A stretch of 64,000 nucleotides of DNA, taken from contig CM041776.1 of the NCBI GenBank assembly GCA_023374045.1, positions 283,711,999-283,775,998 on the forward strand. The letters are read 5' to 3'. This document shows, piece by piece, positions 1 through 64,000 of this stretch. How positions within the stretch are numbered: the first letter of the stretch is position 1; every line of letters begins with the position of its first letter. The translations under genes and the position numbers were made by a program. The DNA is from Limonium bicolor. Lineage: Eukaryota > Streptophyta > Magnoliopsida > Caryophyllales > Plumbaginaceae. The notes under the pieces were generated by a model. That model worked only from the letters and a program-made list of their open reading frames with translations. It made no database searches and was not told the DNA's origin.

Positions 1-2734
1 ATTGAAATTGATCTATTGCCAGGTACCGGTCCCATTGCTAGGGCACCGTACCGCATGGCACCTGCAGAAATGACCGAACTAAAGAGCAGTTAAGAGACCT
101 TCTAGACAAAGGGTTTATACGCCCGAGCGTATCACCCTGGGGAGCACCGGTCTCTTCGTGAAGAAGAAGGACGGTAGCCTCCGACTTTGCATTGACTACC
201 GCGAGCTGAATGCGGTCACAGTCAAAAATAAATACCCACTGCCACGTATCGACGACCTATTCGACCAGTTGAAAGGAGCCTCAGTCTTCTCCAAGATCGA
301 CCTCCGTTCAGGGTATCATCAGATTGCAATCAAAGAACAAGACATGAGAAAACGGCATTCCGTACCAGATATGGCCACTACGAATTCACAGTGATGCCAT
401 TCGGTTTGTCAAACGCACCAGCTAAATTCATGGACCTCATGAATCGACTATTCAGTGAGCAGTTGGACACTTCAGTGGTTGTCTTCATCGACGACATACT
501 CGTATACTCCAAATCACCAGAGGAACATGAAATCATTTGAGGAAAGTGCTTGAGACACTGCGCGAGAACCAGCTGTATGCGAAGTTCTCCAAATGCGAGT
601 TTGGCTTGATCAGGTATCATTCCTTGGACATGTCATCTCGAGCGCAGGTATCTCGGTTGACCCTTCTAAGATAGAAGTTGTATGATCATGGCCTAGACCC
701 AAGACTGTTACCGACATTAGGAGCTTTCTTGGTCTAGCCGGTTACTACCGGAGATTTGTAAGGGACTTCTCGAAAGTCGCTAAGCCCATGACTACACTGA
801 TGAAGAAAGATGCACCGTTTGTATGGACACACGAGTGCGAGCTATCATTTCAGAAACTGAAAGACTCATTGACCTCAGCGCCCGTCCTTACTCTTCCAGA
901 GGGCACAGAGGGATTTGAGGTGTACTGTGATGCATCAGGCAAAGGAATGGGATGCGTACTCATGCAGCATGGCAAGGTTGTTGCTTATGCCTCCCGCCAG
1001 CTGAAAAAGCATGAGGAGAATTACCCGACTCACGACTTAGAGTTAGGAGCCATTGTCTTCGCCTTGAAGATATGGCGACACTATCTCTATGGGGTAAGCA
1101 TCACCATCTACTCCGACCATAAGAGCTTACAGTATGTATTCACGCAGAAAGAACTGAACTTGAGACAGAGAAGATGGATGGAATTTCTTTCAGACTATGA
1201 CATCAACTTGCAGTATAAGGAAGGGAAGGCAAACATCGTAGCCGACGCCCTGAGCCGTCGAGCACACTCGCTCCATTCGCTACTCGCTTCTTCTAGCTTG
1301 GTTGACGAGGTGCGAGACGCTCAGTTGAGCGACCCTTACCTAACCGAAATCAGACACAAGATCGAGAATGGTACATTTGAGAAGAAGAAGTATGACTTCA
1401 AGCTACATGAAGATGGTTTGATTCGGTTGAATGGCAGGCTATGCGTCCCCCGAAGCAATGCTGAGCTAAGGGATCGCATCCTGCGAGAGTCACACTGTTC
1501 CACATTGTCAGTCCATCCGGGAGCCTCCAAGATGTACAAAGACATGAAGAGGTACTTCTGGTGGTCTGGAATGAAATCAGATGTGACAGAATTTGTATTG
1601 AGATGCTTAACATGCCAGAAGGTAAAATTTGAACACCGTAGACCGGGCGGAATGGTACAATCGATGCCAGTTCCGGAGTGGAAATTTCATGATATCTCCA
1701 TGGATTTTGTTGTAGGACTCCCACCTGCCAGGGGAGGACTCAACATGATCTGGGTTGTAGTGATCGCCTTACCAAGGTTGCCAGATTCATACCGATGAAG
1801 GACACCTGGAAGGTAGTAAAGCTAGCTGAGCTTTTCGATAAGGAGATTATCAGCACCACGGAGTCCCTAAGACTATAGTATCTGACCGCGACACCAGATT
1901 TCTTTCGAGATACTGGAGAGCTACAAGGGAAGCGTTGGGTACAGAATTGAAGTTGAGTACCGCCTTCCATCCTCAACCGACGGTCAGACAGAAAGGACCA
2001 TCCAGACACTGGAGGACATGCTTCGGGCATGTGCCTTGGACTTTCAGGGGAGTTGGTTAGATAAGCTTCATCTTATCGAGTTCTCGTATAATAATAGTTA
2101 TCACGCCTCGATTAAGATGTCGCCTTTCCAAGCTCTATACGGTAGACCTTGCCGTACACCCTTGTGTTGGGATGAGTCAAGTGAAGCGGTCATAATAGGA
2201 CCGGAGTATCTTGAGCAAGTGCAAGCGAAGTGCACAAATCGAGCTAACATGAAGGCAGCCCAAGATAGACAGAAATCCTATGCGGATGTGAGACGACGCG
2301 ACCTTGAGTTCGCCGTGGGCGACCAAGTGTTCTTGCGAGTTTCACCTATGAAGGGTGTCTTCCGTTTTGGTCAGAAGGGCAAGCTAAGCCCAAAGTTTGT
2401 AGGGCCGTACACTATCACCGAAAGAGTTGGATCCGTAGCCTACAGGTTAGCACTACCTGAGGACTTGGGGCGTGTCCATGATGTATTTCATGTGTCACAA
2501 CTCAAGAAGTATATTGCTGATCCTTCTCATGTGTTAGAGCCCGAGCACTTATCCATTGAGCCAAACATGAGATATGTTGAAACCCCAGTGAGAATCCTCG
2601 ATAGGAAGACCAGAGACACTCGCCATAAGTCTATACGAATGGTGAAGGTCCTATGGTCAAACCAATGTCGAAGAAGCGACATGGGATTGGAAGATGCCAT
2701 GAAGGCTAAGTACCCACAGCTGTTCATAGACTAG
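1..2734 (+). pseudogene. Chromovirus (Ty3/gypsy, Tekay/Del-like) pol remnant: RT, RNase H, integrase, chromodomain-like tail
   Basis: Fragments in shifting frames read, in order, as reverse transcriptase (158-394, then the FIDD active-site box near 485-500), RNase H (about 905-1260, with VYCDAS and the conserved DALS end), the integrase zinc-binding domain (about 1470-1625, two His then CLTC), the integrase core (first Asp in SMDF near 1700) and a C-terminal tail ending PQLF (2018-2734). The tail has the FHVSQLKKY box followed by a weak chromodomain-like end, which places the element with Tekay/Del chromoviruses. It is broken: frameshifts near 345, 530, 610 and 1765, a stop near 682 in the RT-to-RNase H link, and several stops in 1800-2010, where the rest of the integrase core should be. 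The 5' part (5' LTR, gag, protease) lies left of the window. The frames are seen directly; the lineage is inferred from family motifs. Confidence 0.9.
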
Positions 2735-2776
2735 AGAGTCTAGCATTTAGCAATACGGGTACGGGTCGTACCCCTT

Positions 2777-2790
2777 TTAAGGGGGGTAGA
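2777..2790 (+). other. Upstream copy of the polypurine tract
   Basis: TTAAGGGGGGTAGA here is identical to the 14 bases directly before the 3' LTR at 3154-3167. It may be a spare or central-type polypurine tract, or a leftover of a duplication. Confidence 0.6.
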
Positions 2791-3153
2791 GCCCTTTTGC
2801 TTTTGCATTGCTTCGGGGTAAGCATTGCTTAGTGTGTAGGTGTTGTAATAGACTTGTGTATGGCACATGTAGTGTAAGTGAATTGGTATGTGTATGTATG
2901 TGTAATGTGTAGTGTATGAATGATTTGTACGATGATGATGGATGATTTGTGTAATGGTGTATTGTGGAATGGTATGAATGAAAATGTTGAATTGTGTATG
3001 TGAATTGCGTATGATGCTTGAAGCGTGTTTGTTTGCAATGTGGAATGGAGTAAACACCTCATAGGTGTAGTAAGACACATTAGTGCAATTGGTTTGCCTA
3101 ATGAGTAGAATTACTAAACCATTAACCTTGAGCAACTTTGAGGGCAAAGTTTC

Positions 3154-3167
3154 TTAAGGGGGGTAGA
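3154..3167 (+). other. Polypurine tract of chromovirus A
   Basis: TTAAGGGGGGTAGA sits one base before the LTR start TGAAATACCCC, the expected place for the plus-strand primer of an LTR retrotransposon. Confidence 0.8.
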
Positions 3168-5044
3168 TTGAAATACCCCGTAATTAAAAATAGTGATTAA
3201 TTAGGCTAATAAATAATTTAGAAGCTTAATTAAGTATAAATAATCATAAGGGAACAAATCCCGAAGAAAACGGATCCTTAAAACGGATTAAAATCACTAA
3301 CGAACCTTAAAGCGCGTTTTTCGAGGTAACCGGGAAAACGTGTCTTTAAGCGGGTCAAATAGACTCGTAACAATTTTGGTCAACTAAATAATCATTAATA
3401 AATATTAGTGAAGCTTTAGACCAATAATAAAATCAAGAAAACGAGAGATTAGTAAAAACTGTCAAAAACGGGAAGTTGTGGGGTAGAAATACAAATAACC
3501 AAACTTATGTGTCCACTTTTAAAATAAAAAGCAAAAATGCGTGTGTGTGTGTGTAGTGCCAGCCGGCCCCTTTTCCCCTCTCTCACACACTCACTCACAC
3601 TCTCTTATTTACAAACAAACAAAAATCATAAAGTAAACCCCCACTCACTTTACCACTCTCTCTCCTATTTCATTCTCCTCACTCACGTAGAACTCCCCCC
3701 CCTCTTCCTCTCTCTATTCTTTTCTTTTCCCCAGCCGAACAACAATGGAGGTTTGAAGAACCACTCACAAAACTAATCTCTCATCTTGTAAACCCCTCAA
3801 ACCTCTTCCAAAAATTACAAAAATTACACCATTGTCTTCCTCTCCTCAAGAGCAACACTCTCTTTTCAAAATCCAGAAAAGAGCATTTTCGTTTTCATGG
3901 GTATACCCCATTTGGAGCTTCAAGACTACCATTAGAATCACCTCCTTCTCCTTGTCGTTTTGAGGTAAAAATCTTCATGAAACTCCATCTTTTCTAGCCT
4001 TGTGGGCAAAACGAAATTTAGAAACTAAGCTCTTGTTACTCCTTGTGTTCTAGCCGATTTTGGCCTCATTGGTGGAGTTGGAATCTTGTTCTTGAGCCAC
4101 TCCAAGCTTTATTTACACCCTTGGGAGGTAAAGGAAATTCTAAACCCTAAATCTTACATTAAAACTTAAATAATGTTAGGGTTAGTTTTAGTATTGAATG
4201 TGTGTGTATGTATGGGTTATGATATTAGATTTGTGAAGTACTATAACCGGTGGAGAAAGAGAGAAGGAAGAAACAAGAAGAAGAAAGAAAACTAGAAGAA
4301 AACAAGGTAAGGATACTCACTTGTGTAGCTTGGTATATATATGTATGTAACAGATTTTAAAAGGTTGAAATGAGTAATGGAAATGGTAAGGTATTGATAG
4401 TGTAATGTGTAGGAGGAAACTAATGTTTTAAAACCCTTAAAAGACATTTTAAAAACTGTTAAACTAGATTGTGAAGTAACGTTGAGTGCAGGAATTTTTA
4501 GAGTGTTTAGTGTTGGTATTATGTGTGGGAGCTTTGTAGATTATTGCTGTTTTGAACAGGTGAGATGGGTAACAAATTGTGAACTAGAATATGTGGTGAG
4601 AGTGTAAAAATATAGGGGAGACTATGGCAAAATTTACCTAGGATTAGAACACTTAGTGAATTTTAAACTAGGTGAATAAGGTAGGTTGTAACAGATTTTG
4701 TTAGAGAAAGATAGAGGGTATATTAGGAGAGATAGCTAATGTAGTTGTAATGTATTAGAGGTGTTAGAAATGACATTAGAAGAGGGAGTTGTAGATGGAG
4801 AGTGTTAGTGTTAAAATCTGTAGCATAATGCAACTAGAGAAGAAGCTAGGTGAGTGTTGTAAGAAACTTGGAAAATTATGTGAGTGAATTAGTATAGAAT
4901 TGTGTAAAGAGTTAAGGAGTGAACTAGGGTGTGTTAAGAGGTTTAATTAGTGTTAAAACAAGTGGGATTAAGTGTAGGAACAATGGGGAAGTAATGGGTA
5001 AAAGAGAGGACTGAAAACAGAAATAAAAATGCAAATACTGGGCC

Positions 5045-5515
5045 GGACCGACCTTGGGACCGAACTTGCAAGGTCGGTCGAGCCCAGATTTACAAAGACG
5101 GGAAAGCTTCTGGAATGACCGGACTTGGACCGGACTTGCAACTTGCAAGTTCGGTCGGACTAAAAATTCTCCCGTCTGTAACCTACTGGAATGGACCGAC
5201 CTTGCGACCGGACTTGCAAGGTCGGTCGACTCAAAAATTTTCCGTCGAGTAAGCTACTGGAATGGACCGACCTTGCGACTGGACTTGCAAGGTCGGTCGG
5301 GCTAGAATTCGCCTGTAACGAAACTTACTGGAATGGACCGACCTTGGGACCGGACATGCAAGGTCGGTCGACTCCAGAATTTCGAAACCAAAACTTACTG
5401 GAATGGACCGACCTTGGGACCGGACTTGCAAGGTCGGTCGGCCAGAAGAATTTCCGTAATCTGAGTTACTGGAATGGACCGGACTTGCAAGGTCGGTCGC
5501 AAGTCCGGTCCGGTC
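5045..5515 (+). repeat. Tandem hairpin array in LTR A, about 71-bp period
   Basis: Seven related units are visible. The clear ones start at 5193, 5264, 5335, 5405 and 5476, with 70-71 bp between starts. Each holds a roughly 36-bp inverted repeat with arms of the type GGACCGACCTTG and CAAGGTCGGTC, preceded by CTGGAATGG. The first two units (5045 and about 5116) are diverged. Chance ORFs across it read as short peptide repeats ending QGRS, which I do not regard as coding. Confidence 0.9.
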
Positions 5516-7018
5516 AAAAAAAAAATTAATTAAATTAAATATATATATATATGTGTATACCTACATGTATATATTATGTACATGTATGTAAGCATGCAAA
5601 CGTTGAGTAAGAAAGTGAAACTTAAGTAATGAAAAATAAGTAAGTAAAGTGTAAGTGTAAGAAGTATAAGGACATAGTAAGTAGGAGTTAAGTTGATGAT
5701 AGGTATATTAATTACTCAATTATATGTATATAATAGGACTTGATTTGTGACACCGAAGGACGTTTGGAAACACGTGCAACGGTGAACGGTATGGATTCCT
5801 CATGCCCCGTATGCTATCTTGGTTACTCTGATTTGTGTGTTGTGCTAATTGATCACCAAATAAGATAAATGCACGAATCGGAGTTATTATGCATACTTGT
5901 GAAAATGTAGTGTTGTATGTTATGAATTTTTCTTAAATCTTAGTTTGTATAATTCATGAAATGTATGGATGATATGAATGCTTGTATGAATGTTGCAATG
6001 TATTGTGACCGAATGTGTTGACTTTGGACTTCTAACTTATTCCTAACAAGCTAACCATTCTAACTTAAATTGGTAATTAAATTGGAATGAGTAGAAGTCC
6101 GATATAGTTTCGGCCACGCGTGAGGATGCGGAGTCACGAGAGGTTGGCTCCAATTCCTGACTCTTAAACTGGTCCGCGGCCCAAATCCCTTAAGTGGGTA
6201 GCATCCCGGATTGGTGAGTCAAGTAAATCCCGGAGGTGGGACGGCGTAGTCCCCAGGGCCGGAGGTCCTGACGACTTAACTTGAGTATAAGTAAGTAAGT
6301 AAGAATGAGTAAGTAAAGTAAATGAAAGTAAGTAATTGTAAGTAAGAAAAAAAAGTAAGTAATGAGTAAAAGAGTAAAAGCATTACGATTAACCCGGATG
6401 CATAATTTGGCTAACCTTGTGAAGGTAAGTAAGATGTGTGCTATTATATTGTTGCCTTGGATTGTGTAATGAATTGTACTAGCATGTATGTTGAATGCAA
6501 AGCATGTATGTATGAAATAAATGAACAGCATGTTTAGTGGACGTCAAATAGTCGGCGTGCCCTAGCTAGCACGCGGTATATGCGGAGTTTATACGCAGCG
6601 TTTGCTGAGCCCCTTGGGGCACCATTTTTACTACACGCAGGTACTCGTGAAGGATGAAGATGTGAAGGCTTAGTTTTATTTCTTTGTCTTTCTTTTTGGA
6701 TTGTAAACAATGAAATTATGATTGGTGTACTGAGTAGTACATGGCTATAGCTTTTGATTAGCCGGTGTACCATGGGGTACACCTTTTTGGATTTTGATAG
6801 GATGGGAATTGGTATAGATGAGTAGCCTTAGAAACTCATTCTTTTGGTAAGCTTGAAAGGTTGTAATTGAATATACTTTAAATACTCGGTGATCCAGGAT
6901 GTAAGTATACTCGGTGATCCAAGAATTGTAAGTATGTTATGTTTTGGGTAATGGAAGCAATGTCTAGTAGCTCGGTACTTATGTTCATCAGACCGTGGCT
7001 GTAAGTAAGGTAAGCCTA

Positions 7019-7040
7019 GCTAGCCGTATGGGCGGTTAGC
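7019..7040 (+). other. Conserved stem-loop near the 3' end of LTR A
   Basis: The arms GCTAGCCGT and GCGGTTAGC pair over 9 positions (two G-T wobbles) around an ATGG loop. GGCG follows at once and a CCGCTG box follows about 45 bases on. The same arrangement occurs in LTRs B, C and D with different stem bases. Confidence 0.65.
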
Positions 7041-7148
7041 GGCGTTGTACCACCCGCCGTAGTAATTATGTAATATTTCCGCTGCGAACTCGTAAGATTA
7101 ATAGGACGATTAGACGGTAAGCATAGGATTAGCGGTTGGGGTGTTACA

Positions 7149-9788
7149 TTGAACCCCAACATGAAGGAGGTAGTTAAGAAGGAGGTTATCAAGCTCTTGG
7201 ATGCAGGTATTATCTATCCAATTTCTGACAGTGAATGGGTAAGTCCTACAAAGGTAGTACCTAAGAAGGGAGGTTTAACTATGGTGCCTAATGATAAGGG
7301 TGAGTTAGTTCCTCAGTGTATGTTACTGGGCATAGAGTTTGTATTGACTACCAAAAATTGAATGCCACCACTAGGAAAGACCATTTTCCCCTTCCCTTTA
7401 TTGACCAGATGTTGGAAAGGCTTGCAGGACAAGAATATTATTGCTTCCTAGATGGTTACTCTGGTTATTTTCAGATTCCAGTTGCTAAGGAAGATCAAGA
7501 GAAAACCACTTTTACATGTCCGTATGGTACTTATGCTTATCGACGCATGCCTTTTTGGTTTATGTAACACACCAACCACTTTTCAGCGGTGCATGACTGC
7601 TATTTTTGCTGATTTTTATTGAAAAGTGCATTGAGATCTTTATGGATGATTTTTCTGTGTTTGGATTGACTTTTGACTCTTGTTTGAGAGACTTGGATTT
7701 AATCTTAGCCAGGTGCAGGGAAACTAACTTGGTGCTTAATTGGGAGAAGTGCCACTTCATGGTGCAGGAAGGCATTGTGTTAGGACACAAAATTTCCAAG
7801 AAGGGAATTGAGGTAGACAGGGCTAAGGTCAAAGTGATAGAGCAATTGCCACCACCATCATCGGTAAAGGATGTCCGGAGTTTTCTCAGTCATGCAGGTT
7901 TTTATAGGCTTTTTGTTAAGGATTTTTCTAAGCCTCTTTGTGATTTGTTAATTAAGGATGCTAAATTTGAGTTTACAAAAGAGTGTTTAGATGCTTTTAA
8001 TTTGCTTAAGGCTAAATTGGTTTATGCTCCTGTAATTGTTGCTCCTGACTGGTCACTACCTTTCGAGATTATGTGTGATGCTAGTGATTATGCTCTGGGA
8101 GCAGCTTTGGGTCAGAGGCATGACAAAGTGTTGAGGATAGTCTATTATGCTAGTAAGACTATGAATGATGCGCAGAAGAATTACGCAACCACGGATAAGG
8201 AGCTGCTGGCAATTGTCTTTGTGTGTGATAAGTTTCGACCTTACATCATTGGCAGCAGAGTCATTGTGCACACTGACCTCTCCGCTCTCAAGTATCTCTT
8301 TAAAAAGGTTGATGCTAAACCTCGTCTAATAAGATGGATTTTACTTTTGAAGGAATTCGACATTGAGATTAGAGATAAACCTGGAGCGCAGAACGGTGTG
8401 GCTGATCACTTATCCCGTATGGAAGTTCCAGACGATGGCAAGCCGATCAATGAGTATTTTCCTGATGAGTATGTCTACATGGTTGGTTGTTCAACGGACC
8501 CTTGGTATGCTAATATCACGAATTCTTAGCTAAGGGAATCGTTCCTCCAGAATTGACGTATCAGCAGAAGAAGAAGTTCTTCTCCACGGTTAAGCGTTAT
8601 CTTTGGGACGATCCTTTTATGTTCAAGGTTTGTGCAGACGGTATGATTCGTAGGTGTGTTTCTGAGGATGAAGCTAGAGATATCCTTTCACACTGTCACT
8701 CTAGAGAAGCAGGGGGTCATTTTGGTCCGGCTAGGACAACCGTGAAAGTTTTGGAGGTTGGATTCTTTTGGAAAAACTTGAATAAGGATTATTATCAGTT
8801 TGTGTCCACATGTGATTAGTGTCAAATGCAGGGAAATTTATCTAGACGCCACTAGATGCCTTTGAATTCTATCTTGGAAGTTGAACCGTTCGATCTTTGG
8901 GGCATTGATTTCATGGGACCGTTTCCATCATCTCAAGGTAACCTTTACATCTTGGTAGCAGTGGATTATGTTACAAAATGGGCTGAAGTAGTAGCAACAC
9001 CTACCAATGATGCAATAGTGGTGCTGAAGTTTTTGAAGAAGAATATATTCACCCGTTTTGGTGTTCCGCGAGCAATCATTAGTGATGGAGGTACCCACTT
9101 TTGCAACAAACAGTTTGACGATCTTCTGCAAAAGTATGGCGTACGACATAAGGTTTCTCTGCCGTATCATCCACAAACAAACGGGCAAGCCGAGATAATG
9201 AACAGAGAAATCAAGTGGATCCTCCAAAAATCTATCACATCCTCTAGACGAGATTGGTCGCTCAAGCTCGATGATGCCTTGTGGGCGTATCGAACTGCCT
9301 TCAAAACACCCTTAGGTATGTCTCCGTACAAGTTGGTTTATGGCAAGGAATGTCACCTGGCTGTAGAGCTGGAGCATAAGTCTTTTTGGGCAATCAAAGC
9401 GTTAAATTTTGATCTACAAAAGGCTGGTGAGAAGCGCAAATTGCAGTTGTGTGATCTTGAAGAATTTAGAGAGGAAGCTTATGAGAATGCCAAGATCTAC
9501 AAGGAGAGAACAAAGAGATGGCATGATAAGCTATTGGTCAAGAGAGAGTTTCACGTTGGGGATAAGGTTCTGCTATTCAACTCCTCTCTGAAACTGTTCC
9601 CAGGAAAGTTAAAGTCTCGTTGGTCCGGACCATTCACGGTGACAAGTGTCTCGCCGTATGGAGTCATCGGTTTAATCAACACAGAAGGGGAGACATTCAA
9701 AGTCAATGGGTCCCAGCTGAAGTATTATTTGAGTGGTGACATCACCGAGGTTCATTCGGTGATCACGGTTCATGACCCTCCATACTGA
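7149..9788 (+). pseudogene. Athila-like Ty3/gypsy pol remnant: RT, RNase H, integrase
   Basis: The sequence opens part-way into RT at the stretch NPNMKEVVKKEV, typical of the Athila/Tat branch, because chromovirus A is inserted just upstream. RT continues through VCIDYQKLNA, CFLDGYSGY and the FMDDF active-site box (about 7640). RNase H follows (IMCDASDYALGAALG, about 8070; ADHLSRME near 8400). Integrase has its zinc-binding region at 8690-8825 and a core with Asp in GIDFMGPF, Asp in SDGGTHF and Glu in GQAEIMNRE, so the acidic triad is still visible. Lesions: a frameshift near 7330, frame loss at 7555-7610, a frameshift near 8523 and an amber stop at 8817-8819 next to a zinc-ligand Cys. The integrase block 8856-9788 is open over 310 codons. 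Confidence 0.9.
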
Positions 9789-10783
9789 GTATGCAGTTGT
9801 ACGGTCTAGCCAAAGACCGAAAAGACAGACTGCTAGTTGGGAGGCAACCCAATTTTCTTTCATGTTCTTTCTTTATTTTAGCTTGTTTATCGCTTTTAAT
9901 TGTTCTAATGTCTTTTTTAGTTCATTTTCCGTGTTTAGGTTTATTAGTTTATAAGAGGTGCAAAGGGTGGTTTTGCGAAGTACACGGAGGGCCGTCCAGA
10001 GGAAGAATTCTCAATGTGGTATGGGACCTGTTACATATCTTAAGTCCTGGACCGAGCTAAGACAGAACTGTCGGCATGAATAAGAGGGTGGTCCAGGACC
10101 TGTTGCATATCTTAAGTCCCGGACCCATGAAGGATGGAAATCTCGACACGTCGTAAGAGGTGGTCCGGGACCTGTTACATATCTTAAGTCCCGGACCCAA
10201 TGCTTTAGTGATTCTCGACCTACTTCACCCAGCGGTCCGGGACCTCATCCAAGACTTAAGTCCCGGACCATACCCAGTTCCAAAAATAAATAAAGTCACG
10301 CGAGCCAGGTCGTCTTCTTCTTTCTAAATTTCCCAAATTGGAAAACCCAACTCCCGCAATCCCTAACCTGCGACTACTCTCCCGCCCCTATCGCTCAACC
10401 ATCACTCCAGCCTCCACATCACCACCTACACTCGCCTCATTCCACACTCACTTTCGTCATCCGCCCAGCCCAGCCACTCACCACACCCGACCACCACACA
10501 CTACTAATCCCAGATTCCATCGTTCAAACCACCTACCCAGTCGCCGCTACCCTACTTCCGTTCGCACCTGTAATCTCCGCCACACTCACCACCAATCGTC
10601 AGCTCCAGCCACTTTGAAACCCCACTCTAGTCGACCACCACCTCCCACCTTCGTCTGTAGCCCCCACAGAAACCACATCCCCTGTTGCTCCACATTCACT
10701 TCCTACGCCACTTGCACACCAATTGCTGTCACTCACCCCCTCTAGCCGGCACACCACCACCAATTCCTTTGTCCAAAATCTCC
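9789..10783 (+). other. Spacer between pol and env-like ORF of Athila-like element 1
   Basis: No gene. The start carries the GGGAGGCAACCCA box common after pol in Athila/Tat elements (about 9838-9852). The hairpin array at 10018-10269 follows, then a C-rich, G-poor stretch (about 10335-10760) whose 135-codon open frame is mostly Pro, His, Thr and Ser and looks compositional. Confidence 0.7.
10018..10269 (+). repeat. Tandem hairpin array, exact 72-bp period (internal region of Athila-like element)
   Basis: Four 36-bp inverted repeats start at 10018, 10090, 10162 and 10234, exactly 72 bp apart. Each has arms of the type GGTCCGGGACCT and TTAAGTCCCGGACC around a short A/T-rich centre. The 36-bp stretches between them are less alike; two share a TCTCGAC motif. 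Confidence 0.93.
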
Positions 10784-12006
10784 ATGGCTCCTAAACGTGT
10801 CCGCCGTTCTTCCACCGTCGGAGCTTCCTCAACGTCGGAAGCTGCTCTAATTCGGGTGTGGGAGACGGTTGATTCAGAGTTCATCAATGAGGCTGCTGCC
10901 CACTGGTTCCATGCGCAGGAACGGAAAATCATTGCTGAAAGGTCAGTTTGCCCAACTCTAATTGTTGATTTTGATTTGGAACGGTTGTTTTGAGCAAGAA
11001 GTTGGTTATGTCTGCTGAATCGGGGTGGAAAATGTTACCCGAGGCTGGTAAAATTGTTTTATGCGAATGCAACTTTGACTCAGGATAGGAATGCAATTAC
11101 ATATGTGGTTAAGAGGAAGGACATTCTGGTGAATGCCTCCCGCATTAGGAGGTTTCTGGATTTTTCCTGTAGCCACTAGGATTCCGACGCAGGAGAATAG
11201 AGATAATCAGGCATTGCTAGAGCGTCAAGCTAAAGAGTATTATATAAATCTGATTGTTAATGATCCCGAGGTCCAGAACCAACAGAGGAGAAATAACCGG
11301 GATAAGCAGGTAGTTACTGGGGATAAGCTACCTACCCCAGTCGAGCGTCTGATTTTGGGGATACTCATGTACAATGTTCGGCCCCGGGAGTGCGCAGTCC
11401 ATGGTCTGGGTGATTGAGACAGACAACAGTGCTTCTCTGCCCTTCCCGCACTTTCTCCAATCTTTGTTCGCTGATGCTCAGGTGGATTTTACGGATGAGC
11501 AACCCCAGTTCGCCCGGTCTCCTCTCGACATGACGATGATGAGGTTCTTTCAGTGGGAGAAGACCGAGGGTCAGTGGGTGAAGCGACATCGCACTCTACC
11601 TGGTGCGCGAGCTCCCTGACCTGCTGAGGCTAATGAGGCTGAGCCGTCTACTGTTGCCGCTGGTGGTGAGGTCCCTGATGTCCCGATGACTGCTGGTCCG
11701 ACCCCGGGATATGATGAGTTTCTTCGTGAGTTTTCTGATTGGAGGGGGATGGCCACAGCACGTTTCGATGGGTTTTGATGCTTATATGACTCAGGTGGAC
11801 ACTCGTTTGGATGAGATGAGCTTGGGCCTCTATGATTATGGAGCGCGGATCTCAGCTTTGGGGGCCCGCCAGACGGACTATGAGGCTAGACAGGAGGCGC
11901 GGTTTGCTGACTATAAGGCTCGCCAGGAGGCCCATTTCTCTGACTATGATGCCCACTTTGCTCAGCTGGAGTCCTGGCGTTTCCCTCGTGATCATCCACC
12001 ACCTTA
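10784..12006 (+). pseudogene. Athila-type second ORF (env-like / putative plant transposon protein), broken
   Basis: The likely start is the ATG at 10784 (MAPKRVRRSS). Broken frames then read as the protein found downstream of pol in Athila elements: WFHAQERKIIAERS, then a block with KLFYAN and VKRKDILVN, a PVERLILGILMYNVRP block near 11330-11390, an LPFPHFLQSLFADA block near 11440-11480, and a C-terminal stretch rich in repeated YEARQEARF-type heptads (about 11770-11990) likely to form a coiled coil. At least three frame changes occur (near 10990, 11150 and 11400) plus a stop at 11619. The family is usually called env-like, but I see no clear signal peptide or membrane segment, so a viral-envelope role is not supported here. 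Confidence 0.72.
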
Positions 12007-13428
12007 GTAGATCATTTTGCTGGTTTATTTTCTTTTATTTTCAGACTCTTTATCTTTTTATTGCTATTTTTGCTTTTCATTTATTTCTTTATTTTTGTTA
12101 TTTTGATGTCTTTTTAGATTTTTAGTCAGCATTTTTATGAATTTTTCTTTAATGATTGGGATGTAATTGATAATTCTGCTAACTCTGCTACGTTCACTCA
12201 CGGGATTGTGATCCTTTATTTTTGTTTCAAAGCTTTGCCTGCTATTCCTTGATATTCTTCCAGGCTTGCCAATGTTTTGTTAGTTTCGAATACATTACAA
12301 AGGAGACTCTGCCCAATTCTTTCCAGAATTCCATCCGCCTGATCTCTTCACCAATTTTTTAGGGGAGTTCTGTTCCTCCTTTTGCACTTTGTTTTTATTT
12401 TGAAAGCGATGAAGGCATTGCTTAATTCTAAAGTGTGAGAAGGGGGGTTGCACTTGTTTTTATTTTGAAAGCAATGAGGGCATTGCTTAATTCTAAAGTG
12501 TGAGAAAGGGGGGGTTGCACTTGCTTTTGTGTTCTGAATATCAATTTGCTTATCTTTCTTTGACTTTTGACATTATTTGGCTCTCTATTACTGGCTTTTG
12601 CTGACCCTCAACAAAAATTTTCTATTTTGACATACTTGGTTTTGATTTGTGGTTGGATGAGTCAGTTGGGAATACCGTACAAGTAGCACGTATTCTGAAG
12701 TTGAATTTGGATTTCGGTCAAAGACACTCTGGTTATACTTCTTGTATGTACAATTTTTGTTAAAATTTTTATCTATTTCCTTCAATAAAAGGTGAGACCA
12801 TTTTGTGACTATTTTTTATTGGACTAACTTGGGGCTTTGGAAAGTTATGGAATGAAAGGAAGGAAAGGACAAAGGCAATGTACTCCTCTAATCTATTCTG
12901 AACCGGAGCAGGCCTCTCCCATCTGGTAATTAAGTCCTTGAAGTGCCTTATCAGTCATCTACCTAAGATCATCTGATCTGGGATAGAAGGCCCAACACCA
13001 CTACATGGATGGAGAGAAAAGTCTGGGGGGTGAAGAGAATAATGCTAACTTAGAAAATCGGGAGAAAGTACTTTCATTTTAATAAGTTTATTGTAAATTA
13101 TTCCTTAATTATGAGTACGTGGTAATGAAAGGTAACGTGGAATATGACATTACTTCTTGCCCCTTGTCGTCCATTGGATTGTGGAAAGTAAAGCCCTAAG
13201 TGAAATCTAGACTGAACGGTCATAATAATTGTCTCAGGCATTTAACAATATCTTCGTTTCACTGTTTATGAAAACCTGCAGTACTAACCATTGTGACTTA
13301 TGATTGTTGTTCGATATTAGATTTCCTTGTACACTTTTCCTGAACTGATGATTCCCCGCTATTGAAATCCAGTATATTCTTATTGCAGTATTTGCTTGAG
13401 GGCAAGCAAAGGTTAAGTGTGAGAAAGT
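12007..13428 (+). other. 3' untranslated region of Athila-like element 1
   Basis: This T-rich stretch has no recognisable gene and lies between the env-like remnant and the LTR. It holds a tandem duplication at 12382-12514 and ends in a degenerate polypurine tract (GTGTGAGAAAGT) directly before the LTR. Confidence 0.65.
12382..12514 (+). repeat. Two-copy tandem duplication, each copy ending in a G-run like a polypurine tract
   Basis: Copies 12382-12447 and 12448-12514 (66 and 67 bp) are nearly identical. Each ends in GTGTGAGAAGGGGGG or a one- or two-base variant, which resembles the tract expected before an Athila LTR. Confidence 0.8.
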
Positions 13429-15019
13429 TGATAAGTCGGGAATTTACCTATTTCTATGGGGTTTCTTTATGCCTAATTCGTTGATTTTTACCACTAAATT
13501 CCCGTCTTATGAGTATTTTTGAGGTTCATGTTGCAATTGTCTTCTATGATGGGTTTTTGTGCCATTTCAGGTAAAAATCTCAAGAAAGCACGTTCCCTAT
13601 CATTGTTGAAGTATTTTGGCTTTTCAAACAAGTTGAACGGAGTGAAGACGCACATTATCCAACAATTTCAGGTTAGGTCCGGGACCTCATACAAGTCCTA
13701 AGTCCCGGACCAACCCTTAGACGGATTCTCGACCTCTTTTGAAGATTGGTCCGGGACCTCATACATACCTTAGGTCCCGGACCATAACAAGACCTGATGC
13801 TTGAACAAATCTGAGGACGGGTCCGGGACTTGATACACATCCAAAGTCCCGGACCACAACCAGGCTTCACTCTCGACTAGTTTTAAGGACAGGTTCGGGA
13901 CTTCATACATATCTTAAGTCTCGAACCATGCATAAAGACAATTCTCACGGATTTTGAAGGATGGTCCGGGACCTTAGACGTGGACTAAGTCCCGGACCAA
14001 TTAGATAAAACGCAGCAGATTTCCTAACTGAAAGAGATTTTTGAAGATAAAGAGGAGGTTGGGAGAACGTCCTATAAAGGCCAAAATATACAGAATAGCA
14101 TAGACAGTTTTTGACACAGAACACAAAGGAGAGAGAGAAAAGGTTGAGCTTTGGGAAGATCTTGGAGATTATTGAAGAGAGAAGACTGAAGGCTAAGAAT
14201 AGAGAATTCGCGACGGCTACCGAAATCAGAGTTTCTTCTAGTTCTTCCTTCCCTGAGTCTGTTCTATTCAATTTGAGCACTGTTATCATGACTATGTCTG
14301 AGTAGTCCCTTTTTAATTCTGGTTTTCTATGTATCCCTAGATTGATTATTCCTGTACCTTTGTGATTTTCTGCAATTCGATTGAATAAAGTTCTTTTCTT
14401 TACTGAATTTCCTTAATCTTTTATAATCTAGCCAATTATAGAGATTACTATTTTGTTAGCTTATAAGTGACGAATGCGGCTTTCAATTGAATACAGGAAA
14501 AGAACCGGTTAGTATAGAGATGGTAATTCCTCTAAATTGCTAATTGACCATTAATCTAGATTGTTCTTAAAGTAGTTAGTAAGTATTGGGTTCATAACGG
14601 GAGTTAGAATTCGGTCTTTACTAATTAGAATTTGCTGAGCGGGAGACCAGAGGTAAATTACCATTGTTCTAGGGTGTTATTCAGAATTGTTTTGGAAATT
14701 ACTTAGGGAAAGGAATTACAAATCTAGGGAGAAGTAGTAAACCGGGATTCCTTTCCCAAATTAGATTCGAATCAATTAATTTTACTGCTATATTTTTCTG
14801 CTATTTACTGTTTTTCAATCTATTTACAGCAATTATTCACATCAAACTAAAACCCCCAATTTCTTGTTTTTCATACGTTGTTTAGTCTTTTTATTTTTGT
14901 TCGTTTAGTAAAGATTAAAACTAGACATCGCCTTCTCTGGTTCAATACTTAGGGAATACTCTCTAATTAAAACTTGCTAGAATTGACCGGTACACTTGCC
15001 ATTAGGTTTTACCCCATCA
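13429..15019 (+). repeat. 3' LTR of Athila-like element 1 (1,591 bp)
   Basis: It begins TGATAAGTCGGG after the degenerate polypurine tract and ends CCCCATCA, so the ends read TGAT and ATCA. The ending, with GGTACACTTGCC shortly before, is typical of Athila LTRs. It contains a five-unit hairpin array (13676-13998) and then a purine-rich leader (about 14040-14200). The 5' LTR is left of the window, so the target duplication cannot be checked; the five bases after the LTR are GGAGG. Confidence 0.85.
13676..13998 (+). repeat. Tandem hairpin array, 72-bp period (LTR of Athila-like element)
   Basis: Five 36-bp inverted repeats start at 13676, 13748, 13820, 13892 and 13963 (spacing 72, 72, 72 and 71). 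Arms are GGTCCGGGAC and GTCCCGGACC with few changes; unit 4 has GGTTCGGGAC with GTCTCGAACC, so the change is matched on both arms. Spacers are diverged, but three share TCTCGAC or TCTCAC. The units match those at 10018-10269 in the same element. Confidence 0.93.
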
Positions 15020-16030
15020 GGAGGTCCGGGTTTGTTACTTAGAAAGCAAACCAAACCCAAAAGGCTGAGGGCAAAATCATATTTCGTCATCCATCTGAGT
15101 GAGAATCGGCCACTGAGGGTGTGCTATGTAGCTGGTCCGGATGATCCTCCTGGTCACAAACCCGGACCAGGCTCAATTTTCAACAGATTGACGAGTTAAA
15201 AACGTAGAAAGAAGAGAATGAAGAGAAGACTCCGCGGGTGACGATCATAGTTGAGAAAAGAAGAAAATGAAGGGAAACGAAGAGAAGAAGAAGATAAAAA
15301 AGAAGGAGAAAGGAAGGGGCTCTACCTCCATTGAATCTCATCACCTTATCCATGACTATTTTTCTCCCTTTCTCTTCTCTATCTTTTTATTGCTTCAGTA
15401 GTCTCTTTGTATCTTGGGATGGGATTTTTCCCCTAAACCCTTAAACTTCATCATTGAATTTAAAACTTGGTTAATGCTTTATTTTAGTTCTTGTGCTTAA
15501 TGAAGAAGATTATTGAGTGATTATGGCTTATGAGATTGTCTTTATTGAATTTGGGGATTTGCTTAGGGTTTGCTCAATTATTTGTCAATGTGTTAAATTG
15601 GTTGGTTTAACGTTGCCGATTAGTTTAGCATTAGTGTGGATTTCTATGGACAGTTTTCCGGAAGTAGGAATCTATACCGTTGGGGACTAAATTAATGTTA
15701 TTTATCAAAGGTCGGTGAGATAGATTCCATTGCAACTTTGGGGAACTTGTGCTTAATACTATCGATTGAACCGAGTATTCGGATTAACCTTTGGGTTCTG
15801 GCTAAATTGGTTAGGATTAGTAGACCAGGATGTGAGCTATTAGTTATTTAAGTGTTCCCGTGTTTAGCTGTAAGTTCAAGGATCGACAATCAGTAGTAAA
15901 GGGGTTATGGGTGCAAAGATCCATCCTGAGATACACCTATCCTAGATTGGTTAGATTAGTTTTATTGTTTTCTTTATTTTTCCATCTATCTAACCAAAAA
16001 CCCCAAAATTGTTCTCTCTAGAAGGCCTAG
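15020..16030 (+). repeat. Partial LTR of a further Athila-like element
   Basis: After the Athila LTR ends, a related but distinct LTR piece follows. It has a single hairpin at 15133-15167 (arms GGTCCGG and CCGGACC), a purine-rich leader (15200-15320), then a T-rich stretch with TTGGGATGGGATTT and a late block (CCATCCTGAGATACACC) that resemble the same zones of the LTR at 31041-32313. I cannot find a clean right end. Element 1 probably inserted into this LTR, so its left part would lie beyond the window. Confidence 0.55.
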
Positions 16031-16409
16031 TGAATTCACTCCCAAACTTTCATCATTCTGCTTTGCATGTGGCTTTTTGACCTGCCGTTTTCACCAAGAA
16101 ACCTTCCTCTCATTTCAATCCTTATTACTATATTGTCTAATTTGGGAGTTGAAGTGGCTTGTGCGACTGGATATCCTATAGCCGGACGCGTCTACATGAC
16201 AATCATTATTGGTAACCAGGTAAGAGATGAGTTATGGATTACGGTTTACAAGCTCGTTATCTTCCCTTTCTTCCTGAGTACGGAGGGGACAATAGAAAAG
16301 AGAAGTTGTGAAGAGTGGGAGGAAGAACTTAACAAGGGGATAGAGAAGGATGTCAAAGGAGAGGAAGTGAACAAGAGGAAGGATTGGGAGAAGAAAAGGA
16401 ATGTTAAGG

Positions 16410-16924
16410 TGCAATACCTCCATCCCACATCGGGATATGAGTAGTAATATGAATGGTTTATAGGGATACGTATGGGTTGACTACAACAACAAGGTCTTCC
16501 ACTTTAAGGCCCAAGTGAGAACAAAGGGCTTGAGGTGGCTAGTTTTCAAGCCTGGATGTCTTGGGAGCTAAGTTGTTGAATAGTTTCTCATATACGGTGT
16601 TATAAATGGTTCAAAGCAGACTCGGGACCATGTCGGGATGGACTACCTGAAACCTACCGAGGAGGTTCATGGGACTTGGGTGTTAGGCTTGCGACGAGGA
16701 CGTCGCGTTCTTTGAGTGAGGGAATATGTAATACCCCCATCCCACATCGGGATATGAGTAGTAATGTAAAAATGGTTTATAAGGATACATATAGGTTGAC
16801 TACAACAACAAGACCTTCCACTTTTAAGACCCAAGTGATGACAAAGGGCTTGAGGTGGCTAGTTTTCAAGCCCATATGGCTTGGGAGCTAGCTTGTTAGA
16901 CAGTTGCCCATAGGGGGTGTTACA
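16410..16924 (+). mobile_element. Complete TRIM (miniature LTR retrotransposon), 515 bp, TSD TAAGG
   Basis: Two diverged LTRs (16410-16604, starting TGCAATACC; 16727-16924, starting TGTAATACC and ending TGTTACA) share the CCATCCCACATCGGG box and TTGAGGTGGCTAGTTTTCAAG. Between them are 122 bp: a primer-binding site at 16607-16620 (TGGTTCAAAGCAGA, close to the initiator-Met tRNA complement), a small hairpin (GCGAC with GTCGC) and a purine run (GAGTGAGGGAA) before the second LTR. TAAGG occurs directly on both sides (16405-16409 and 16925-16929). It encodes no protein, as expected for TRIMs, and must be moved by another element's enzymes. Confidence 0.9.
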
Positions 16925-18446
16925 TAAGGTGTCATCATAGTGGTAGATTGGTAAGCTAGTTAGGATGTTTTTCCCCGCAGAAGTCCTCGGTAAGATAATA
17001 TCATCCCCACAAGTACCAGAGAAAGTTTCGTTCCTCCTCTTTGACAGACGTGAGAGAATATTGAGTTTCAACATGCATGCAGCGATGTGTTGTGCTTACG
17101 GTTTGGAGTAGGGGTGTGTGGATGTGTCTTCCAGAGCCTGGTGATGAGATGGGAAGGGGTTTCAAATGGAACGAAACATATGTGGAAAGGGTTGAGACGG
17201 TGGAACAACCGGGCAAGGAAGATGATGATTCCAGAGAATCCAAATACATGGTAGAGCACGTTCCTGCGAAAAAGGGTGGAAGGAGGATCATCTGGGTTAA
17301 CAAGGATACATTAGAATTTCTCAGAACATACGCTCTCAAGGATGCTGAAGATAAAGAGACTATAACATCAGATGCTGGGTTGATGAGAAGTGAGAAGGAG
17401 GGAAAGGTTTTAGTCGAAACGCCACCGCGCATGGAGATTAAAGATGAAGTTGGGTTGTTATTTGGTTCGGTAACGTTTAGGGATAGAGGAGTGTTGCTTA
17501 GTTTGATGGAAAATTTAACAATACACACAACTACAAGTTTCACTGAAGATGCCGAAAAACCGGGTTGTTGCGAATGAAGGTGGTAGAAAGAATTTTCGGA
17601 GCTGGTGTGGTTACATCCGGATCACACGCGAGAACTTGGTTCGTTTGGCATGGGAGGTTAAGGACATGGTAACGAATGGAAGGCTCATGTTGTTGTACCC
17701 CAGATTTGGGTTAATGAATGTACTCCAGTCTAGGAGAAAATAATTGTCGAAGAAAATGACATATTCCAGCCGATATTTCGGCTTGGTTGGGCCGATGGTC
17801 AACACCGGGGGCACTTTCAACCGATTAAAGATGGGACTCTTTCGTTGCATTGTGGAATGTCTGTGTACTGCCCTCTCTCGGTGGAACAAGTGGCAAGCTT
17901 CAGCTTTGCAACGTGGATAACTAGGTGGGGTTGTAGAAGTCATGATTCAACATGCATGATGAGCTCTACTATAATTATGGTCCGGGACCTACGTAATCAT
18001 GAAAGTCCATAATGGTTCTTTTTGTTGCTGCAAACAGTGTTAGGTGCTCGCAAGCGTAATAATAAAGTGACTATATGACAATTCTCGGTCCGCCCGGGGG
18101 TTGCCGAGAATTATGAGATGGTGCTGAGTCGACTATAGTGGAAGAGGGACACCTCTGGTAGCCTATACACGACCCGATGTCCCTTGCGTCTATGTTATTT
18201 CACTTTGTTACAGTAGTGTCTGTTATGTAATGCTTTTGTTAGTTGTCCGTGGTCTGATAATAGACTTAGTATGTCCTATGGTCTGAATGAGAAGCAATTT
18301 GTGGCAAATCGTGGGTAGGTCTGGAACACTTGCATCTCAAGATGTACTACTTGTCTAGGATTTAGAATCTTGGTCTGTATACTTTTTCAGGCCATCCTTT
18401 CCCTCTGTTATATTAATAATGGCTTTCACTTTTGAAAAAAAAAAAC
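16925..18446 (+). pseudogene. Unidentified decayed retroposon with A-tail
   Basis: Open frames at 17077-17577 (166 codons) and 17549-17743, and a further readable stretch near 17745-17940, run in the plus direction. The text GGRRIIWVNKDTLEFL, then SWCGYIRITRENLVRLAWEV, then a block around WITRWGC looks like real but broken protein; I do not recognise the family. The unit ends TTCACTTTTG followed by 11 A at 18436-18446, like a LINE or processed-copy tail. A degenerate single hairpin unit (GGTCCGGGACCT, then AAAGTCC) lies at 17982-18011. The sequence left of the TRIM (about 16060-16409) is probably part of the same unit. It could be a plant LINE first-ORF type or a processed gene copy. Confidence 0.4.
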
Positions 18447-19842
18447 AAAAACCCCTAAACCTCTAATTTATTATGCACTAATGTATATATTTATACACAT
18501 TTACTAAACTTATAATTAGTTAAATAGTTGCAAAAGTCTGTAGATAAAACTTTGTTGTACTGCAAAGGCCCCGGTTGCTTAATTTCATGTATTACAAAGA
18601 CAGAAATACAAGTCCCAGTCTAATCTTGCTCCCTCTTTCTTGGCAAGCTTCTTTTTACAATTTTCCACTTGATTTCGCAAGAATTGATCCGTATACAATT
18701 CACAAAATCAGGGACTGGCCTGTCTATGATTGCAGCAGATTAATCGAGCCCACATATTCGTTCCGATCGATCATGTTAAGCACATGAAATAACTAACCAC
18801 ACTAAAAATAAACTGCACATAAATTATTAACTTTCATCATTCATATATATAAGGATAAGACTAAAAACAATTCGCATGCATATTGTCTTGTATACATATA
18901 CACCCGTGACAGAGACTCGTGACAACCGCACTATATATATATTCAAAACGCAACTTGACAGATTCTTGTCCAAACTCGACATTTAAGTTGATGGAGGTTG
19001 AAGTAGAAAATCATTTGATCCCGGGTTCATCAAATAATCCGATCTTCAACTTCTCATTCCAGTATGTCACATAGTCCTGTGTGATTTATTTGGACGGTGT
19101 AGTTTATAGATGCTCACTAGCAAGGTCCAATAATCCATGAGGTTCCATCCTAAAACCAATTGGTATTATATGGAGTAACTCTAGACTATATGAACTACTT
19201 GCTAGCTACATAATTTTTCAATGTGGACTTACACTTGATCTCCAACACCCTTCCGCTAGACTGGCCTAAACATGCGGATAACAAACAAAAAAAAATCACT
19301 CATAAGAAATATTAAGTACAACAAGATGGTAATCCGATACTTGTACTGTTTATAAGAGTGGATGAACTATCTACTTCGATCAGTAATAGTGTACAATTCG
19401 TATACTCTATATATGCTTGCAATTAGTCGTTACCATAACATTGTTGAGTGTGGTTTATACATATTAAGATGAACTGTACATTTTTATACATACATAAACG
19501 TGATTTAGCACGTTCAAATACTCCCTCTGATTAGCTACGGGCTGATAGAGCCGTGCAAGGAATCATCTAAATTATTAATACGGGCCAGATCGATCGTAAC
19601 ATCTCTAGCTAAATTCCAATCTCATATAATTGGTTTCGCATTAGGAATTTTCTTACATTAATAGTAACGAGTAGTATTACAATATTCTTAAAATATAATT
19701 CCACATTTTATATTCCAAAAATAACGATTCTGGTTACCAAAGCAACCGTAAGAGTATCTATTAATATTATATGATATGATCCAACGTTACATATAGTCAT
19801 ACGCAGTTCTATATATTCCCATATTACTCGTTTTTCAACCAC
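18447..19842. other. Intergenic, no gene seen
   Basis: AT-rich sequence with TATATA tracts. A 70-codon frame at 18575-18787 has no recognisable motif. A CTCCCTCTG box near 19524 hints at a Stowaway end, but no matching far end was found. Confidence 0.5.
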
Positions 19843-19860
19843 AATAATTCAAAAGTACGT

Positions 19861-20058
19861 TGGATTCACAAAGGTTTCATGGGTGGACACAAAGAAACAA
19901 GCTAGCTTTTTTGAAAATACCCATCTGTCATCGAAAAGTTATTTTTATTTTTGTTGTTGTTCTTGTTATTCCTGCTCCTATGTAACCCGGCGAGAAAGGC
20001 ATTCTGCCATAGTATTGCCATTATATAACTGGTCTAACCAGTCAATTATCAAAAAAAA
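19861..20058 (+). mobile_element. SINE-like retroposon, plus strand
   Basis: The unit ends AACCAGTCAATTATC then about 10 A. An 18-bp direct repeat flanks it (19843-19860 and 20059-20076, containing TAATTCAAAAGTACGT), the mark of target-primed insertion. Its last 60 bp match the tail of the minus-strand copy at 20340-20583. No protein is encoded. I see no clear tRNA-type A and B boxes. Confidence 0.78.
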
Positions 20059-20339
20059 AATAATTCAAAAGTACGTGTGATCCACCCGGTAACTCCCTAA
20101 TTCGGTACTAATATCCATAGCCGGCCAACAAGTTAGAAGTACGTACGGTGACAACCAAAATCGAAGTATTTGTCTCCTGTTGTACTACGTACTTACGCTT
20201 AATGGAAAGCACCACAGGAAGATGAACTGGCAAGCGTGTATGGTTATGTGACTCATGTGTGTAGTAACATATAGTAATAGTGGCAATATATAGGCCAGCT
20301 GCTATATCTTGATGAATGCATGGGTACAAACTATATATT

Positions 20340-20583
20340 TTTTTTTTTGATAATTGACTGGATAACCAGTTGATACGGCAATACTGAAGTTCATATGAAC
20401 CTTTCTCGTCAAAAGGGTATTTTTAAAAGAAACTAGAAAACAAATCAAGGCAAAACAAAGAGAAAGAAAAACAAGATTAGAGGGTTCCTATTATCCCAAG
20501 TGACCGGTTGAAAGTTTAGTAAACTACTCAAAACTCAGTGGCTGCCTTTCTTGAAAATAGCCCTTGACCACAGTGGAGCTGGA
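20340..20583 (-). mobile_element. SINE-like retroposon, minus strand
   Basis: On the minus strand it ends AACTGGTTATCCAGTC then AATTATC and an A-run (seen as a T-run at 20340). A 15-bp direct repeat, TACAAACTATATATT, flanks it (20325-20339 and 20584-20598). The tail matches the copy at 19861-20058; the heads are only weakly alike. Confidence 0.8.
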
Positions 20584-21139
20584 TACAAACTATATATTAC
20601 TAGCTAGATGTCTTTTTCCCTTTGTATCGACGATCTAATGAAATACTTGGAGCTGGAAAATATACACCACGAGTTGGAAAAGGATCGAGCTAGCTAATCC
20701 TTTGATGGACCCATGAATTATATATGCTCTGAAATCCACACTCTGACTACCAAATTTGCTTTAAATTTTGTATGTTTTGTAACCTGGGTATGCACGCGTA
20801 ATATATAGTCATCGACTCATCATAACAATTAATTGACTTACAAATCTAGCATTACTTGTACTATTAAGTAACTCATTTTGTTTATGAAGACGAAGACCTC
20901 TATTTCTGCCATGCATGGGTCAAATCGTCTTTTAGTCAAACTTGCTTAAAGTCACTGCAAGCAAACCCAGCTCAACTGTTGTAGAGATAGTGAAAGTAAC
21001 GTAACGACTAACGAGAGAGATTACACATTACACGCTAATAGAAGTCTTTTTTTGTTTTTTTTAAATAACACACGCTAATAGAAGCTCGGTTAAACTAGTT
21101 GATGAGAAAGTGTAACCGATTTAAAAAACAAATTTATTA

Positions 21140-21374
21140 CTCTCTCCGTGCTAATTGACCATCCTGTTTACTATTTAGACATGTCGTTTGACTTCAATTT
21201 TTAACATATAAGATAAATTAATTTTGAAAATTTAAGTTTTACATATGATTCTTTACATGATAAACTATATATTACAAAATTTAGTTTTATAAAATTATTT
21301 TATCTTATATACTTAATATTGAAGTGGAAAATCGTGTCATAAAGCAAACAGGACGATGAATTCAGGACGGGGAG
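21140..21374. mobile_element. Stowaway-like MITE (Tc1/mariner type), about 235 bp
   Basis: The ends read CTCTCTCCGT and, inverted, CTCCCCGTCC, flanked on both sides by TA. CCTGTTT follows at the same depth in both arms and the middle is AT-rich. Size, TA target and terminal motif fit Stowaway elements. Confidence 0.75.
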
Positions 21375-22067
21375 TACATTTTACCAAACCTCAAACAAGA
21401 ATAAAAAAATACACAACTGTTTTATGTTACTCGAATTTGAGTTACCTCTCTGCTACTGACTACTGTTGCCGTTTCCTTTCAAAAAAAAAAAGAAAAAAAA
21501 AAGACTACTGCTGCCGTGAATATTGACTGATTGATTATACAGTTGCAAATTTTAGCGGTTGAACCATCCACCTTCATTCTGTACCGTACTGTACACGGGA
21601 ACAGCAGTAGGTCGAAACTGATTGGCTATCGCTCGACCTTGGTCCATCAGAATTGAAGAGAGACTTTAATCTCAATTGTCCTCAGTGATAAATACAACTT
21701 ACCAACTCTTATTGAAAAATGAAGAATAAAAATTAAGAGCATTTAATTATACAAGATATACATGAAGGAAAATTGAATTTTCCACATCCTAGCTAGATAA
21801 CAAAAAATAACAACTTTGCATTTCAAGTATGTATACATACGTCTCTTATGTAAACATTAACAGTATATATAACCTGAAATTCATAAACATTTTACATGAC
21901 CTCGATCCCAAATTCAGATCCATTTTATTTATAAAAAATAGTACACTAACATTTGATATGAATACAAAGAATATATATTAGTACTAATTTACTTACTGGG
22001 TGCGTCTATATGATCGATCTATAAGTACATTACATATAGTTGCTATATATCCATGGGTCCAGTCCAT
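21375..22067. other. 3' flank of the oxidase gene
   Basis: No other gene seen. On the minus strand an AATAAA-like signal lies near 21927-21932, about 140 bases after the oxidase stop, a plausible polyadenylation signal. Confidence 0.4.
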
Positions 22068-23741
22068 TTACTGGATTTTTACCCAAAGACCTTCACTAGG
22101 CACATCCTTATACACCACAAACAGAAGATAATAACCAGATGGCGCCAAATTAACTTCACTAGGCATCTTCACACTCAAACCATACACATCATTTCCTTTC
22201 ACCATCCCCTTCTCCACCACACTCAACACCAACAACCGCTGATTCATCGAAAACGAATGCGTATTAAACGGCGGCGCAAACATTGTCACACTAACAGCCG
22301 CTAAATCCACTACACCATTCATCTTAAATCTCACTTCCACTACTTTCCCATACCCAACTACCGTCTGCGGCGTCGGAGCAACTATAACCGGCCGGAGATT
22401 AGTAGGATCTAAGTAAGGCGGGGAGTAAGCTTCAAGACGTAGCTCAGTTGGGTAGATTAAGTGTGGACCGGTGAAATTATACCCAACATGTGGATTACTA
22501 CCGCCTACTAAAACTCGACCGTCACGTAACAGGAGGGCTGTGGAATGATACACTCTTGGGATAGTTGAACCGGTTTGAACAGTGAATCTGGTCGTCGTAA
22601 CAGGACTGATTGGATCGTATATTAATGGTTGAAGTACAGCATTACGACCGTATTCCCATCCAGCTGTACCTGAACCAGCTCCGTTTATAATTAGAATTTT
22701 CCCGTTAGGGAGTATGAGCATATCACCCATGACACGTGGCATCGGCATAGTTTCCATTTCCCATACGGGGTTTATGTCGGTTATTTTAATTCTTCCACAA
22801 GTGTTAAGTGCTGGGATGAATTTAGGTGAGTGTTTATTAGAAGCGTATTGGAATGATCCACGTGGTGCTCCACCACATACAATGACTTCAGCTTCAGTTG
22901 TTGTACCGGATGAAGTGAGATGTAATGGGAGTAAAACGGCTGAACCTGTGCTTGGGTAGTTACGTGGGGCTGAACCAGTGATTGGTGGGTATGTTTTGAT
23001 GACGGTGTTTTTAGTGTAGTCGAATAGTATAGCACGATCATTTGCGAAGATGAATAGATTACCGTCGATGTTGAGGAAGACGAATGGGTATAGATTGTTT
23101 TCAATGTTGTGTTCGTTTGTTTGGACTAGGAAACGGAGAGAGTATAGATTGTTACTTGAAGTTGATTTTGGGTAGAATTCGTAGTTGAATGAACGACGAC
23201 CACCGATTATGATGAGTTGACCGTCGGGTAAGATATGGTTAGTTGAATACCAACGACGTGTCAGGAGTTGGTTTCCGAGTTCTTCCCAATCGGATGGTGT
23301 GGGATTGTTTGGGTTGAAAATGCGTACGACTTTTTCGCCGTCATTGAATCCACCGGTTTGGATTAATCTGCCGTCAGGGGTGATTGCGCCGGATGAGCAC
23401 CAGACGTCGGTTTGGACGGTGAGGGGACGGAATGTGTTGGTGATTGGGTTGTAGTCGATGGAGTGGGCAGTGCAGTCGTTGACTAAAGCGCGGTCGTTTG
23501 GGTCGAGACGACAGTGTTGTGGGGCGGTAGGGAGAGAGAGATTTGATGGGCCGAAATCGGTTCGATCGTAGATGATGACGTGGTCGTTGTGGAGAAGTTG
23601 CATGTGCATTGCTACTATGCCGATGTTTTGTTGGAGGAGATGCCATTGACCGCCGGTGGAGATGACGGAGACGGTGGTGGTGAGGAGGAGGAACGTGAAG
23701 AGGAGTTTATGATGATGAGAGGGATGGGAGTGTTTGGACAT
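22068..23741 (-). CDS. GLOX: Galactose/glyoxal-oxidase-like copper-radical oxidase (aldehyde oxidase GLOX type), intact
   Basis: One uninterrupted frame of 557 codons, without introns, the usual length for plant GLOX-type proteins. Residues 13-29 are hydrophobic after a His/Lys-rich start and look like a secretion signal with cleavage near residue 30. The mature part begins GGQWHLLQQNIGIVAMH and has the kelch-like seven-blade region, then a C-terminal immunoglobulin-like domain from about residue 450. Expected copper-site residues are all present: Cys115 (WCSSG) and Tyr165 (RRWYST) for the Cys-Tyr cofactor, Tyr398-His399 (PRVYHST) and His495 (NTHSFSMNQR). The family oxidises aldehydes or alcohols to acids or aldehydes with O2, making H2O2 in the cell wall; relatives act in pollen, seed-coat or stress responses. 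The exact substrate cannot be read from sequence. It is the only intact host gene in the window. Confidence 0.95.
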   Translation of the reverse strand: MSKHSHPSHHHKLLFTFLLLTTTVSVISTGGQWHLLQQNIGIVAMHMQLLHNDHVIIYDRTDFGPSNLSLPTAPQHCRLDPNDRALVNDCTAHSIDYNPITNTFRPLTVQTDVWCSSGAITPDGRLIQTGGFNDGEKVVRIFNPNNPTPSDWEELGNQLLTRRWYSTNHILPDGQLIIIGGRRSFNYEFYPKSTSSNNLYSLRFLVQTNEHNIENNLYPFVFLNIDGNLFIFANDRAILFDYTKNTVIKTYPPITGSAPRNYPSTGSAVLLPLHLTSSGTTTEAEVIVCGGAPRGSFQYASNKHSPKFIPALNTCGRIKITDINPVWEMETMPMPRVMGDMLILPNGKILIINGAGSGTAGWEYGRNAVLQPLIYDPISPVTTTRFTVQTGSTIPRVYHSTALLLRDGRVLVGGSNPHVGYNFTGPHLIYPTELRLEAYSPPYLDPTNLRPVIVAPTPQTVVGYGKVVEVRFKMNGVVDLAAVSVTMFAPPFNTHSFSMNQRLLVLSVVEKGMVKGNDVYGLSVKMPSEVNLAPSGYYLLFVVYKDVPSEGLWVKIQ

Positions 23742-24180
23742 AATGGTGGCTGGCTATGGCTAGCTAGCTAGATTAATAGTAGTAGCTAGGAAGGAGGAGG
23801 AGGAGTTTGGCTATTTTGGATCGAGACAATGTGTTAAATGTTAAGAGACTTTGTTATGCGTGACTTTAGATATGGCCCAGAGAGAGAGAGAGAGGTGTCT
23901 GATGAGTCTTTGGTTGGATGTATGGGGGAGGTGCGGCTATCCTATCGGTGCTGCAGGGGATATAAATAAGGTACGTACTGAGCTTAATTAGAGGGGTTGA
24001 GTTGAGCTGATTATGAGAGGCGTACCGTAGGTAGGTAGGTACGATGGTGGTGGTGTGAAATACTGAAATGTGTGTGTTATGACGATGATGTTTCCTTGGA
24101 ATAGTTGCACAGTGCGCATCTTGGCTTTCTTGTCGGAGCACGTAACTATAAAGTCATCATCATAATCACCTCATTTTTTC
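23742..24180 (-). promoter_or_regulatory. Probable 5' UTR and core promoter of the oxidase gene
   Basis: On the minus strand, an A/T-rich TATTTATA box lies near 23961-23968, about 220 bp before the ATG, and a CT microsatellite (TCTCTCTCTCTCTC, 23881-23894) lies between it and the ATG, as in many plant leaders. The sequence before the start reads CCACCATT then ATG. No specific regulator site can be assigned. Confidence 0.4.
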
Positions 24181-24560
24181 TGTATCTGAGAGAGGTAAAG
24201 TTGGCAGCCTAGTCGACTCTGATGATCTATCCATGTTATTGCTACTGTTCTCACTTCAGTCACTAATTCCTAATGCTTGATTTTAATTAGTAGATAAGAT
24301 AACTATGCCTCTGTCATCATCAATGTGATGAAACTAAACTTTCTATTTGCAATGTCTAACCCGCTAAAAAGTGATTGCGGTCACATTATGGGATTAGAGA
24401 CAGCTTGATATAGCATAAAGACAGAAATTAAAATTTAAAGACGATAAGTCTACAAAGGAATAATTTTCGCATTATTTTTTATTTAATTTAAGTTCTGAAT
24501 TTTTAACAAAATTAATCTCTGGGTTCAAATAATATCACTTAATTAGTAGCAACTCTATTA
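24181..24560. other. Intergenic, no gene seen
   Basis: AT-rich sequence without recognisable features. Confidence 0.4.
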
Positions 24561-24565
24561 TAGTT

Positions 24566-25105
24566 AGAGTTGTCAATCGTGACACGAATTTAAAGTTACC
24601 AAAAACCGACACACTAAAATGTGGGTTTAAGTTGCAATCTGAAAATATTTTTGGGTTGAGTTTAGGCTAGATTGTTAAAACCCGGATCAGTTTTTGGTTT
24701 GACCTGCCAACCCTGATTTCAACCCGCGACGTGAAAACATTTTTTTTTAAGAAAATATATATTCTTATAGTTATGTGACATAACCCTATGATGCTATGCT
24801 ATGTTGTCTTGATGACTTTGCATATAATTTGTATTCACAGTACAATAGTTTTAATTTTAGGTTGATTTTTGGTTGATTTCGGGTCTATTCATTGATTTTC
24901 AGTTCAAATTGATGTGTAAATTTTAGGTTTGTGTCAAACAGATTAGATTCGGGTTGGGAATATGTGATCCGCATCGGTTTTGGATTGACAGACCATAACC
25001 CGTTTTAGATTCGGGTCGGTTTTGGATTGAGATGAAACATGAGTATGTTGGATTCAGGCATGCGGTCAACCCGACTCAAAACCCGAAATTGAACCCTATA
25101 ATATG
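24566..25105. mobile_element. Degenerate hAT-like non-autonomous element
   Basis: The stretch starts TAGAGTTGTCAATC and ends, read inverted, AGGGTTCAATTTCGG. Inside, GGGTTG, CGGGTC, GGTTTTGGATTG and their complements recur, as in common plant hAT MITEs with CGGGTT-type subterminal repeats. A clear 8-bp target duplication was not found. Confidence 0.4.
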
Positions 25106-26247
25106 AATAAGTGAATCATATTTGTACTTTCAATAAGATGAGTCATTTTTATTGTCACTTTGTATCGTGAAGCTTCCGCACACATCAAACAGTGGCACGG
25201 TCATCGATCAAAGCTGATGCTTCCTATGAAACAATCTGAGGTCAACACATTCTTGCCGAGTTAGAGATTTACTTGAAACACACAAATGTTCTCTGTTATG
25301 ACAATTTCAGAGCAACATACTTGATAAAGAATATTGTTTTCCATAGCATAGCGAAATACATAGATAATGATATCAACTCGCACATATCTCTGTACAGTCA
25401 ACCAATTCGCTGAACGGCACTGCACTCCTCGCTTTGGACAAATTCGAGTCATGCTTCCGCTAATTATATGATATCTGCAATGGAAGCACAGGATACTAAC
25501 AATTAGAGACCATTGGGTTTACCACATAGTATTACAAATTTCACTGTAAATAAGCTTAGTCTTTGTCTCTCGCTTACATCATAAATCACGGACTATCTAG
25601 GTCTTGTTGTTTGTTTGTTTTCTTAGCTGCCCAAGTCAGGAGGCCAACTCTTCGTTTTTTGTTTGATTCGCACGTCCGGATCGAATTCTGTGTGCTGGCG
25701 ATACTCTCCCTACACAAGATCGATCTTTGATACGTTATCCATATATGGGTTTACATCATTACTAGCACTGTGAATTAAGAGCATTATTTTTGGAATTATA
25801 AAAGTAAAATTTTGTTTATTTATTTTATTAAATTTTTTCATAAAAGAAATATCATTCCAAATTTATTTAATTTAATGTCACATCTTCTACTAATAATAAC
25901 ATTTTCGTTTTTTATTCTTTTTTATAATCAGTGCCGGATCATCGTCTATATTAATTATTTGGTGATTGATTGATGGTCAAAGACTGCTAAATAGTGATCA
26001 TACTTGTTCTCTTACCCATTCACAAACAAACAAATAAAAGTTTTAAAGAAATTTATTCTCTTTTCAATTTCATTCTATTTTATAACTTCATTATATTTCA
26101 CAACTCAAATTAAACACCTCTTAGTATTAAAAGTGATTTCCCTAAATATTTTTGTTAGTTATTTTATTTAAGTAATAAATAAAATATTTTTTTTTTGTTA
26201 AATATTAGTTTCAACCAACCTTAAAAAATTATACAATTCTTCTGTTA
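25106..26247. other. Intergenic, no gene seen
   Basis: AT-rich sequence. A 63-codon minus-strand frame at 25261-25452 has no recognisable motif. Confidence 0.4.
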
Positions 26248-26256
26248 TATTCTTTT

Positions 26257-26661
26257 GGGAAAATTCAAGATACCACTGTTTAAGTTTCTAATTCAAAAAT
26301 ACCACTGTTTTTTTCGTAATTCAGCTTTAAACATGCTTAAACGTTGTCCAAAATTGATGAAACTTTACATGGACGATGCTAAAGTGTTATATTTTGGTCC
26401 AATATCAAATTTGAAGTTTTTAAGCTCATATGTGACATGTGGGACCCAATGAACATGTGACTTGTTCATTGGGTCCCACATGTCACATATGAGCTTAAAA
26501 ACTTCGAATTTGATATTGGACCAAAATATAACACTTAACATCGTTCATGTAAAGTTTCATCAATTTTGGACAACGTTTAAGCATGTTTAAAGCTGAATTA
26601 CGAAAAAACAGTGGTATTTTGTGAATTAGAAACTTAAACAGTGGTATCTTGTGAATTTCCC
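26257..26661. mobile_element. Fold-back MITE (Mutator-like), 405 bp, 9-bp TSD
   Basis: The left half (from GGGAAAATTCAAGATACC) is repeated almost perfectly inverted in the right half (to GGTATCTTGTGAATTTCCC), so the element folds over nearly its full length around GACTTGTTCATT. TATTCTTTT lies directly on both sides (26248-26256 and 26662-26670), the 9-bp duplication expected of Mutator-type elements. It encodes no protein. Its inner core is shared with the element at 48288-49411. Confidence 0.9.
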
Positions 26662-26670
26662 TATTCTTTT

Positions 26671-27136
26671 TATTATTATATATAGAGACTGGGATTAGTT
26701 TCCAAATAAATGATAGAAATTTTATCATAATTTTTTTCATAAAATATAGAGAGTTGTGGTAGGGTTCTTAGGAAGTAGATAGCGCGAGTGTTGGTGTGGG
26801 TTACCTCACCTTCCCGTGAGATAACCGTGAAGACTCATCAATTGATATCAAACGAATGATGATTCGATTGTGCTCAAGAGATAGGTAGTCTGATCTAAAA
26901 ATCAAACAATTCTATTGCTACATATATTATTTGAAAAAACTGTTGTGTAAGGTATATAACAAAAGCAGCTATTTCCATTATCGTGTACGCGTTGTCATTC
27001 ACTGCTGCTAGCTATCAATGTTGGATGTTGATTGCCTTCTATAGTCTAAATGGAAATCATGACCAGGCGTACAACTTATACCTACGTATTTCATTGTGAC
27101 TCTGAACCACTCATAATCAAATTAGACGTTGATTGT
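26671..27136. other. Intergenic, no gene seen
   Basis: No recognisable coding or repeat structure. Confidence 0.4.
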
Positions 27137-27765
27137 TTTTTTTTTTTTTGAATAAAAGATGTATATATTAAGTAAAGAGAACTGGTAGCGTTAGATACAT
27201 AGAGGCCCTATATATCTGATATACAAAATCCCTCCATAGAGGTGAACAAAAGAGCAAAATGCTAATACAAATAACAACCCAGCAAGGGGATAAGAAGCAG
27301 TGTGAGCTGACTAGAGAAACATAGAGGTAGAACAGTTATTGAGCAGTAAAACAGCGCTAATCATGACTGTCTTAGGAGCAGAGAACCCTATCAAGCCAGT
27401 CGAAGTCTGGGCTGGATCGGTTTATCTTAATCCCAATAATGGCTTTAGTTGCAGCTTTGATGTCGGCAATAACGAGACTGGGATCTCTGGTTTGGTTGGC
27501 CATAGCTCGCTTGCACCTTTCTATCCAGATATGATAGACAACATTTGCTACTACTGCTCTTTTAACAAGGTCGATTGGTTTATGCCTCTTGCAATAGCGA
27601 AGGATCCATGCTGCGCAGCTACGAAGACTTCTCCGGTTGGTTTGAATTCTCATCCAGTCGCAGATAGCCCACCAGACCCTGCTAGAGTACCGGCAATGGA
27701 AGAAAAAGATGGTTGTTTGTCTCTTGAGCATGCTCACAGAGCCAGCATCTATTAGCAAGACATAT
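27137..27765 (-). pseudogene. 5'-truncated LINE (L1-type), ORF2 C-terminal end
   Basis: The minus-strand frame 27372-27758 (about 128 codons) has FFFHCRYSSRVWWAICDW, the zinc-binding region found after reverse transcriptase in plant LINEs, then VYHIWIERCKRA, the usual C-terminal block. The 3' end on this strand is TCTTTTATTC then an A-run (T-run at 27137-27150), as in plant L1 elements. RT and endonuclease are missing, as in most truncated insertions. I did not find the flanking duplication. Confidence 0.8.
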
Positions 27766-28091
27766 GCCCCATGTTAGTCTGCCGTCTGTAAATGTCAAAT
27801 TACCACCACTCTTAAAGAAAATCAGATGTGGACTTAATCAAATTTTTTTAAAAAAATACAGATGTGGAAGAATGCCCTGCATATTGAGTATAATGCTTTC
27901 GTACATTATCTCTGGTAAATTCAAGCCCATTTAGAATTTCAGATTGGGCACTCACTTTATACATCTCGAGCCACGAAATCCCAATTCTGTGCTGACTGGC
28001 CCAATAACAAAAGAACCTCCACTTCAAGCCGAAAGTGTTGTCTTCTGAATACCTAATTAGGCCAGCCCACACATACTTATGATTTGTTTTC

Positions 28092-29239
28092 GGGAAACAA
28101 ATTTTACAAAATACCCCTAAATACGTTTGAGATTTAATTTTTATTACGAGATATATTGAGGTTTTATTTTTTTACATGATACTTCTAATATTTTATTTTC
28201 ATTACGAGATATCTCTGAGATTTCAATTTTATTGCGAGATGCCCCTTCGTTCAAATTCTGATATATTATATCTTTCATATTCAAATTTTACTCTCGCACC
28301 ATATGCCCTTGCAACAAACTCAAGGATATAGTCAAAGTTTTTATAAAATTTACAACTTAAATAAAGTACACAAAAAAGGTTAAAGATCATATAAAATTTA
28401 AAATCAATTTTTGATAATGAATATAATTAAATAAACATATAAAAAACAATTAAATAAATGGAAATGACTAAATAATAAAAAATATTAAATTATTTTGAAA
28501 AATAAACAAAAATATTAAAAGTGTTACGTAGCGATGACTTAAAATTGTAAACAAGTTATAACAATAATATGCAGAATATTAAAAGTAACAATTTCATATA
28601 GTACATAGAAAAACTCATTATTTGAAATTAGAAAAATAAAGTATAAAAACAATAAAATATGATTATTTTTCTTGTGATTATTGATATCAAGTAGTATATT
28701 TGTTAATAAATATTATAATATATAAAATTATTTAATCATTTATTACATTTAATGTAATTGTCATAACTTTTTTATAATTTTAAGTCACCATAGTTTTTAA
28801 ATTATGTAACAATATATTTTTTATTATAAAATATTTTTTTATTGTTTAGTCATTTCTATTTGTTTTTAAACTTTTATGATTTTAATGCTTTTTATTTTTA
28901 TAATTTTTATGCATTCTTTAAATTGAATTCAAATATGATCTTTAATTATTTTTTATGTATTTTTTATATTTTATGTTTGAAAAAATTTGACCATAAACCT
29001 CTAAGGTTATGGTGCGAGGGTATTATCGGGATATGAAAAATATAATGTATCATAATTTGAAAGAAAAGTGGTCTCTTGTAATAAAATTAAAACATTAGGG
29101 TATCTCGTAATGAAAATGAAAGCTCAGGGTATCTCGTAAAGAAAATGAAACCTTAGGGGTATCTCGTAATAAAAAATGAAACCTCGGGGGTATCTCGTAA
29201 AATTTGCTCAAACCTCGGGGATATCTAATGAAATTTCCC
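28092..29239. mobile_element. Large fold-back element (Mutator-like), 1,148 bp
   Basis: The ends are GGGAAACAAATTT and, inverted, GGGAAATTTCATT. Both arms are built of several roughly 30-bp subrepeats of the type GGTATCTCGTAATGAAA with AAACCTCGGG, and the arms pair inverted over about 250 bp (left 28092-28330, right 28985-29239). The middle is very AT-rich. TTTGTTTTC on the left (28083-28091) matches TTTGTTTTT on the right (29240-29248) at 8 of 9 bases. Confidence 0.82.
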
Positions 29240-29248
29240 TTTGTTTTT

Positions 29249-30189
29249 TTAAGCAACATCAAACCACTTCATATTCTAACATAAGCCCAAAGGCATAAAA
29301 TATTATAGTTAACCAAAGGCACCTAGGGTTAAGGTGGCATCTACTATTTGCAAGCTGAATCCCGAGAACGTTGCATGAGTAGCAAAGAGGCTAACCATGA
29401 GAGTTCAAAGCACAAACCAAGATAAGAGCTCAAGCTAAAGATGAAAATAAAATTAATAACAACCACCAAAAGAACCCTAAGCCAAACAATAATGGCATGA
29501 TGGCACTCAGGAACCTAAAAGACTTCCCAAGAAACCTTGGAAAGTAGCAAAAACTAGTCAAAGAACAAACCAAGGGATTATTAGTGGATAAGAACACAAC
29601 AACCTAGCAAGACAGGGCTACAAAGACCCAAGGTGGAAATCCATCATTACCCATGATAGGGGAACTAGTTACTCGAGCCATCTGTAGGCCTCACTGAGGT
29701 GACCTCATGAGCCTGGGCATCAACTTGGTTGATACGCTTATTTGGCTTCGGTTCCTGCTGGTGAACCAAATCAACAACGAGTTGGCATCCTCCATGGTTG
29801 ACAGTCGCCTTTCCCTTCTTGCTATGTGGAGCAGACAAAGACCCTTCAATAGAACGCTGATTAAGGCTCCGCTACCTTCTAACGCTTTAGAGTAATGGCT
29901 AGTTAGTTCTTCAGATGGTGCGGAAGTCACTCTTTGTGCCTCCCAAATCTCCTCTAGAGGGGAAGTTGATGCGAAAGCAGTGAATTGTTAGACTCCTCTC
30001 AATCCTCCTGGTTGGTCTTGTAGTGGCATATGAGTAGGCAAGTCACCACTAGATCCTTCATGTCGCACCTCTTGACCCATATAGCTAGGGAAACCACCTC
30101 TTGATTCTTCCTCCCCCCTCATATCTTTCTCACCATGCCATAACTCACCTTCCATAAGCTTTCATTTTCTTCATCAGAACCTTTCCTAC
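29249..30189 (-). other. Region between LINE-like ORF1 remnant and fold-back element
   Basis: No clear domain. A minus-strand frame at 29691-29930 could be the low-complexity C-terminal part of the DUF4283 protein next to it. Nothing like a LINE endonuclease start is legible. Confidence 0.35.
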
Positions 30190-30950
30190 CAAATTGTTGG
30201 CCTAAAGCCCGCAACCATGGAACAGTTCTTCGTGGCGTGGAGGAAGAGTCCAAAGCCGAAGCGAATCGAAGGTAAACACTAATATATTAGATGAAGGATA
30301 GAGTTCTTACTATCCTGAGAGATTGTGACACAACACAGGATAGGCTTGTAAATGTCAATCAGGACCTTGATCCGCATATAGTCACCCCCAATACTACCAT
30401 CGTCCTCGTCGTATTCTAAAAAATCCCTCCACCGAAACCGCAACCGACGAGCAAACTCCTAATGCTGAATGACAAAAGGGACATCATGAATTGTTACCTA
30501 TATAGAATTCAATTGAAATCATGATCCATTGGATCGTTGCCCTTGTCTATCATTTAAAACACCAAGAGGGCTCCATCGAAAGACCATGGCCCTCGATAGA
30601 GAACCACATACAACATTTCCCTCTTCCCAAACTCAAATAAGCAGAGGTCTCTACCAGTATAGTGGACATGGAAGTCCCCCTCAAGTCACCAAGCCCGACT
30701 GAGGGTAGTTTCAAGAGCCCAAAGATCTGTAATTTTTATAGATAAGTGCTTATAGATTAGGCATCGATCAAACAAAAGAGCATGATTTTCAACCTTTAGT
30801 CCGCTCAAATCCATGACTTCTCCCTCAAATTTTGTTAACAATAGGTCAGCGCATCGAGAGGAAAGGTCCTTAACCTCTGCATGCAAGGTTCTGGCATGCA
30901 AGCACAAAAAGAAAACAAAGGAACGACAAAAAGAAGGAGGGGATCCCAAT
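30190..30950 (-). pseudogene. DUF4283 / zinc-knuckle protein remnant (LINE ORF1-like)
   Basis: On the minus strand the readable text runs LLFDRCLIYKHLSIKITDLW, WGLEGDFHVHYTGRDLCLFEF and GPWSFDGALLVF. This is the DUF4283 pattern found in plant LINE first ORFs and related gag-like proteins. It is followed after a frame change by MRIKVLIDIYKP, the start of the adjoining zinc-knuckle region. The stretch between is frame-shifted with several stops. The Cys residues of the knuckle are not convincingly kept. Confidence 0.6.
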
Positions 30951-31040
30951 GACGAAGAGTAAAGGGCAAGGTAAAAGGCCTAGGAGTTAACCCCAGTCCC
31001 CAGCATAAAACCTAGGCATAGTGTGTAGATTCTTAAGAAG

Positions 31041-32313
31041 TGATAAGTGGTAAAATAATGTAATATAGGGTCTTTACTCACCTTCATTTCATGATACTAT
31101 TGACCTATTTCATCACTTTATAGAGCATTTCATTAGTATAGGTGAACTTATACAATTTTGGTTATAATATAGCTACAAGCTCACTTGAGCATGATTTTGG
31201 AGACTCTCAAGACATTGAGGCCAAGCTTTATCGTCATAAGGACTATACCAAGAACAATGGGTCTAATGCGGATGATTTCGGTGCAGCAAGACTGTTTCTG
31301 GTGAAGACCTACCTAGAGGACCACCATTGTTGGTCAGTCAAAGCTAAAGTTTTGCCTCTGGTCTGGACTGACCCAGGCGACCGCCCCTGTGGGGAAGTCG
31401 AGTTAAGTTCACTCACGTGCCCTTTCTTCTGGTGATGACCGCCCCAGGGGCAATCGGAACAAAAATGTACCCAAAATTGAGTTTTAAAAACAGAAATCAT
31501 TTAACACACTTATTCTTTATTCTACACTTCCACAACTCATAGAGGAGAGAGAATGAATATTTTGAAGAAGAAAAAGAAGAAGAAGAGGCTCATCTCCCCC
31601 AAGATTCCCACCACCTCCAATGGCTTCTTCTCACTCTTTATTTACTCTTCTCTTCTCAATGTTTGAGTAGTTCTCATTTGTGCTCTAGGATGGGATTTGA
31701 ACCTTAAATACTCCAATGTAGCTTGTAACTTGCCTCATTTATTATAGTTGGTTTATCCTCATTAAAGCTTCATTAATGTCTTGGATTGATCACGCATGGC
31801 ATTTATTGCAATTTCTAGTGAAATTAGAGTTTAAGCTAGAAGCTCTAGATTTAGGGAAGTGAAATGTTAGGCTATTGTTAAGAGCTTAAACTTAATACTA
31901 TTTAATGACTGTAACCTTCTTAGAATTAAGGGGTGTGATTAATTAGATAAGAATTGATTAGTCCAAGATTTGGAGAATCGCGATTTTAGCTCTAATAGAC
32001 AACTAAATTGAGGTATGTTTATGAGTGTAATTGGGCAATTTAGGTGATACCCACTATCCTAGAGTACTTTTTTATCCATTCCAACTAACCACCTTAGTTT
32101 ACTGTTTTATTGTTTTCCTTGTGATTTCAAATAACTAAGCTTGCCTCTGGCTAACCCCCCATTCCAGTTTTTAATTGCAATTTACTAAGATACCGAAGCT
32201 CAGGAATTAGAAACCAATTTCCTTGTGGATACGACACTTGTTGTATCATAACGAATTGGGTGCACTTGCCCATTATAGCTAGGTCTTTACTACTTATGTT
32301 AGTATTTTATTCA
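31041..32313 (+). repeat. 5' LTR of Athila-like element 2 (about 1,270 bp)
   Basis: It starts TGATAAGTGG, as in element 1 (TGATAAGTCGG), and ends near TTATTCA, ten bases before a primer-binding site. A purine-rich leader (31545-31600) and the AGGATGGGATTTGAACC stretch match the layout of the Athila LTRs at 13429 and 15020. At the place where those carry GGTCCGG hairpins, this one has a different G/C-rich pair (GACCGCCCCTGTGGGG and GACCGCCCCAGGGGC, 31379-31455). Confidence 0.78.
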
Positions 32314-32322
32314 ACAAGTTTA

Positions 32323-32340
32323 TGGCTTCGTTGCAGGGAG
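32323..32340 (+). other. Primer-binding site of Athila-like element 2
   Basis: TGGCTTCGTTGCAGGGAG closely resembles the Asp-tRNA-type site of Athila elements (TGGCGCCGTTGCCGGGG), with a few mutations. Confidence 0.7.
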
Positions 32341-32479
32341 ATTGATAGTTTCTATCATATCCCCAGTTTCAATATTTTAGTTCTTTGTTTATTTTTATTT
32401 GTGCTTTTATTATTTTCTTGTTATTATTGTGCTTAGCTGTTTTCTCTAAGACTTATCCTTTCTAATACTTTAGTGTGCA

Positions 32480-34498
32480 TTGTTTTGGTGTTATTCAGGT
32501 ACCTTCTGTTTTCCTTGTGTATGCCAAATACTCAAGCTAGAGGCTCTCCGATTGTTAGTCCAAGATCTGAGCTTGAGCATACCTTGAGGAGAGTTTAAAG
32601 GAACTTGGATTCCGTGACCATGGATGAACAATAGCCATTAATAGAGGATAATGGGCACCCACAACAACGAGTTCTCAAGGACTACAACCAGTCGGACACG
32701 GAAGGGAGACCTTCAGCGATAGTCCTTCAGGATTTGACACCCAAAGAGGCCGGGCAATGGGTTTCAAAACACATTTCATCATAGCTTTCGGGACTTAGGA
32801 AAATTCTGCGAGGCAAATCCCGATGAAGCGCCCAATCACCTAAGTCTTTTCTTCAATTTTTGTAACTCCTTCAGAAAGGCTGGTAGGGTCACTGAGAGAA
32901 TACACTTGCATCTCTTCCCTCATACATTGCCAGATGCTACATCGAGGTGGTATAGGAGTCTACCTTCAGGGTCAATCAAAACTTGGGCACAAATGGCTCA
33001 GAAATTCCTTGCTCAGTACTACCCCACAAGTAGAATGAGGCAATTGATTGGAGAAACTCATTTTTCCAAGAGCCGAGGGAGACATTATACGATGCTTGGG
33101 ATCGGTTCAAGGACATGTTGATGAATTGCTCCCACCACGGTTTGGATGACCAATCCCTATGCTTATCCTTCTTTAACGGTCTCGATGATAGGAATAGACT
33201 CCTTGTGAACTCCTCAGCTCGAGGAAGCTTCATGACTAAATCACCTCAAGAAGGGATGGAACTTCTTGAGGTGATGACTAGCAACACAAGGCAATCGTCT
33301 AAGCCAAAGGGGAGGACTCCAAAAGCAGCGGGTCTTCTTCATGTCGAGCTAACCGACCACCTTTCAACTCAACTATCTTCTCTCACAAAGATGGTGGAGA
33401 AGCTTGCTATTGCCCAAAAATAAACAACTAAATCTATAGCTTCTTCATCCTCTGCTTCTGCTTCAGCTTCAGAGGGGTGTGTAATTTGTGCGGGTCGTCA
33501 CGAGACCCACTTTTGCGAAGGCAAAGCTTACACCGATCAACATGAGAACGTGAACTTTGTAAGCAACCGCCCGGTTACAACTACAATCAACAAAATGCCC
33601 CTTGGAGAAATCATCCAAATTTCTTATGGAGGAGTAATGACCAAACCCAATGGGGACTAAGCAATACTTCCAACAACCCTACGGGATAACGGTCACAAGG
33701 ATCTTCTCAAGCCTCTAACCCACAACTGGGTTATAGATCTCAAGGAGCATCTCCGGGATTTCAACAGCAACAACAACCTCCTTCCTCCTCTACGGATGCC
33801 AATGCAAGGTAAGGAAGAAGATTTGGATGCTTTCAAAACAAATCAAGAGGCCACCAACAAGAGGGTCGAGACATAACTTGAGAGAATCTCTCAACAACTT
33901 GCTCAAAGGCTGACGGGTGTCTTTCCTAGTCAAACGAAGCCTAATCCAAGAGAGAAAGCAAAGGCGGTGACACTTAGAAGTGGGAGGTTACTTGACCCAC
34001 TATGTCCACAAGATGGCAATGAAAACCAAGAAGATCGAGTGCAAGAGGAAGAGCAAGAGATCATTGAGGAACCCCCATCTCCACCGAAGGAAATTTCCAA
34101 GGAGAAGGAGTCTCATGAGTGATCTACTCCCTCCACTCTCACCAAACATCTTCCTCCTCTTCCTTTTCCCAATAGATTCAAAAGAAAATTTTAGATGAGC
34201 AATTTGGGAAGTTTCTAAGCATTTTTAAGAAATTGACAATTAACATTCCTTTTTCTGATTCTTTGAAACAGATGTTGATTTATGCTAAATTTACGAAAGA
34301 CATCATCGCTAACAAGAGATCGCTGGAAGAAGCTGAAATTGTGCATCTCACTGAAGAAGTTTCAGCAGTCCTCCAAAGAAGCCTCCCTTCAAAGTTTGAA
34401 GATCCTGATTTGCCGATCGTTCATTGTTTTATTGGTGACATTGATTGTGGTAGTGGATTTTGTGATTTAGGTGCTAGTATTAATCTCATGCCACTTTC
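32480..34498 (+). pseudogene. Athila-like gag and protease remnant, cut off at protease
   Basis: Broken frames read as the capsid-like gag domain: LHLFPHTLPDATSRWYRSLP and FLAQYYPTSRMRQL (32906-33060), then after a frame change HHGLDDQSLCLSFFNGLDDR and GMELLEVMTSN (33115-33290). A short Cys/His stretch, CVICAGRHETHFC (about 33478-33520), is a knuckle-like motif. Protease follows at 34233-34498 with LKQMLIYAKFTKDI, EEVSAVLQRSLP and CDLGASINLMPLS, where DLGAS replaces the usual D(S/T)GA. The text stops right after MPLS at 34498; RT, integrase and the 3' LTR are not seen downstream. Several stops are present before 32900 and in 33420-34230. Confidence 0.8.
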
Positions 34499-37325
34499 TG
34501 AAACACCATAGAAAACCCTAGCTACAAGATATACCTTTCTTGTTATTTTATGTGCGCTTGTGTTTGCTTGAAATTAACATAAGCTAGTACTTTGGAAACT
34601 AGTGTGGCCATGAGTGTTAGGAATATATAAATGAAGTTAAAAGACACTTAGACATTATAGCAACCATGTTACCTACAATCGAAGTCATTAAATTCCTAAC
34701 TTGTACAAATGTAAACTCTAAACATGTACAATGTACAAGAGGTGCTAGAATGTACATGAAGTAACTAGCTAATGTTATTCTCTCTTATTCCTAACATAAC
34801 CTAAGATATATAGCTAGAACATTAGCTAATGTAACATATTATTTTTGGACCATACATGGTCTAAAGGAAGTCAACAAAATCCATGTTGAATGCATTGTTA
34901 CAATGACATGTTAAACTTATATTATCGGTTGTAAATGTATATAGTTAACTAGTTTATTCTCTAGTCATCACTACCTATTTTATACCTTAATATGGACAGC
35001 CAAACTAGGCTTTTCTTCACCCTTAAGTAACCTTTATTTCCCAGCCTAAAACAGGCCAAACATGCCCTTGTCAAACCCCCATCATTTACTATGTTTCAGC
35101 CATACGGATTACATATGTTAATAATTAGTTAGTTTGTCTTCATGTAATTATTATCATTATATGCATATCCCTTCCAGCTGAATGTAGCCGACCTCCATGC
35201 TGCTACCACTCATTTATAAACAATTAAGCAACAAATTAAAATCAGCAGCAAGTAGGCGCTGTACAAACCGCAAGAGAGGTGTTGTACAGACCGATTTATA
35301 TATGTTACCAAATTAACAACTTTGTCTTATATACTCATTACAAGTTAATTAGCTATTTTTCTTATACAATCATTACTATAAATATACCAACATTATCAGC
35401 CATATTTAGCTGACTTACCTTGCTGATGTTACTTACTCATATGCAAATAAATCAACAGATTAAATCAGCTCACCTATGTTGACATTACCGATTTTATATT
35501 GTTACAATTAATACCATTGTCATCTTGTGATCGTTTCAAAACTAAAGCCAATATTATCTAGTCAAGAGCAATCGATGGCTTTGCTTGGTCACCAGGTTAA
35601 GTGGCTATAATTAGTGCAGCCAACAAAGGTAACCAATGAGGAGTAAACACCAACCTATGCTAGGTGTCATTACATTGGATAATGCCTTAGCTGAATGGAA
35701 ATGAAACTCCTTGCCTATTCAAGTTGTTGCCGGCCAGGTTATGCTCTCCACACCCAACTCTTCTCTTCCGCCTTTTCTCTCATGTAAGTTCAGGTAGTAG
35801 AAGGAATTAAAATCTAGAAGAAAATTAACACACAACAAAGAATATGAGTGCATAACCAAGAGCAAGGGTGTTGTTTGTTTGTTCCTGTGTGCGCAAGTTC
35901 AAGGGGGAATCAAGTGTAGGTGCTGGAAGAATTTAGGAGAAGGAAGGAAGATCATAAAACTGTAGAAATCTTAGAGAAACTATCAAGAAAATGGCAAGAA
36001 GGAGTCAGGTAACTTCCATATACAACAAGAGTAAAAAACATATTTTTCTGGTGATTGTTTTTGGTTTCAATGGATGTTAATCCCTTGCTATTTTCTTTGG
36101 TTGTTGAGATGAGTTATGCTAATTTTTGGAGGCTAAACCCTCATATATAACTTGTGTAATTCTTGGATAAGAGCAAGAGGTAATTTAGGTAAGCAAGAAC
36201 AAATTAAATGCAACAAAAATATGCTTTAAGATGTTATTGTTACAACCGGTTACCTATGGTTGTGTACTGATTGTTCTCTTATGTTTTCTAGCTTGATTTG
36301 ATAGGAGAAAGATGCTATTTAGTTGAATAAACAACCAGGTCGAAGTGGATGGTAAGTTTGATAGAATTCCTAGACCAAAATAGCAAGATGACCTAGATGT
36401 ACATTAAAATGTTATAATTGTTGTCATAGGTGTAACCGATCTGAGAAACACCTATGGAGGTTGGTATACTTGTTTTTAAGATATCATTAAAGATTAAATG
36501 AACTAAATAAGGCTGTATGATCACTTAGTTTAGGTAAACTTGATGAAATAACCTAAATACATAAATTGTACAAAGGAAAGACAATGAAAGAACATGGTTG
36601 CTGTTTAAATTGCTCTTGAATGTGTTTGTGCCGGCTTGTCCAGCAACTTGGTTGTAGGTTTTTCTTGATTAATTATGGTGTATTAACTTGTATTTGGTGA
36701 ATATAAAGGTAAGAAAATATGGCTAATTCCCGAGGTAAGTTGCCTAGAAATTCGGTTGTAAATTATGATTGCTCATTGTTGTTGTTTTGAGTAACCGAAT
36801 GTGGAAGTAAGTAAGTGAACTGATTCTCTTGTGTTTTTGAGATCATTGAGGCTTTTACTAACTATATGAAGCTGGATGACCACTTGGTTCAAGTAAACAT
36901 GGTGAAATTGTTTGGATGTACATAAGTGTACAATGAGTTTACAATGGAAAATTATAAATGTTGTTATTGTGTTACTTCTGTCCTGCGTATGTTATGGATT
37001 AATATACTGACCTTGTGTGATGTTATAAATTTTTTTTATGCCATGGTGGTAAGGAATGAGGCAAGGAAGTGCCTAATCCAATTGGCAAAAGTTATTCATG
37101 ATTGTTACTCCTTGTTGTTAAATTATAAATATTGCATATCTTTATGATAGATTTGTCCAGCAAATCATTTAGTTGTTTTCCTGATTGTGTGTGATGTTGT
37201 GAAGTGTGTTTCATGAACATGGAAGTGTGGAACGAGGCAAGGAAGTGTATAAGCCAAGGTTGACAAGGTTATCTATGGATTGTTACTCCTACAAATGTAT
37301 TGAAGTTGATTGTTGCCCCTACCAA
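34499..37325 (+). other. Unassigned insertion, possibly a partial chromovirus-type LTR
   Basis: The Athila protease text is cut by TGAAACACCATAG, which resembles the TGAAATACCCC start of the chromovirus LTRs, so this may be the left part of another long LTR. A pyrimidine-rich stretch (about 35750-35790) followed by exon-like sequence with GGTAA-type junctions recalls LTRs A and B. No protein, hairpin array or clear far end is visible. LTR B interrupts it at 37326. Confidence 0.3.
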
Positions 37326-39824
37326 TGAAATACCCCAAACCTAAGTATGCTAAGTAAACATAAATTTATGATATAATAAGGCTAAAACATGCCTTAGAAA
37401 CATTGGTAGACAATTTAAACCATGGAAAACACAAGAAACGCCATAAGGGCAATTTAAGCAAAAATGTGCTCTAAGCTTGGAGTGACTTTTATTAGCACCT
37501 AAATATCATTATAAGACCTTATTAACATGCTAATGGACATGTTAAATCAATTACCAAAGAAAACCAAGCTTAAAAACAAGCTTAAACACAAAATGTGCTT
37601 TAAGACTCCTTAAAGCACCTTTTTTTAGAAATTGTCTTAGAAATGGGTTTTGAGTGGCTAAGTGCCCATGATTGCACCTTAATCAACATGTGTACTAATT
37701 AGTATCACATTAGGAATCCTAAATCAATGAGAAACCAAAAATTTCACAAATTTGTGAACTAATTTGTGAAGAGTGCCAAATAGTGCCTAGTTTAAGCTTT
37801 AGTCAACATAAGTCAATAAGGTGGTCAACCAAGACCATAAATAACTCATTATTGCTCCAAATCAAAAAGTAAGAATATATTTCTCTTAGTTAGATCAAGG
37901 CCTTCATTTCTATCTTTTCAAATCCTTCAAAGCTCAAGTTTGGTGCCATGAGAAAACTCCATTGATGGAGAAAAATCAAGTTTGAAGAGCTCTTTTGGTT
38001 CTCCATTCATCCAAGGTAATGAAAGTGAAAGAAAAATCAACTTTACTTCATTTTTTCTACATGTCCAAAAATTTCTTCTCATGGGGGATTTGTTTTGCAC
38101 CTTGAACTAGTTTGTTTTGATCACCAAGGACTAGTGGCGGTCCTCTTTGATTCATACCCAAGTCTATCTTGACACTTCAAAGGTAATCATCCACTTTTAA
38201 GCTTTAAAACACATATTTTAACCTAAGAATGAATTCTATGAGTTTAGGCATATTGCTTAGTGCTCATTAGATTATTTGAATGTGGATTAGAACATTGGAA
38301 AGAGGAATTAAAGTTCATTGCCGAAAGGCAAGCAAGAAAATCCAAGGAGAGAAGTGTGAGAAGCTTGAGAAAAATAAGGTAAATGTTTTACCTAATGGTG
38401 GTTTAAGGTTTTAAGGGATGAGGTTTAAATAAGTACTAATGTAGCTTAAAGCTTACATTATATAATGGGTTATATAACCAAGGAAAAAGAATTTGAACAA
38501 GCTTGTGAACTTGTGATTAAAGAGCCAATGGAAATGAGTTAGTAAGATAAGTATAAGGTGAATGATGAGAACACTTATATTGCTATAGGAGCATTGTTGT
38601 GTGTATTTGCAGGTTGAAAGCTATTATTGTGGAAATTCAGTGTTTAAGTTTAAGTCATCTAAGGGCCTAGGAGCCATGTCATTTAAGAGCTTTAGTGCTA
38701 TGCAATTTAAGATTATTGCACTATATTGAGTTTGTTATGAATGAATTGATTTGGGTGAGAAAATGTGATGAGAAAGGATTTGATGTGTGTGAGATGATTG
38801 AATGAGAAAACAATGCATTTGGGCATGATAATATACTAGAGGAGCTATGGCGAAATTTGAGTAAAACAAAGTGTTTAGTGGTGGTTGTGAATTGATATGA
38901 CCTAGGGTTTACTAGGAGTCATTAAAAAGGGATTTGAGTGGAAATGAGTTAACTAAGGAGTTCTTGAGGATTAGAAAGACCTAGAGTTGTCTAGGAGGAA
39001 TTAGAAGATAGGTGGGTGTATTAAGCACACCAAAGCCATGGTATGAGGAATGGTAAGACTTGTGCAAAATCTGGAGGAAATGGTGTATAATGTTTTAAGG
39101 AGGTTTAGGTATGAACTAGAGAATATAACAATGAGAATTTTGGGTAGCTTGTGTAAGTGGTGAAGATGCTAGTGGTGGATTGATAAGGTTATAGCTTGGA
39201 TGGTAATGAGTGGACTTGGGTGATGGAAGTGAAAGTTGTATGAGAATGTTGTAAATTGTCAAGGAAAATGACTAGGAATGTATAAGGGTGTTTAACCTTG
39301 AGCATGGTGAGTAAATTGAGTAAAGGATATAAAAGTGTCTAAGCAGGGTGTAGGATGGTCAAGGTAAATGAAGAACAATGTTAAGGTGCTAAGAGGATGG
39401 AAAGAAAGGTATAGGTATGTTTAAGAGTTTAGAAGTGATGAGTAACAAATGGAAAGGGGAGAAATTTGTGCATGAAGATGCAAGATAACCTTGGAAAGTT
39501 TAGTAAAGGAGAAATGGGTGAATGATGATGTTTGAGGAGTGGTTACATTGGTTGAAAGGAAACACTTTGGTTAGTTGAAGTTTAAGACAAAATTTACATG
39601 TTGGAAGTGTAAGGAATTAAATTATAAGTGTTAAGAGTTTAGTAAGAACTTGAATAATAATCAAGGAATTTGGAGGTGAGTTGATCCGTGAGTTAGGAGG
39701 GTTTTAAGTGCTAAAATGGTGTTAGAACATGTGTTAATACATGGGGAAAGATTAGAAGAAGATTGGACAAAAGAACAAGTGTGGAAAGAGGTTCAAAACT
39801 GTAAAATTTGACAGCTTAAAGTGT

Positions 39825-39992
39825 GGTCCGGGACTTGGTCCTTGGATAAAGTCCCGGACCAGCACTAAAAACATGCCGAGAGTACACCCCAGAACTGGTT
39901 CGGGACCTTGGGTAAGTACCAAGTCCCGGACCATAGCTAAAATGTTGCCGAGAGTCAAAACACACATTGGTCCGGGACCTTAGGTCCGGACC
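39825..39992 (+). repeat. Tandem hairpin array, exact 72-bp period (LTR B)
   Basis: Units start at 39825, 39897 and 39969, exactly 72 bp apart. The first two are 36-bp inverted repeats with arms GGTCCGGGAC (GGTTCGGGAC in the second) and GTCCCGGACC. The third keeps only 24 bp (GGTCCGGGACC, then GGTCCGGACC). Spacers share TGCCGAGAGT, the approximate complement of the TTCTCGAC motif in the Athila spacers, so the array may lie in the opposite orientation here. Confidence 0.9.
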
Positions 39993-41473
39993 ATGTCCCA
40001 AACCAGGCTAATTTGCAAAGAAAATGTGATTTTTAAGAGGTAAATGTAGGGGGCTTGTTGGGTAATGCTATTATAAGGTTGTTAAGAGTTGTTTGGTGGA
40101 ATTTTAAGGCCATTGGAGGTGTGAACAAGTATGAGGTAAAATGAGAAGTAAATAACATAAGTGGTTAAGTTTAAACTACAATGACTTAGTGGTGTTTAGT
40201 TGGAAATCATTAGTGATTAAGTAAGCTAGGTTAACTAAAAGTAATTAACCACCCAATTCGATCAATGTTTTAGGGTTTGAGAATTTGGACTCCGGAGGAG
40301 AGTAAGCAACCGAACAACCGACGGTGTACGGTATGGTTTTCTTGTGACTTGCTTGCTAACGAGGTGTCCCTCGGCTTGTGTGCTATTTGTTTATGTGTGC
40401 CCACTAAACAAGATAAAGCATGCAACCGGAATATTATGTTTGTTGTGTGAATGTGAATGCACTAACACAACTTACCTTGAGAACTTACTAACAATGCTTA
40501 GTAAAGAATTGTGTGAGAATAAGGAACACACCCAAATATTGTTTTCTTAGTAACCGAAAGAGGTTAACTAACAAACATTGACTTGAGAATTTCTACTAAC
40601 TGGAACTTGGGGGGAGTGAGGAATCCGGGACTGACTCCGGTCATGCATGTTAAGGAAAGGGGGTCGGTATCTGAATCGGATCCGACTTCCACTTAAGGAC
40701 TTGTCTTCGGACTTGTTGCCTAGGGTCGAATGCCAGCTCAGCTACATTGGATTTCCAGTCCAAGGTAGGAGGCATTAAGATGGTGCGGTAGGATCACCTA
40801 AATCCTAAATTTTAAGATAAGTTGTTTATTCAACCAATGGAGTTAATAGCTCATTGGCTAGGGTTACTTTTGACCCGACGAAAAAACATTGAGATAAGAT
40901 ACAACCATTTATATTTAAAGAATGTTTTGTATTCTAAGATTGAGATAAGGATTAAGATTGAGGTAAGATAAGGTTGGACTGAGATTAAGAGGAAACATAA
41001 CTTAAGGAGTTAAATGATTAACTCACTAACTAAGGGAACGCTTTTAAGTCGTTCATTGAGTTTGAACTTTGATTGTTCATATGTGGCTTGTTGTTTATTG
41101 CACTTTCTATTATGTTGTGCATCTAATCAACCTCCATGCTATAGACAATTAGTCGTCGTAGCCACGTTAGCTTGGGGGCCATGAGAGGATCGCACCAGCA
41201 GAGGTGCTGACCCCCTCGGGGCTACTGTTTATTTTGCAGGTGAATGTCCGAAGGCGACCGTCCTGAGAGTAAGATGGGGTAGACGCATTACGGGTTTAAG
41301 TGTGACCTACGAGTTGTGCATGTACTCTCGTATAGTAATTTGAGTTAGTAAGTTGTATAAGATGTAAGGAGATTGTAAGATTGTTATGTAATTGGTTAAG
41401 GCTTGTAAGTACTAATGTTCAGTATATTCAGGTCCATCAGACCGTAGCTAGATTTATGAGATAAGTATGCCTA

Positions 41474-41495
41474 GTTGGTCACGTGGGTGACTAAC
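41474..41495 (+). other. Conserved stem-loop in LTR B
   Basis: The arms GTTGGTCAC and GTGACTAAC pair over 9 positions (one wobble) around a GTGG loop; GGCGGTAACACC follows and CCGCTG lies about 30 bases on. Confidence 0.65.
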
Positions 41496-41672
41496 GGCGG
41501 TAACACCAAATGTTGTAAGAAATCCGCTGCAAAGTTAATATAAGTGAATGGAGGTTTATGAGATAAGTGTGGCTTTATAAGTGAATGGAGGTTTATGAGA
41601 TAAGATGACAGGAATTACCGAACTTAGGAGAATATTAAGGTTGAATTTGAGTTATGGGTTAAGGGTTGAGTG

Positions 41673-43286
41673 ATAGAGCGTGAGGTGCGTTAGTTAGGAC
41701 TTCCCGGTGTTTACCGGATATCCATAGTATCTAAGCCCGCCCTCCACATCCCTAACTTTGAATACGGGGAACGAACGCCAGAGAGAAGAAAGCCTTCTCT
41801 TACTCGGGGAAACCCGATCTGGCAGTTAGTTAATATTAAGCAATACGAGAAACACGTCGTTATACGACAGTTTACAAAAACTTGGAGGTTTTAATTGGAG
41901 TGCAACAGTGAAACAGGCGCTGCCAACGGAATTCTACCAATAAGAGAACGGAAATTACCAGCAACATGGATCGACATGCTACGCAATCGAAATAACCCGC
42001 TATACCAATGATAAGAAAAGCACTACGGGTGCAATGGATAGGAAAAAATAAGCGACATGAGTACCAGACAGTGGTCCGAATGAGCATAACAGTGGAATAA
42101 TACAAAGCATGAGAGTTAAGATTACTGGAAAGTCCAGTTAGGAATGGGAACTCCAAGCCCCATACAATGAGAAAGGTTACAAACCTGGCTGATATAGCGC
42201 AGACGACAGTAAAAACTCATACAAACTGTATACCGGAATAGGACTACGATGTAGTGCCTAAAGGAGAACCATTACTTAGTAACCACGACAAAATGTGTGG
42301 AAACGGGAACGAGGATTAAGACATAAGAAAATAACAAGGGGTTCCCTTGGAAAGAGGAACACCCTGATAAGTGACAGTACTGTCAAAACAACCAGGAAAC
42401 TGCCGGATGGCTAGATATCCAAAATAAGAGAACATCGAAGGAGTCCCGAGGACTACCAATTACATAAAAACTAGGAGGAAGTACCATTACTGACGCACAC
42501 AGTACCAGTAGCCCATCTTGCATGGCGCACTTGCCGTAGAAAGTGCTACCATGGTTAAGTTATACGGAAAGCCATCATGGCGAGATAGTAGAGCACTGTA
42601 GTCGTAATACATATTAATACCGGATTGTAAATCCATAAGATCGAGAGGATAAGACCTTGGAAAGGCCTGACGGCCTGACCATGATAAGATGAGTTGACAC
42701 ACCAGTCATCAGGGAGCTGAACTTGGACGGGATACTAAATGATATAAAATTTTAGCAACAGTACAACCTACTCCAATAACAACAACGAACAGTGCGGGTA
42801 AGAACATCAATCCCGAACCTTGAAGGGAAAAACCTAAGAGATCGCTCAGTGACCCGAGCAAAACACTATGTAAGCAATAACATACAAGGAATGTATTATA
42901 AGATACCATTGAGACTGTTGACACAGCGTCTTCCAACAAGAACGGGATAAGACTCCCAGAATGATCACTAAGAATACCAGTATAAACATTCTTCATTGAA
43001 GATGTTGGTAAACCCTAGAAATAGGGACAGAGGAAGTGAACTTAAGTTATAACCTACTAAGGATTAAAGACATACAATCCCGACAGAGGAAAGCTCAGAG
43101 GACTACCCCCACAGAGCGGGCGTAGTCGAGCCGAACAACTGATTAACGGCCGTTAGTATTGTTTGCCTAACTCATTAACACCCAGGTATGATTAATCATC
43201 AACGGGTGGCGTAGTCAACGAGAGTTGAACAAAGCGTTGAGATGGAATTACATGATAACCTAGATAAATATCCAACTTAGACACCG
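41673..43286. other. Unassigned stretch
   Basis: No gene or repeat recognised. Base composition is more even than the LTRs on its left. The minus-strand frame at 42709-42996 (95 codons, hydrophobic) matches nothing I know. It may be badly decayed internal sequence of the element that owns LTR B, but no primer-binding site or pol motif is legible. Confidence 0.35.
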
Positions 43287-43290
43287 AAAG

Positions 43291-43740
43291 GCTACGCGGG
43301 TTCAATTTTCGTCGTTCGCCCGATATATCCCCATGCTATTAAAAAAATATTTTTTTACGTTCTTTTCATTCTAAGAGGTGGAATAGAATAACCGGTTGAA
43401 GGGTAATGATCATACGTCTGTAATGCATTGTATGTCCTATAATGGTCCCATTCTTCTACCCTTTCCTGGGAGTCAATGACTATTCATAGCTATTACCTTG
43501 ACAGACACCCTATTTTCTTCCCTATGAGTTTGAGTCTCAATAAGACTGCTAGTTTTTACTGTTCATATATTATGAAATGAATATACCAATTCGTTATGTA
43601 TGGAGGATGAGATTCCATTGATACAGAGCCAATTCCAATAGACTTATACTTATTAGAGGGTCTCATTGGCGTGCATCCAGTAGGAATTGAACCTAAGAAT
43701 TCCCCAATTATGAGTTGGGCGCTTTAACCATTCAGCGCCT
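43291..43740 (-). pseudogene. Nuclear plastid DNA: 3' tip of trnH, rpl23 C-terminal part, trnI-CAU
   Basis: On the plus strand, 43291-43320 matches the 3' end of plastid trnH-GUG (GGGTTCAATTTTCGTCGTTC). On the minus strand, 43355-43510 reads as the end of ribosomal protein L23: KVIAMNSH, then GHTMHYRRMIITLQP, then after a one-base loss YSIPPLRMKRT and a stop. At 43672-43740 (minus) lies trnI-CAU: the anticodon arm CAACTCATAATTG and T-arm GGTTCAATTCC are clear, but the 5' acceptor strand is altered. The order trnI, rpl23, trnH is that of the junction of inverted repeat and large single-copy region, with rpl2 missing. It is not functional in the nucleus. Confidence 0.85.
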
Positions 43741-44527
43741 AATGCGAACTGATCCGTAATTGTTAAAAGGTGCAAGTATATGAAAACGACAGAATTGTCA
43801 CAGACACTGGTTAACGCCAGATCACCTGAACGAACTTCCATAGCGGGAAGCAAGATGCAGCAACTTACTATGAGACCCGGTCCTACATTTAATATGTAAC
43901 CTAATGGTGGATAGTGTTCAAAGAACCCGAAACGTATGGAGATAGCCTATGGATGAGTAAGAGTACAATAGTGAACCGAGAACCGGCTCTCACTCAATGA
44001 AATTAAGCACTAAGAGCCTACGAGCCAAGGATGTTAGCCACATCAGAGCCCGAGGCGCAGTAAGTTGTAAGAGAGCTTATTTAAGCCATGAACGAACTAC
44101 AATTCGTAAATATGAACGGTTACAGAACCTATAACTTAAATTGTGGAAACATTGCCAGGAAAGGGTACCAATGAGAATAATGAGATAGTACATTGTCAGG
44201 GGCGGAGAACGAACCATTCCTTTTAGGGTGGGGATACCTCTCCTTGTTATGGGGCCATGAGTGGAAATAAACTGCTCAAAAAGGGCTTTCACTTATTAGA
44301 GATAGAATAATTTTTGTTAGAAAATGGAAACTATAAATCTTGAGATTTCCTTGGAATGTACCAGAAGCACTTGAGTGATAAGGAAGGCTGCATAGACAAA
44401 CCTCACATCCAACACCCAGGATTAAGAATCAGTAATTGTCAGAAATAAACACGGTGACCACACAATAAGGCACATCAATTGACCAACGCTCAGAAGAGCA
44501 CATGACTCAATGGATAACTATTTCAGT
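43741..44527. other. Unassigned stretch before the gap
   Basis: No gene recognised. The first part could be further diverged plastid spacer, but I cannot confirm it. Confidence 0.35.
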
Positions 44528-45027
44528 NNNNNNNNNNNNNNNNNNNNNNNNNNNNNNNNNNNNNNNNNNNNNNNNNNNNNNNNNNNNNNNNNNNNNNNNN
44601 NNNNNNNNNNNNNNNNNNNNNNNNNNNNNNNNNNNNNNNNNNNNNNNNNNNNNNNNNNNNNNNNNNNNNNNNNNNNNNNNNNNNNNNNNNNNNNNNNNNN
44701 NNNNNNNNNNNNNNNNNNNNNNNNNNNNNNNNNNNNNNNNNNNNNNNNNNNNNNNNNNNNNNNNNNNNNNNNNNNNNNNNNNNNNNNNNNNNNNNNNNNN
44801 NNNNNNNNNNNNNNNNNNNNNNNNNNNNNNNNNNNNNNNNNNNNNNNNNNNNNNNNNNNNNNNNNNNNNNNNNNNNNNNNNNNNNNNNNNNNNNNNNNNN
44901 NNNNNNNNNNNNNNNNNNNNNNNNNNNNNNNNNNNNNNNNNNNNNNNNNNNNNNNNNNNNNNNNNNNNNNNNNNNNNNNNNNNNNNNNNNNNNNNNNNNN
45001 NNNNNNNNNNNNNNNNNNNNNNNNNNN
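44528..45027. other. Assembly gap (500 N)
   Basis: Exactly 500 undetermined bases, a round number suggesting a placeholder rather than a measured length. Open frames across it are artefacts. Confidence 0.99.
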
Positions 45028-45600
45028 GAGGCCTTGGTATTTGATCATCTTTTTAGTTATTGGTTATCCTATATATGTCAACTTTTTCTAACTAAGTCAT
45101 ATATATACACGAAGATAATCATACATTATAAAGATATTGTTCTTGACACTGATATCATTTGAAAAGAATCCTAAGGTGAGCCCAACACTCAGTTTTCTTG
45201 ATGAATCACCATCGAGTAAACTATATATAATGTATTGAATATCATAGCATAAATGTGTCATAATTGATGGTACTGTATACACTTGCATAGTATCTTTGGG
45301 TTGTTTTAGAGCGTATTCGATGAGAGATTAATGTCACACTAAACAGACATGTGTTTTTAACATTCAAGTTTTAATCTTGTTTTCCTATACATGTATAGTA
45401 ACATAAAATTTACATACAAACTAGTTACATAGTGACAAGTGTTAATTTTACCAGCTAAGTATTGCATTTTACATCCGCGGATTGTGTGGGCTGTTCACAA
45501 TACTAGTTTCTTGACGTTGGTAGTCGCATTTTCTCTGACGATTGACCGTCCAGATTGACGAAGATATTCAGCTGGGCTTAACATGATATGGGCTCACTTG
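45028..45600. other. Intergenic, no gene seen
   Basis: AT-rich sequence without recognisable features. Confidence 0.4.
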
Positions 45601-45608
45601 GGCCCAAA

Positions 45609-46310
45609 CAGGTGCGGAGTCAGAAAAATTTTCTAAGCAGGTTAGAAATTAAATAATATTAATTAGTAAAAATTAAAATTAATAAATTAATATCAAATAT
45701 AATTATATAAAATATGATATTAAATATATAGTTTGACATAAAAATTACATTAAAATTAAAATATATAAATTAATAAATAAAAAAGTTTGGTTTATTTTTT
45801 TATTTCTCGTTTAAAACACAAGTATACAAAATTACAAGTTAATGTCAATAATATAGAACAATACTTTTAAACTAGTAGTTTTTTTTCTAAAAACTTCTTC
45901 TAAAAATTATTTTGAGTAATAATATTATTTTAATTTACAAAATTTGTAATAAAAAACTAAAAACACTTGTAGTATGGATAGTAGGGGTATATGATTACTA
46001 AGACTGACATAATAATAAGATTTACTTTAGATTGTGTTGCTAAAATAAAATATTAAGAGTTTTCATATCTATTCTAGACTAAATATGATTTTTTACAATA
46101 TAATTCTAGAACAAATATTACATATTAATAGAAATCAAATTGATAACTAATATAATTTAGTAATATCATAGTGATATTTTACAAAATGTTATGGGGGTGA
46201 ACAAATATCTAATAACATAAATAAACCATATAACAAAAAAAACTAATACTAATTTTGTCATGTACCCGAGGGAGTTGGGGGCCAAACACCCACCCCTGTC
46301 TTCGCCTCTG
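45609..46310. mobile_element. hAT-like non-autonomous element, 702 bp, 8-bp TSD
   Basis: The left end CAGGTGCGGAGTCAG and right end, inverted, CAGAGGCGAAGACAG form imperfect terminal repeats. GGCCCAAA lies directly on both sides (45601-45608 and 46311-46318), the 8-bp duplication typical of hAT elements. The interior is very AT-rich and non-coding. Confidence 0.85.
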
Positions 46311-46341
46311 GGCCCAAAATTTGAGGGAAATGTTTGCCTAT

Positions 46342-46545
46342 CAGGGCGGACCCAGAGATTGAATGTTATAGGGTCACTGACAAATAGAAATTTCTATAGT
46401 TAATTTTTATGATATTTATAGGGTCACTAAGACATAAAATATCTACTATTTTATAAAAAAAACTACATTAAAACTTACTATCTGTTAATCAAGCCCCTCT
46501 TTGAGTCACTATCCAAAGGCCTGTCCTTTTTAATGGGCACCCGTG
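46342..46545. mobile_element. Possible hAT-like remnant
   Basis: It begins CAGGGCGGACCC, like the starts of its two neighbours, and repeats TATAGGGTCACT twice (about 46368 and 46419). A matching right end and target duplication are not clear. Confidence 0.3.
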
Positions 46546-46553
46546 CTCTGATC

Positions 46554-46986
46554 CAGTGGCGGACGTATATTCTGTGGGGGCACGTGCCCCACAGGTTTTT
46601 TGGAAAAATATAAATATATATGTGTCTATATATGAGAAAAATAAATAATAAATGTTAGATAATTAAATAGTATAGCATAAATATAATACTTTGATATTCA
46701 AAATACTGCATGTTCAAAACTTGGGTTGATTTTCTAATTTATTATAATTATAGTTGAAAAAGTGTCCTCACTTATAAATATATTAAAATGAAAGATAAAC
46801 TTGTTGGTGATAGAATAAGATATATTTAAGTCCATTAACAATAATATTATTATGTATCATTTTCAAATTATAAAGATACATAGACTAATTGTAATTTAAA
46901 TATTAAATATTATTTTAAAATATTTTATTGATTAGATTTCTATTCCATAAAAAATACCCGAGGTCTTAAGTTCTCATCCGCCACTG
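46554..46986. mobile_element. hAT-like non-autonomous element, 433 bp, 8-bp TSD
   Basis: The left end CAGTGGCGGACG and inverted right end CAGTGGCGGATG match at 10 of the first 10 bases. CTCTGATC lies on both sides (46546-46553 and 46987-46994). A G/C-rich palindrome (TGTGGGGGCACGTGCCCC) sits just inside the left end. No coding capacity. Confidence 0.9.
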
Positions 46987-46994
46987 CTCTGATC

Positions 46995-48287
46995 CATCAT
47001 TCTTGAGGAACTGAGTTGACCATCTCGCCACACTACTACTTTGAGTCAGCAAAGGGTAGTACTGTTTGGGCAAGAACTGAGATTCATTCTCGTCGTTAGA
47101 GCGCGACCTCACCGCTCCGCTCCGCTTCGATTTCAGTAGCGCAATATGCCAATACCATGCCATACAACAGTCCAATCTTATGCCAGTAATTCTAGGTTGT
47201 GGATGAATTGAAAATAAAGCTGCAGTGAAATATGCATGGTTGAGTTTGTCAATCAATTAATATATCCTGTTTCTTGCTATAGCAGTAGTAATAATAGTAC
47301 AAAGTACTGGTCGGTATTACCGTTATCCAATGGGTTCGTAGTTTATACATCGGATCTGGCAAACTAGTGCAGTCGCAGTACGATTACGTACCATATCAAC
47401 AGTACTGAATTGCTGATGTCGTCAAATCATTTCAAATTTGCATTTTGTAACCAGGCAGAATAAAATTCAATATGAATCTGGGATTAGAAAACGAGACATA
47501 TAATTTCGTTAAAATAGGTTTTCTCACGCCAGTCTTAGCAGGGCAGCACACGTGGGATCTGCAATGCAAGTTGAGTCGGTAACATGCGAGACTGGTTAGC
47601 ATTGAAATTTAGATGGAAACTTATAGCTATAAATAAAGGGCTTTGGACCTTTAGTCGGTGTGACCAGCTTGGCCACTTTGAAGGCGATTGAATGGTTGGA
47701 ACCGAAATGGACGAAGGCGCCATATCACTGTTTCTCTAGGATTACTAGTACTATACGACGTAGTAACAGGCTGACACGGCATGGTCACTTGCACTTGCTT
47801 TTGTGGGAATCTGCCCCGTGAAAAGAAAGTAACCCATTATTTTACAAGTCCACAACTGATGACAATTATCAAGCTCAAGTTAGAAAAAAAGTATGTAAGA
47901 GTGAAAAATAAGAATTTATGTGATAATTTTTGTTAGTACAATTGAAAGTTTCTAGATGTGGGTGATCTGAAACTATATATGACTCATAATGAATAGAAAG
48001 AAAGAAAGAACAGAACGAAATAAATGTTGAACATTTATTATAATTTATAATCAAGTATAACCTTACACAATCACATATTCAATGTGAATACAATCACCTA
48101 CCTCAAGAACATTATCTTGATAAAACTCTCACATAATTTGAATTCTAGATACCTACAACACAACTAACAACAAAACTCTCTTTGAATAGCAAATGAATAG
48201 GATCAAATGTTTCTTGTCATACACGGTACTCACCAGAAATCAAATGACTAACATACCAAAATTAACACATGTTCTAATTAGCACTAT
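46995..48287. other. Intergenic, no gene seen
   Basis: Mixed-composition sequence without recognisable genes. Frames at 46966-47256 and 47535-47723 (minus) have no known motif. Confidence 0.4.
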
Positions 48288-49411
48288 TATATTACATCCC
48301 CCACCCATGATAGGGCTGCCCATGGTAGGTTAACCTCCTTATTCGGTTAACCGCTTTCGGTTAACCGGGTCTTAGGTTTTCTAAAATCTAATTCCATTAC
48401 CATTCCATTTAGATCGGTTAACCGTTTAATTCGGTTTTCTAAAATCTGATTCCATTACCATTCCATTTAGACCGGTTAACCTTTAGTTTGGTTCGGTTTT
48501 ATCGGTTAACCTGGTATCTATGTAATTTTTTTAATTGATGAGACCCATACCATTAATATTATAGTACAACATTGATTATTCACCTAAATCATGAGTGACA
48601 AATCAATCAGATATGAGAAAAAATATAATAGTGTGCATATTCCCGCAATAGCTACATTAATTAATATATAAGGTGAACATTAATATTCAAAGTTTTTGAT
48701 TGTTTATATAATCGGTTAACCACGGTTAACAAAGCGGTTAATCATTATGGAAAATTCAATACCATTACCGAAACCGAAACCGGTCAATTTACACGGTTCG
48801 ATTAACCATACCGCAAGAACCGGTACGGTTAACCTGAAAACAGGTACGGTTAACTTCGGTTTTGATCGGATACCGCGGTTTCGGAATTTTTTGGGCAGCG
48901 CGAAATTACACACCCCACCCACGAGGTTTCAAAAATTAATTTGCCCACCATGTGGTTTCCTCTTTTTTACATCTGGCAACTTTTTTAATATTTGATCAAC
49001 TTAAAAGATGCTTAAATGTTCTCCAAAATTGATGAAACTTTACATGGACGATGCTAAGGTGTTATATTTTTGTCCAGTGCCAAATCCAAAGTTTTTTAAG
49101 CTCATATATGACCTGTGGGACCCAATGAAAACACTTTCACATGTCACATGTTTCATTGGGTCCCACAGACCACATATGAGCTTTAAAAAGTTTGGATTTC
49201 ACGTTCGACCAAAATATAACACCTTAGCATCGTCCATGTAATGTTTCATCAATTTTGGACAACATTTAAGCATCTTTTAAGTTGATCAAATATTAGAAAA
49301 GTTGTCAGATGTAAAAAAAGAGGAAACCACATGGGTGGGCAAAGTAATTTTGAAACCTCGTGGGTGGGGTGTGTAATTTCGCCAAACGTCATGGTGGGCG
49401 ATGTAATTCCC
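48288..49411. mobile_element. Fold-back MITE sharing its core with 26257-26661, split by a hAT element
   Basis: Left and right halves (about 48288-48310 plus 48903-49135, and 49140-49411) are inverted copies. The inner 130 bp of each arm matches the core of the element at 26257-26661 (CCAAAATTGATGAAAC and the TGGGACCCAATGAA turn). The outer arms differ and are built from CCCACC(A/C)ATG and CACGAGGTTTCAAAA units. The left arm lacks about 7 bases where the hAT element sits. A flanking duplication was not found. Confidence 0.75.
48311..48902. mobile_element. hAT-like element with repeated CGGTTAACC, nested in the fold-back element
   Basis: The left end TAGGGCTGCCCATGG and inverted right end CGCGCTGCCCAAAAA share GCTGCCCA. 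Inside, CGGTTAACC and close variants occur about eight or more times near both ends. It interrupts the left arm of the fold-back element, whose text resumes with GCGAAATTACACACCCC. No intact 8-bp duplication remains. Confidence 0.6.
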
Positions 49412-49690
49412 TAATAAGAAGGAAAATTCATAAAAGGGACTGGGGGGCAATTAGGGAAAGGGCACGAAAAAATAAGATAAGGGGAGAGAGGTGCAGTGAG
49501 AGAGGGGTGCAAGAGAAAAAGGACAGAAATACCCGACGAGGGAACGGACTAGGGGAAAGGGCACAAGAGGGAAAAAGGCAAAAACAAGAAAAAAGGCAAA
49601 GGAAGAGAAAAGAGAGAGAGAAAGAAAACACAGGAAAACAAAGCAGAAAAAGAAAAAAACGGGAAAAGAGCGAAAAATACTAATAATTAT
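49412..49690 (+). other. Purine-rich tract
   Basis: Nearly all A and G on the plus strand for about 240 bp (49440-49680), giving a Lys/Arg/Glu-rich chance frame of 107 codons. It may form triplex or act as a simple-sequence region. Not a gene. Confidence 0.7.
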
Positions 49691-49865
49691 TAGAATATTT
49701 TTTAACAAAATTATTAAGTACCATAAAATAGTATATACATTTTAAAGACATAATAGTAATTAAATAATTTTAAATGAATTTTTAAGAAATGATTAAAATT
49801 GACAAAAAATAATATTAAGAGAAATTAAAATTTTTGAAAACATTTGAAACATAAATAAAGTGGTT

Positions 49866-50800
49866 CAATTAACAGCTACTCTAGGAGGAATGTTTTATTC
49901 GGTGCTAACGGTTTAATAACTATCTTTATATCTCCATAATGTTTCAACTTATGCGCTCTACCTATTATTTGGATATACTAGCAAAGATGCATGGTCTAAT
50001 GAGGCTACTGTGAAATATTTACTCATGGGTGAGGCAAGATCCTCCATTCTGGTTCATTGTTTTTCTTGGTTATATGATTAATCCAACAGAGAGATCGAAC
50101 TTCAAGAAATAGTGAATGGTCTTATCAATACACAAATTTACAACTCCCCAGGAATTTCAATTGCGCTTATATTCATCACTATAGGAGTTGGGTTCAAGCT
50201 TTCCCAACCCGTTCTCATCAATGGACTCCTGATGTATACGAAGGAGTGTGGTTCATTCAAAAAATTCCTAGCTCTCCATCTATCTCTGAGATGTTTGGAT
50301 TTTCTAAAACTCCATGGACATGCAAAAGAGAAATTTATCCCCACTCAAACTCAGACATAACTTTTACTTATTCAAAAACAATTAAGGTGAAGCAGGGTCA
50401 CGCACACAACGAATCTCTTTATGATAAGCAGATTCATTTTGTAAGTTTGTTATTACAAGAAGTTCCTACAAAGGATCGAACTAATGACGTACACAATACT
50501 CATGTAGATGCTACATAGTTGGTTCTTATCCTTCAGAGACTACGGGAATAATAGGAGCATCCGTAGACAAAAGGATCGCCCTAACATGATCATCTCGTGG
50601 CTATTGAGAACGAATCAAATCATATGGTTATATTTCTCAATCTTTTTTACTTGCTCCTATGAGACTAGGGTCGAAAAGATAAATCAGTCATTCGCAACCA
50701 TTGATGAAGAATTCCTAGAAAAGTTAAGGACTAGTAATCGTTTTAGCCGATCTTATACATATGCGAGGAAGGTAATAAAAATAGAAAGAAGATGAGTTAT
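49866..50800 (+). pseudogene. ndhB: Nuclear plastid DNA: ndhB exon 1 (3' part) and start of its intron
   Basis: From about 49870 the plus strand reads as NDH subunit 2: ATLGGM near the start, then DVRSNEA-like text with changes, [20 protein letters not shown] (ATG-led frame at 50112) and [14 protein letters not shown]. It passes near 50340 into the group II intron, recognisable through AAGCAGGGTCA and the stretch to ATAGAAAGAAGATGAG. Several frameshifts and substitutions show it is dead. In the plastid the product is a membrane subunit of the NADH dehydrogenase-like complex. The copia element at 50801 interrupts the intron; the copy resumes at 56405. Confidence 0.92.
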
Positions 50801-51098
50801 TATTGGAAAACATGAAGATGAAAGCGATTGAAGCTTGAAGAAGATGAGAGAATTTTACTTTTGTACATATATTCTTCTTGGTAAAACGTTGTATTACAGA
50901 ACTAATGACCCAGCTTTGTTTATATACTAATATATCTCTTTGTAAAGATAAATAATGCTGTTAATAAAATCCTAACTAACCAAATATTTAGATGTTTACA
51001 GATAAAGAAACAAAACTGTAAACTTGTAAATATAATGTGGGCCTAAACATTGTACTAGGCTAATTAAATACTGGACTGGGCTGAATATTAGCCCAATA
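50801..51098 (-). repeat. 3' LTR of the copia element
   Basis: 298 bp, TATTGG to CCAATA. On the minus strand it directly follows a G-run (51099-51111), part of the polypurine tract. Confidence 0.92.
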
Positions 51099-54000
51099 CC
51101 CCCCCCCCCCTCAAGCCGTTGATCAGAAGTATGAGTGTAAGTGATGTCCACCAAACCTTGTTGAATCTTCTCCCGGACAAAATGACAATCAATTTCAATG
51201 TGTTTAGTACGTTCATGAAAAACAGGGTTGCGTGCTATATATATAGCTGACTGGTTGTCACACTTGACCGGTACAAGAGTAATGTGTGTGGCATCCAGTT
51301 CATGTAACAAACGTGTAAGCCATGTCAATTCCGCTGTAACCCGTCGTAAGGAACGGTATTCCGCTTCTGCACTAGAAAGAGACACCGAGCCTTGCTTCTT
51401 AGTCTTCCAAGAAATAGGACTATCTCCTAGGAAAATGAAATAACCGGACACAGATTTTCTGGTGTTTGGACAGGCAGCCCAATCAGAGTCACAGTAGGCA
51501 AGAAGATCAAGTGTAGGAGTAGAACCTTTGGCGAGGACGATGCCATAGTTCAGGGTTCCTCTGATATAACGAAGAGTATGTATGGCTGCCTCCATATGAA
51601 TATCACTTGGATTTTTCATAAACTGGCTAAGAACCTGAACTGTAAAACTGATATCTGGTCGGGTGTTGGTTAAGTAGTTGAGCTTACCCACTAACCGTCT
51701 GTAAAGTGTGGGATCCTTGAGAGATGTGCCATCATCAACACGTAGCTGTTTGCCCACAACCATTGGACCTCTCGAAATTCTTTCGTCAGCGCTAGCGTAT
51801 TCCTTCAAAAGTTCCAAGCAAAACTTTCGTTGTGAAAGAATATAACCCTGATTGTATGGAATAAATTCTATTCCCAAGAAATAATGCAAGCTTCCTAGAT
51901 CCTTGACACGGAAGTTGAGATCTAGAGCCCGCTTAATTCCATCTATTTCCTTTTGACAAGCTCCAACGATCAACATGTCATCCACATAAACTGCTATGTA
52001 TATCTTGCTCTGAGTAGTCTCCTTATAGAAAAGAGAATAATCATTCTTTGATTGGACAAAATCAAGAGTGTGAAGGAAACTGGCCAGTTTGGAGAATCAC
52101 TGTCTAGAAGCCTGTTTGAGCCCATACAATGACTTGCGCAACCGACATGCCTTGTTTGCCACTGCGACCTCTAGACCCTGAGGCAAGCGCATGTAAACCT
52201 CTTCATCAAGATCACCATGCAAGAAAGCATTATTAACATCGAGCTGGTTAATGATCCACCCTTTGCTAAGAGCCACAACAATAAGAGAACGGATCGTCGT
52301 GAGCTTGACCACTGGGGAAAAAAGTTTCGTGATAGTCAAGACCATGACGTTGAGTGAACCCCTTTGCTACTAAACGAGCCTTGTACCGTTCTAACGTCCC
52401 ATCAGATTTGAGCTTGACTTTGTAGACCCACTTGCACCCAATCAATTTCTTTCCTCGTGGTAAAGTCACAATATCCCATGTATCGTTTGCTTCTAATGCT
52501 TGTAACTCATTGTGCATGGCAATCCGCCAATGTTCATGTTGTGCAGCGGCTTGATAACTATGTGGTGCACACATATCCGGATTAGATGACTGAGCATAAG
52601 AAGCCGTAGAAAGCAGTGCCACAGAACTAGCAGGTGTAGTTTCTGTTAAATTAACACAATGAGCAATAGAACTGTCAGGAGGAGTCGCAGTTCCGTAAAC
52701 TCGCTCATCAAGTATCTATTGAAAACAAGAATTGCACATATAATCATTCAAGTAGCCTGGCTTGTGAACCTCTCTACTTGAACGTCTCAAACTTGTTTGA
52801 GCAGGATCTGCCGCTTCTTGGGGTGCAGAAGTATCCACATCGAGCTGAGTTGCTTGCAATAAGGGTGGTTCTTCATCCACTAACATAGGGTTCTGATTCC
52901 CCTCCAAATTCGTTGGTTGTGGATGTTGGATGCTCGTGTTGTGAAATGGGAAATCATGAACATGAAATTTAATATCTCTGCAGACCTCAACAGTACGAGT
53001 CTCTATGCTCATGATTTTATACCCTTTCTTTCTTGGATCATCTCCCAGATAAATGCAAGCTTCTCCACGTGGTTCAAACTTTCCTCCTTTTGGACCAACA
53101 ATTGTCTTATAGCATAAACATCCAAAAGGCTTGATCTCATGATATGAAGGTTTGCTACCATACAAACTCTCATGTGGTGTCACACCATTTAATGCCTTGG
53201 TAGGTAGAAGATTGATCAAAAAGGTTGCATATAGAATACACTCTCCCCAGTATTCAAGTGGTACATTGGATTGAAAGAATACTGCCCTTGCTGTTTCCAG
53301 AAGATATTTGTGGTTCCTTTCTACTATGGCATTCTGTTGAGGTGTATAAGAACATTTTGTTTGATGAACAATTCCTTGTTGCGCATAATAAGATTTTCCA
53401 TCGTTAGAACACCCCAGCTCTTTGGCATTATCTGTTCTCACCACTTTGACCTTTGTATCAAATTGTCTTTCCACCATTCTAATAAAATTAATGATGGCCT
53501 TCCAAGCATGTCCCTTCTGTTTGATGAGAGTAACCCAAGTAGTACGAGTATAATCATCAACGAAACACACAAAGTATTTGTACCCGTTGTATGTGTTGGT
53601 AATAAAGGGGCCCCAAACGTCAATATGTAACATCTCAAAAGCTCTCTTGGTTTTGCTTGTAGAATTAGCGAACGGTAAACGTTGAGCTCTAGCTTTGTAA
53701 TGAACATCACAAGCATACTCTAGAGAAAAATCGGTCTCTTTTATTATTCCAAGTTTTACAAGCTTTCGAAAAGGCACATGTCCTAGCCTTATATGCATAT
53801 CTAGAGCCTTTGGGCTGACTACATTAACCGCACCATTGTAACAGCCCAAAACGACTTGACGATCCGGTCCATTCTCGCATCTGGTGGTACTGGATCTGAT
53901 AGTGTTGGAAAAACTGGAACGACCCAATTTGCTTCTGGCCCAATTGTCTAGACAGCCTGCATCCAAAACAAAAAGGTTATCTCGACCGTCTCCTACCTTG

Positions 54001-55500
54001 CTACTCTCCCCTGTGATACGGTCCTGGACATAGCAACCAGAAGAATCGAAAATGAGAGCACATTCATACTGTTTTACCATCTTCGCCACTGATATGAGAT
54101 TAAACATGAAATTCGGTACGAACAGAACTTCCTTTAGTCTCGTATTATTTCCTAATCTCACATCTCCGACAAGGGTTATGATTTGCGGGCTACCATCTGG
54201 TAAGAGTACTGTTCTTTCTCTCTCTAATATTCTCCAATTTTCCAACATGCAATGAGCTCCCGACATGTGATCGGTTGCTCCAGAGTCTATAAGCCATTGT
54301 CCTTTGAATGTATTGCCAGAATAATTACTCATTAAGCACAATTTATTGCTAACACAGAAGGTATTGTTACCTGAGAAGTTGCAATAATCGATCCCTTCTG
54401 TGTTTGCGTTTGTGGCTTTGTTACGAAACAGCTCTGTAATTTGTTGTATTTGTCTGGGCGTTAATCCTTCTCCCTGACTTTCTGTGTTATTACTTAGCTC
54501 TGGATCCGAAACCTCGTTTGTGAACGCCTTCTTCCTTCGAGCTAAAACTTTGTCCCGGCCATGAATTTGATAACAATCTACCACGGTATGGTCTGGTTTC
54601 TTGCAATTACTGCAAGTGAGTTTCTGAAAACACTCTTCTTGACTGTGCCCTAGCTTCTTACAGTAAGAACAAGATACTTTCTTCTCGTCGAATCTTCTGC
54701 TAGGGTTTCTTGAACTTTCTCCTCCAGTGCTGGCTTGACTATAAAACGACATTGAATTGTCGTTCTGATGAGTATTTCCCCTCTGTTCCTCCTCTTGAAC
54801 AACCAAGGAGAAAGCTTCCTCTAATGTCGGGGTTGTCTTCATCGCTAATATTTGTCCCCTGATGGGCAAATACTTCCAATTCAACCCCATCAGAAAGTGA
54901 ACAAGTTTATCCTGATTGCTCAACTTCTTGAGGGATTCTCTAGCGCCGCAAGTGCAACCGGAGAAAGTACACCTGGGAAAGAGACAAGCTAAGTCCAGTT
55001 CACCCCACGCTCTCTTCAATCTTGTATAATAATCTGCTACACTTTCTTCGCCTTGTCTAATTTCTGAGATTTCTCGTTTCAGGCCATGAATGACGGCAAG
55101 ATTGGTGTGCTCGAACCGCTTCAACAATTCATCCCAGAGCTCCTTGGGATCATCACAAAAACGAACACTCTCAGCAATAGTAGGACCAAGCGCCATCTTC
55201 AGCCACGATAACACCAGGGAATCCGATCTTTCCCAAGCTCCAAGCCGGATTACATCCGATTCATCGGGTTTCTCCACTTTCCCGGTAAGAAACCCATACT
55301 TGTTTTTAACCTTTAAGGCTGTTATCATGTTTGTCTTCCATCCCTGAAATCCCTTGCATCAAATCTTGAAACAAGACTTAACCCTAGGTTTTCCGCAGAA
55401 TGAACATAAATGGGATCATTTATGTCGATGATAGAATTGGTTGATACAGAAGCAGCCGACAGAGCCTCCTTCTTCCCCTTATTTGCATCATCCGCCATTC
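51099..55500 (-). pseudogene. Copia gag-pol, inactivated
   Basis: Order gag, protease, integrase, RT, RNase H, as in Ty1/copia. The main frame 52716-55328 (870 codons) holds gag, two zinc knuckles (Cys220-Cys233 and Cys239-Cys252), protease (WLIDSGATDHM, Asp348), and integrase with Asp570, Asp633 and Glu670. The integrase zinc site reads CDVH, where a second Cys is expected. Gag probably starts near 55498 (MADDANKGKK) and is separated from the main frame by a frameshift near 55350-55370. RT follows an in-frame amber stop at 52716; it has WVYKVKLKSDG, a one-base gain in a T-run near 52316, [12 protein letters not shown], a TGA stop near 52097 and YVDDM. RNase H (CDSDWAACPNTRKSVSGY) ends early: HTSDQ runs straight into the polypurine tract, so the C-terminal end is deleted. 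Not autonomous. Confidence 0.92.
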
Positions 55501-55535
55501 TTGAAGAAGATTGAGAAAGCCGCAGAAGCACCTAA

Positions 55536-55548
55536 GCTACTGATACCA
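55536..55548 (-). other. Primer-binding site of the copia element
   Basis: TGGTATCAGTAGC on the minus strand directly follows the LTR end, the initiator-Met tRNA site of copia elements with a small change near its end. Confidence 0.85.
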
Positions 55549-56404
55549 TATTGGAAAACATAATGTGTCCGGCCCGGCAGCCCGGTCCGACCCGGCCCGT
55601 AAAATAGCCCGACGAGCCCGAACCAGATAGGGCTTCCGGGCGGGCTTGGACATAAAATTAGGCCCGAATGAAAAACCGGGCCGGGCCGCGGCACATTTTT
55701 TGAGCCCGTGGGCAAGCCCGGCCCGGCCCGATTTTATATTATTATTATATATTTTTAAAATAATATATACATACTTAATTTTTATATAATATATACAAAA
55801 ATTAGATATAATATAAATTTTAAATAAGTTATATATATAATATATTAATTTTAAATAAGTATATATCTAACATATAAATCTATATTAAAATATATTAATT
55901 TAATTTTTTTTTATTAATTTATATTAAAAAAATTAAAAAACCGGGCCGGGCGGGCCGGGCTTCGGCAAAGTCTGGAAAAAATCGGGCCTAGCCCGGCCCG
56001 GCCCGAGCATGTAAAAAACCGGGCTTGGTTTTTGAAAATAGGCCCGACGGGCCTAAAATTTTCCTCTAACCCGGCCCGAACCCGGCCTGCCCGCCCGAAT
56101 GATCACCTCTAGAAAACATGAAGACGAAAGCGATTGAAGCTTGAAGAAGATGAGAGAATTTTACTTTTGTACATATATTCTTCTTGGTAAAACGTTGTAT
56201 TACAGAACTAATGACCCAACTTTGTTTATATACTAATATATCTCTTTGTAAAGATAAATAATGTTGTTAATAAAATCCTAACTAACCAAATATTTAGATG
56301 TTTACAGATAAAGAAACAAAACTGTAAACTTGTAAATATAATGTGGGCCTAAACATTGTACTAGGCTAATTAAATACTGGACTGGGCTGAATATTAGCCC
56401 AATA
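55549..56404 (-). repeat. 5' LTR of the copia element, split by a hAT-like insertion
   Basis: Removing 55562-56111 and one copy of GAAAACAT leaves 298 bp, the same length as the other LTR. Confidence 0.92.
55562..56111. mobile_element. hAT-like MITE with GGGCCGGGC repeats, 550 bp, in the copia LTR
   Basis: GAAAACAT lies on both sides (55554-55561 and 56112-56119), an 8-bp duplication as made by hAT elements. Both ends are rich in CCCGGCCCG and GCCCGAC units in inverted arrangement, around an AT-only centre (about 55735-55940). The terminal repeats are poor (AATGTGTCC against TAGAGGTGATC). No protein. Confidence 0.85.
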
Positions 56405-57480
56405 GTTATTGTTTCTTTTATCACTTAGGAGTCGTGCGAGATGATAGTCTCATGCACAGTTTTGAATAAGAGAAAGAAGTGAGGAATCCTCTTTTCGACT
56501 CTGACTCTCCCACTCCAATTGTTGATTTTCTTTCAGTTACTTCGAAGTAGCTGCTTCCATTTCAGCCACTCGAACTTTTGATATTCCTTTTCGTTCCTCG
56601 TGAAATGAGTGACATCTTCTTCTGGAAATCCTTGCTATTCTTAGCATGATAGTGGGGGATCTCATTGCTATTACTCAAAGAAGCATGAAACGTGTGCTTG
56701 CATATTCATCTATAGGCCAAAACGGATATGTAATTATTGGAATAATTGTTGGAGACTCAAATGATGGATATGCAAGCATGATAACTTATATGTTGTTCTA
56801 TATCTTCTTGAATCTATGAACTTTTGTTGCATTGTATTATTTGGTCTATGTATCAGAACTGATAACATTTGAGATTATGCAGGATTATACACGAAAAATC
56901 CTACTTCTACAATCTGGTGTGGATGGTAGGCATACCTATATTTATTGGTTTCAATAAGAACCCTTACGAATGTTGCTTCTATCTACTATCATCTAAAAAC
57001 AATTAAGTTATTAATGACTGAACGAAACCAAAAAATAACCCCTCATGTGCGAAATTATAGAAAATCTCCTTCAAAATCAAAGAATTCCATCGAACTGAGT
57101 ATAATTGTATGAGTGATAGCATTTACTATACCAGGAATATCAATGAACCCGTGTATTGCAATTGCTCATGATACCCTTTTTTAGCTTCTAGAATCTATTT
57201 CTTAGTTCAAGATCCCTTTTACTAACTGGAATCAAAACTTTAGTAGATTTGTTCCTCCCAAAATGAGAACCGTATATGGTTTTGAACTTATAATCTATAA
57301 TCGGATGATCACGTCGAGTCCAAGATTATAAGTTCATTTCATACCACACCAGACCGGAAGAAGGTTATATACGTTCTCATTATGAGAAGGGATGATTCAA
57401 GCCTATCTAAATAGATACTATATTTAGATATGGATCCCTATGTTCTTATATTCCATTTCTGATTAGGAATACATATATGT
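56405..57480 (+). pseudogene. ndhB: Nuclear plastid DNA: end of ndhB intron, exon 2 and 3' flank
   Basis: The intron end (GTCTCATGCACAGTTTTGAA) leads into exon 2 near 56506. Readable protein includes [32 protein letters not shown] and, near the end, GISMN and a stop near 57183. About 85 bases are missing in the middle (after the text AGLYTK, joining at FWCGW; near 56900), along with smaller frameshifts. Plastid sequence continues past the stop to about 57480. Together with 49866-50800 it was one insertion of about 2 kb. Confidence 0.92.
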
Positions 57481-58071
57481 ATATAATATAACGAGGGAAT
57501 TACACTGGCCTCCAATTAGATATGAGAAAATTACAATGTCTACCCATGAGATTTAAAATATTATACTATCAACCTAAGAGATATTGAGAAATTCAACATT
57601 CCACCCATGAGCTTTAAAAATTTACACTGCTCACTCTTGTACTTATCATAATGAAGTGAAACCAAAGGTCTAAAATGCTACATCCATGAAGTATTTTGAC
57701 ATTGCAAAGCAATAAAAAATCTAAATTTTATATCGTATGAGATTATTGTTAAGAACTGAAGAGAAATCGCACAAATTTTATGAGGAATTGCATAAAGTGC
57801 CCCTCTTTACCTTTAGTTTTATCTTTTTATTTTTTAATCGGGTTGGATTCGAGTGATAATATTTCACTCATCACCCATCTATTACCCGACCCATCACCTG
57901 ATTCAGATTAAAGCAAAATAAATCTTTGGTGTGTTCAACATTAGGTAGTAGACAAATTCAAGTAAAAAGCTAAATACGTAACCCATTGACATACAATTGC
58001 AAACAACTGAATCTTGTTATAGTATGTAAAGTGTTCTCATATTTAGGTAGAAACTGCTGTGAGAGTACTGT
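57481..58071. other. Intergenic; possible single arm of a fold-back element
   Basis: 57494-57650 starts GGGAATTACACTGGCC and has repeated CCCATGAG-type units like the arms of the fold-back elements, but the inverted partner is not present. No gene. Confidence 0.35.
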
Positions 58072-61000
58072 TGTTATACCCCTCTCAATAAACACGTAAT
58101 AATCCCTCACGTAGCATAATTAAAAGACGTCTTACAGCGGAAGAATAAACAACATAAACTCTCACACGGGTGTCACCTGCCATTACTCGCCCATGCGAGT
58201 AACGAAGCAGAAACTAAATCCAACAACCAAAATAAACAGCACTACCATACCACTGTGACAACGAGATAAATCCTATACATCATACTAAGTCCAAAAACCA
58301 TAACCGTCGACAAGTAAGCATCTACCCTGATCCCGTACTTCGGCTTCAACGATGAACAACAACCTGCAACAAGCCATAAAGGCTCAGCGATAAACGCTGA
58401 GTATGCGGGCCTGGACCCTATTGGTCACTTGTCATTTTAACCATCTTGATATTAGATTGATTTCATGCTTTACCATTTTACAGATATAATTAATACTGTA
58501 ATAAACATGCATAACCATATAACCATCCATCCAATCCAACAGTCATTACATATCACAAACAACAGTCGCATAAACGAACATATCGAATAATAACAGTACT
58601 GTGTGTATCGCCTTAGCGAACGGTTTCCATATTTAACATTATTTGGCCTTCAAGGCCCCATCCATCCAAACCATGTTTTAATTAATTACCAGTTGGACGT
58701 CATGTTGGGACAACCCGGTTAACCTTACCAATGGACAGTAGTCCTCCCGTACACACAAAGGTGCTCATTTCACCAGAGGTCCGGGGGCCCCTGACTATTC
58801 ACTTTGCCTCGTAAGGCGTCCATATAAAGACCGTAGCCGTGTACCAACAGCAGGTACCATCTGACCCACGATCCAATTAGGGCTCGTTAGGAAATTTCCT
58901 AGAGCGGAACCCGATCGGGTACCCCTCAGTGATCACAAATGCGCAACCAGGTAGTTCGTAAACTACCGGGATTCCTCCCCTCATCTCATACCAATTCTCT
59001 CATAGGATTAAGATAAACTCTTAGTGTTTAGGGAGAATACAATTTATTAGTTTGCTGCTCAATGGGTCTCACGCATACCTAGAAGTAATCTAGGTTATAT
59101 TCATGTTCAAGATCCATGCTCTAGAGACTGACATTGTCGTATCTCGTACCTAAGTATTTTACTTAGGTTATTTCATACTTAATATTAATACTAAGGTATT
59201 ATATTAAGTAACCATCGTGTCATCACATCAAACGCATATGTATGTTTATATAAGTCGATCTATAGTCGACGTAATGTTAGTCACGTAGGACGCTCGCGTA
59301 TAATTAAGTAACACATTAACACACATCATCATATGCATATATCCACACACATAACATACAAGTTATCAAACAGTTTCTGGGCCCTTTCTTAGGTCAACCC
59401 GGATCAAACCCTTCTTCACATACCGTACACCTTAGACCAAGGATGCGCAGTGTAGTCCACTAAGCTTCTCGAGCGCGCACGTCTGAAAGGTGATCTAAAA
59501 ATACGAGGAACGCTAGGTGTCAATCCACATGACAAATTGACTCGGTATTTCCTAATAAAGTCAGTGACCCCAGTACTACATCCCCGGATTCCAACTGTTA
59601 TTAGTTAAGTTACTGTTATCCTTTAAACTCCTTACTCAATGTTTGTATAAATACTTTGGTTTAACAGTGGAGTCGGTTTCATTAGAACGTCGTGGTTAAC
59701 GTTTTCGAACATAAAAGTTTATATCTTTCCAACTCATAGTAGTTTATAAGCGTTTCGTTTTTACATAAGTTCATTCGTTCTTGTACATTTAATTCAATTG
59801 TTTCATCGCATGTATAGGCACGTATTGTAACCTACAATTGCATGCATAATACATTTTATAGCCTATGGTTGCATATATAATGCATTATTTATCGTATATT
59901 ATTATTATCCCACCATCCATTATAATACATTGTTTTACATAACCATTAATCTTGTAGTATCTACATTTGAACCCAAAAAACCCATAACTTATAGTTTATA
60001 AACTATTTCATATAATAACCTTCACCATTATATTATATGGTTTCCAACCATAATTATATATCCATCCTTATATACATAATTCTCGCATATGTATATATTT
60101 ACCAATATAGGTAAGTTTCATGAGTTATAAAACTCTTATACCATATGTCACATTTTATCATCTTATGTGAGATGATTATTCCCATTAGTTGTGTTATATT
60201 GTCACAACCTATATTAAGATCATTATCTTAATAATATATAACATTTTATGTTGTATAATTTCAACTCCTAAGGTTTATTCAATATTTACCTTAGTTTATA
60301 AATCTCATTTATTTATAGTTTGTCACATTATTTAATGTGAATACCCTTATTTATATTAATTCCATTTAAACCCCATTAATACCATATAAATGTTATAACA
60401 TGTATAACATTGTAGACCTTAGTCTACAATTCATTTTCCAACCTTTATAAATTCGGTACAGCACTTTACTTTATTTTAATTTTATTTTGACCACATAACA
60501 TTATGTAATGTTATACCATATACCAATATCATATAATATGATATCTTTATCTTTTATAATTTATAACATATAGTTTTTATACAAAACTATTGTTAATTAC
60601 CGAAAAGGTATATCCATTTAAACCAATCTTATTAATTTACCATATCTTCATGTTTATTACCAAAATCACCCCATAATTTATACTATGTTATATATACCAT
60701 ATAATATAACATTTTAAACCTTAATTTAAATATAACCCATAGTTATATATATATTCTAAATTTCCGAACAGACCAATAATTCTGTTCTAATTTATTTCCT
60801 AACCCACCAACCTTTTATAATTACAATTTGACCCAATTTATAACATATAGTTTTATAATATCATCAAAACTATATATTATACACTTATCTTTTTAAAACA
60901 CTTTATATTGTTCTAGAAATCATCAAACTATACCCAAAGGTTATAAATATCATTCCTAACCCATAAACTTTCGGTTATTACAATTCCACCCCCATTTACT

Positions 61001-62262
61001 TTTCCAAAGTATAACAAAGACATAATAACTATATATTATACATATATAGCTTATTTTAAATTCCAAATTCAACCCAATAAAATCCTAAAAATTCCTAATA
61101 ACCCATGGGTGTTTAAAATACCATTGTACACCCTTAATTTTCAGTATTCACATACATACCCCATATATTATAAAAATGTTATAATTAAATACTTATCTTA
61201 TTATATAACCTTAAATAAATTATTTAACTTATCTAATTTGGTCAAAACCTACCCAATGGTCAAGGTTGACCTCCTTAATATAGCCTTGACCATTACTCTC
61301 TTTATTTACAGTTTTAACCCCTAAGTTTCCAAAATTTACCAATTAACCCCCAAAACTTTATAAAATCTTATAAACTTTATTTTAAATCCTTTTAACACCA
61401 AATTTTCACCTTTATTATTATTTAGCCCCCAAATTTGGTTTAATTATGGTCTAACCCCTTATAACTTGCGGTAATATATATTTATCACCTAAAACCTAAT
61501 TTAAACCAAATATACATAAATAAAATGGCCTAAAGTACATGGCCTTATTAAAAACATTTGCTCATAAAATAAATTACACATAAATGCTCCAAGATACATA
61601 TAATTTTCGGCCTCACCACATATTTTCCATTAATTACCAAATCTTCCACATAAAGTCTTAATTTGACATTTATGTTACTTAATTACTTAGATAAATTTAC
61701 TAAGTCATTTCCTTAACCACTTATGGTCAAAATCAGACCATATAGGCCATGTTCACTCACGGCAATTTATAAACATAAGTTTAAACTTGTGTTAATGTAT
61801 CAAGTTAAGGTTTAAGTGATTTATACCTTGATTTAGCAAGGTTAAGACCTTGTTTGGTCTCGCCACCTTAGGGAAAGTTTCTACACAGCTTGATTTACTT
61901 GTCTTCATACAGAAAACAAGACATGATTAAACTCCAAGCATAAGCTAACCATGGGAAGTGTTTTAACACTTAAATTCAAGGTAAATTTACCTTAGAAATG
62001 CAAGGGTACCTTGGCTGTTCTTCGGCCTATTTTTACAATAGTAAAAGAGTATTAAAAGGTCTCTCAAATGGAGGCTTAAAACCGGAATAACTCATATAAG
62101 AAGATGGCTAATTTTCACCTTGATTAAGATGCCAAAACGGTGTTTTGGCTTGGATATGGCTACTCCTTGTAGATCTTGGTATACCAACTGAATCCACATG
62201 AAAAGGAGAAGAAAATAAGGCTAGGGAATCAAGGTTTACAACCGGAATTGACAAGGAAGAAG
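58072..62262 (-). repeat. Chromovirus-type LTR D, minus strand, interrupted by LTR C
   Basis: Its 3' end (plus-strand left end) is TGTTATACCCC. It has the conserved stem-loop (58183-58204), GGTGTACGGTATG (minus, about 59422-59434) and, on the minus strand, a C-poor stretch (about 59700-61750) like those in A and B. No hairpin array is seen at the expected place (around 59450-59650). On its right it is cut by LTR C at 62263, at a place like the leader region of LTR A, so only about 4.2 kb of its 3' part is here. No primer-binding site follows its 3' end, so it is a 3' or solo LTR. Confidence 0.6.
58183..58204 (-). other. Conserved stem-loop in LTR D
   Basis: On the minus strand the arms GTTACTCGC and GCGAGTAAT pair over 9 positions (one wobble) around an ATGG loop; GGCAGGTGACACC follows and CCGCTG lies some 45 bases on. 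Confidence 0.65.
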
Positions 62263-62354
62263 TGTAACACCCCATCCAAAACCTTAACACTTAATCAATA
62301 ATCGCAGCGGAAATCATTACTTAAACATATACCAAAAGGGCGGTGTTACACGCC

Positions 62355-62376
62355 GTTAGCCACCCACGTGGCTAAC
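62355..62376 (-). other. Conserved stem-loop in LTR C
   Basis: The arms GTTAGCCAC and GTGGCTAAC pair perfectly over 9 positions around a GTGG loop; GGCGTGTAACACC follows, and CCGCTG lies about 50 bases on. Confidence 0.7.
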
Positions 62377-63753
62377 GAGGCTGTTACATAATATGTATCG
62401 GTCTGATCACACGAATCCCGAGCATACTTACAACCTTCCAAAAATGACCATCCAAAAAGAATTACAATATACCGAGTGTAACTGTTCAAAAATCACTAAC
62501 CCACTTTGCATCCACCAAAAGTAAACGACCTCGAGTGTACAAACACTACTCGGGTTCAACATCCAAAAACAACAAAATATCAACATCCTAGGATCTAAAG
62601 CCAATCTGCTTCCTCGATCCTCATCCTGCAAATAAACATAGCCCCCAAAGGGGGTCAGCAACCTTTTGCTGGCATGGTTAACGTGCAGCCCGCTGACTAC
62701 CGGGATACACGCAACTATTTGTCATTATTACATGGAGTTGATTTTATCATACAACGTGCATATATACAACAGGAATTATTGCAGAACAATAACAACACAT
62801 ACATAGTGAAAACAGTTCACTTTAAGTAACAACCAACATGGTTAGTCAACTTGTAAGCCTAGAGGATGTCTTCATCCTCATGTTAAGCTTAACACATATA
62901 ACAATACTGTTTTGTTAGTCGGATGAGTAACTTTAACTTGAAAGATGAGACGAGCGTAGTGACCCGAACGCATCAACACATGATTTCCCCCTAGCCCGAG
63001 TGGAAGTCAGGTAGGTAGCTTTGGCTAAGCTATGGGAGGTCGAATTCCCCATAAAAGGAAGACTACCCTAACATAAGGAGAGAGTCGAATCTGATTCAGA
63101 TGTCGACACCCATACATACACGCGTGACCGGAACGACCGGATTCCTCTCTCCCCGGTTAGCACTCGTTAGAAGTCCCACAATGGGAGCTTAACATCATCT
63201 CACACAATTAAGTGTTTAAGTCCAGTTAGACATACAAGGGAGATAAGGCATACATCGGCAACACACAACACAACCATACACACATAGCCGGGTTAGAACG
63301 TTCCTCAGGTTGGGAACGTTATTACCGGATACCGTTCTCTTACGTTTCTAGACTTGGGTTAAATAATGGTTAGCTCGCATTCGAGGTTACCGGTATCGGC
63401 ACGTACACGTCACATTAATAACAAAACTGTAAACTCGTTTCATGATTTAATCTTACAAGGTTGTAAACACACAAAAACACAAGTAGCACACAAGCCGGTG
63501 TAAACCGGTAGGCAACGGACTGCAAGAAAACCATACCTTGGTCCTTGCCGCTCTAGGGTTCCACCGTACGTTGTTCCTAAACATGATTGATAAGTTCGGT
63601 TAATTTATTTACTTAACTTCAAACTTACTAAGCATTTTACATGATTATATGACATGTTTTAAATGCCTAACTTACCCTAGATCACCCTCATTGTACCCCC
63701 TAGGGTTAACTACATTTGTCATTTTCTTTTCTCTTTTTTTTTTTTTGGTTTTG

Positions 63754-64000
63754 GGTCCGTCCGACCCACCTTTGGGTCGGACCCTTCCAGTAGCCTTCGG
63801 GTCCCAAAACTTCCATCATGTCCGACCCATGTCCGACCCACCGTCTGGGTCGGACCATTCCAGAAACATTTGGGTCTGCAACATTTACCATGTCCGACCC
63901 ATGTCCGACCCACCGTCTGGGTCGGACCATTCCAGAAACATTTGGGTCTGCAACATCTACCATGTCCGACCCATGTCCGACCCACCGTCTGGGTCGGACC
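63754..64000 (-). repeat. Tandem hairpin array, 72-bp period (LTR C), cut by the window edge
   Basis: Units start at 63820, 63892 and 63964 (72 bp apart), with a diverged one at 63754. Each has GTCCGACCC twice and then GGGTCGGAC, so a hairpin of about 37 bp forms. Because 72 is a multiple of three, the minus strand reads as 24-residue peptide repeats (VADPNVSGMVRPRRWVGHGS), which I regard as a by-product. The motif TTCTGGAATGG before each unit (minus strand) matches LTR A. Confidence 0.9.

Follow-up and report, generated by a model that had tools for sequence, protein, structure and literature searches.

Phased arrays of CG-containing palindromes in Athila- and Tekay-type Ty3/gypsy retrotransposons of Limonium bicolor as candidate control modules

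The closest described counterpart of the repeats analysed here is the RM box of Sireviruses (Ty1/copia), a palindromic, CG-dense LTR box that occurs in high copy number and has a CGG-CCG core (Bousios et al., 2010; PMC2829016). According to the sections of that paper drawn on here, RM boxes begin 200-400 bp past the PPT junction, ahead of the TATA box, and occur again ahead of the env gene. Their sequence varies between elements while their symmetry is constant, and the box is termed Sirevirus-specific and absent from the classic Ty1/copia elements compared there. In maize, a tug of war has been proposed between the control function of Sirevirus palindromes and silencing (PMC10760457, in an excerpt). 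A second known case concerns Del (Tekay) elements, in which CpG islands form CG-dense, variable stretches inside the LTRs (Cruz et al., 2014; PMC4029996, as excerpted). None of the matches listed in our literature search gives, in its excerpted text, a gypsy precedent for arrays of the kind described below.

The window analysed is a single 64-kb stretch of L. bicolor DNA, and the analysis was carried out on its sequence alone. Five arrays of short inverted repeats, A1 to A5, are found in it at all the places given in a preliminary description, with one end corrected: A4 starts at 39825 as reported, but extends to 40004 instead of 39992. Hairpin starts were placed by hand, leaving out two units of A1, a rearranged one and the odd last one. 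Measured from start to start, the hairpins follow each other at 70-72 bp in 15/16 intervals across the five arrays: 72, 72, 72 in A2; 72, 72, 72, 71 in A3; 72, 72 in A4; 72, 72, 72 in A5; and 148, 71, 71, 70 in A1, where the 148 runs across the rearranged unit. Pooled over A2-A5, the step is 72 bp in 11/12 intervals and 71 in one; the regular steps of A1 are 70-71 bp. The inverted repeat of about 36 bp reported earlier is correct for A2, A3 and A4, where 12/12 units form a 36-bp hairpin with 10-bp arms and a 16-bp middle, but not for A1 (34 bp in 5/6 hairpins found, arms of 11-12 bp) or A5 (24-25 bp, and 36 only if a duplicated half-site is counted). The number of half-sites also varies within units, with extra half-sites in the A1 middle and in the last A4 unit, and doubled ones in A5. 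The pattern GGTCCGGGAC-N16-GTCCCGGACC was derived from these same arrays; when up to three mismatches are allowed, it matches at 12 places (7 exactly), all within A2-A4, and at none in 100 shuffles. A looser hairpin scan returned 17 matches, of which 13 lie in arrays and 4 elsewhere, whereas 30 shuffles averaged 1.0 and never gave more than 3; and 17/20 GC-rich hairpins of the window fall inside arrays in a count made without a shuffle control. The five arrays are real and non-random.

Domain searches bear out the earlier statement that the host elements belong to two different Ty3/gypsy branches. The lineage names Athila and Tekay are assigned provisionally, from sequences typical of these lineages and from the domains found, and the element borders were read by eye, aided by a pattern search for LTR ends. 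A1 (5045..5515, plus strand; arms GGACCGACCTTG / CAAGGTCGGTC, about 6-7 units) lies inside LTR1 (3169..7148, plus strand), a presumably Tekay/Del-type LTR for which the pattern search gave the ends TGAAATACCCC ... GGGGTGTTACA. The pol region upstream of it, at 686-2731, encodes RNaseH, H2C2 and SH3 domains (RT_RNaseH, Integrase_H2C2, SH3_Tf2-1), which are Ty3/gypsy. A4 (39825..40004, plus strand; 3 hairpins) lies inside the Tekay-type LTR4 (37326..41660, plus strand), which starts at TGAAATACCCC and has an approximate right end, the end sequence not having been found there. A5 (63754..64000, minus strand; GTCCGACCCA / TGGGTCGGAC, 4 units) is truncated by the window end and lies in the 3' part of the Tekay-type LTR5 (62263..64000, minus strand), which ends in GGGGTGTTACA and has its remainder beyond the window. 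LTR4 and LTR5 are tied to LTR1 through LTR likeness alone. A2 and A3 share one element, which we take to be Athila-type, with RT-RNaseH and integrase pieces at 7597..9785 (plus strand), where RT and RNaseH precede rve in the Ty3/gypsy domain order. A2 (10018..10269, plus strand; 4 hairpins) sits between the integrase end (9785) and a broken 3' ORF region, four pieces of which have no Pfam family above cut-off. A3 (13676..13998, plus strand; 5 hairpins) lies in the Athila-type 3' LTR, LTR-A (13429..15019, plus strand), read by eye as TGATAAGTCGGG ... CCCCATCA with a purine tract upstream. Patterns for primer-binding sites gave one chance-level match each. With 5/5 arrays inside LTR elements, as bordered by eye, and 3-7 visible units in each, an ordinary satellite outside retroelements was rejected as a description of them.

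The window is presumably plant nuclear DNA, judging by a plastid-type RNA match and by its genes and elements, which include one for glyoxal oxidase as well as copia and gypsy retroelements. A possible decayed box of the array kind (CTGGTCCGGAT / ACCCGGACCAG; 15132..15170, plus strand) lies just outside LTR-A, with model E-values of only 0.13 and 0.4, and in the other Athila-like LTRs, from 15020 and from 31041 onward, all boxes are weak or decayed. An Rfam search of the window produced only two matches, both at 43671-43745 and outside the arrays, where the plastid-type RNA match lies; it assigned the arrays to no known Rfam family at gathering score.

Measured from the LTR start, A3 begins at +247 bp, A1 at +1.9 kb and A4 at +2.5 kb. 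About 74 bp past the A3 end lies a TATA-box-like sequence, CCTATAAAGG (14071..14080, plus strand). When both strands around the arrays were scanned, the sole consensus TATA box to turn up was CTATAAAGG, 74 bp past A3, with none near A2 or the Tekay arrays. Neither this promoter-proximal place in the Athila LTR nor the Sirevirus precedent figures in the preliminary description. LTR1, LTR4 and LTR5 have largely diverged, and blocks on the flanks of their arrays align. The 150 bp upstream of A1 find their best match in the 200-bp window abutting A4 on its upstream side (score 64; median of 48 windows, 24), while for the 450 bp downstream of A1 the best windows start 0 and 75 bp past A4 (118 each; median 48). 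The downstream flanks of A4 and LTR5 match with a score of 78 (median 31); those of A1 and LTR5 match weakly, 40 against a median of 33, and other blocks of LTR1 and LTR5 align. Judged by these alignments, A1, A4 and A5 occupy a corresponding position in three diverged Tekay-type LTRs, and therefore one slot holds arrays of two sequence families. A further LTR, LTR6 (58072-62262, minus strand), has no array.

The two families were recognised from the spacers, the columns of which were permuted coherently in the comparisons: A1 and A5 form family I, and A2, A3 and A4 form family II. A1 and A5, which also differ from family II in arms and hairpin span, have matching spacers (4/2000 permutations; 84/2000 on the other strand), and so do A2 and A3 (2/2000). 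The spacers of A4 have to be reversed to match those of A2 and A3 (0/2000 in both cases, versus 939/2000 and 141/2000 forward). A unit model built from the Athila arrays only gives the three A4 units minus-strand scores of 51.3, 42.0 and 33.3 bits, versus plus-strand scores of 25.5, 23.6 and 14.9. A spacer core, GYCGAGA, is found at the same place in 2/2 A4 spacers and 4/7 Athila spacers, and with one change in a fifth. Family II is therefore homologous in the Athila and Tekay elements and flipped relative to the element, which supports the earlier proposal for this family, in so far as its arrays are shared between elements. Either transfer or recombination between the inverted arms could have produced the flip. 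Descent of all five arrays from one ancestor was considered and found unsupported (A1 against family II spacers, 197/5000 in the expected register; control, 819/5000); for A5 against family II the values were 4000/5000 in the expected register and 2723/5000 in the control. No single motif suits both families.

Arms and spacers are very unequally kept. Across the nine family II units with a full spacer, among the 12 hairpins, identity is 0.88 in the left arm, 0.92 in the right arm, 0.66 in the middle and 0.42 in the spacer (0.71 in the spacer core), and 0/5000 column permutations reach the excess of the arms over the rest. For left arm, middle, right arm and spacer in turn, the values are 0.80, 0.96, 0.93 and 0.39 in A2 (16/5000), 0.95, 0.71, 0.90 and 0.48 in A3 (0/5000), and 0.90, 0.38, 1.00 and 0.58 in A4 (3/5000; two units). 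In the five regular A1 units, with the rearranged and the last unit left out, the arms reach 1.00, the middle 0.84, the first spacer part 0.43 and the last nine spacer bases 0.95. Because both parts of one unit share the same age, the gap between them indicates constraint. This agrees with the preliminary description, which had called the hairpins better kept than the spacers, and lends support to its suggestion that the palindrome matters. Taken by itself, each arm is also close to an 11-bp palindrome, GGTCC-N-GGACC: of the 24 arms in family II, 8 match it perfectly, 12 deviate by one pair and 4 by 2-3 of the 5 pairs.

The repeats, their phasing and position, the arm constraint in family II and the sharing of that family are observed directly. 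The explanation that we favour, at slightly better than even odds (roughly 55%), is that the arrays serve LTR retrotransposons as cis-regulatory modules, consisting of tandem CG-containing dyad sites bound by a host nuclear factor. The dyad-symmetric sites, of GGTCCGGGACC, GACCGACC and GTCCGACCC types, would be recognised as DNA, probably by a dimer of that factor. In Athila elements they would precede the LTR TATA box and the 3' ORF region, and in Tekay LTRs they would occupy one fixed point; how strongly an element is transcribed, or protected from silencing, would depend on how many copies it has and how these are phased. One-sided arm changes, seen in 8/9 changed pairs, are tolerated, which is what one would expect of arms that are each a site. 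The arrays would be renewed by tandem duplication and would be exchangeable between elements; gypsy lineages would have reached them independently or exchanged them. Protein binding, promoter activity, an effect of the arrays on transcription and exchange as such are what we infer.

The arrays could instead act as RNA, their transcribed hairpins giving dsRNA stems for small-RNA production or packaging, with host or element selecting for the fold. This is a live rival, particularly in its silencing or small-RNA form, although we regard it as unlikely. Both arrays that were folded (2/5) do so far better than shuffles (A3, z -8.3; A1, z -13.1), and LTR palindromes of maize Sireviruses have an excess of small RNAs (PMC10760457, in an excerpt citing Bousios 2016); any palindrome, however, folds well, for whatever reason it is kept. 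Hairpin spans also vary between arrays, from 24 to 36 bp. Changes matched on both arms had been put forward as a sign that the fold matters, yet the changed pairs of family II comprise 1 two-sided and 8 one-sided cases (8/9), and 180/500 shuffles equal or exceed the two-sided count. With two-sided changes in no excess over chance, matched arm changes were rejected as proof of a fold, and the argument for an RNA fold is not supported. The plus strand is the sense strand for each of the three elements with family II; on it, 4 one-sided changes are wobble-compatible and 4 mismatching. If A4 is reversed, the split becomes 5 wobble to 3 broken pairs, as the RNA explanation would prefer. The constraint looks more like one on sites than one on a fold, because 8/9 changed pairs are one-sided and the two-sided count is at chance level. 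By eye, the arms of A1 and A5 differ on both sides in concert, which fits a change of site as well as a change of fold.

Neutral turnover would account for the arrays through reverse-transcriptase slippage, which makes tandem repeats in non-coding parts, and template switching, which perfects palindromes, the 72-bp step being inherited. Plant LTR elements do often carry tandem repeats: they are present in about half of the Retand elements covered by PMC11963269, according to its excerpt, and PMC7004042 is, by its title, likewise on tandem repeats in plant LTR elements. Common descent also explains the step within each family. We nevertheless find this explanation improbable: arms and spacers of one unit are equal in age, yet sharply unequal in identity, matching between the two arms of a unit stays at chance level, and the array position corresponds in three LTRs. 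A chromatin boundary or insulator, with CG-dense arrays parting a C-poor, CG-poor Tekay LTR half from a CG-normal half, is very improbable in spite of the CG densities in LTR1 and LTR4 (3.0 and 2.0 per kb in the 1 kb upstream, 80.7 and 44.4 in the arrays, 32.5 and 24.3 downstream), since a similar CG step is found in LTR6, which has no array, and the Athila arrays are not located at such a step.

The occurrence of family II in both orientations counts in favour of the arrays being control modules, as do the arm constraint, the many palindromic arms, the varying number of half-sites, the places of A2 and A3, the corresponding position of A1, A4 and A5, and the likeness to RM boxes. Counting against it, A2 has a better-kept middle (0.96) than left arm (0.80), 4/24 arms of family II deviate from the palindrome in 2-3 of 5 pairs, LTR6 lacks an array, A2 and the Tekay arrays lack a nearby consensus TATA box, the downstream flanks of A1 and LTR5 match weakly, and no motif is common to both families. 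The Tekay arrays may be intronic rather than upstream of the transcription start, and recombination between arms could have flipped the orientation as an alternative to exchange.

Copies were also sought elsewhere. The exact hairpin occurs in 0 stretches of viral_contigs, where neither the two probes from Athila nor the Tekay protein probe found relatives. In genome_contigs, 8 bacterial stretches have a single site apiece, taken here as chance; the hairpin model applied to those 8 loci gave only these sites and three weak matches.

Several known systems resemble the arrays in part. Like the Del CpG islands, they form a CG-dense, variable stretch inside an LTR, but PMC4029996 reports no such islands for the eudicot group it covers, and neither 'palindrom' nor 'tandem' occurs in the main text of that paper. 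The anti-silencing targets of VANDAL/VANC belong to DNA transposons, unlike the LTR elements here, and 'palindrom' is absent from the main text on them in PMC5735166. Retand elements have tandem repeats in a gypsy host, as here; their repeats are placed downstream of pol and ahead of the 3' LTR (PMC11963269, excerpt), as is only A2 among the arrays. In the Silene TRAYC-like case, as excerpted from PMC3212565, a 73-bp imperfect palindrome is the only likeness between two satellite families, but these are satellites with monomers of 165 and 200 bp, unlike the present arrays.

The nearest likeness, to the RM boxes as described in the excerpted PMC2829016, lies in dyad symmetry, in a broadly similar CG core and, for the Athila element, in position. 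RM boxes belong to Ty1/copia Sireviruses, whereas the domains found here are Ty3/gypsy, of Athila and Tekay types; because the host element differs, the arrays are not Sirevirus boxes by membership, but they probably work in a similar way. A repeated box with dyad symmetry is present. The core order is CGGGAC...GTCCCG in family II and CCG...CGG in the family I arms, against the CGG-CCG signature of RM boxes. RM elements have at least 8 copies; here the Athila element has 9 hairpins (A2 and A3 together), A1 has 6-7, A4 has 3, and A5 has 4 before the window end. The RM placement, 200-400 bp into the LTR and followed by a TATA box, fits A3 but not A1 or A4, and A2 sits where the second, pre-env RM cluster would be, ahead of a 3' ORF that is broken and has no Pfam match above cut-off. 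Whole-array averages reach 50% GC and an observed/expected ratio of 0.6 in 5/5 arrays, A4 being only 180 bp long, while a strict sliding scan places a CpG island over A5 only. For one chosen unit per array, the 6-mers common with published RM boxes were reached in 29, 98, 38, 352 and 13 of 4000 shuffles (A1-A5), that is, sharing stands above shuffles in 4/5 arrays and not clearly in A4. This single-unit test replaced whole-array counts, which overstate the match because repeated units are not independent. The boxes described here differ further in being paired and phased at 70-72 bp, in having one family common to two lineages, and in the mid-LTR location of the Tekay copies, which show a similar motif style at another position.

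It is tempting to speculate, although we think it doubtful, that one CG-core palindromic module, read by one conserved plant nuclear factor, was acquired and kept by copia Sireviruses and by gypsy Athila and Tekay elements, and passed between lineages as a phased cassette, its letters changing on both arms while position and step were kept, so that rival retroelements share one switch. Should such a module be common to superfamilies of plant retroelements, its cognate factor would offer a general means of acting on how retrotransposons are activated and silenced. One gypsy element has arrays at both RM-type places, though its 3' ORF may not be an env gene. This two-place layout offers a test case for an internal promoter ahead of the Athila 3' ORF, a question that the excerpted text of PMC2829016 leaves open for the copia env genes.

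Two of the phased palindrome arrays carried by Tekay-type LTRs, A1 (5045-5515) and A4 (39825-40004), begin at a sharp shift in base composition. On the sense strand, the 1 kb upstream of A1 (4045-5044) and of A4 (38825-39824) contains 7.5% and 6.1% C, respectively, together with 27-30% G, and CG sites are nearly absent from both stretches (3 and 2). LTR6 (58072-62262, minus strand) exhibits a comparable CG step, yet it carries no array. A short way past A2 (10018-10269), the array between the Athila-type integrase end and the 3' ORF region, two CpG-island-like stretches were observed at 10311-10951, in the leader and the start of the 3' ORF region.

Decayed or weak palindromic boxes were also found outside the five arrays. 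The older LTR fragment at 15020-15170, which seems to have hosted the insertion of LTR-A (the Athila-type 3' LTR at 13429-15019, carrying array A3), retains the decayed boxes GGTCCGGGTTTG and CTGGTCCGGAT/ACCCGGACCAG. At 17979-18111, a lone GGTCCGGGACC is followed about 100 bp further by the inverted repeat ATTCTCGG/CCGAGAAT, which resembles the spacer core of family II, i.e. of arrays A2, A3 and A4. A further Athila-type LTR (31041-32310, borders by eye), preceding gag at 32738, has a weak inverted repeat about 290 bp into it (31332-31373).

The window also contains a related pair of long, near-perfect inverted repeats, 48900-49382 and 26258-26661 (91% and 95% self-complementarity), which are perhaps foldback or MITE-like elements. 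The copia element at 50806-56404 (minus strand) is probably a young insertion, since its 293-bp LTRs are 99% alike, and a plastid-like stretch at 43671-43745, matching the ycf2 5'UTR and tRNA, probably reflects insertion of plastid DNA into the nuclear genome.

A 65-bp tandem repeat (12382-12528), located after the 3' ORF region of the Athila element and before LTR-A, contains recurring purine runs similar to the purine tract preceding LTR-A. Multiple PPTs have been reported for Sireviruses, Ty1/copia elements with palindromic RM boxes (PMC2829016), and the purine runs of the Athila element are reminiscent of them.
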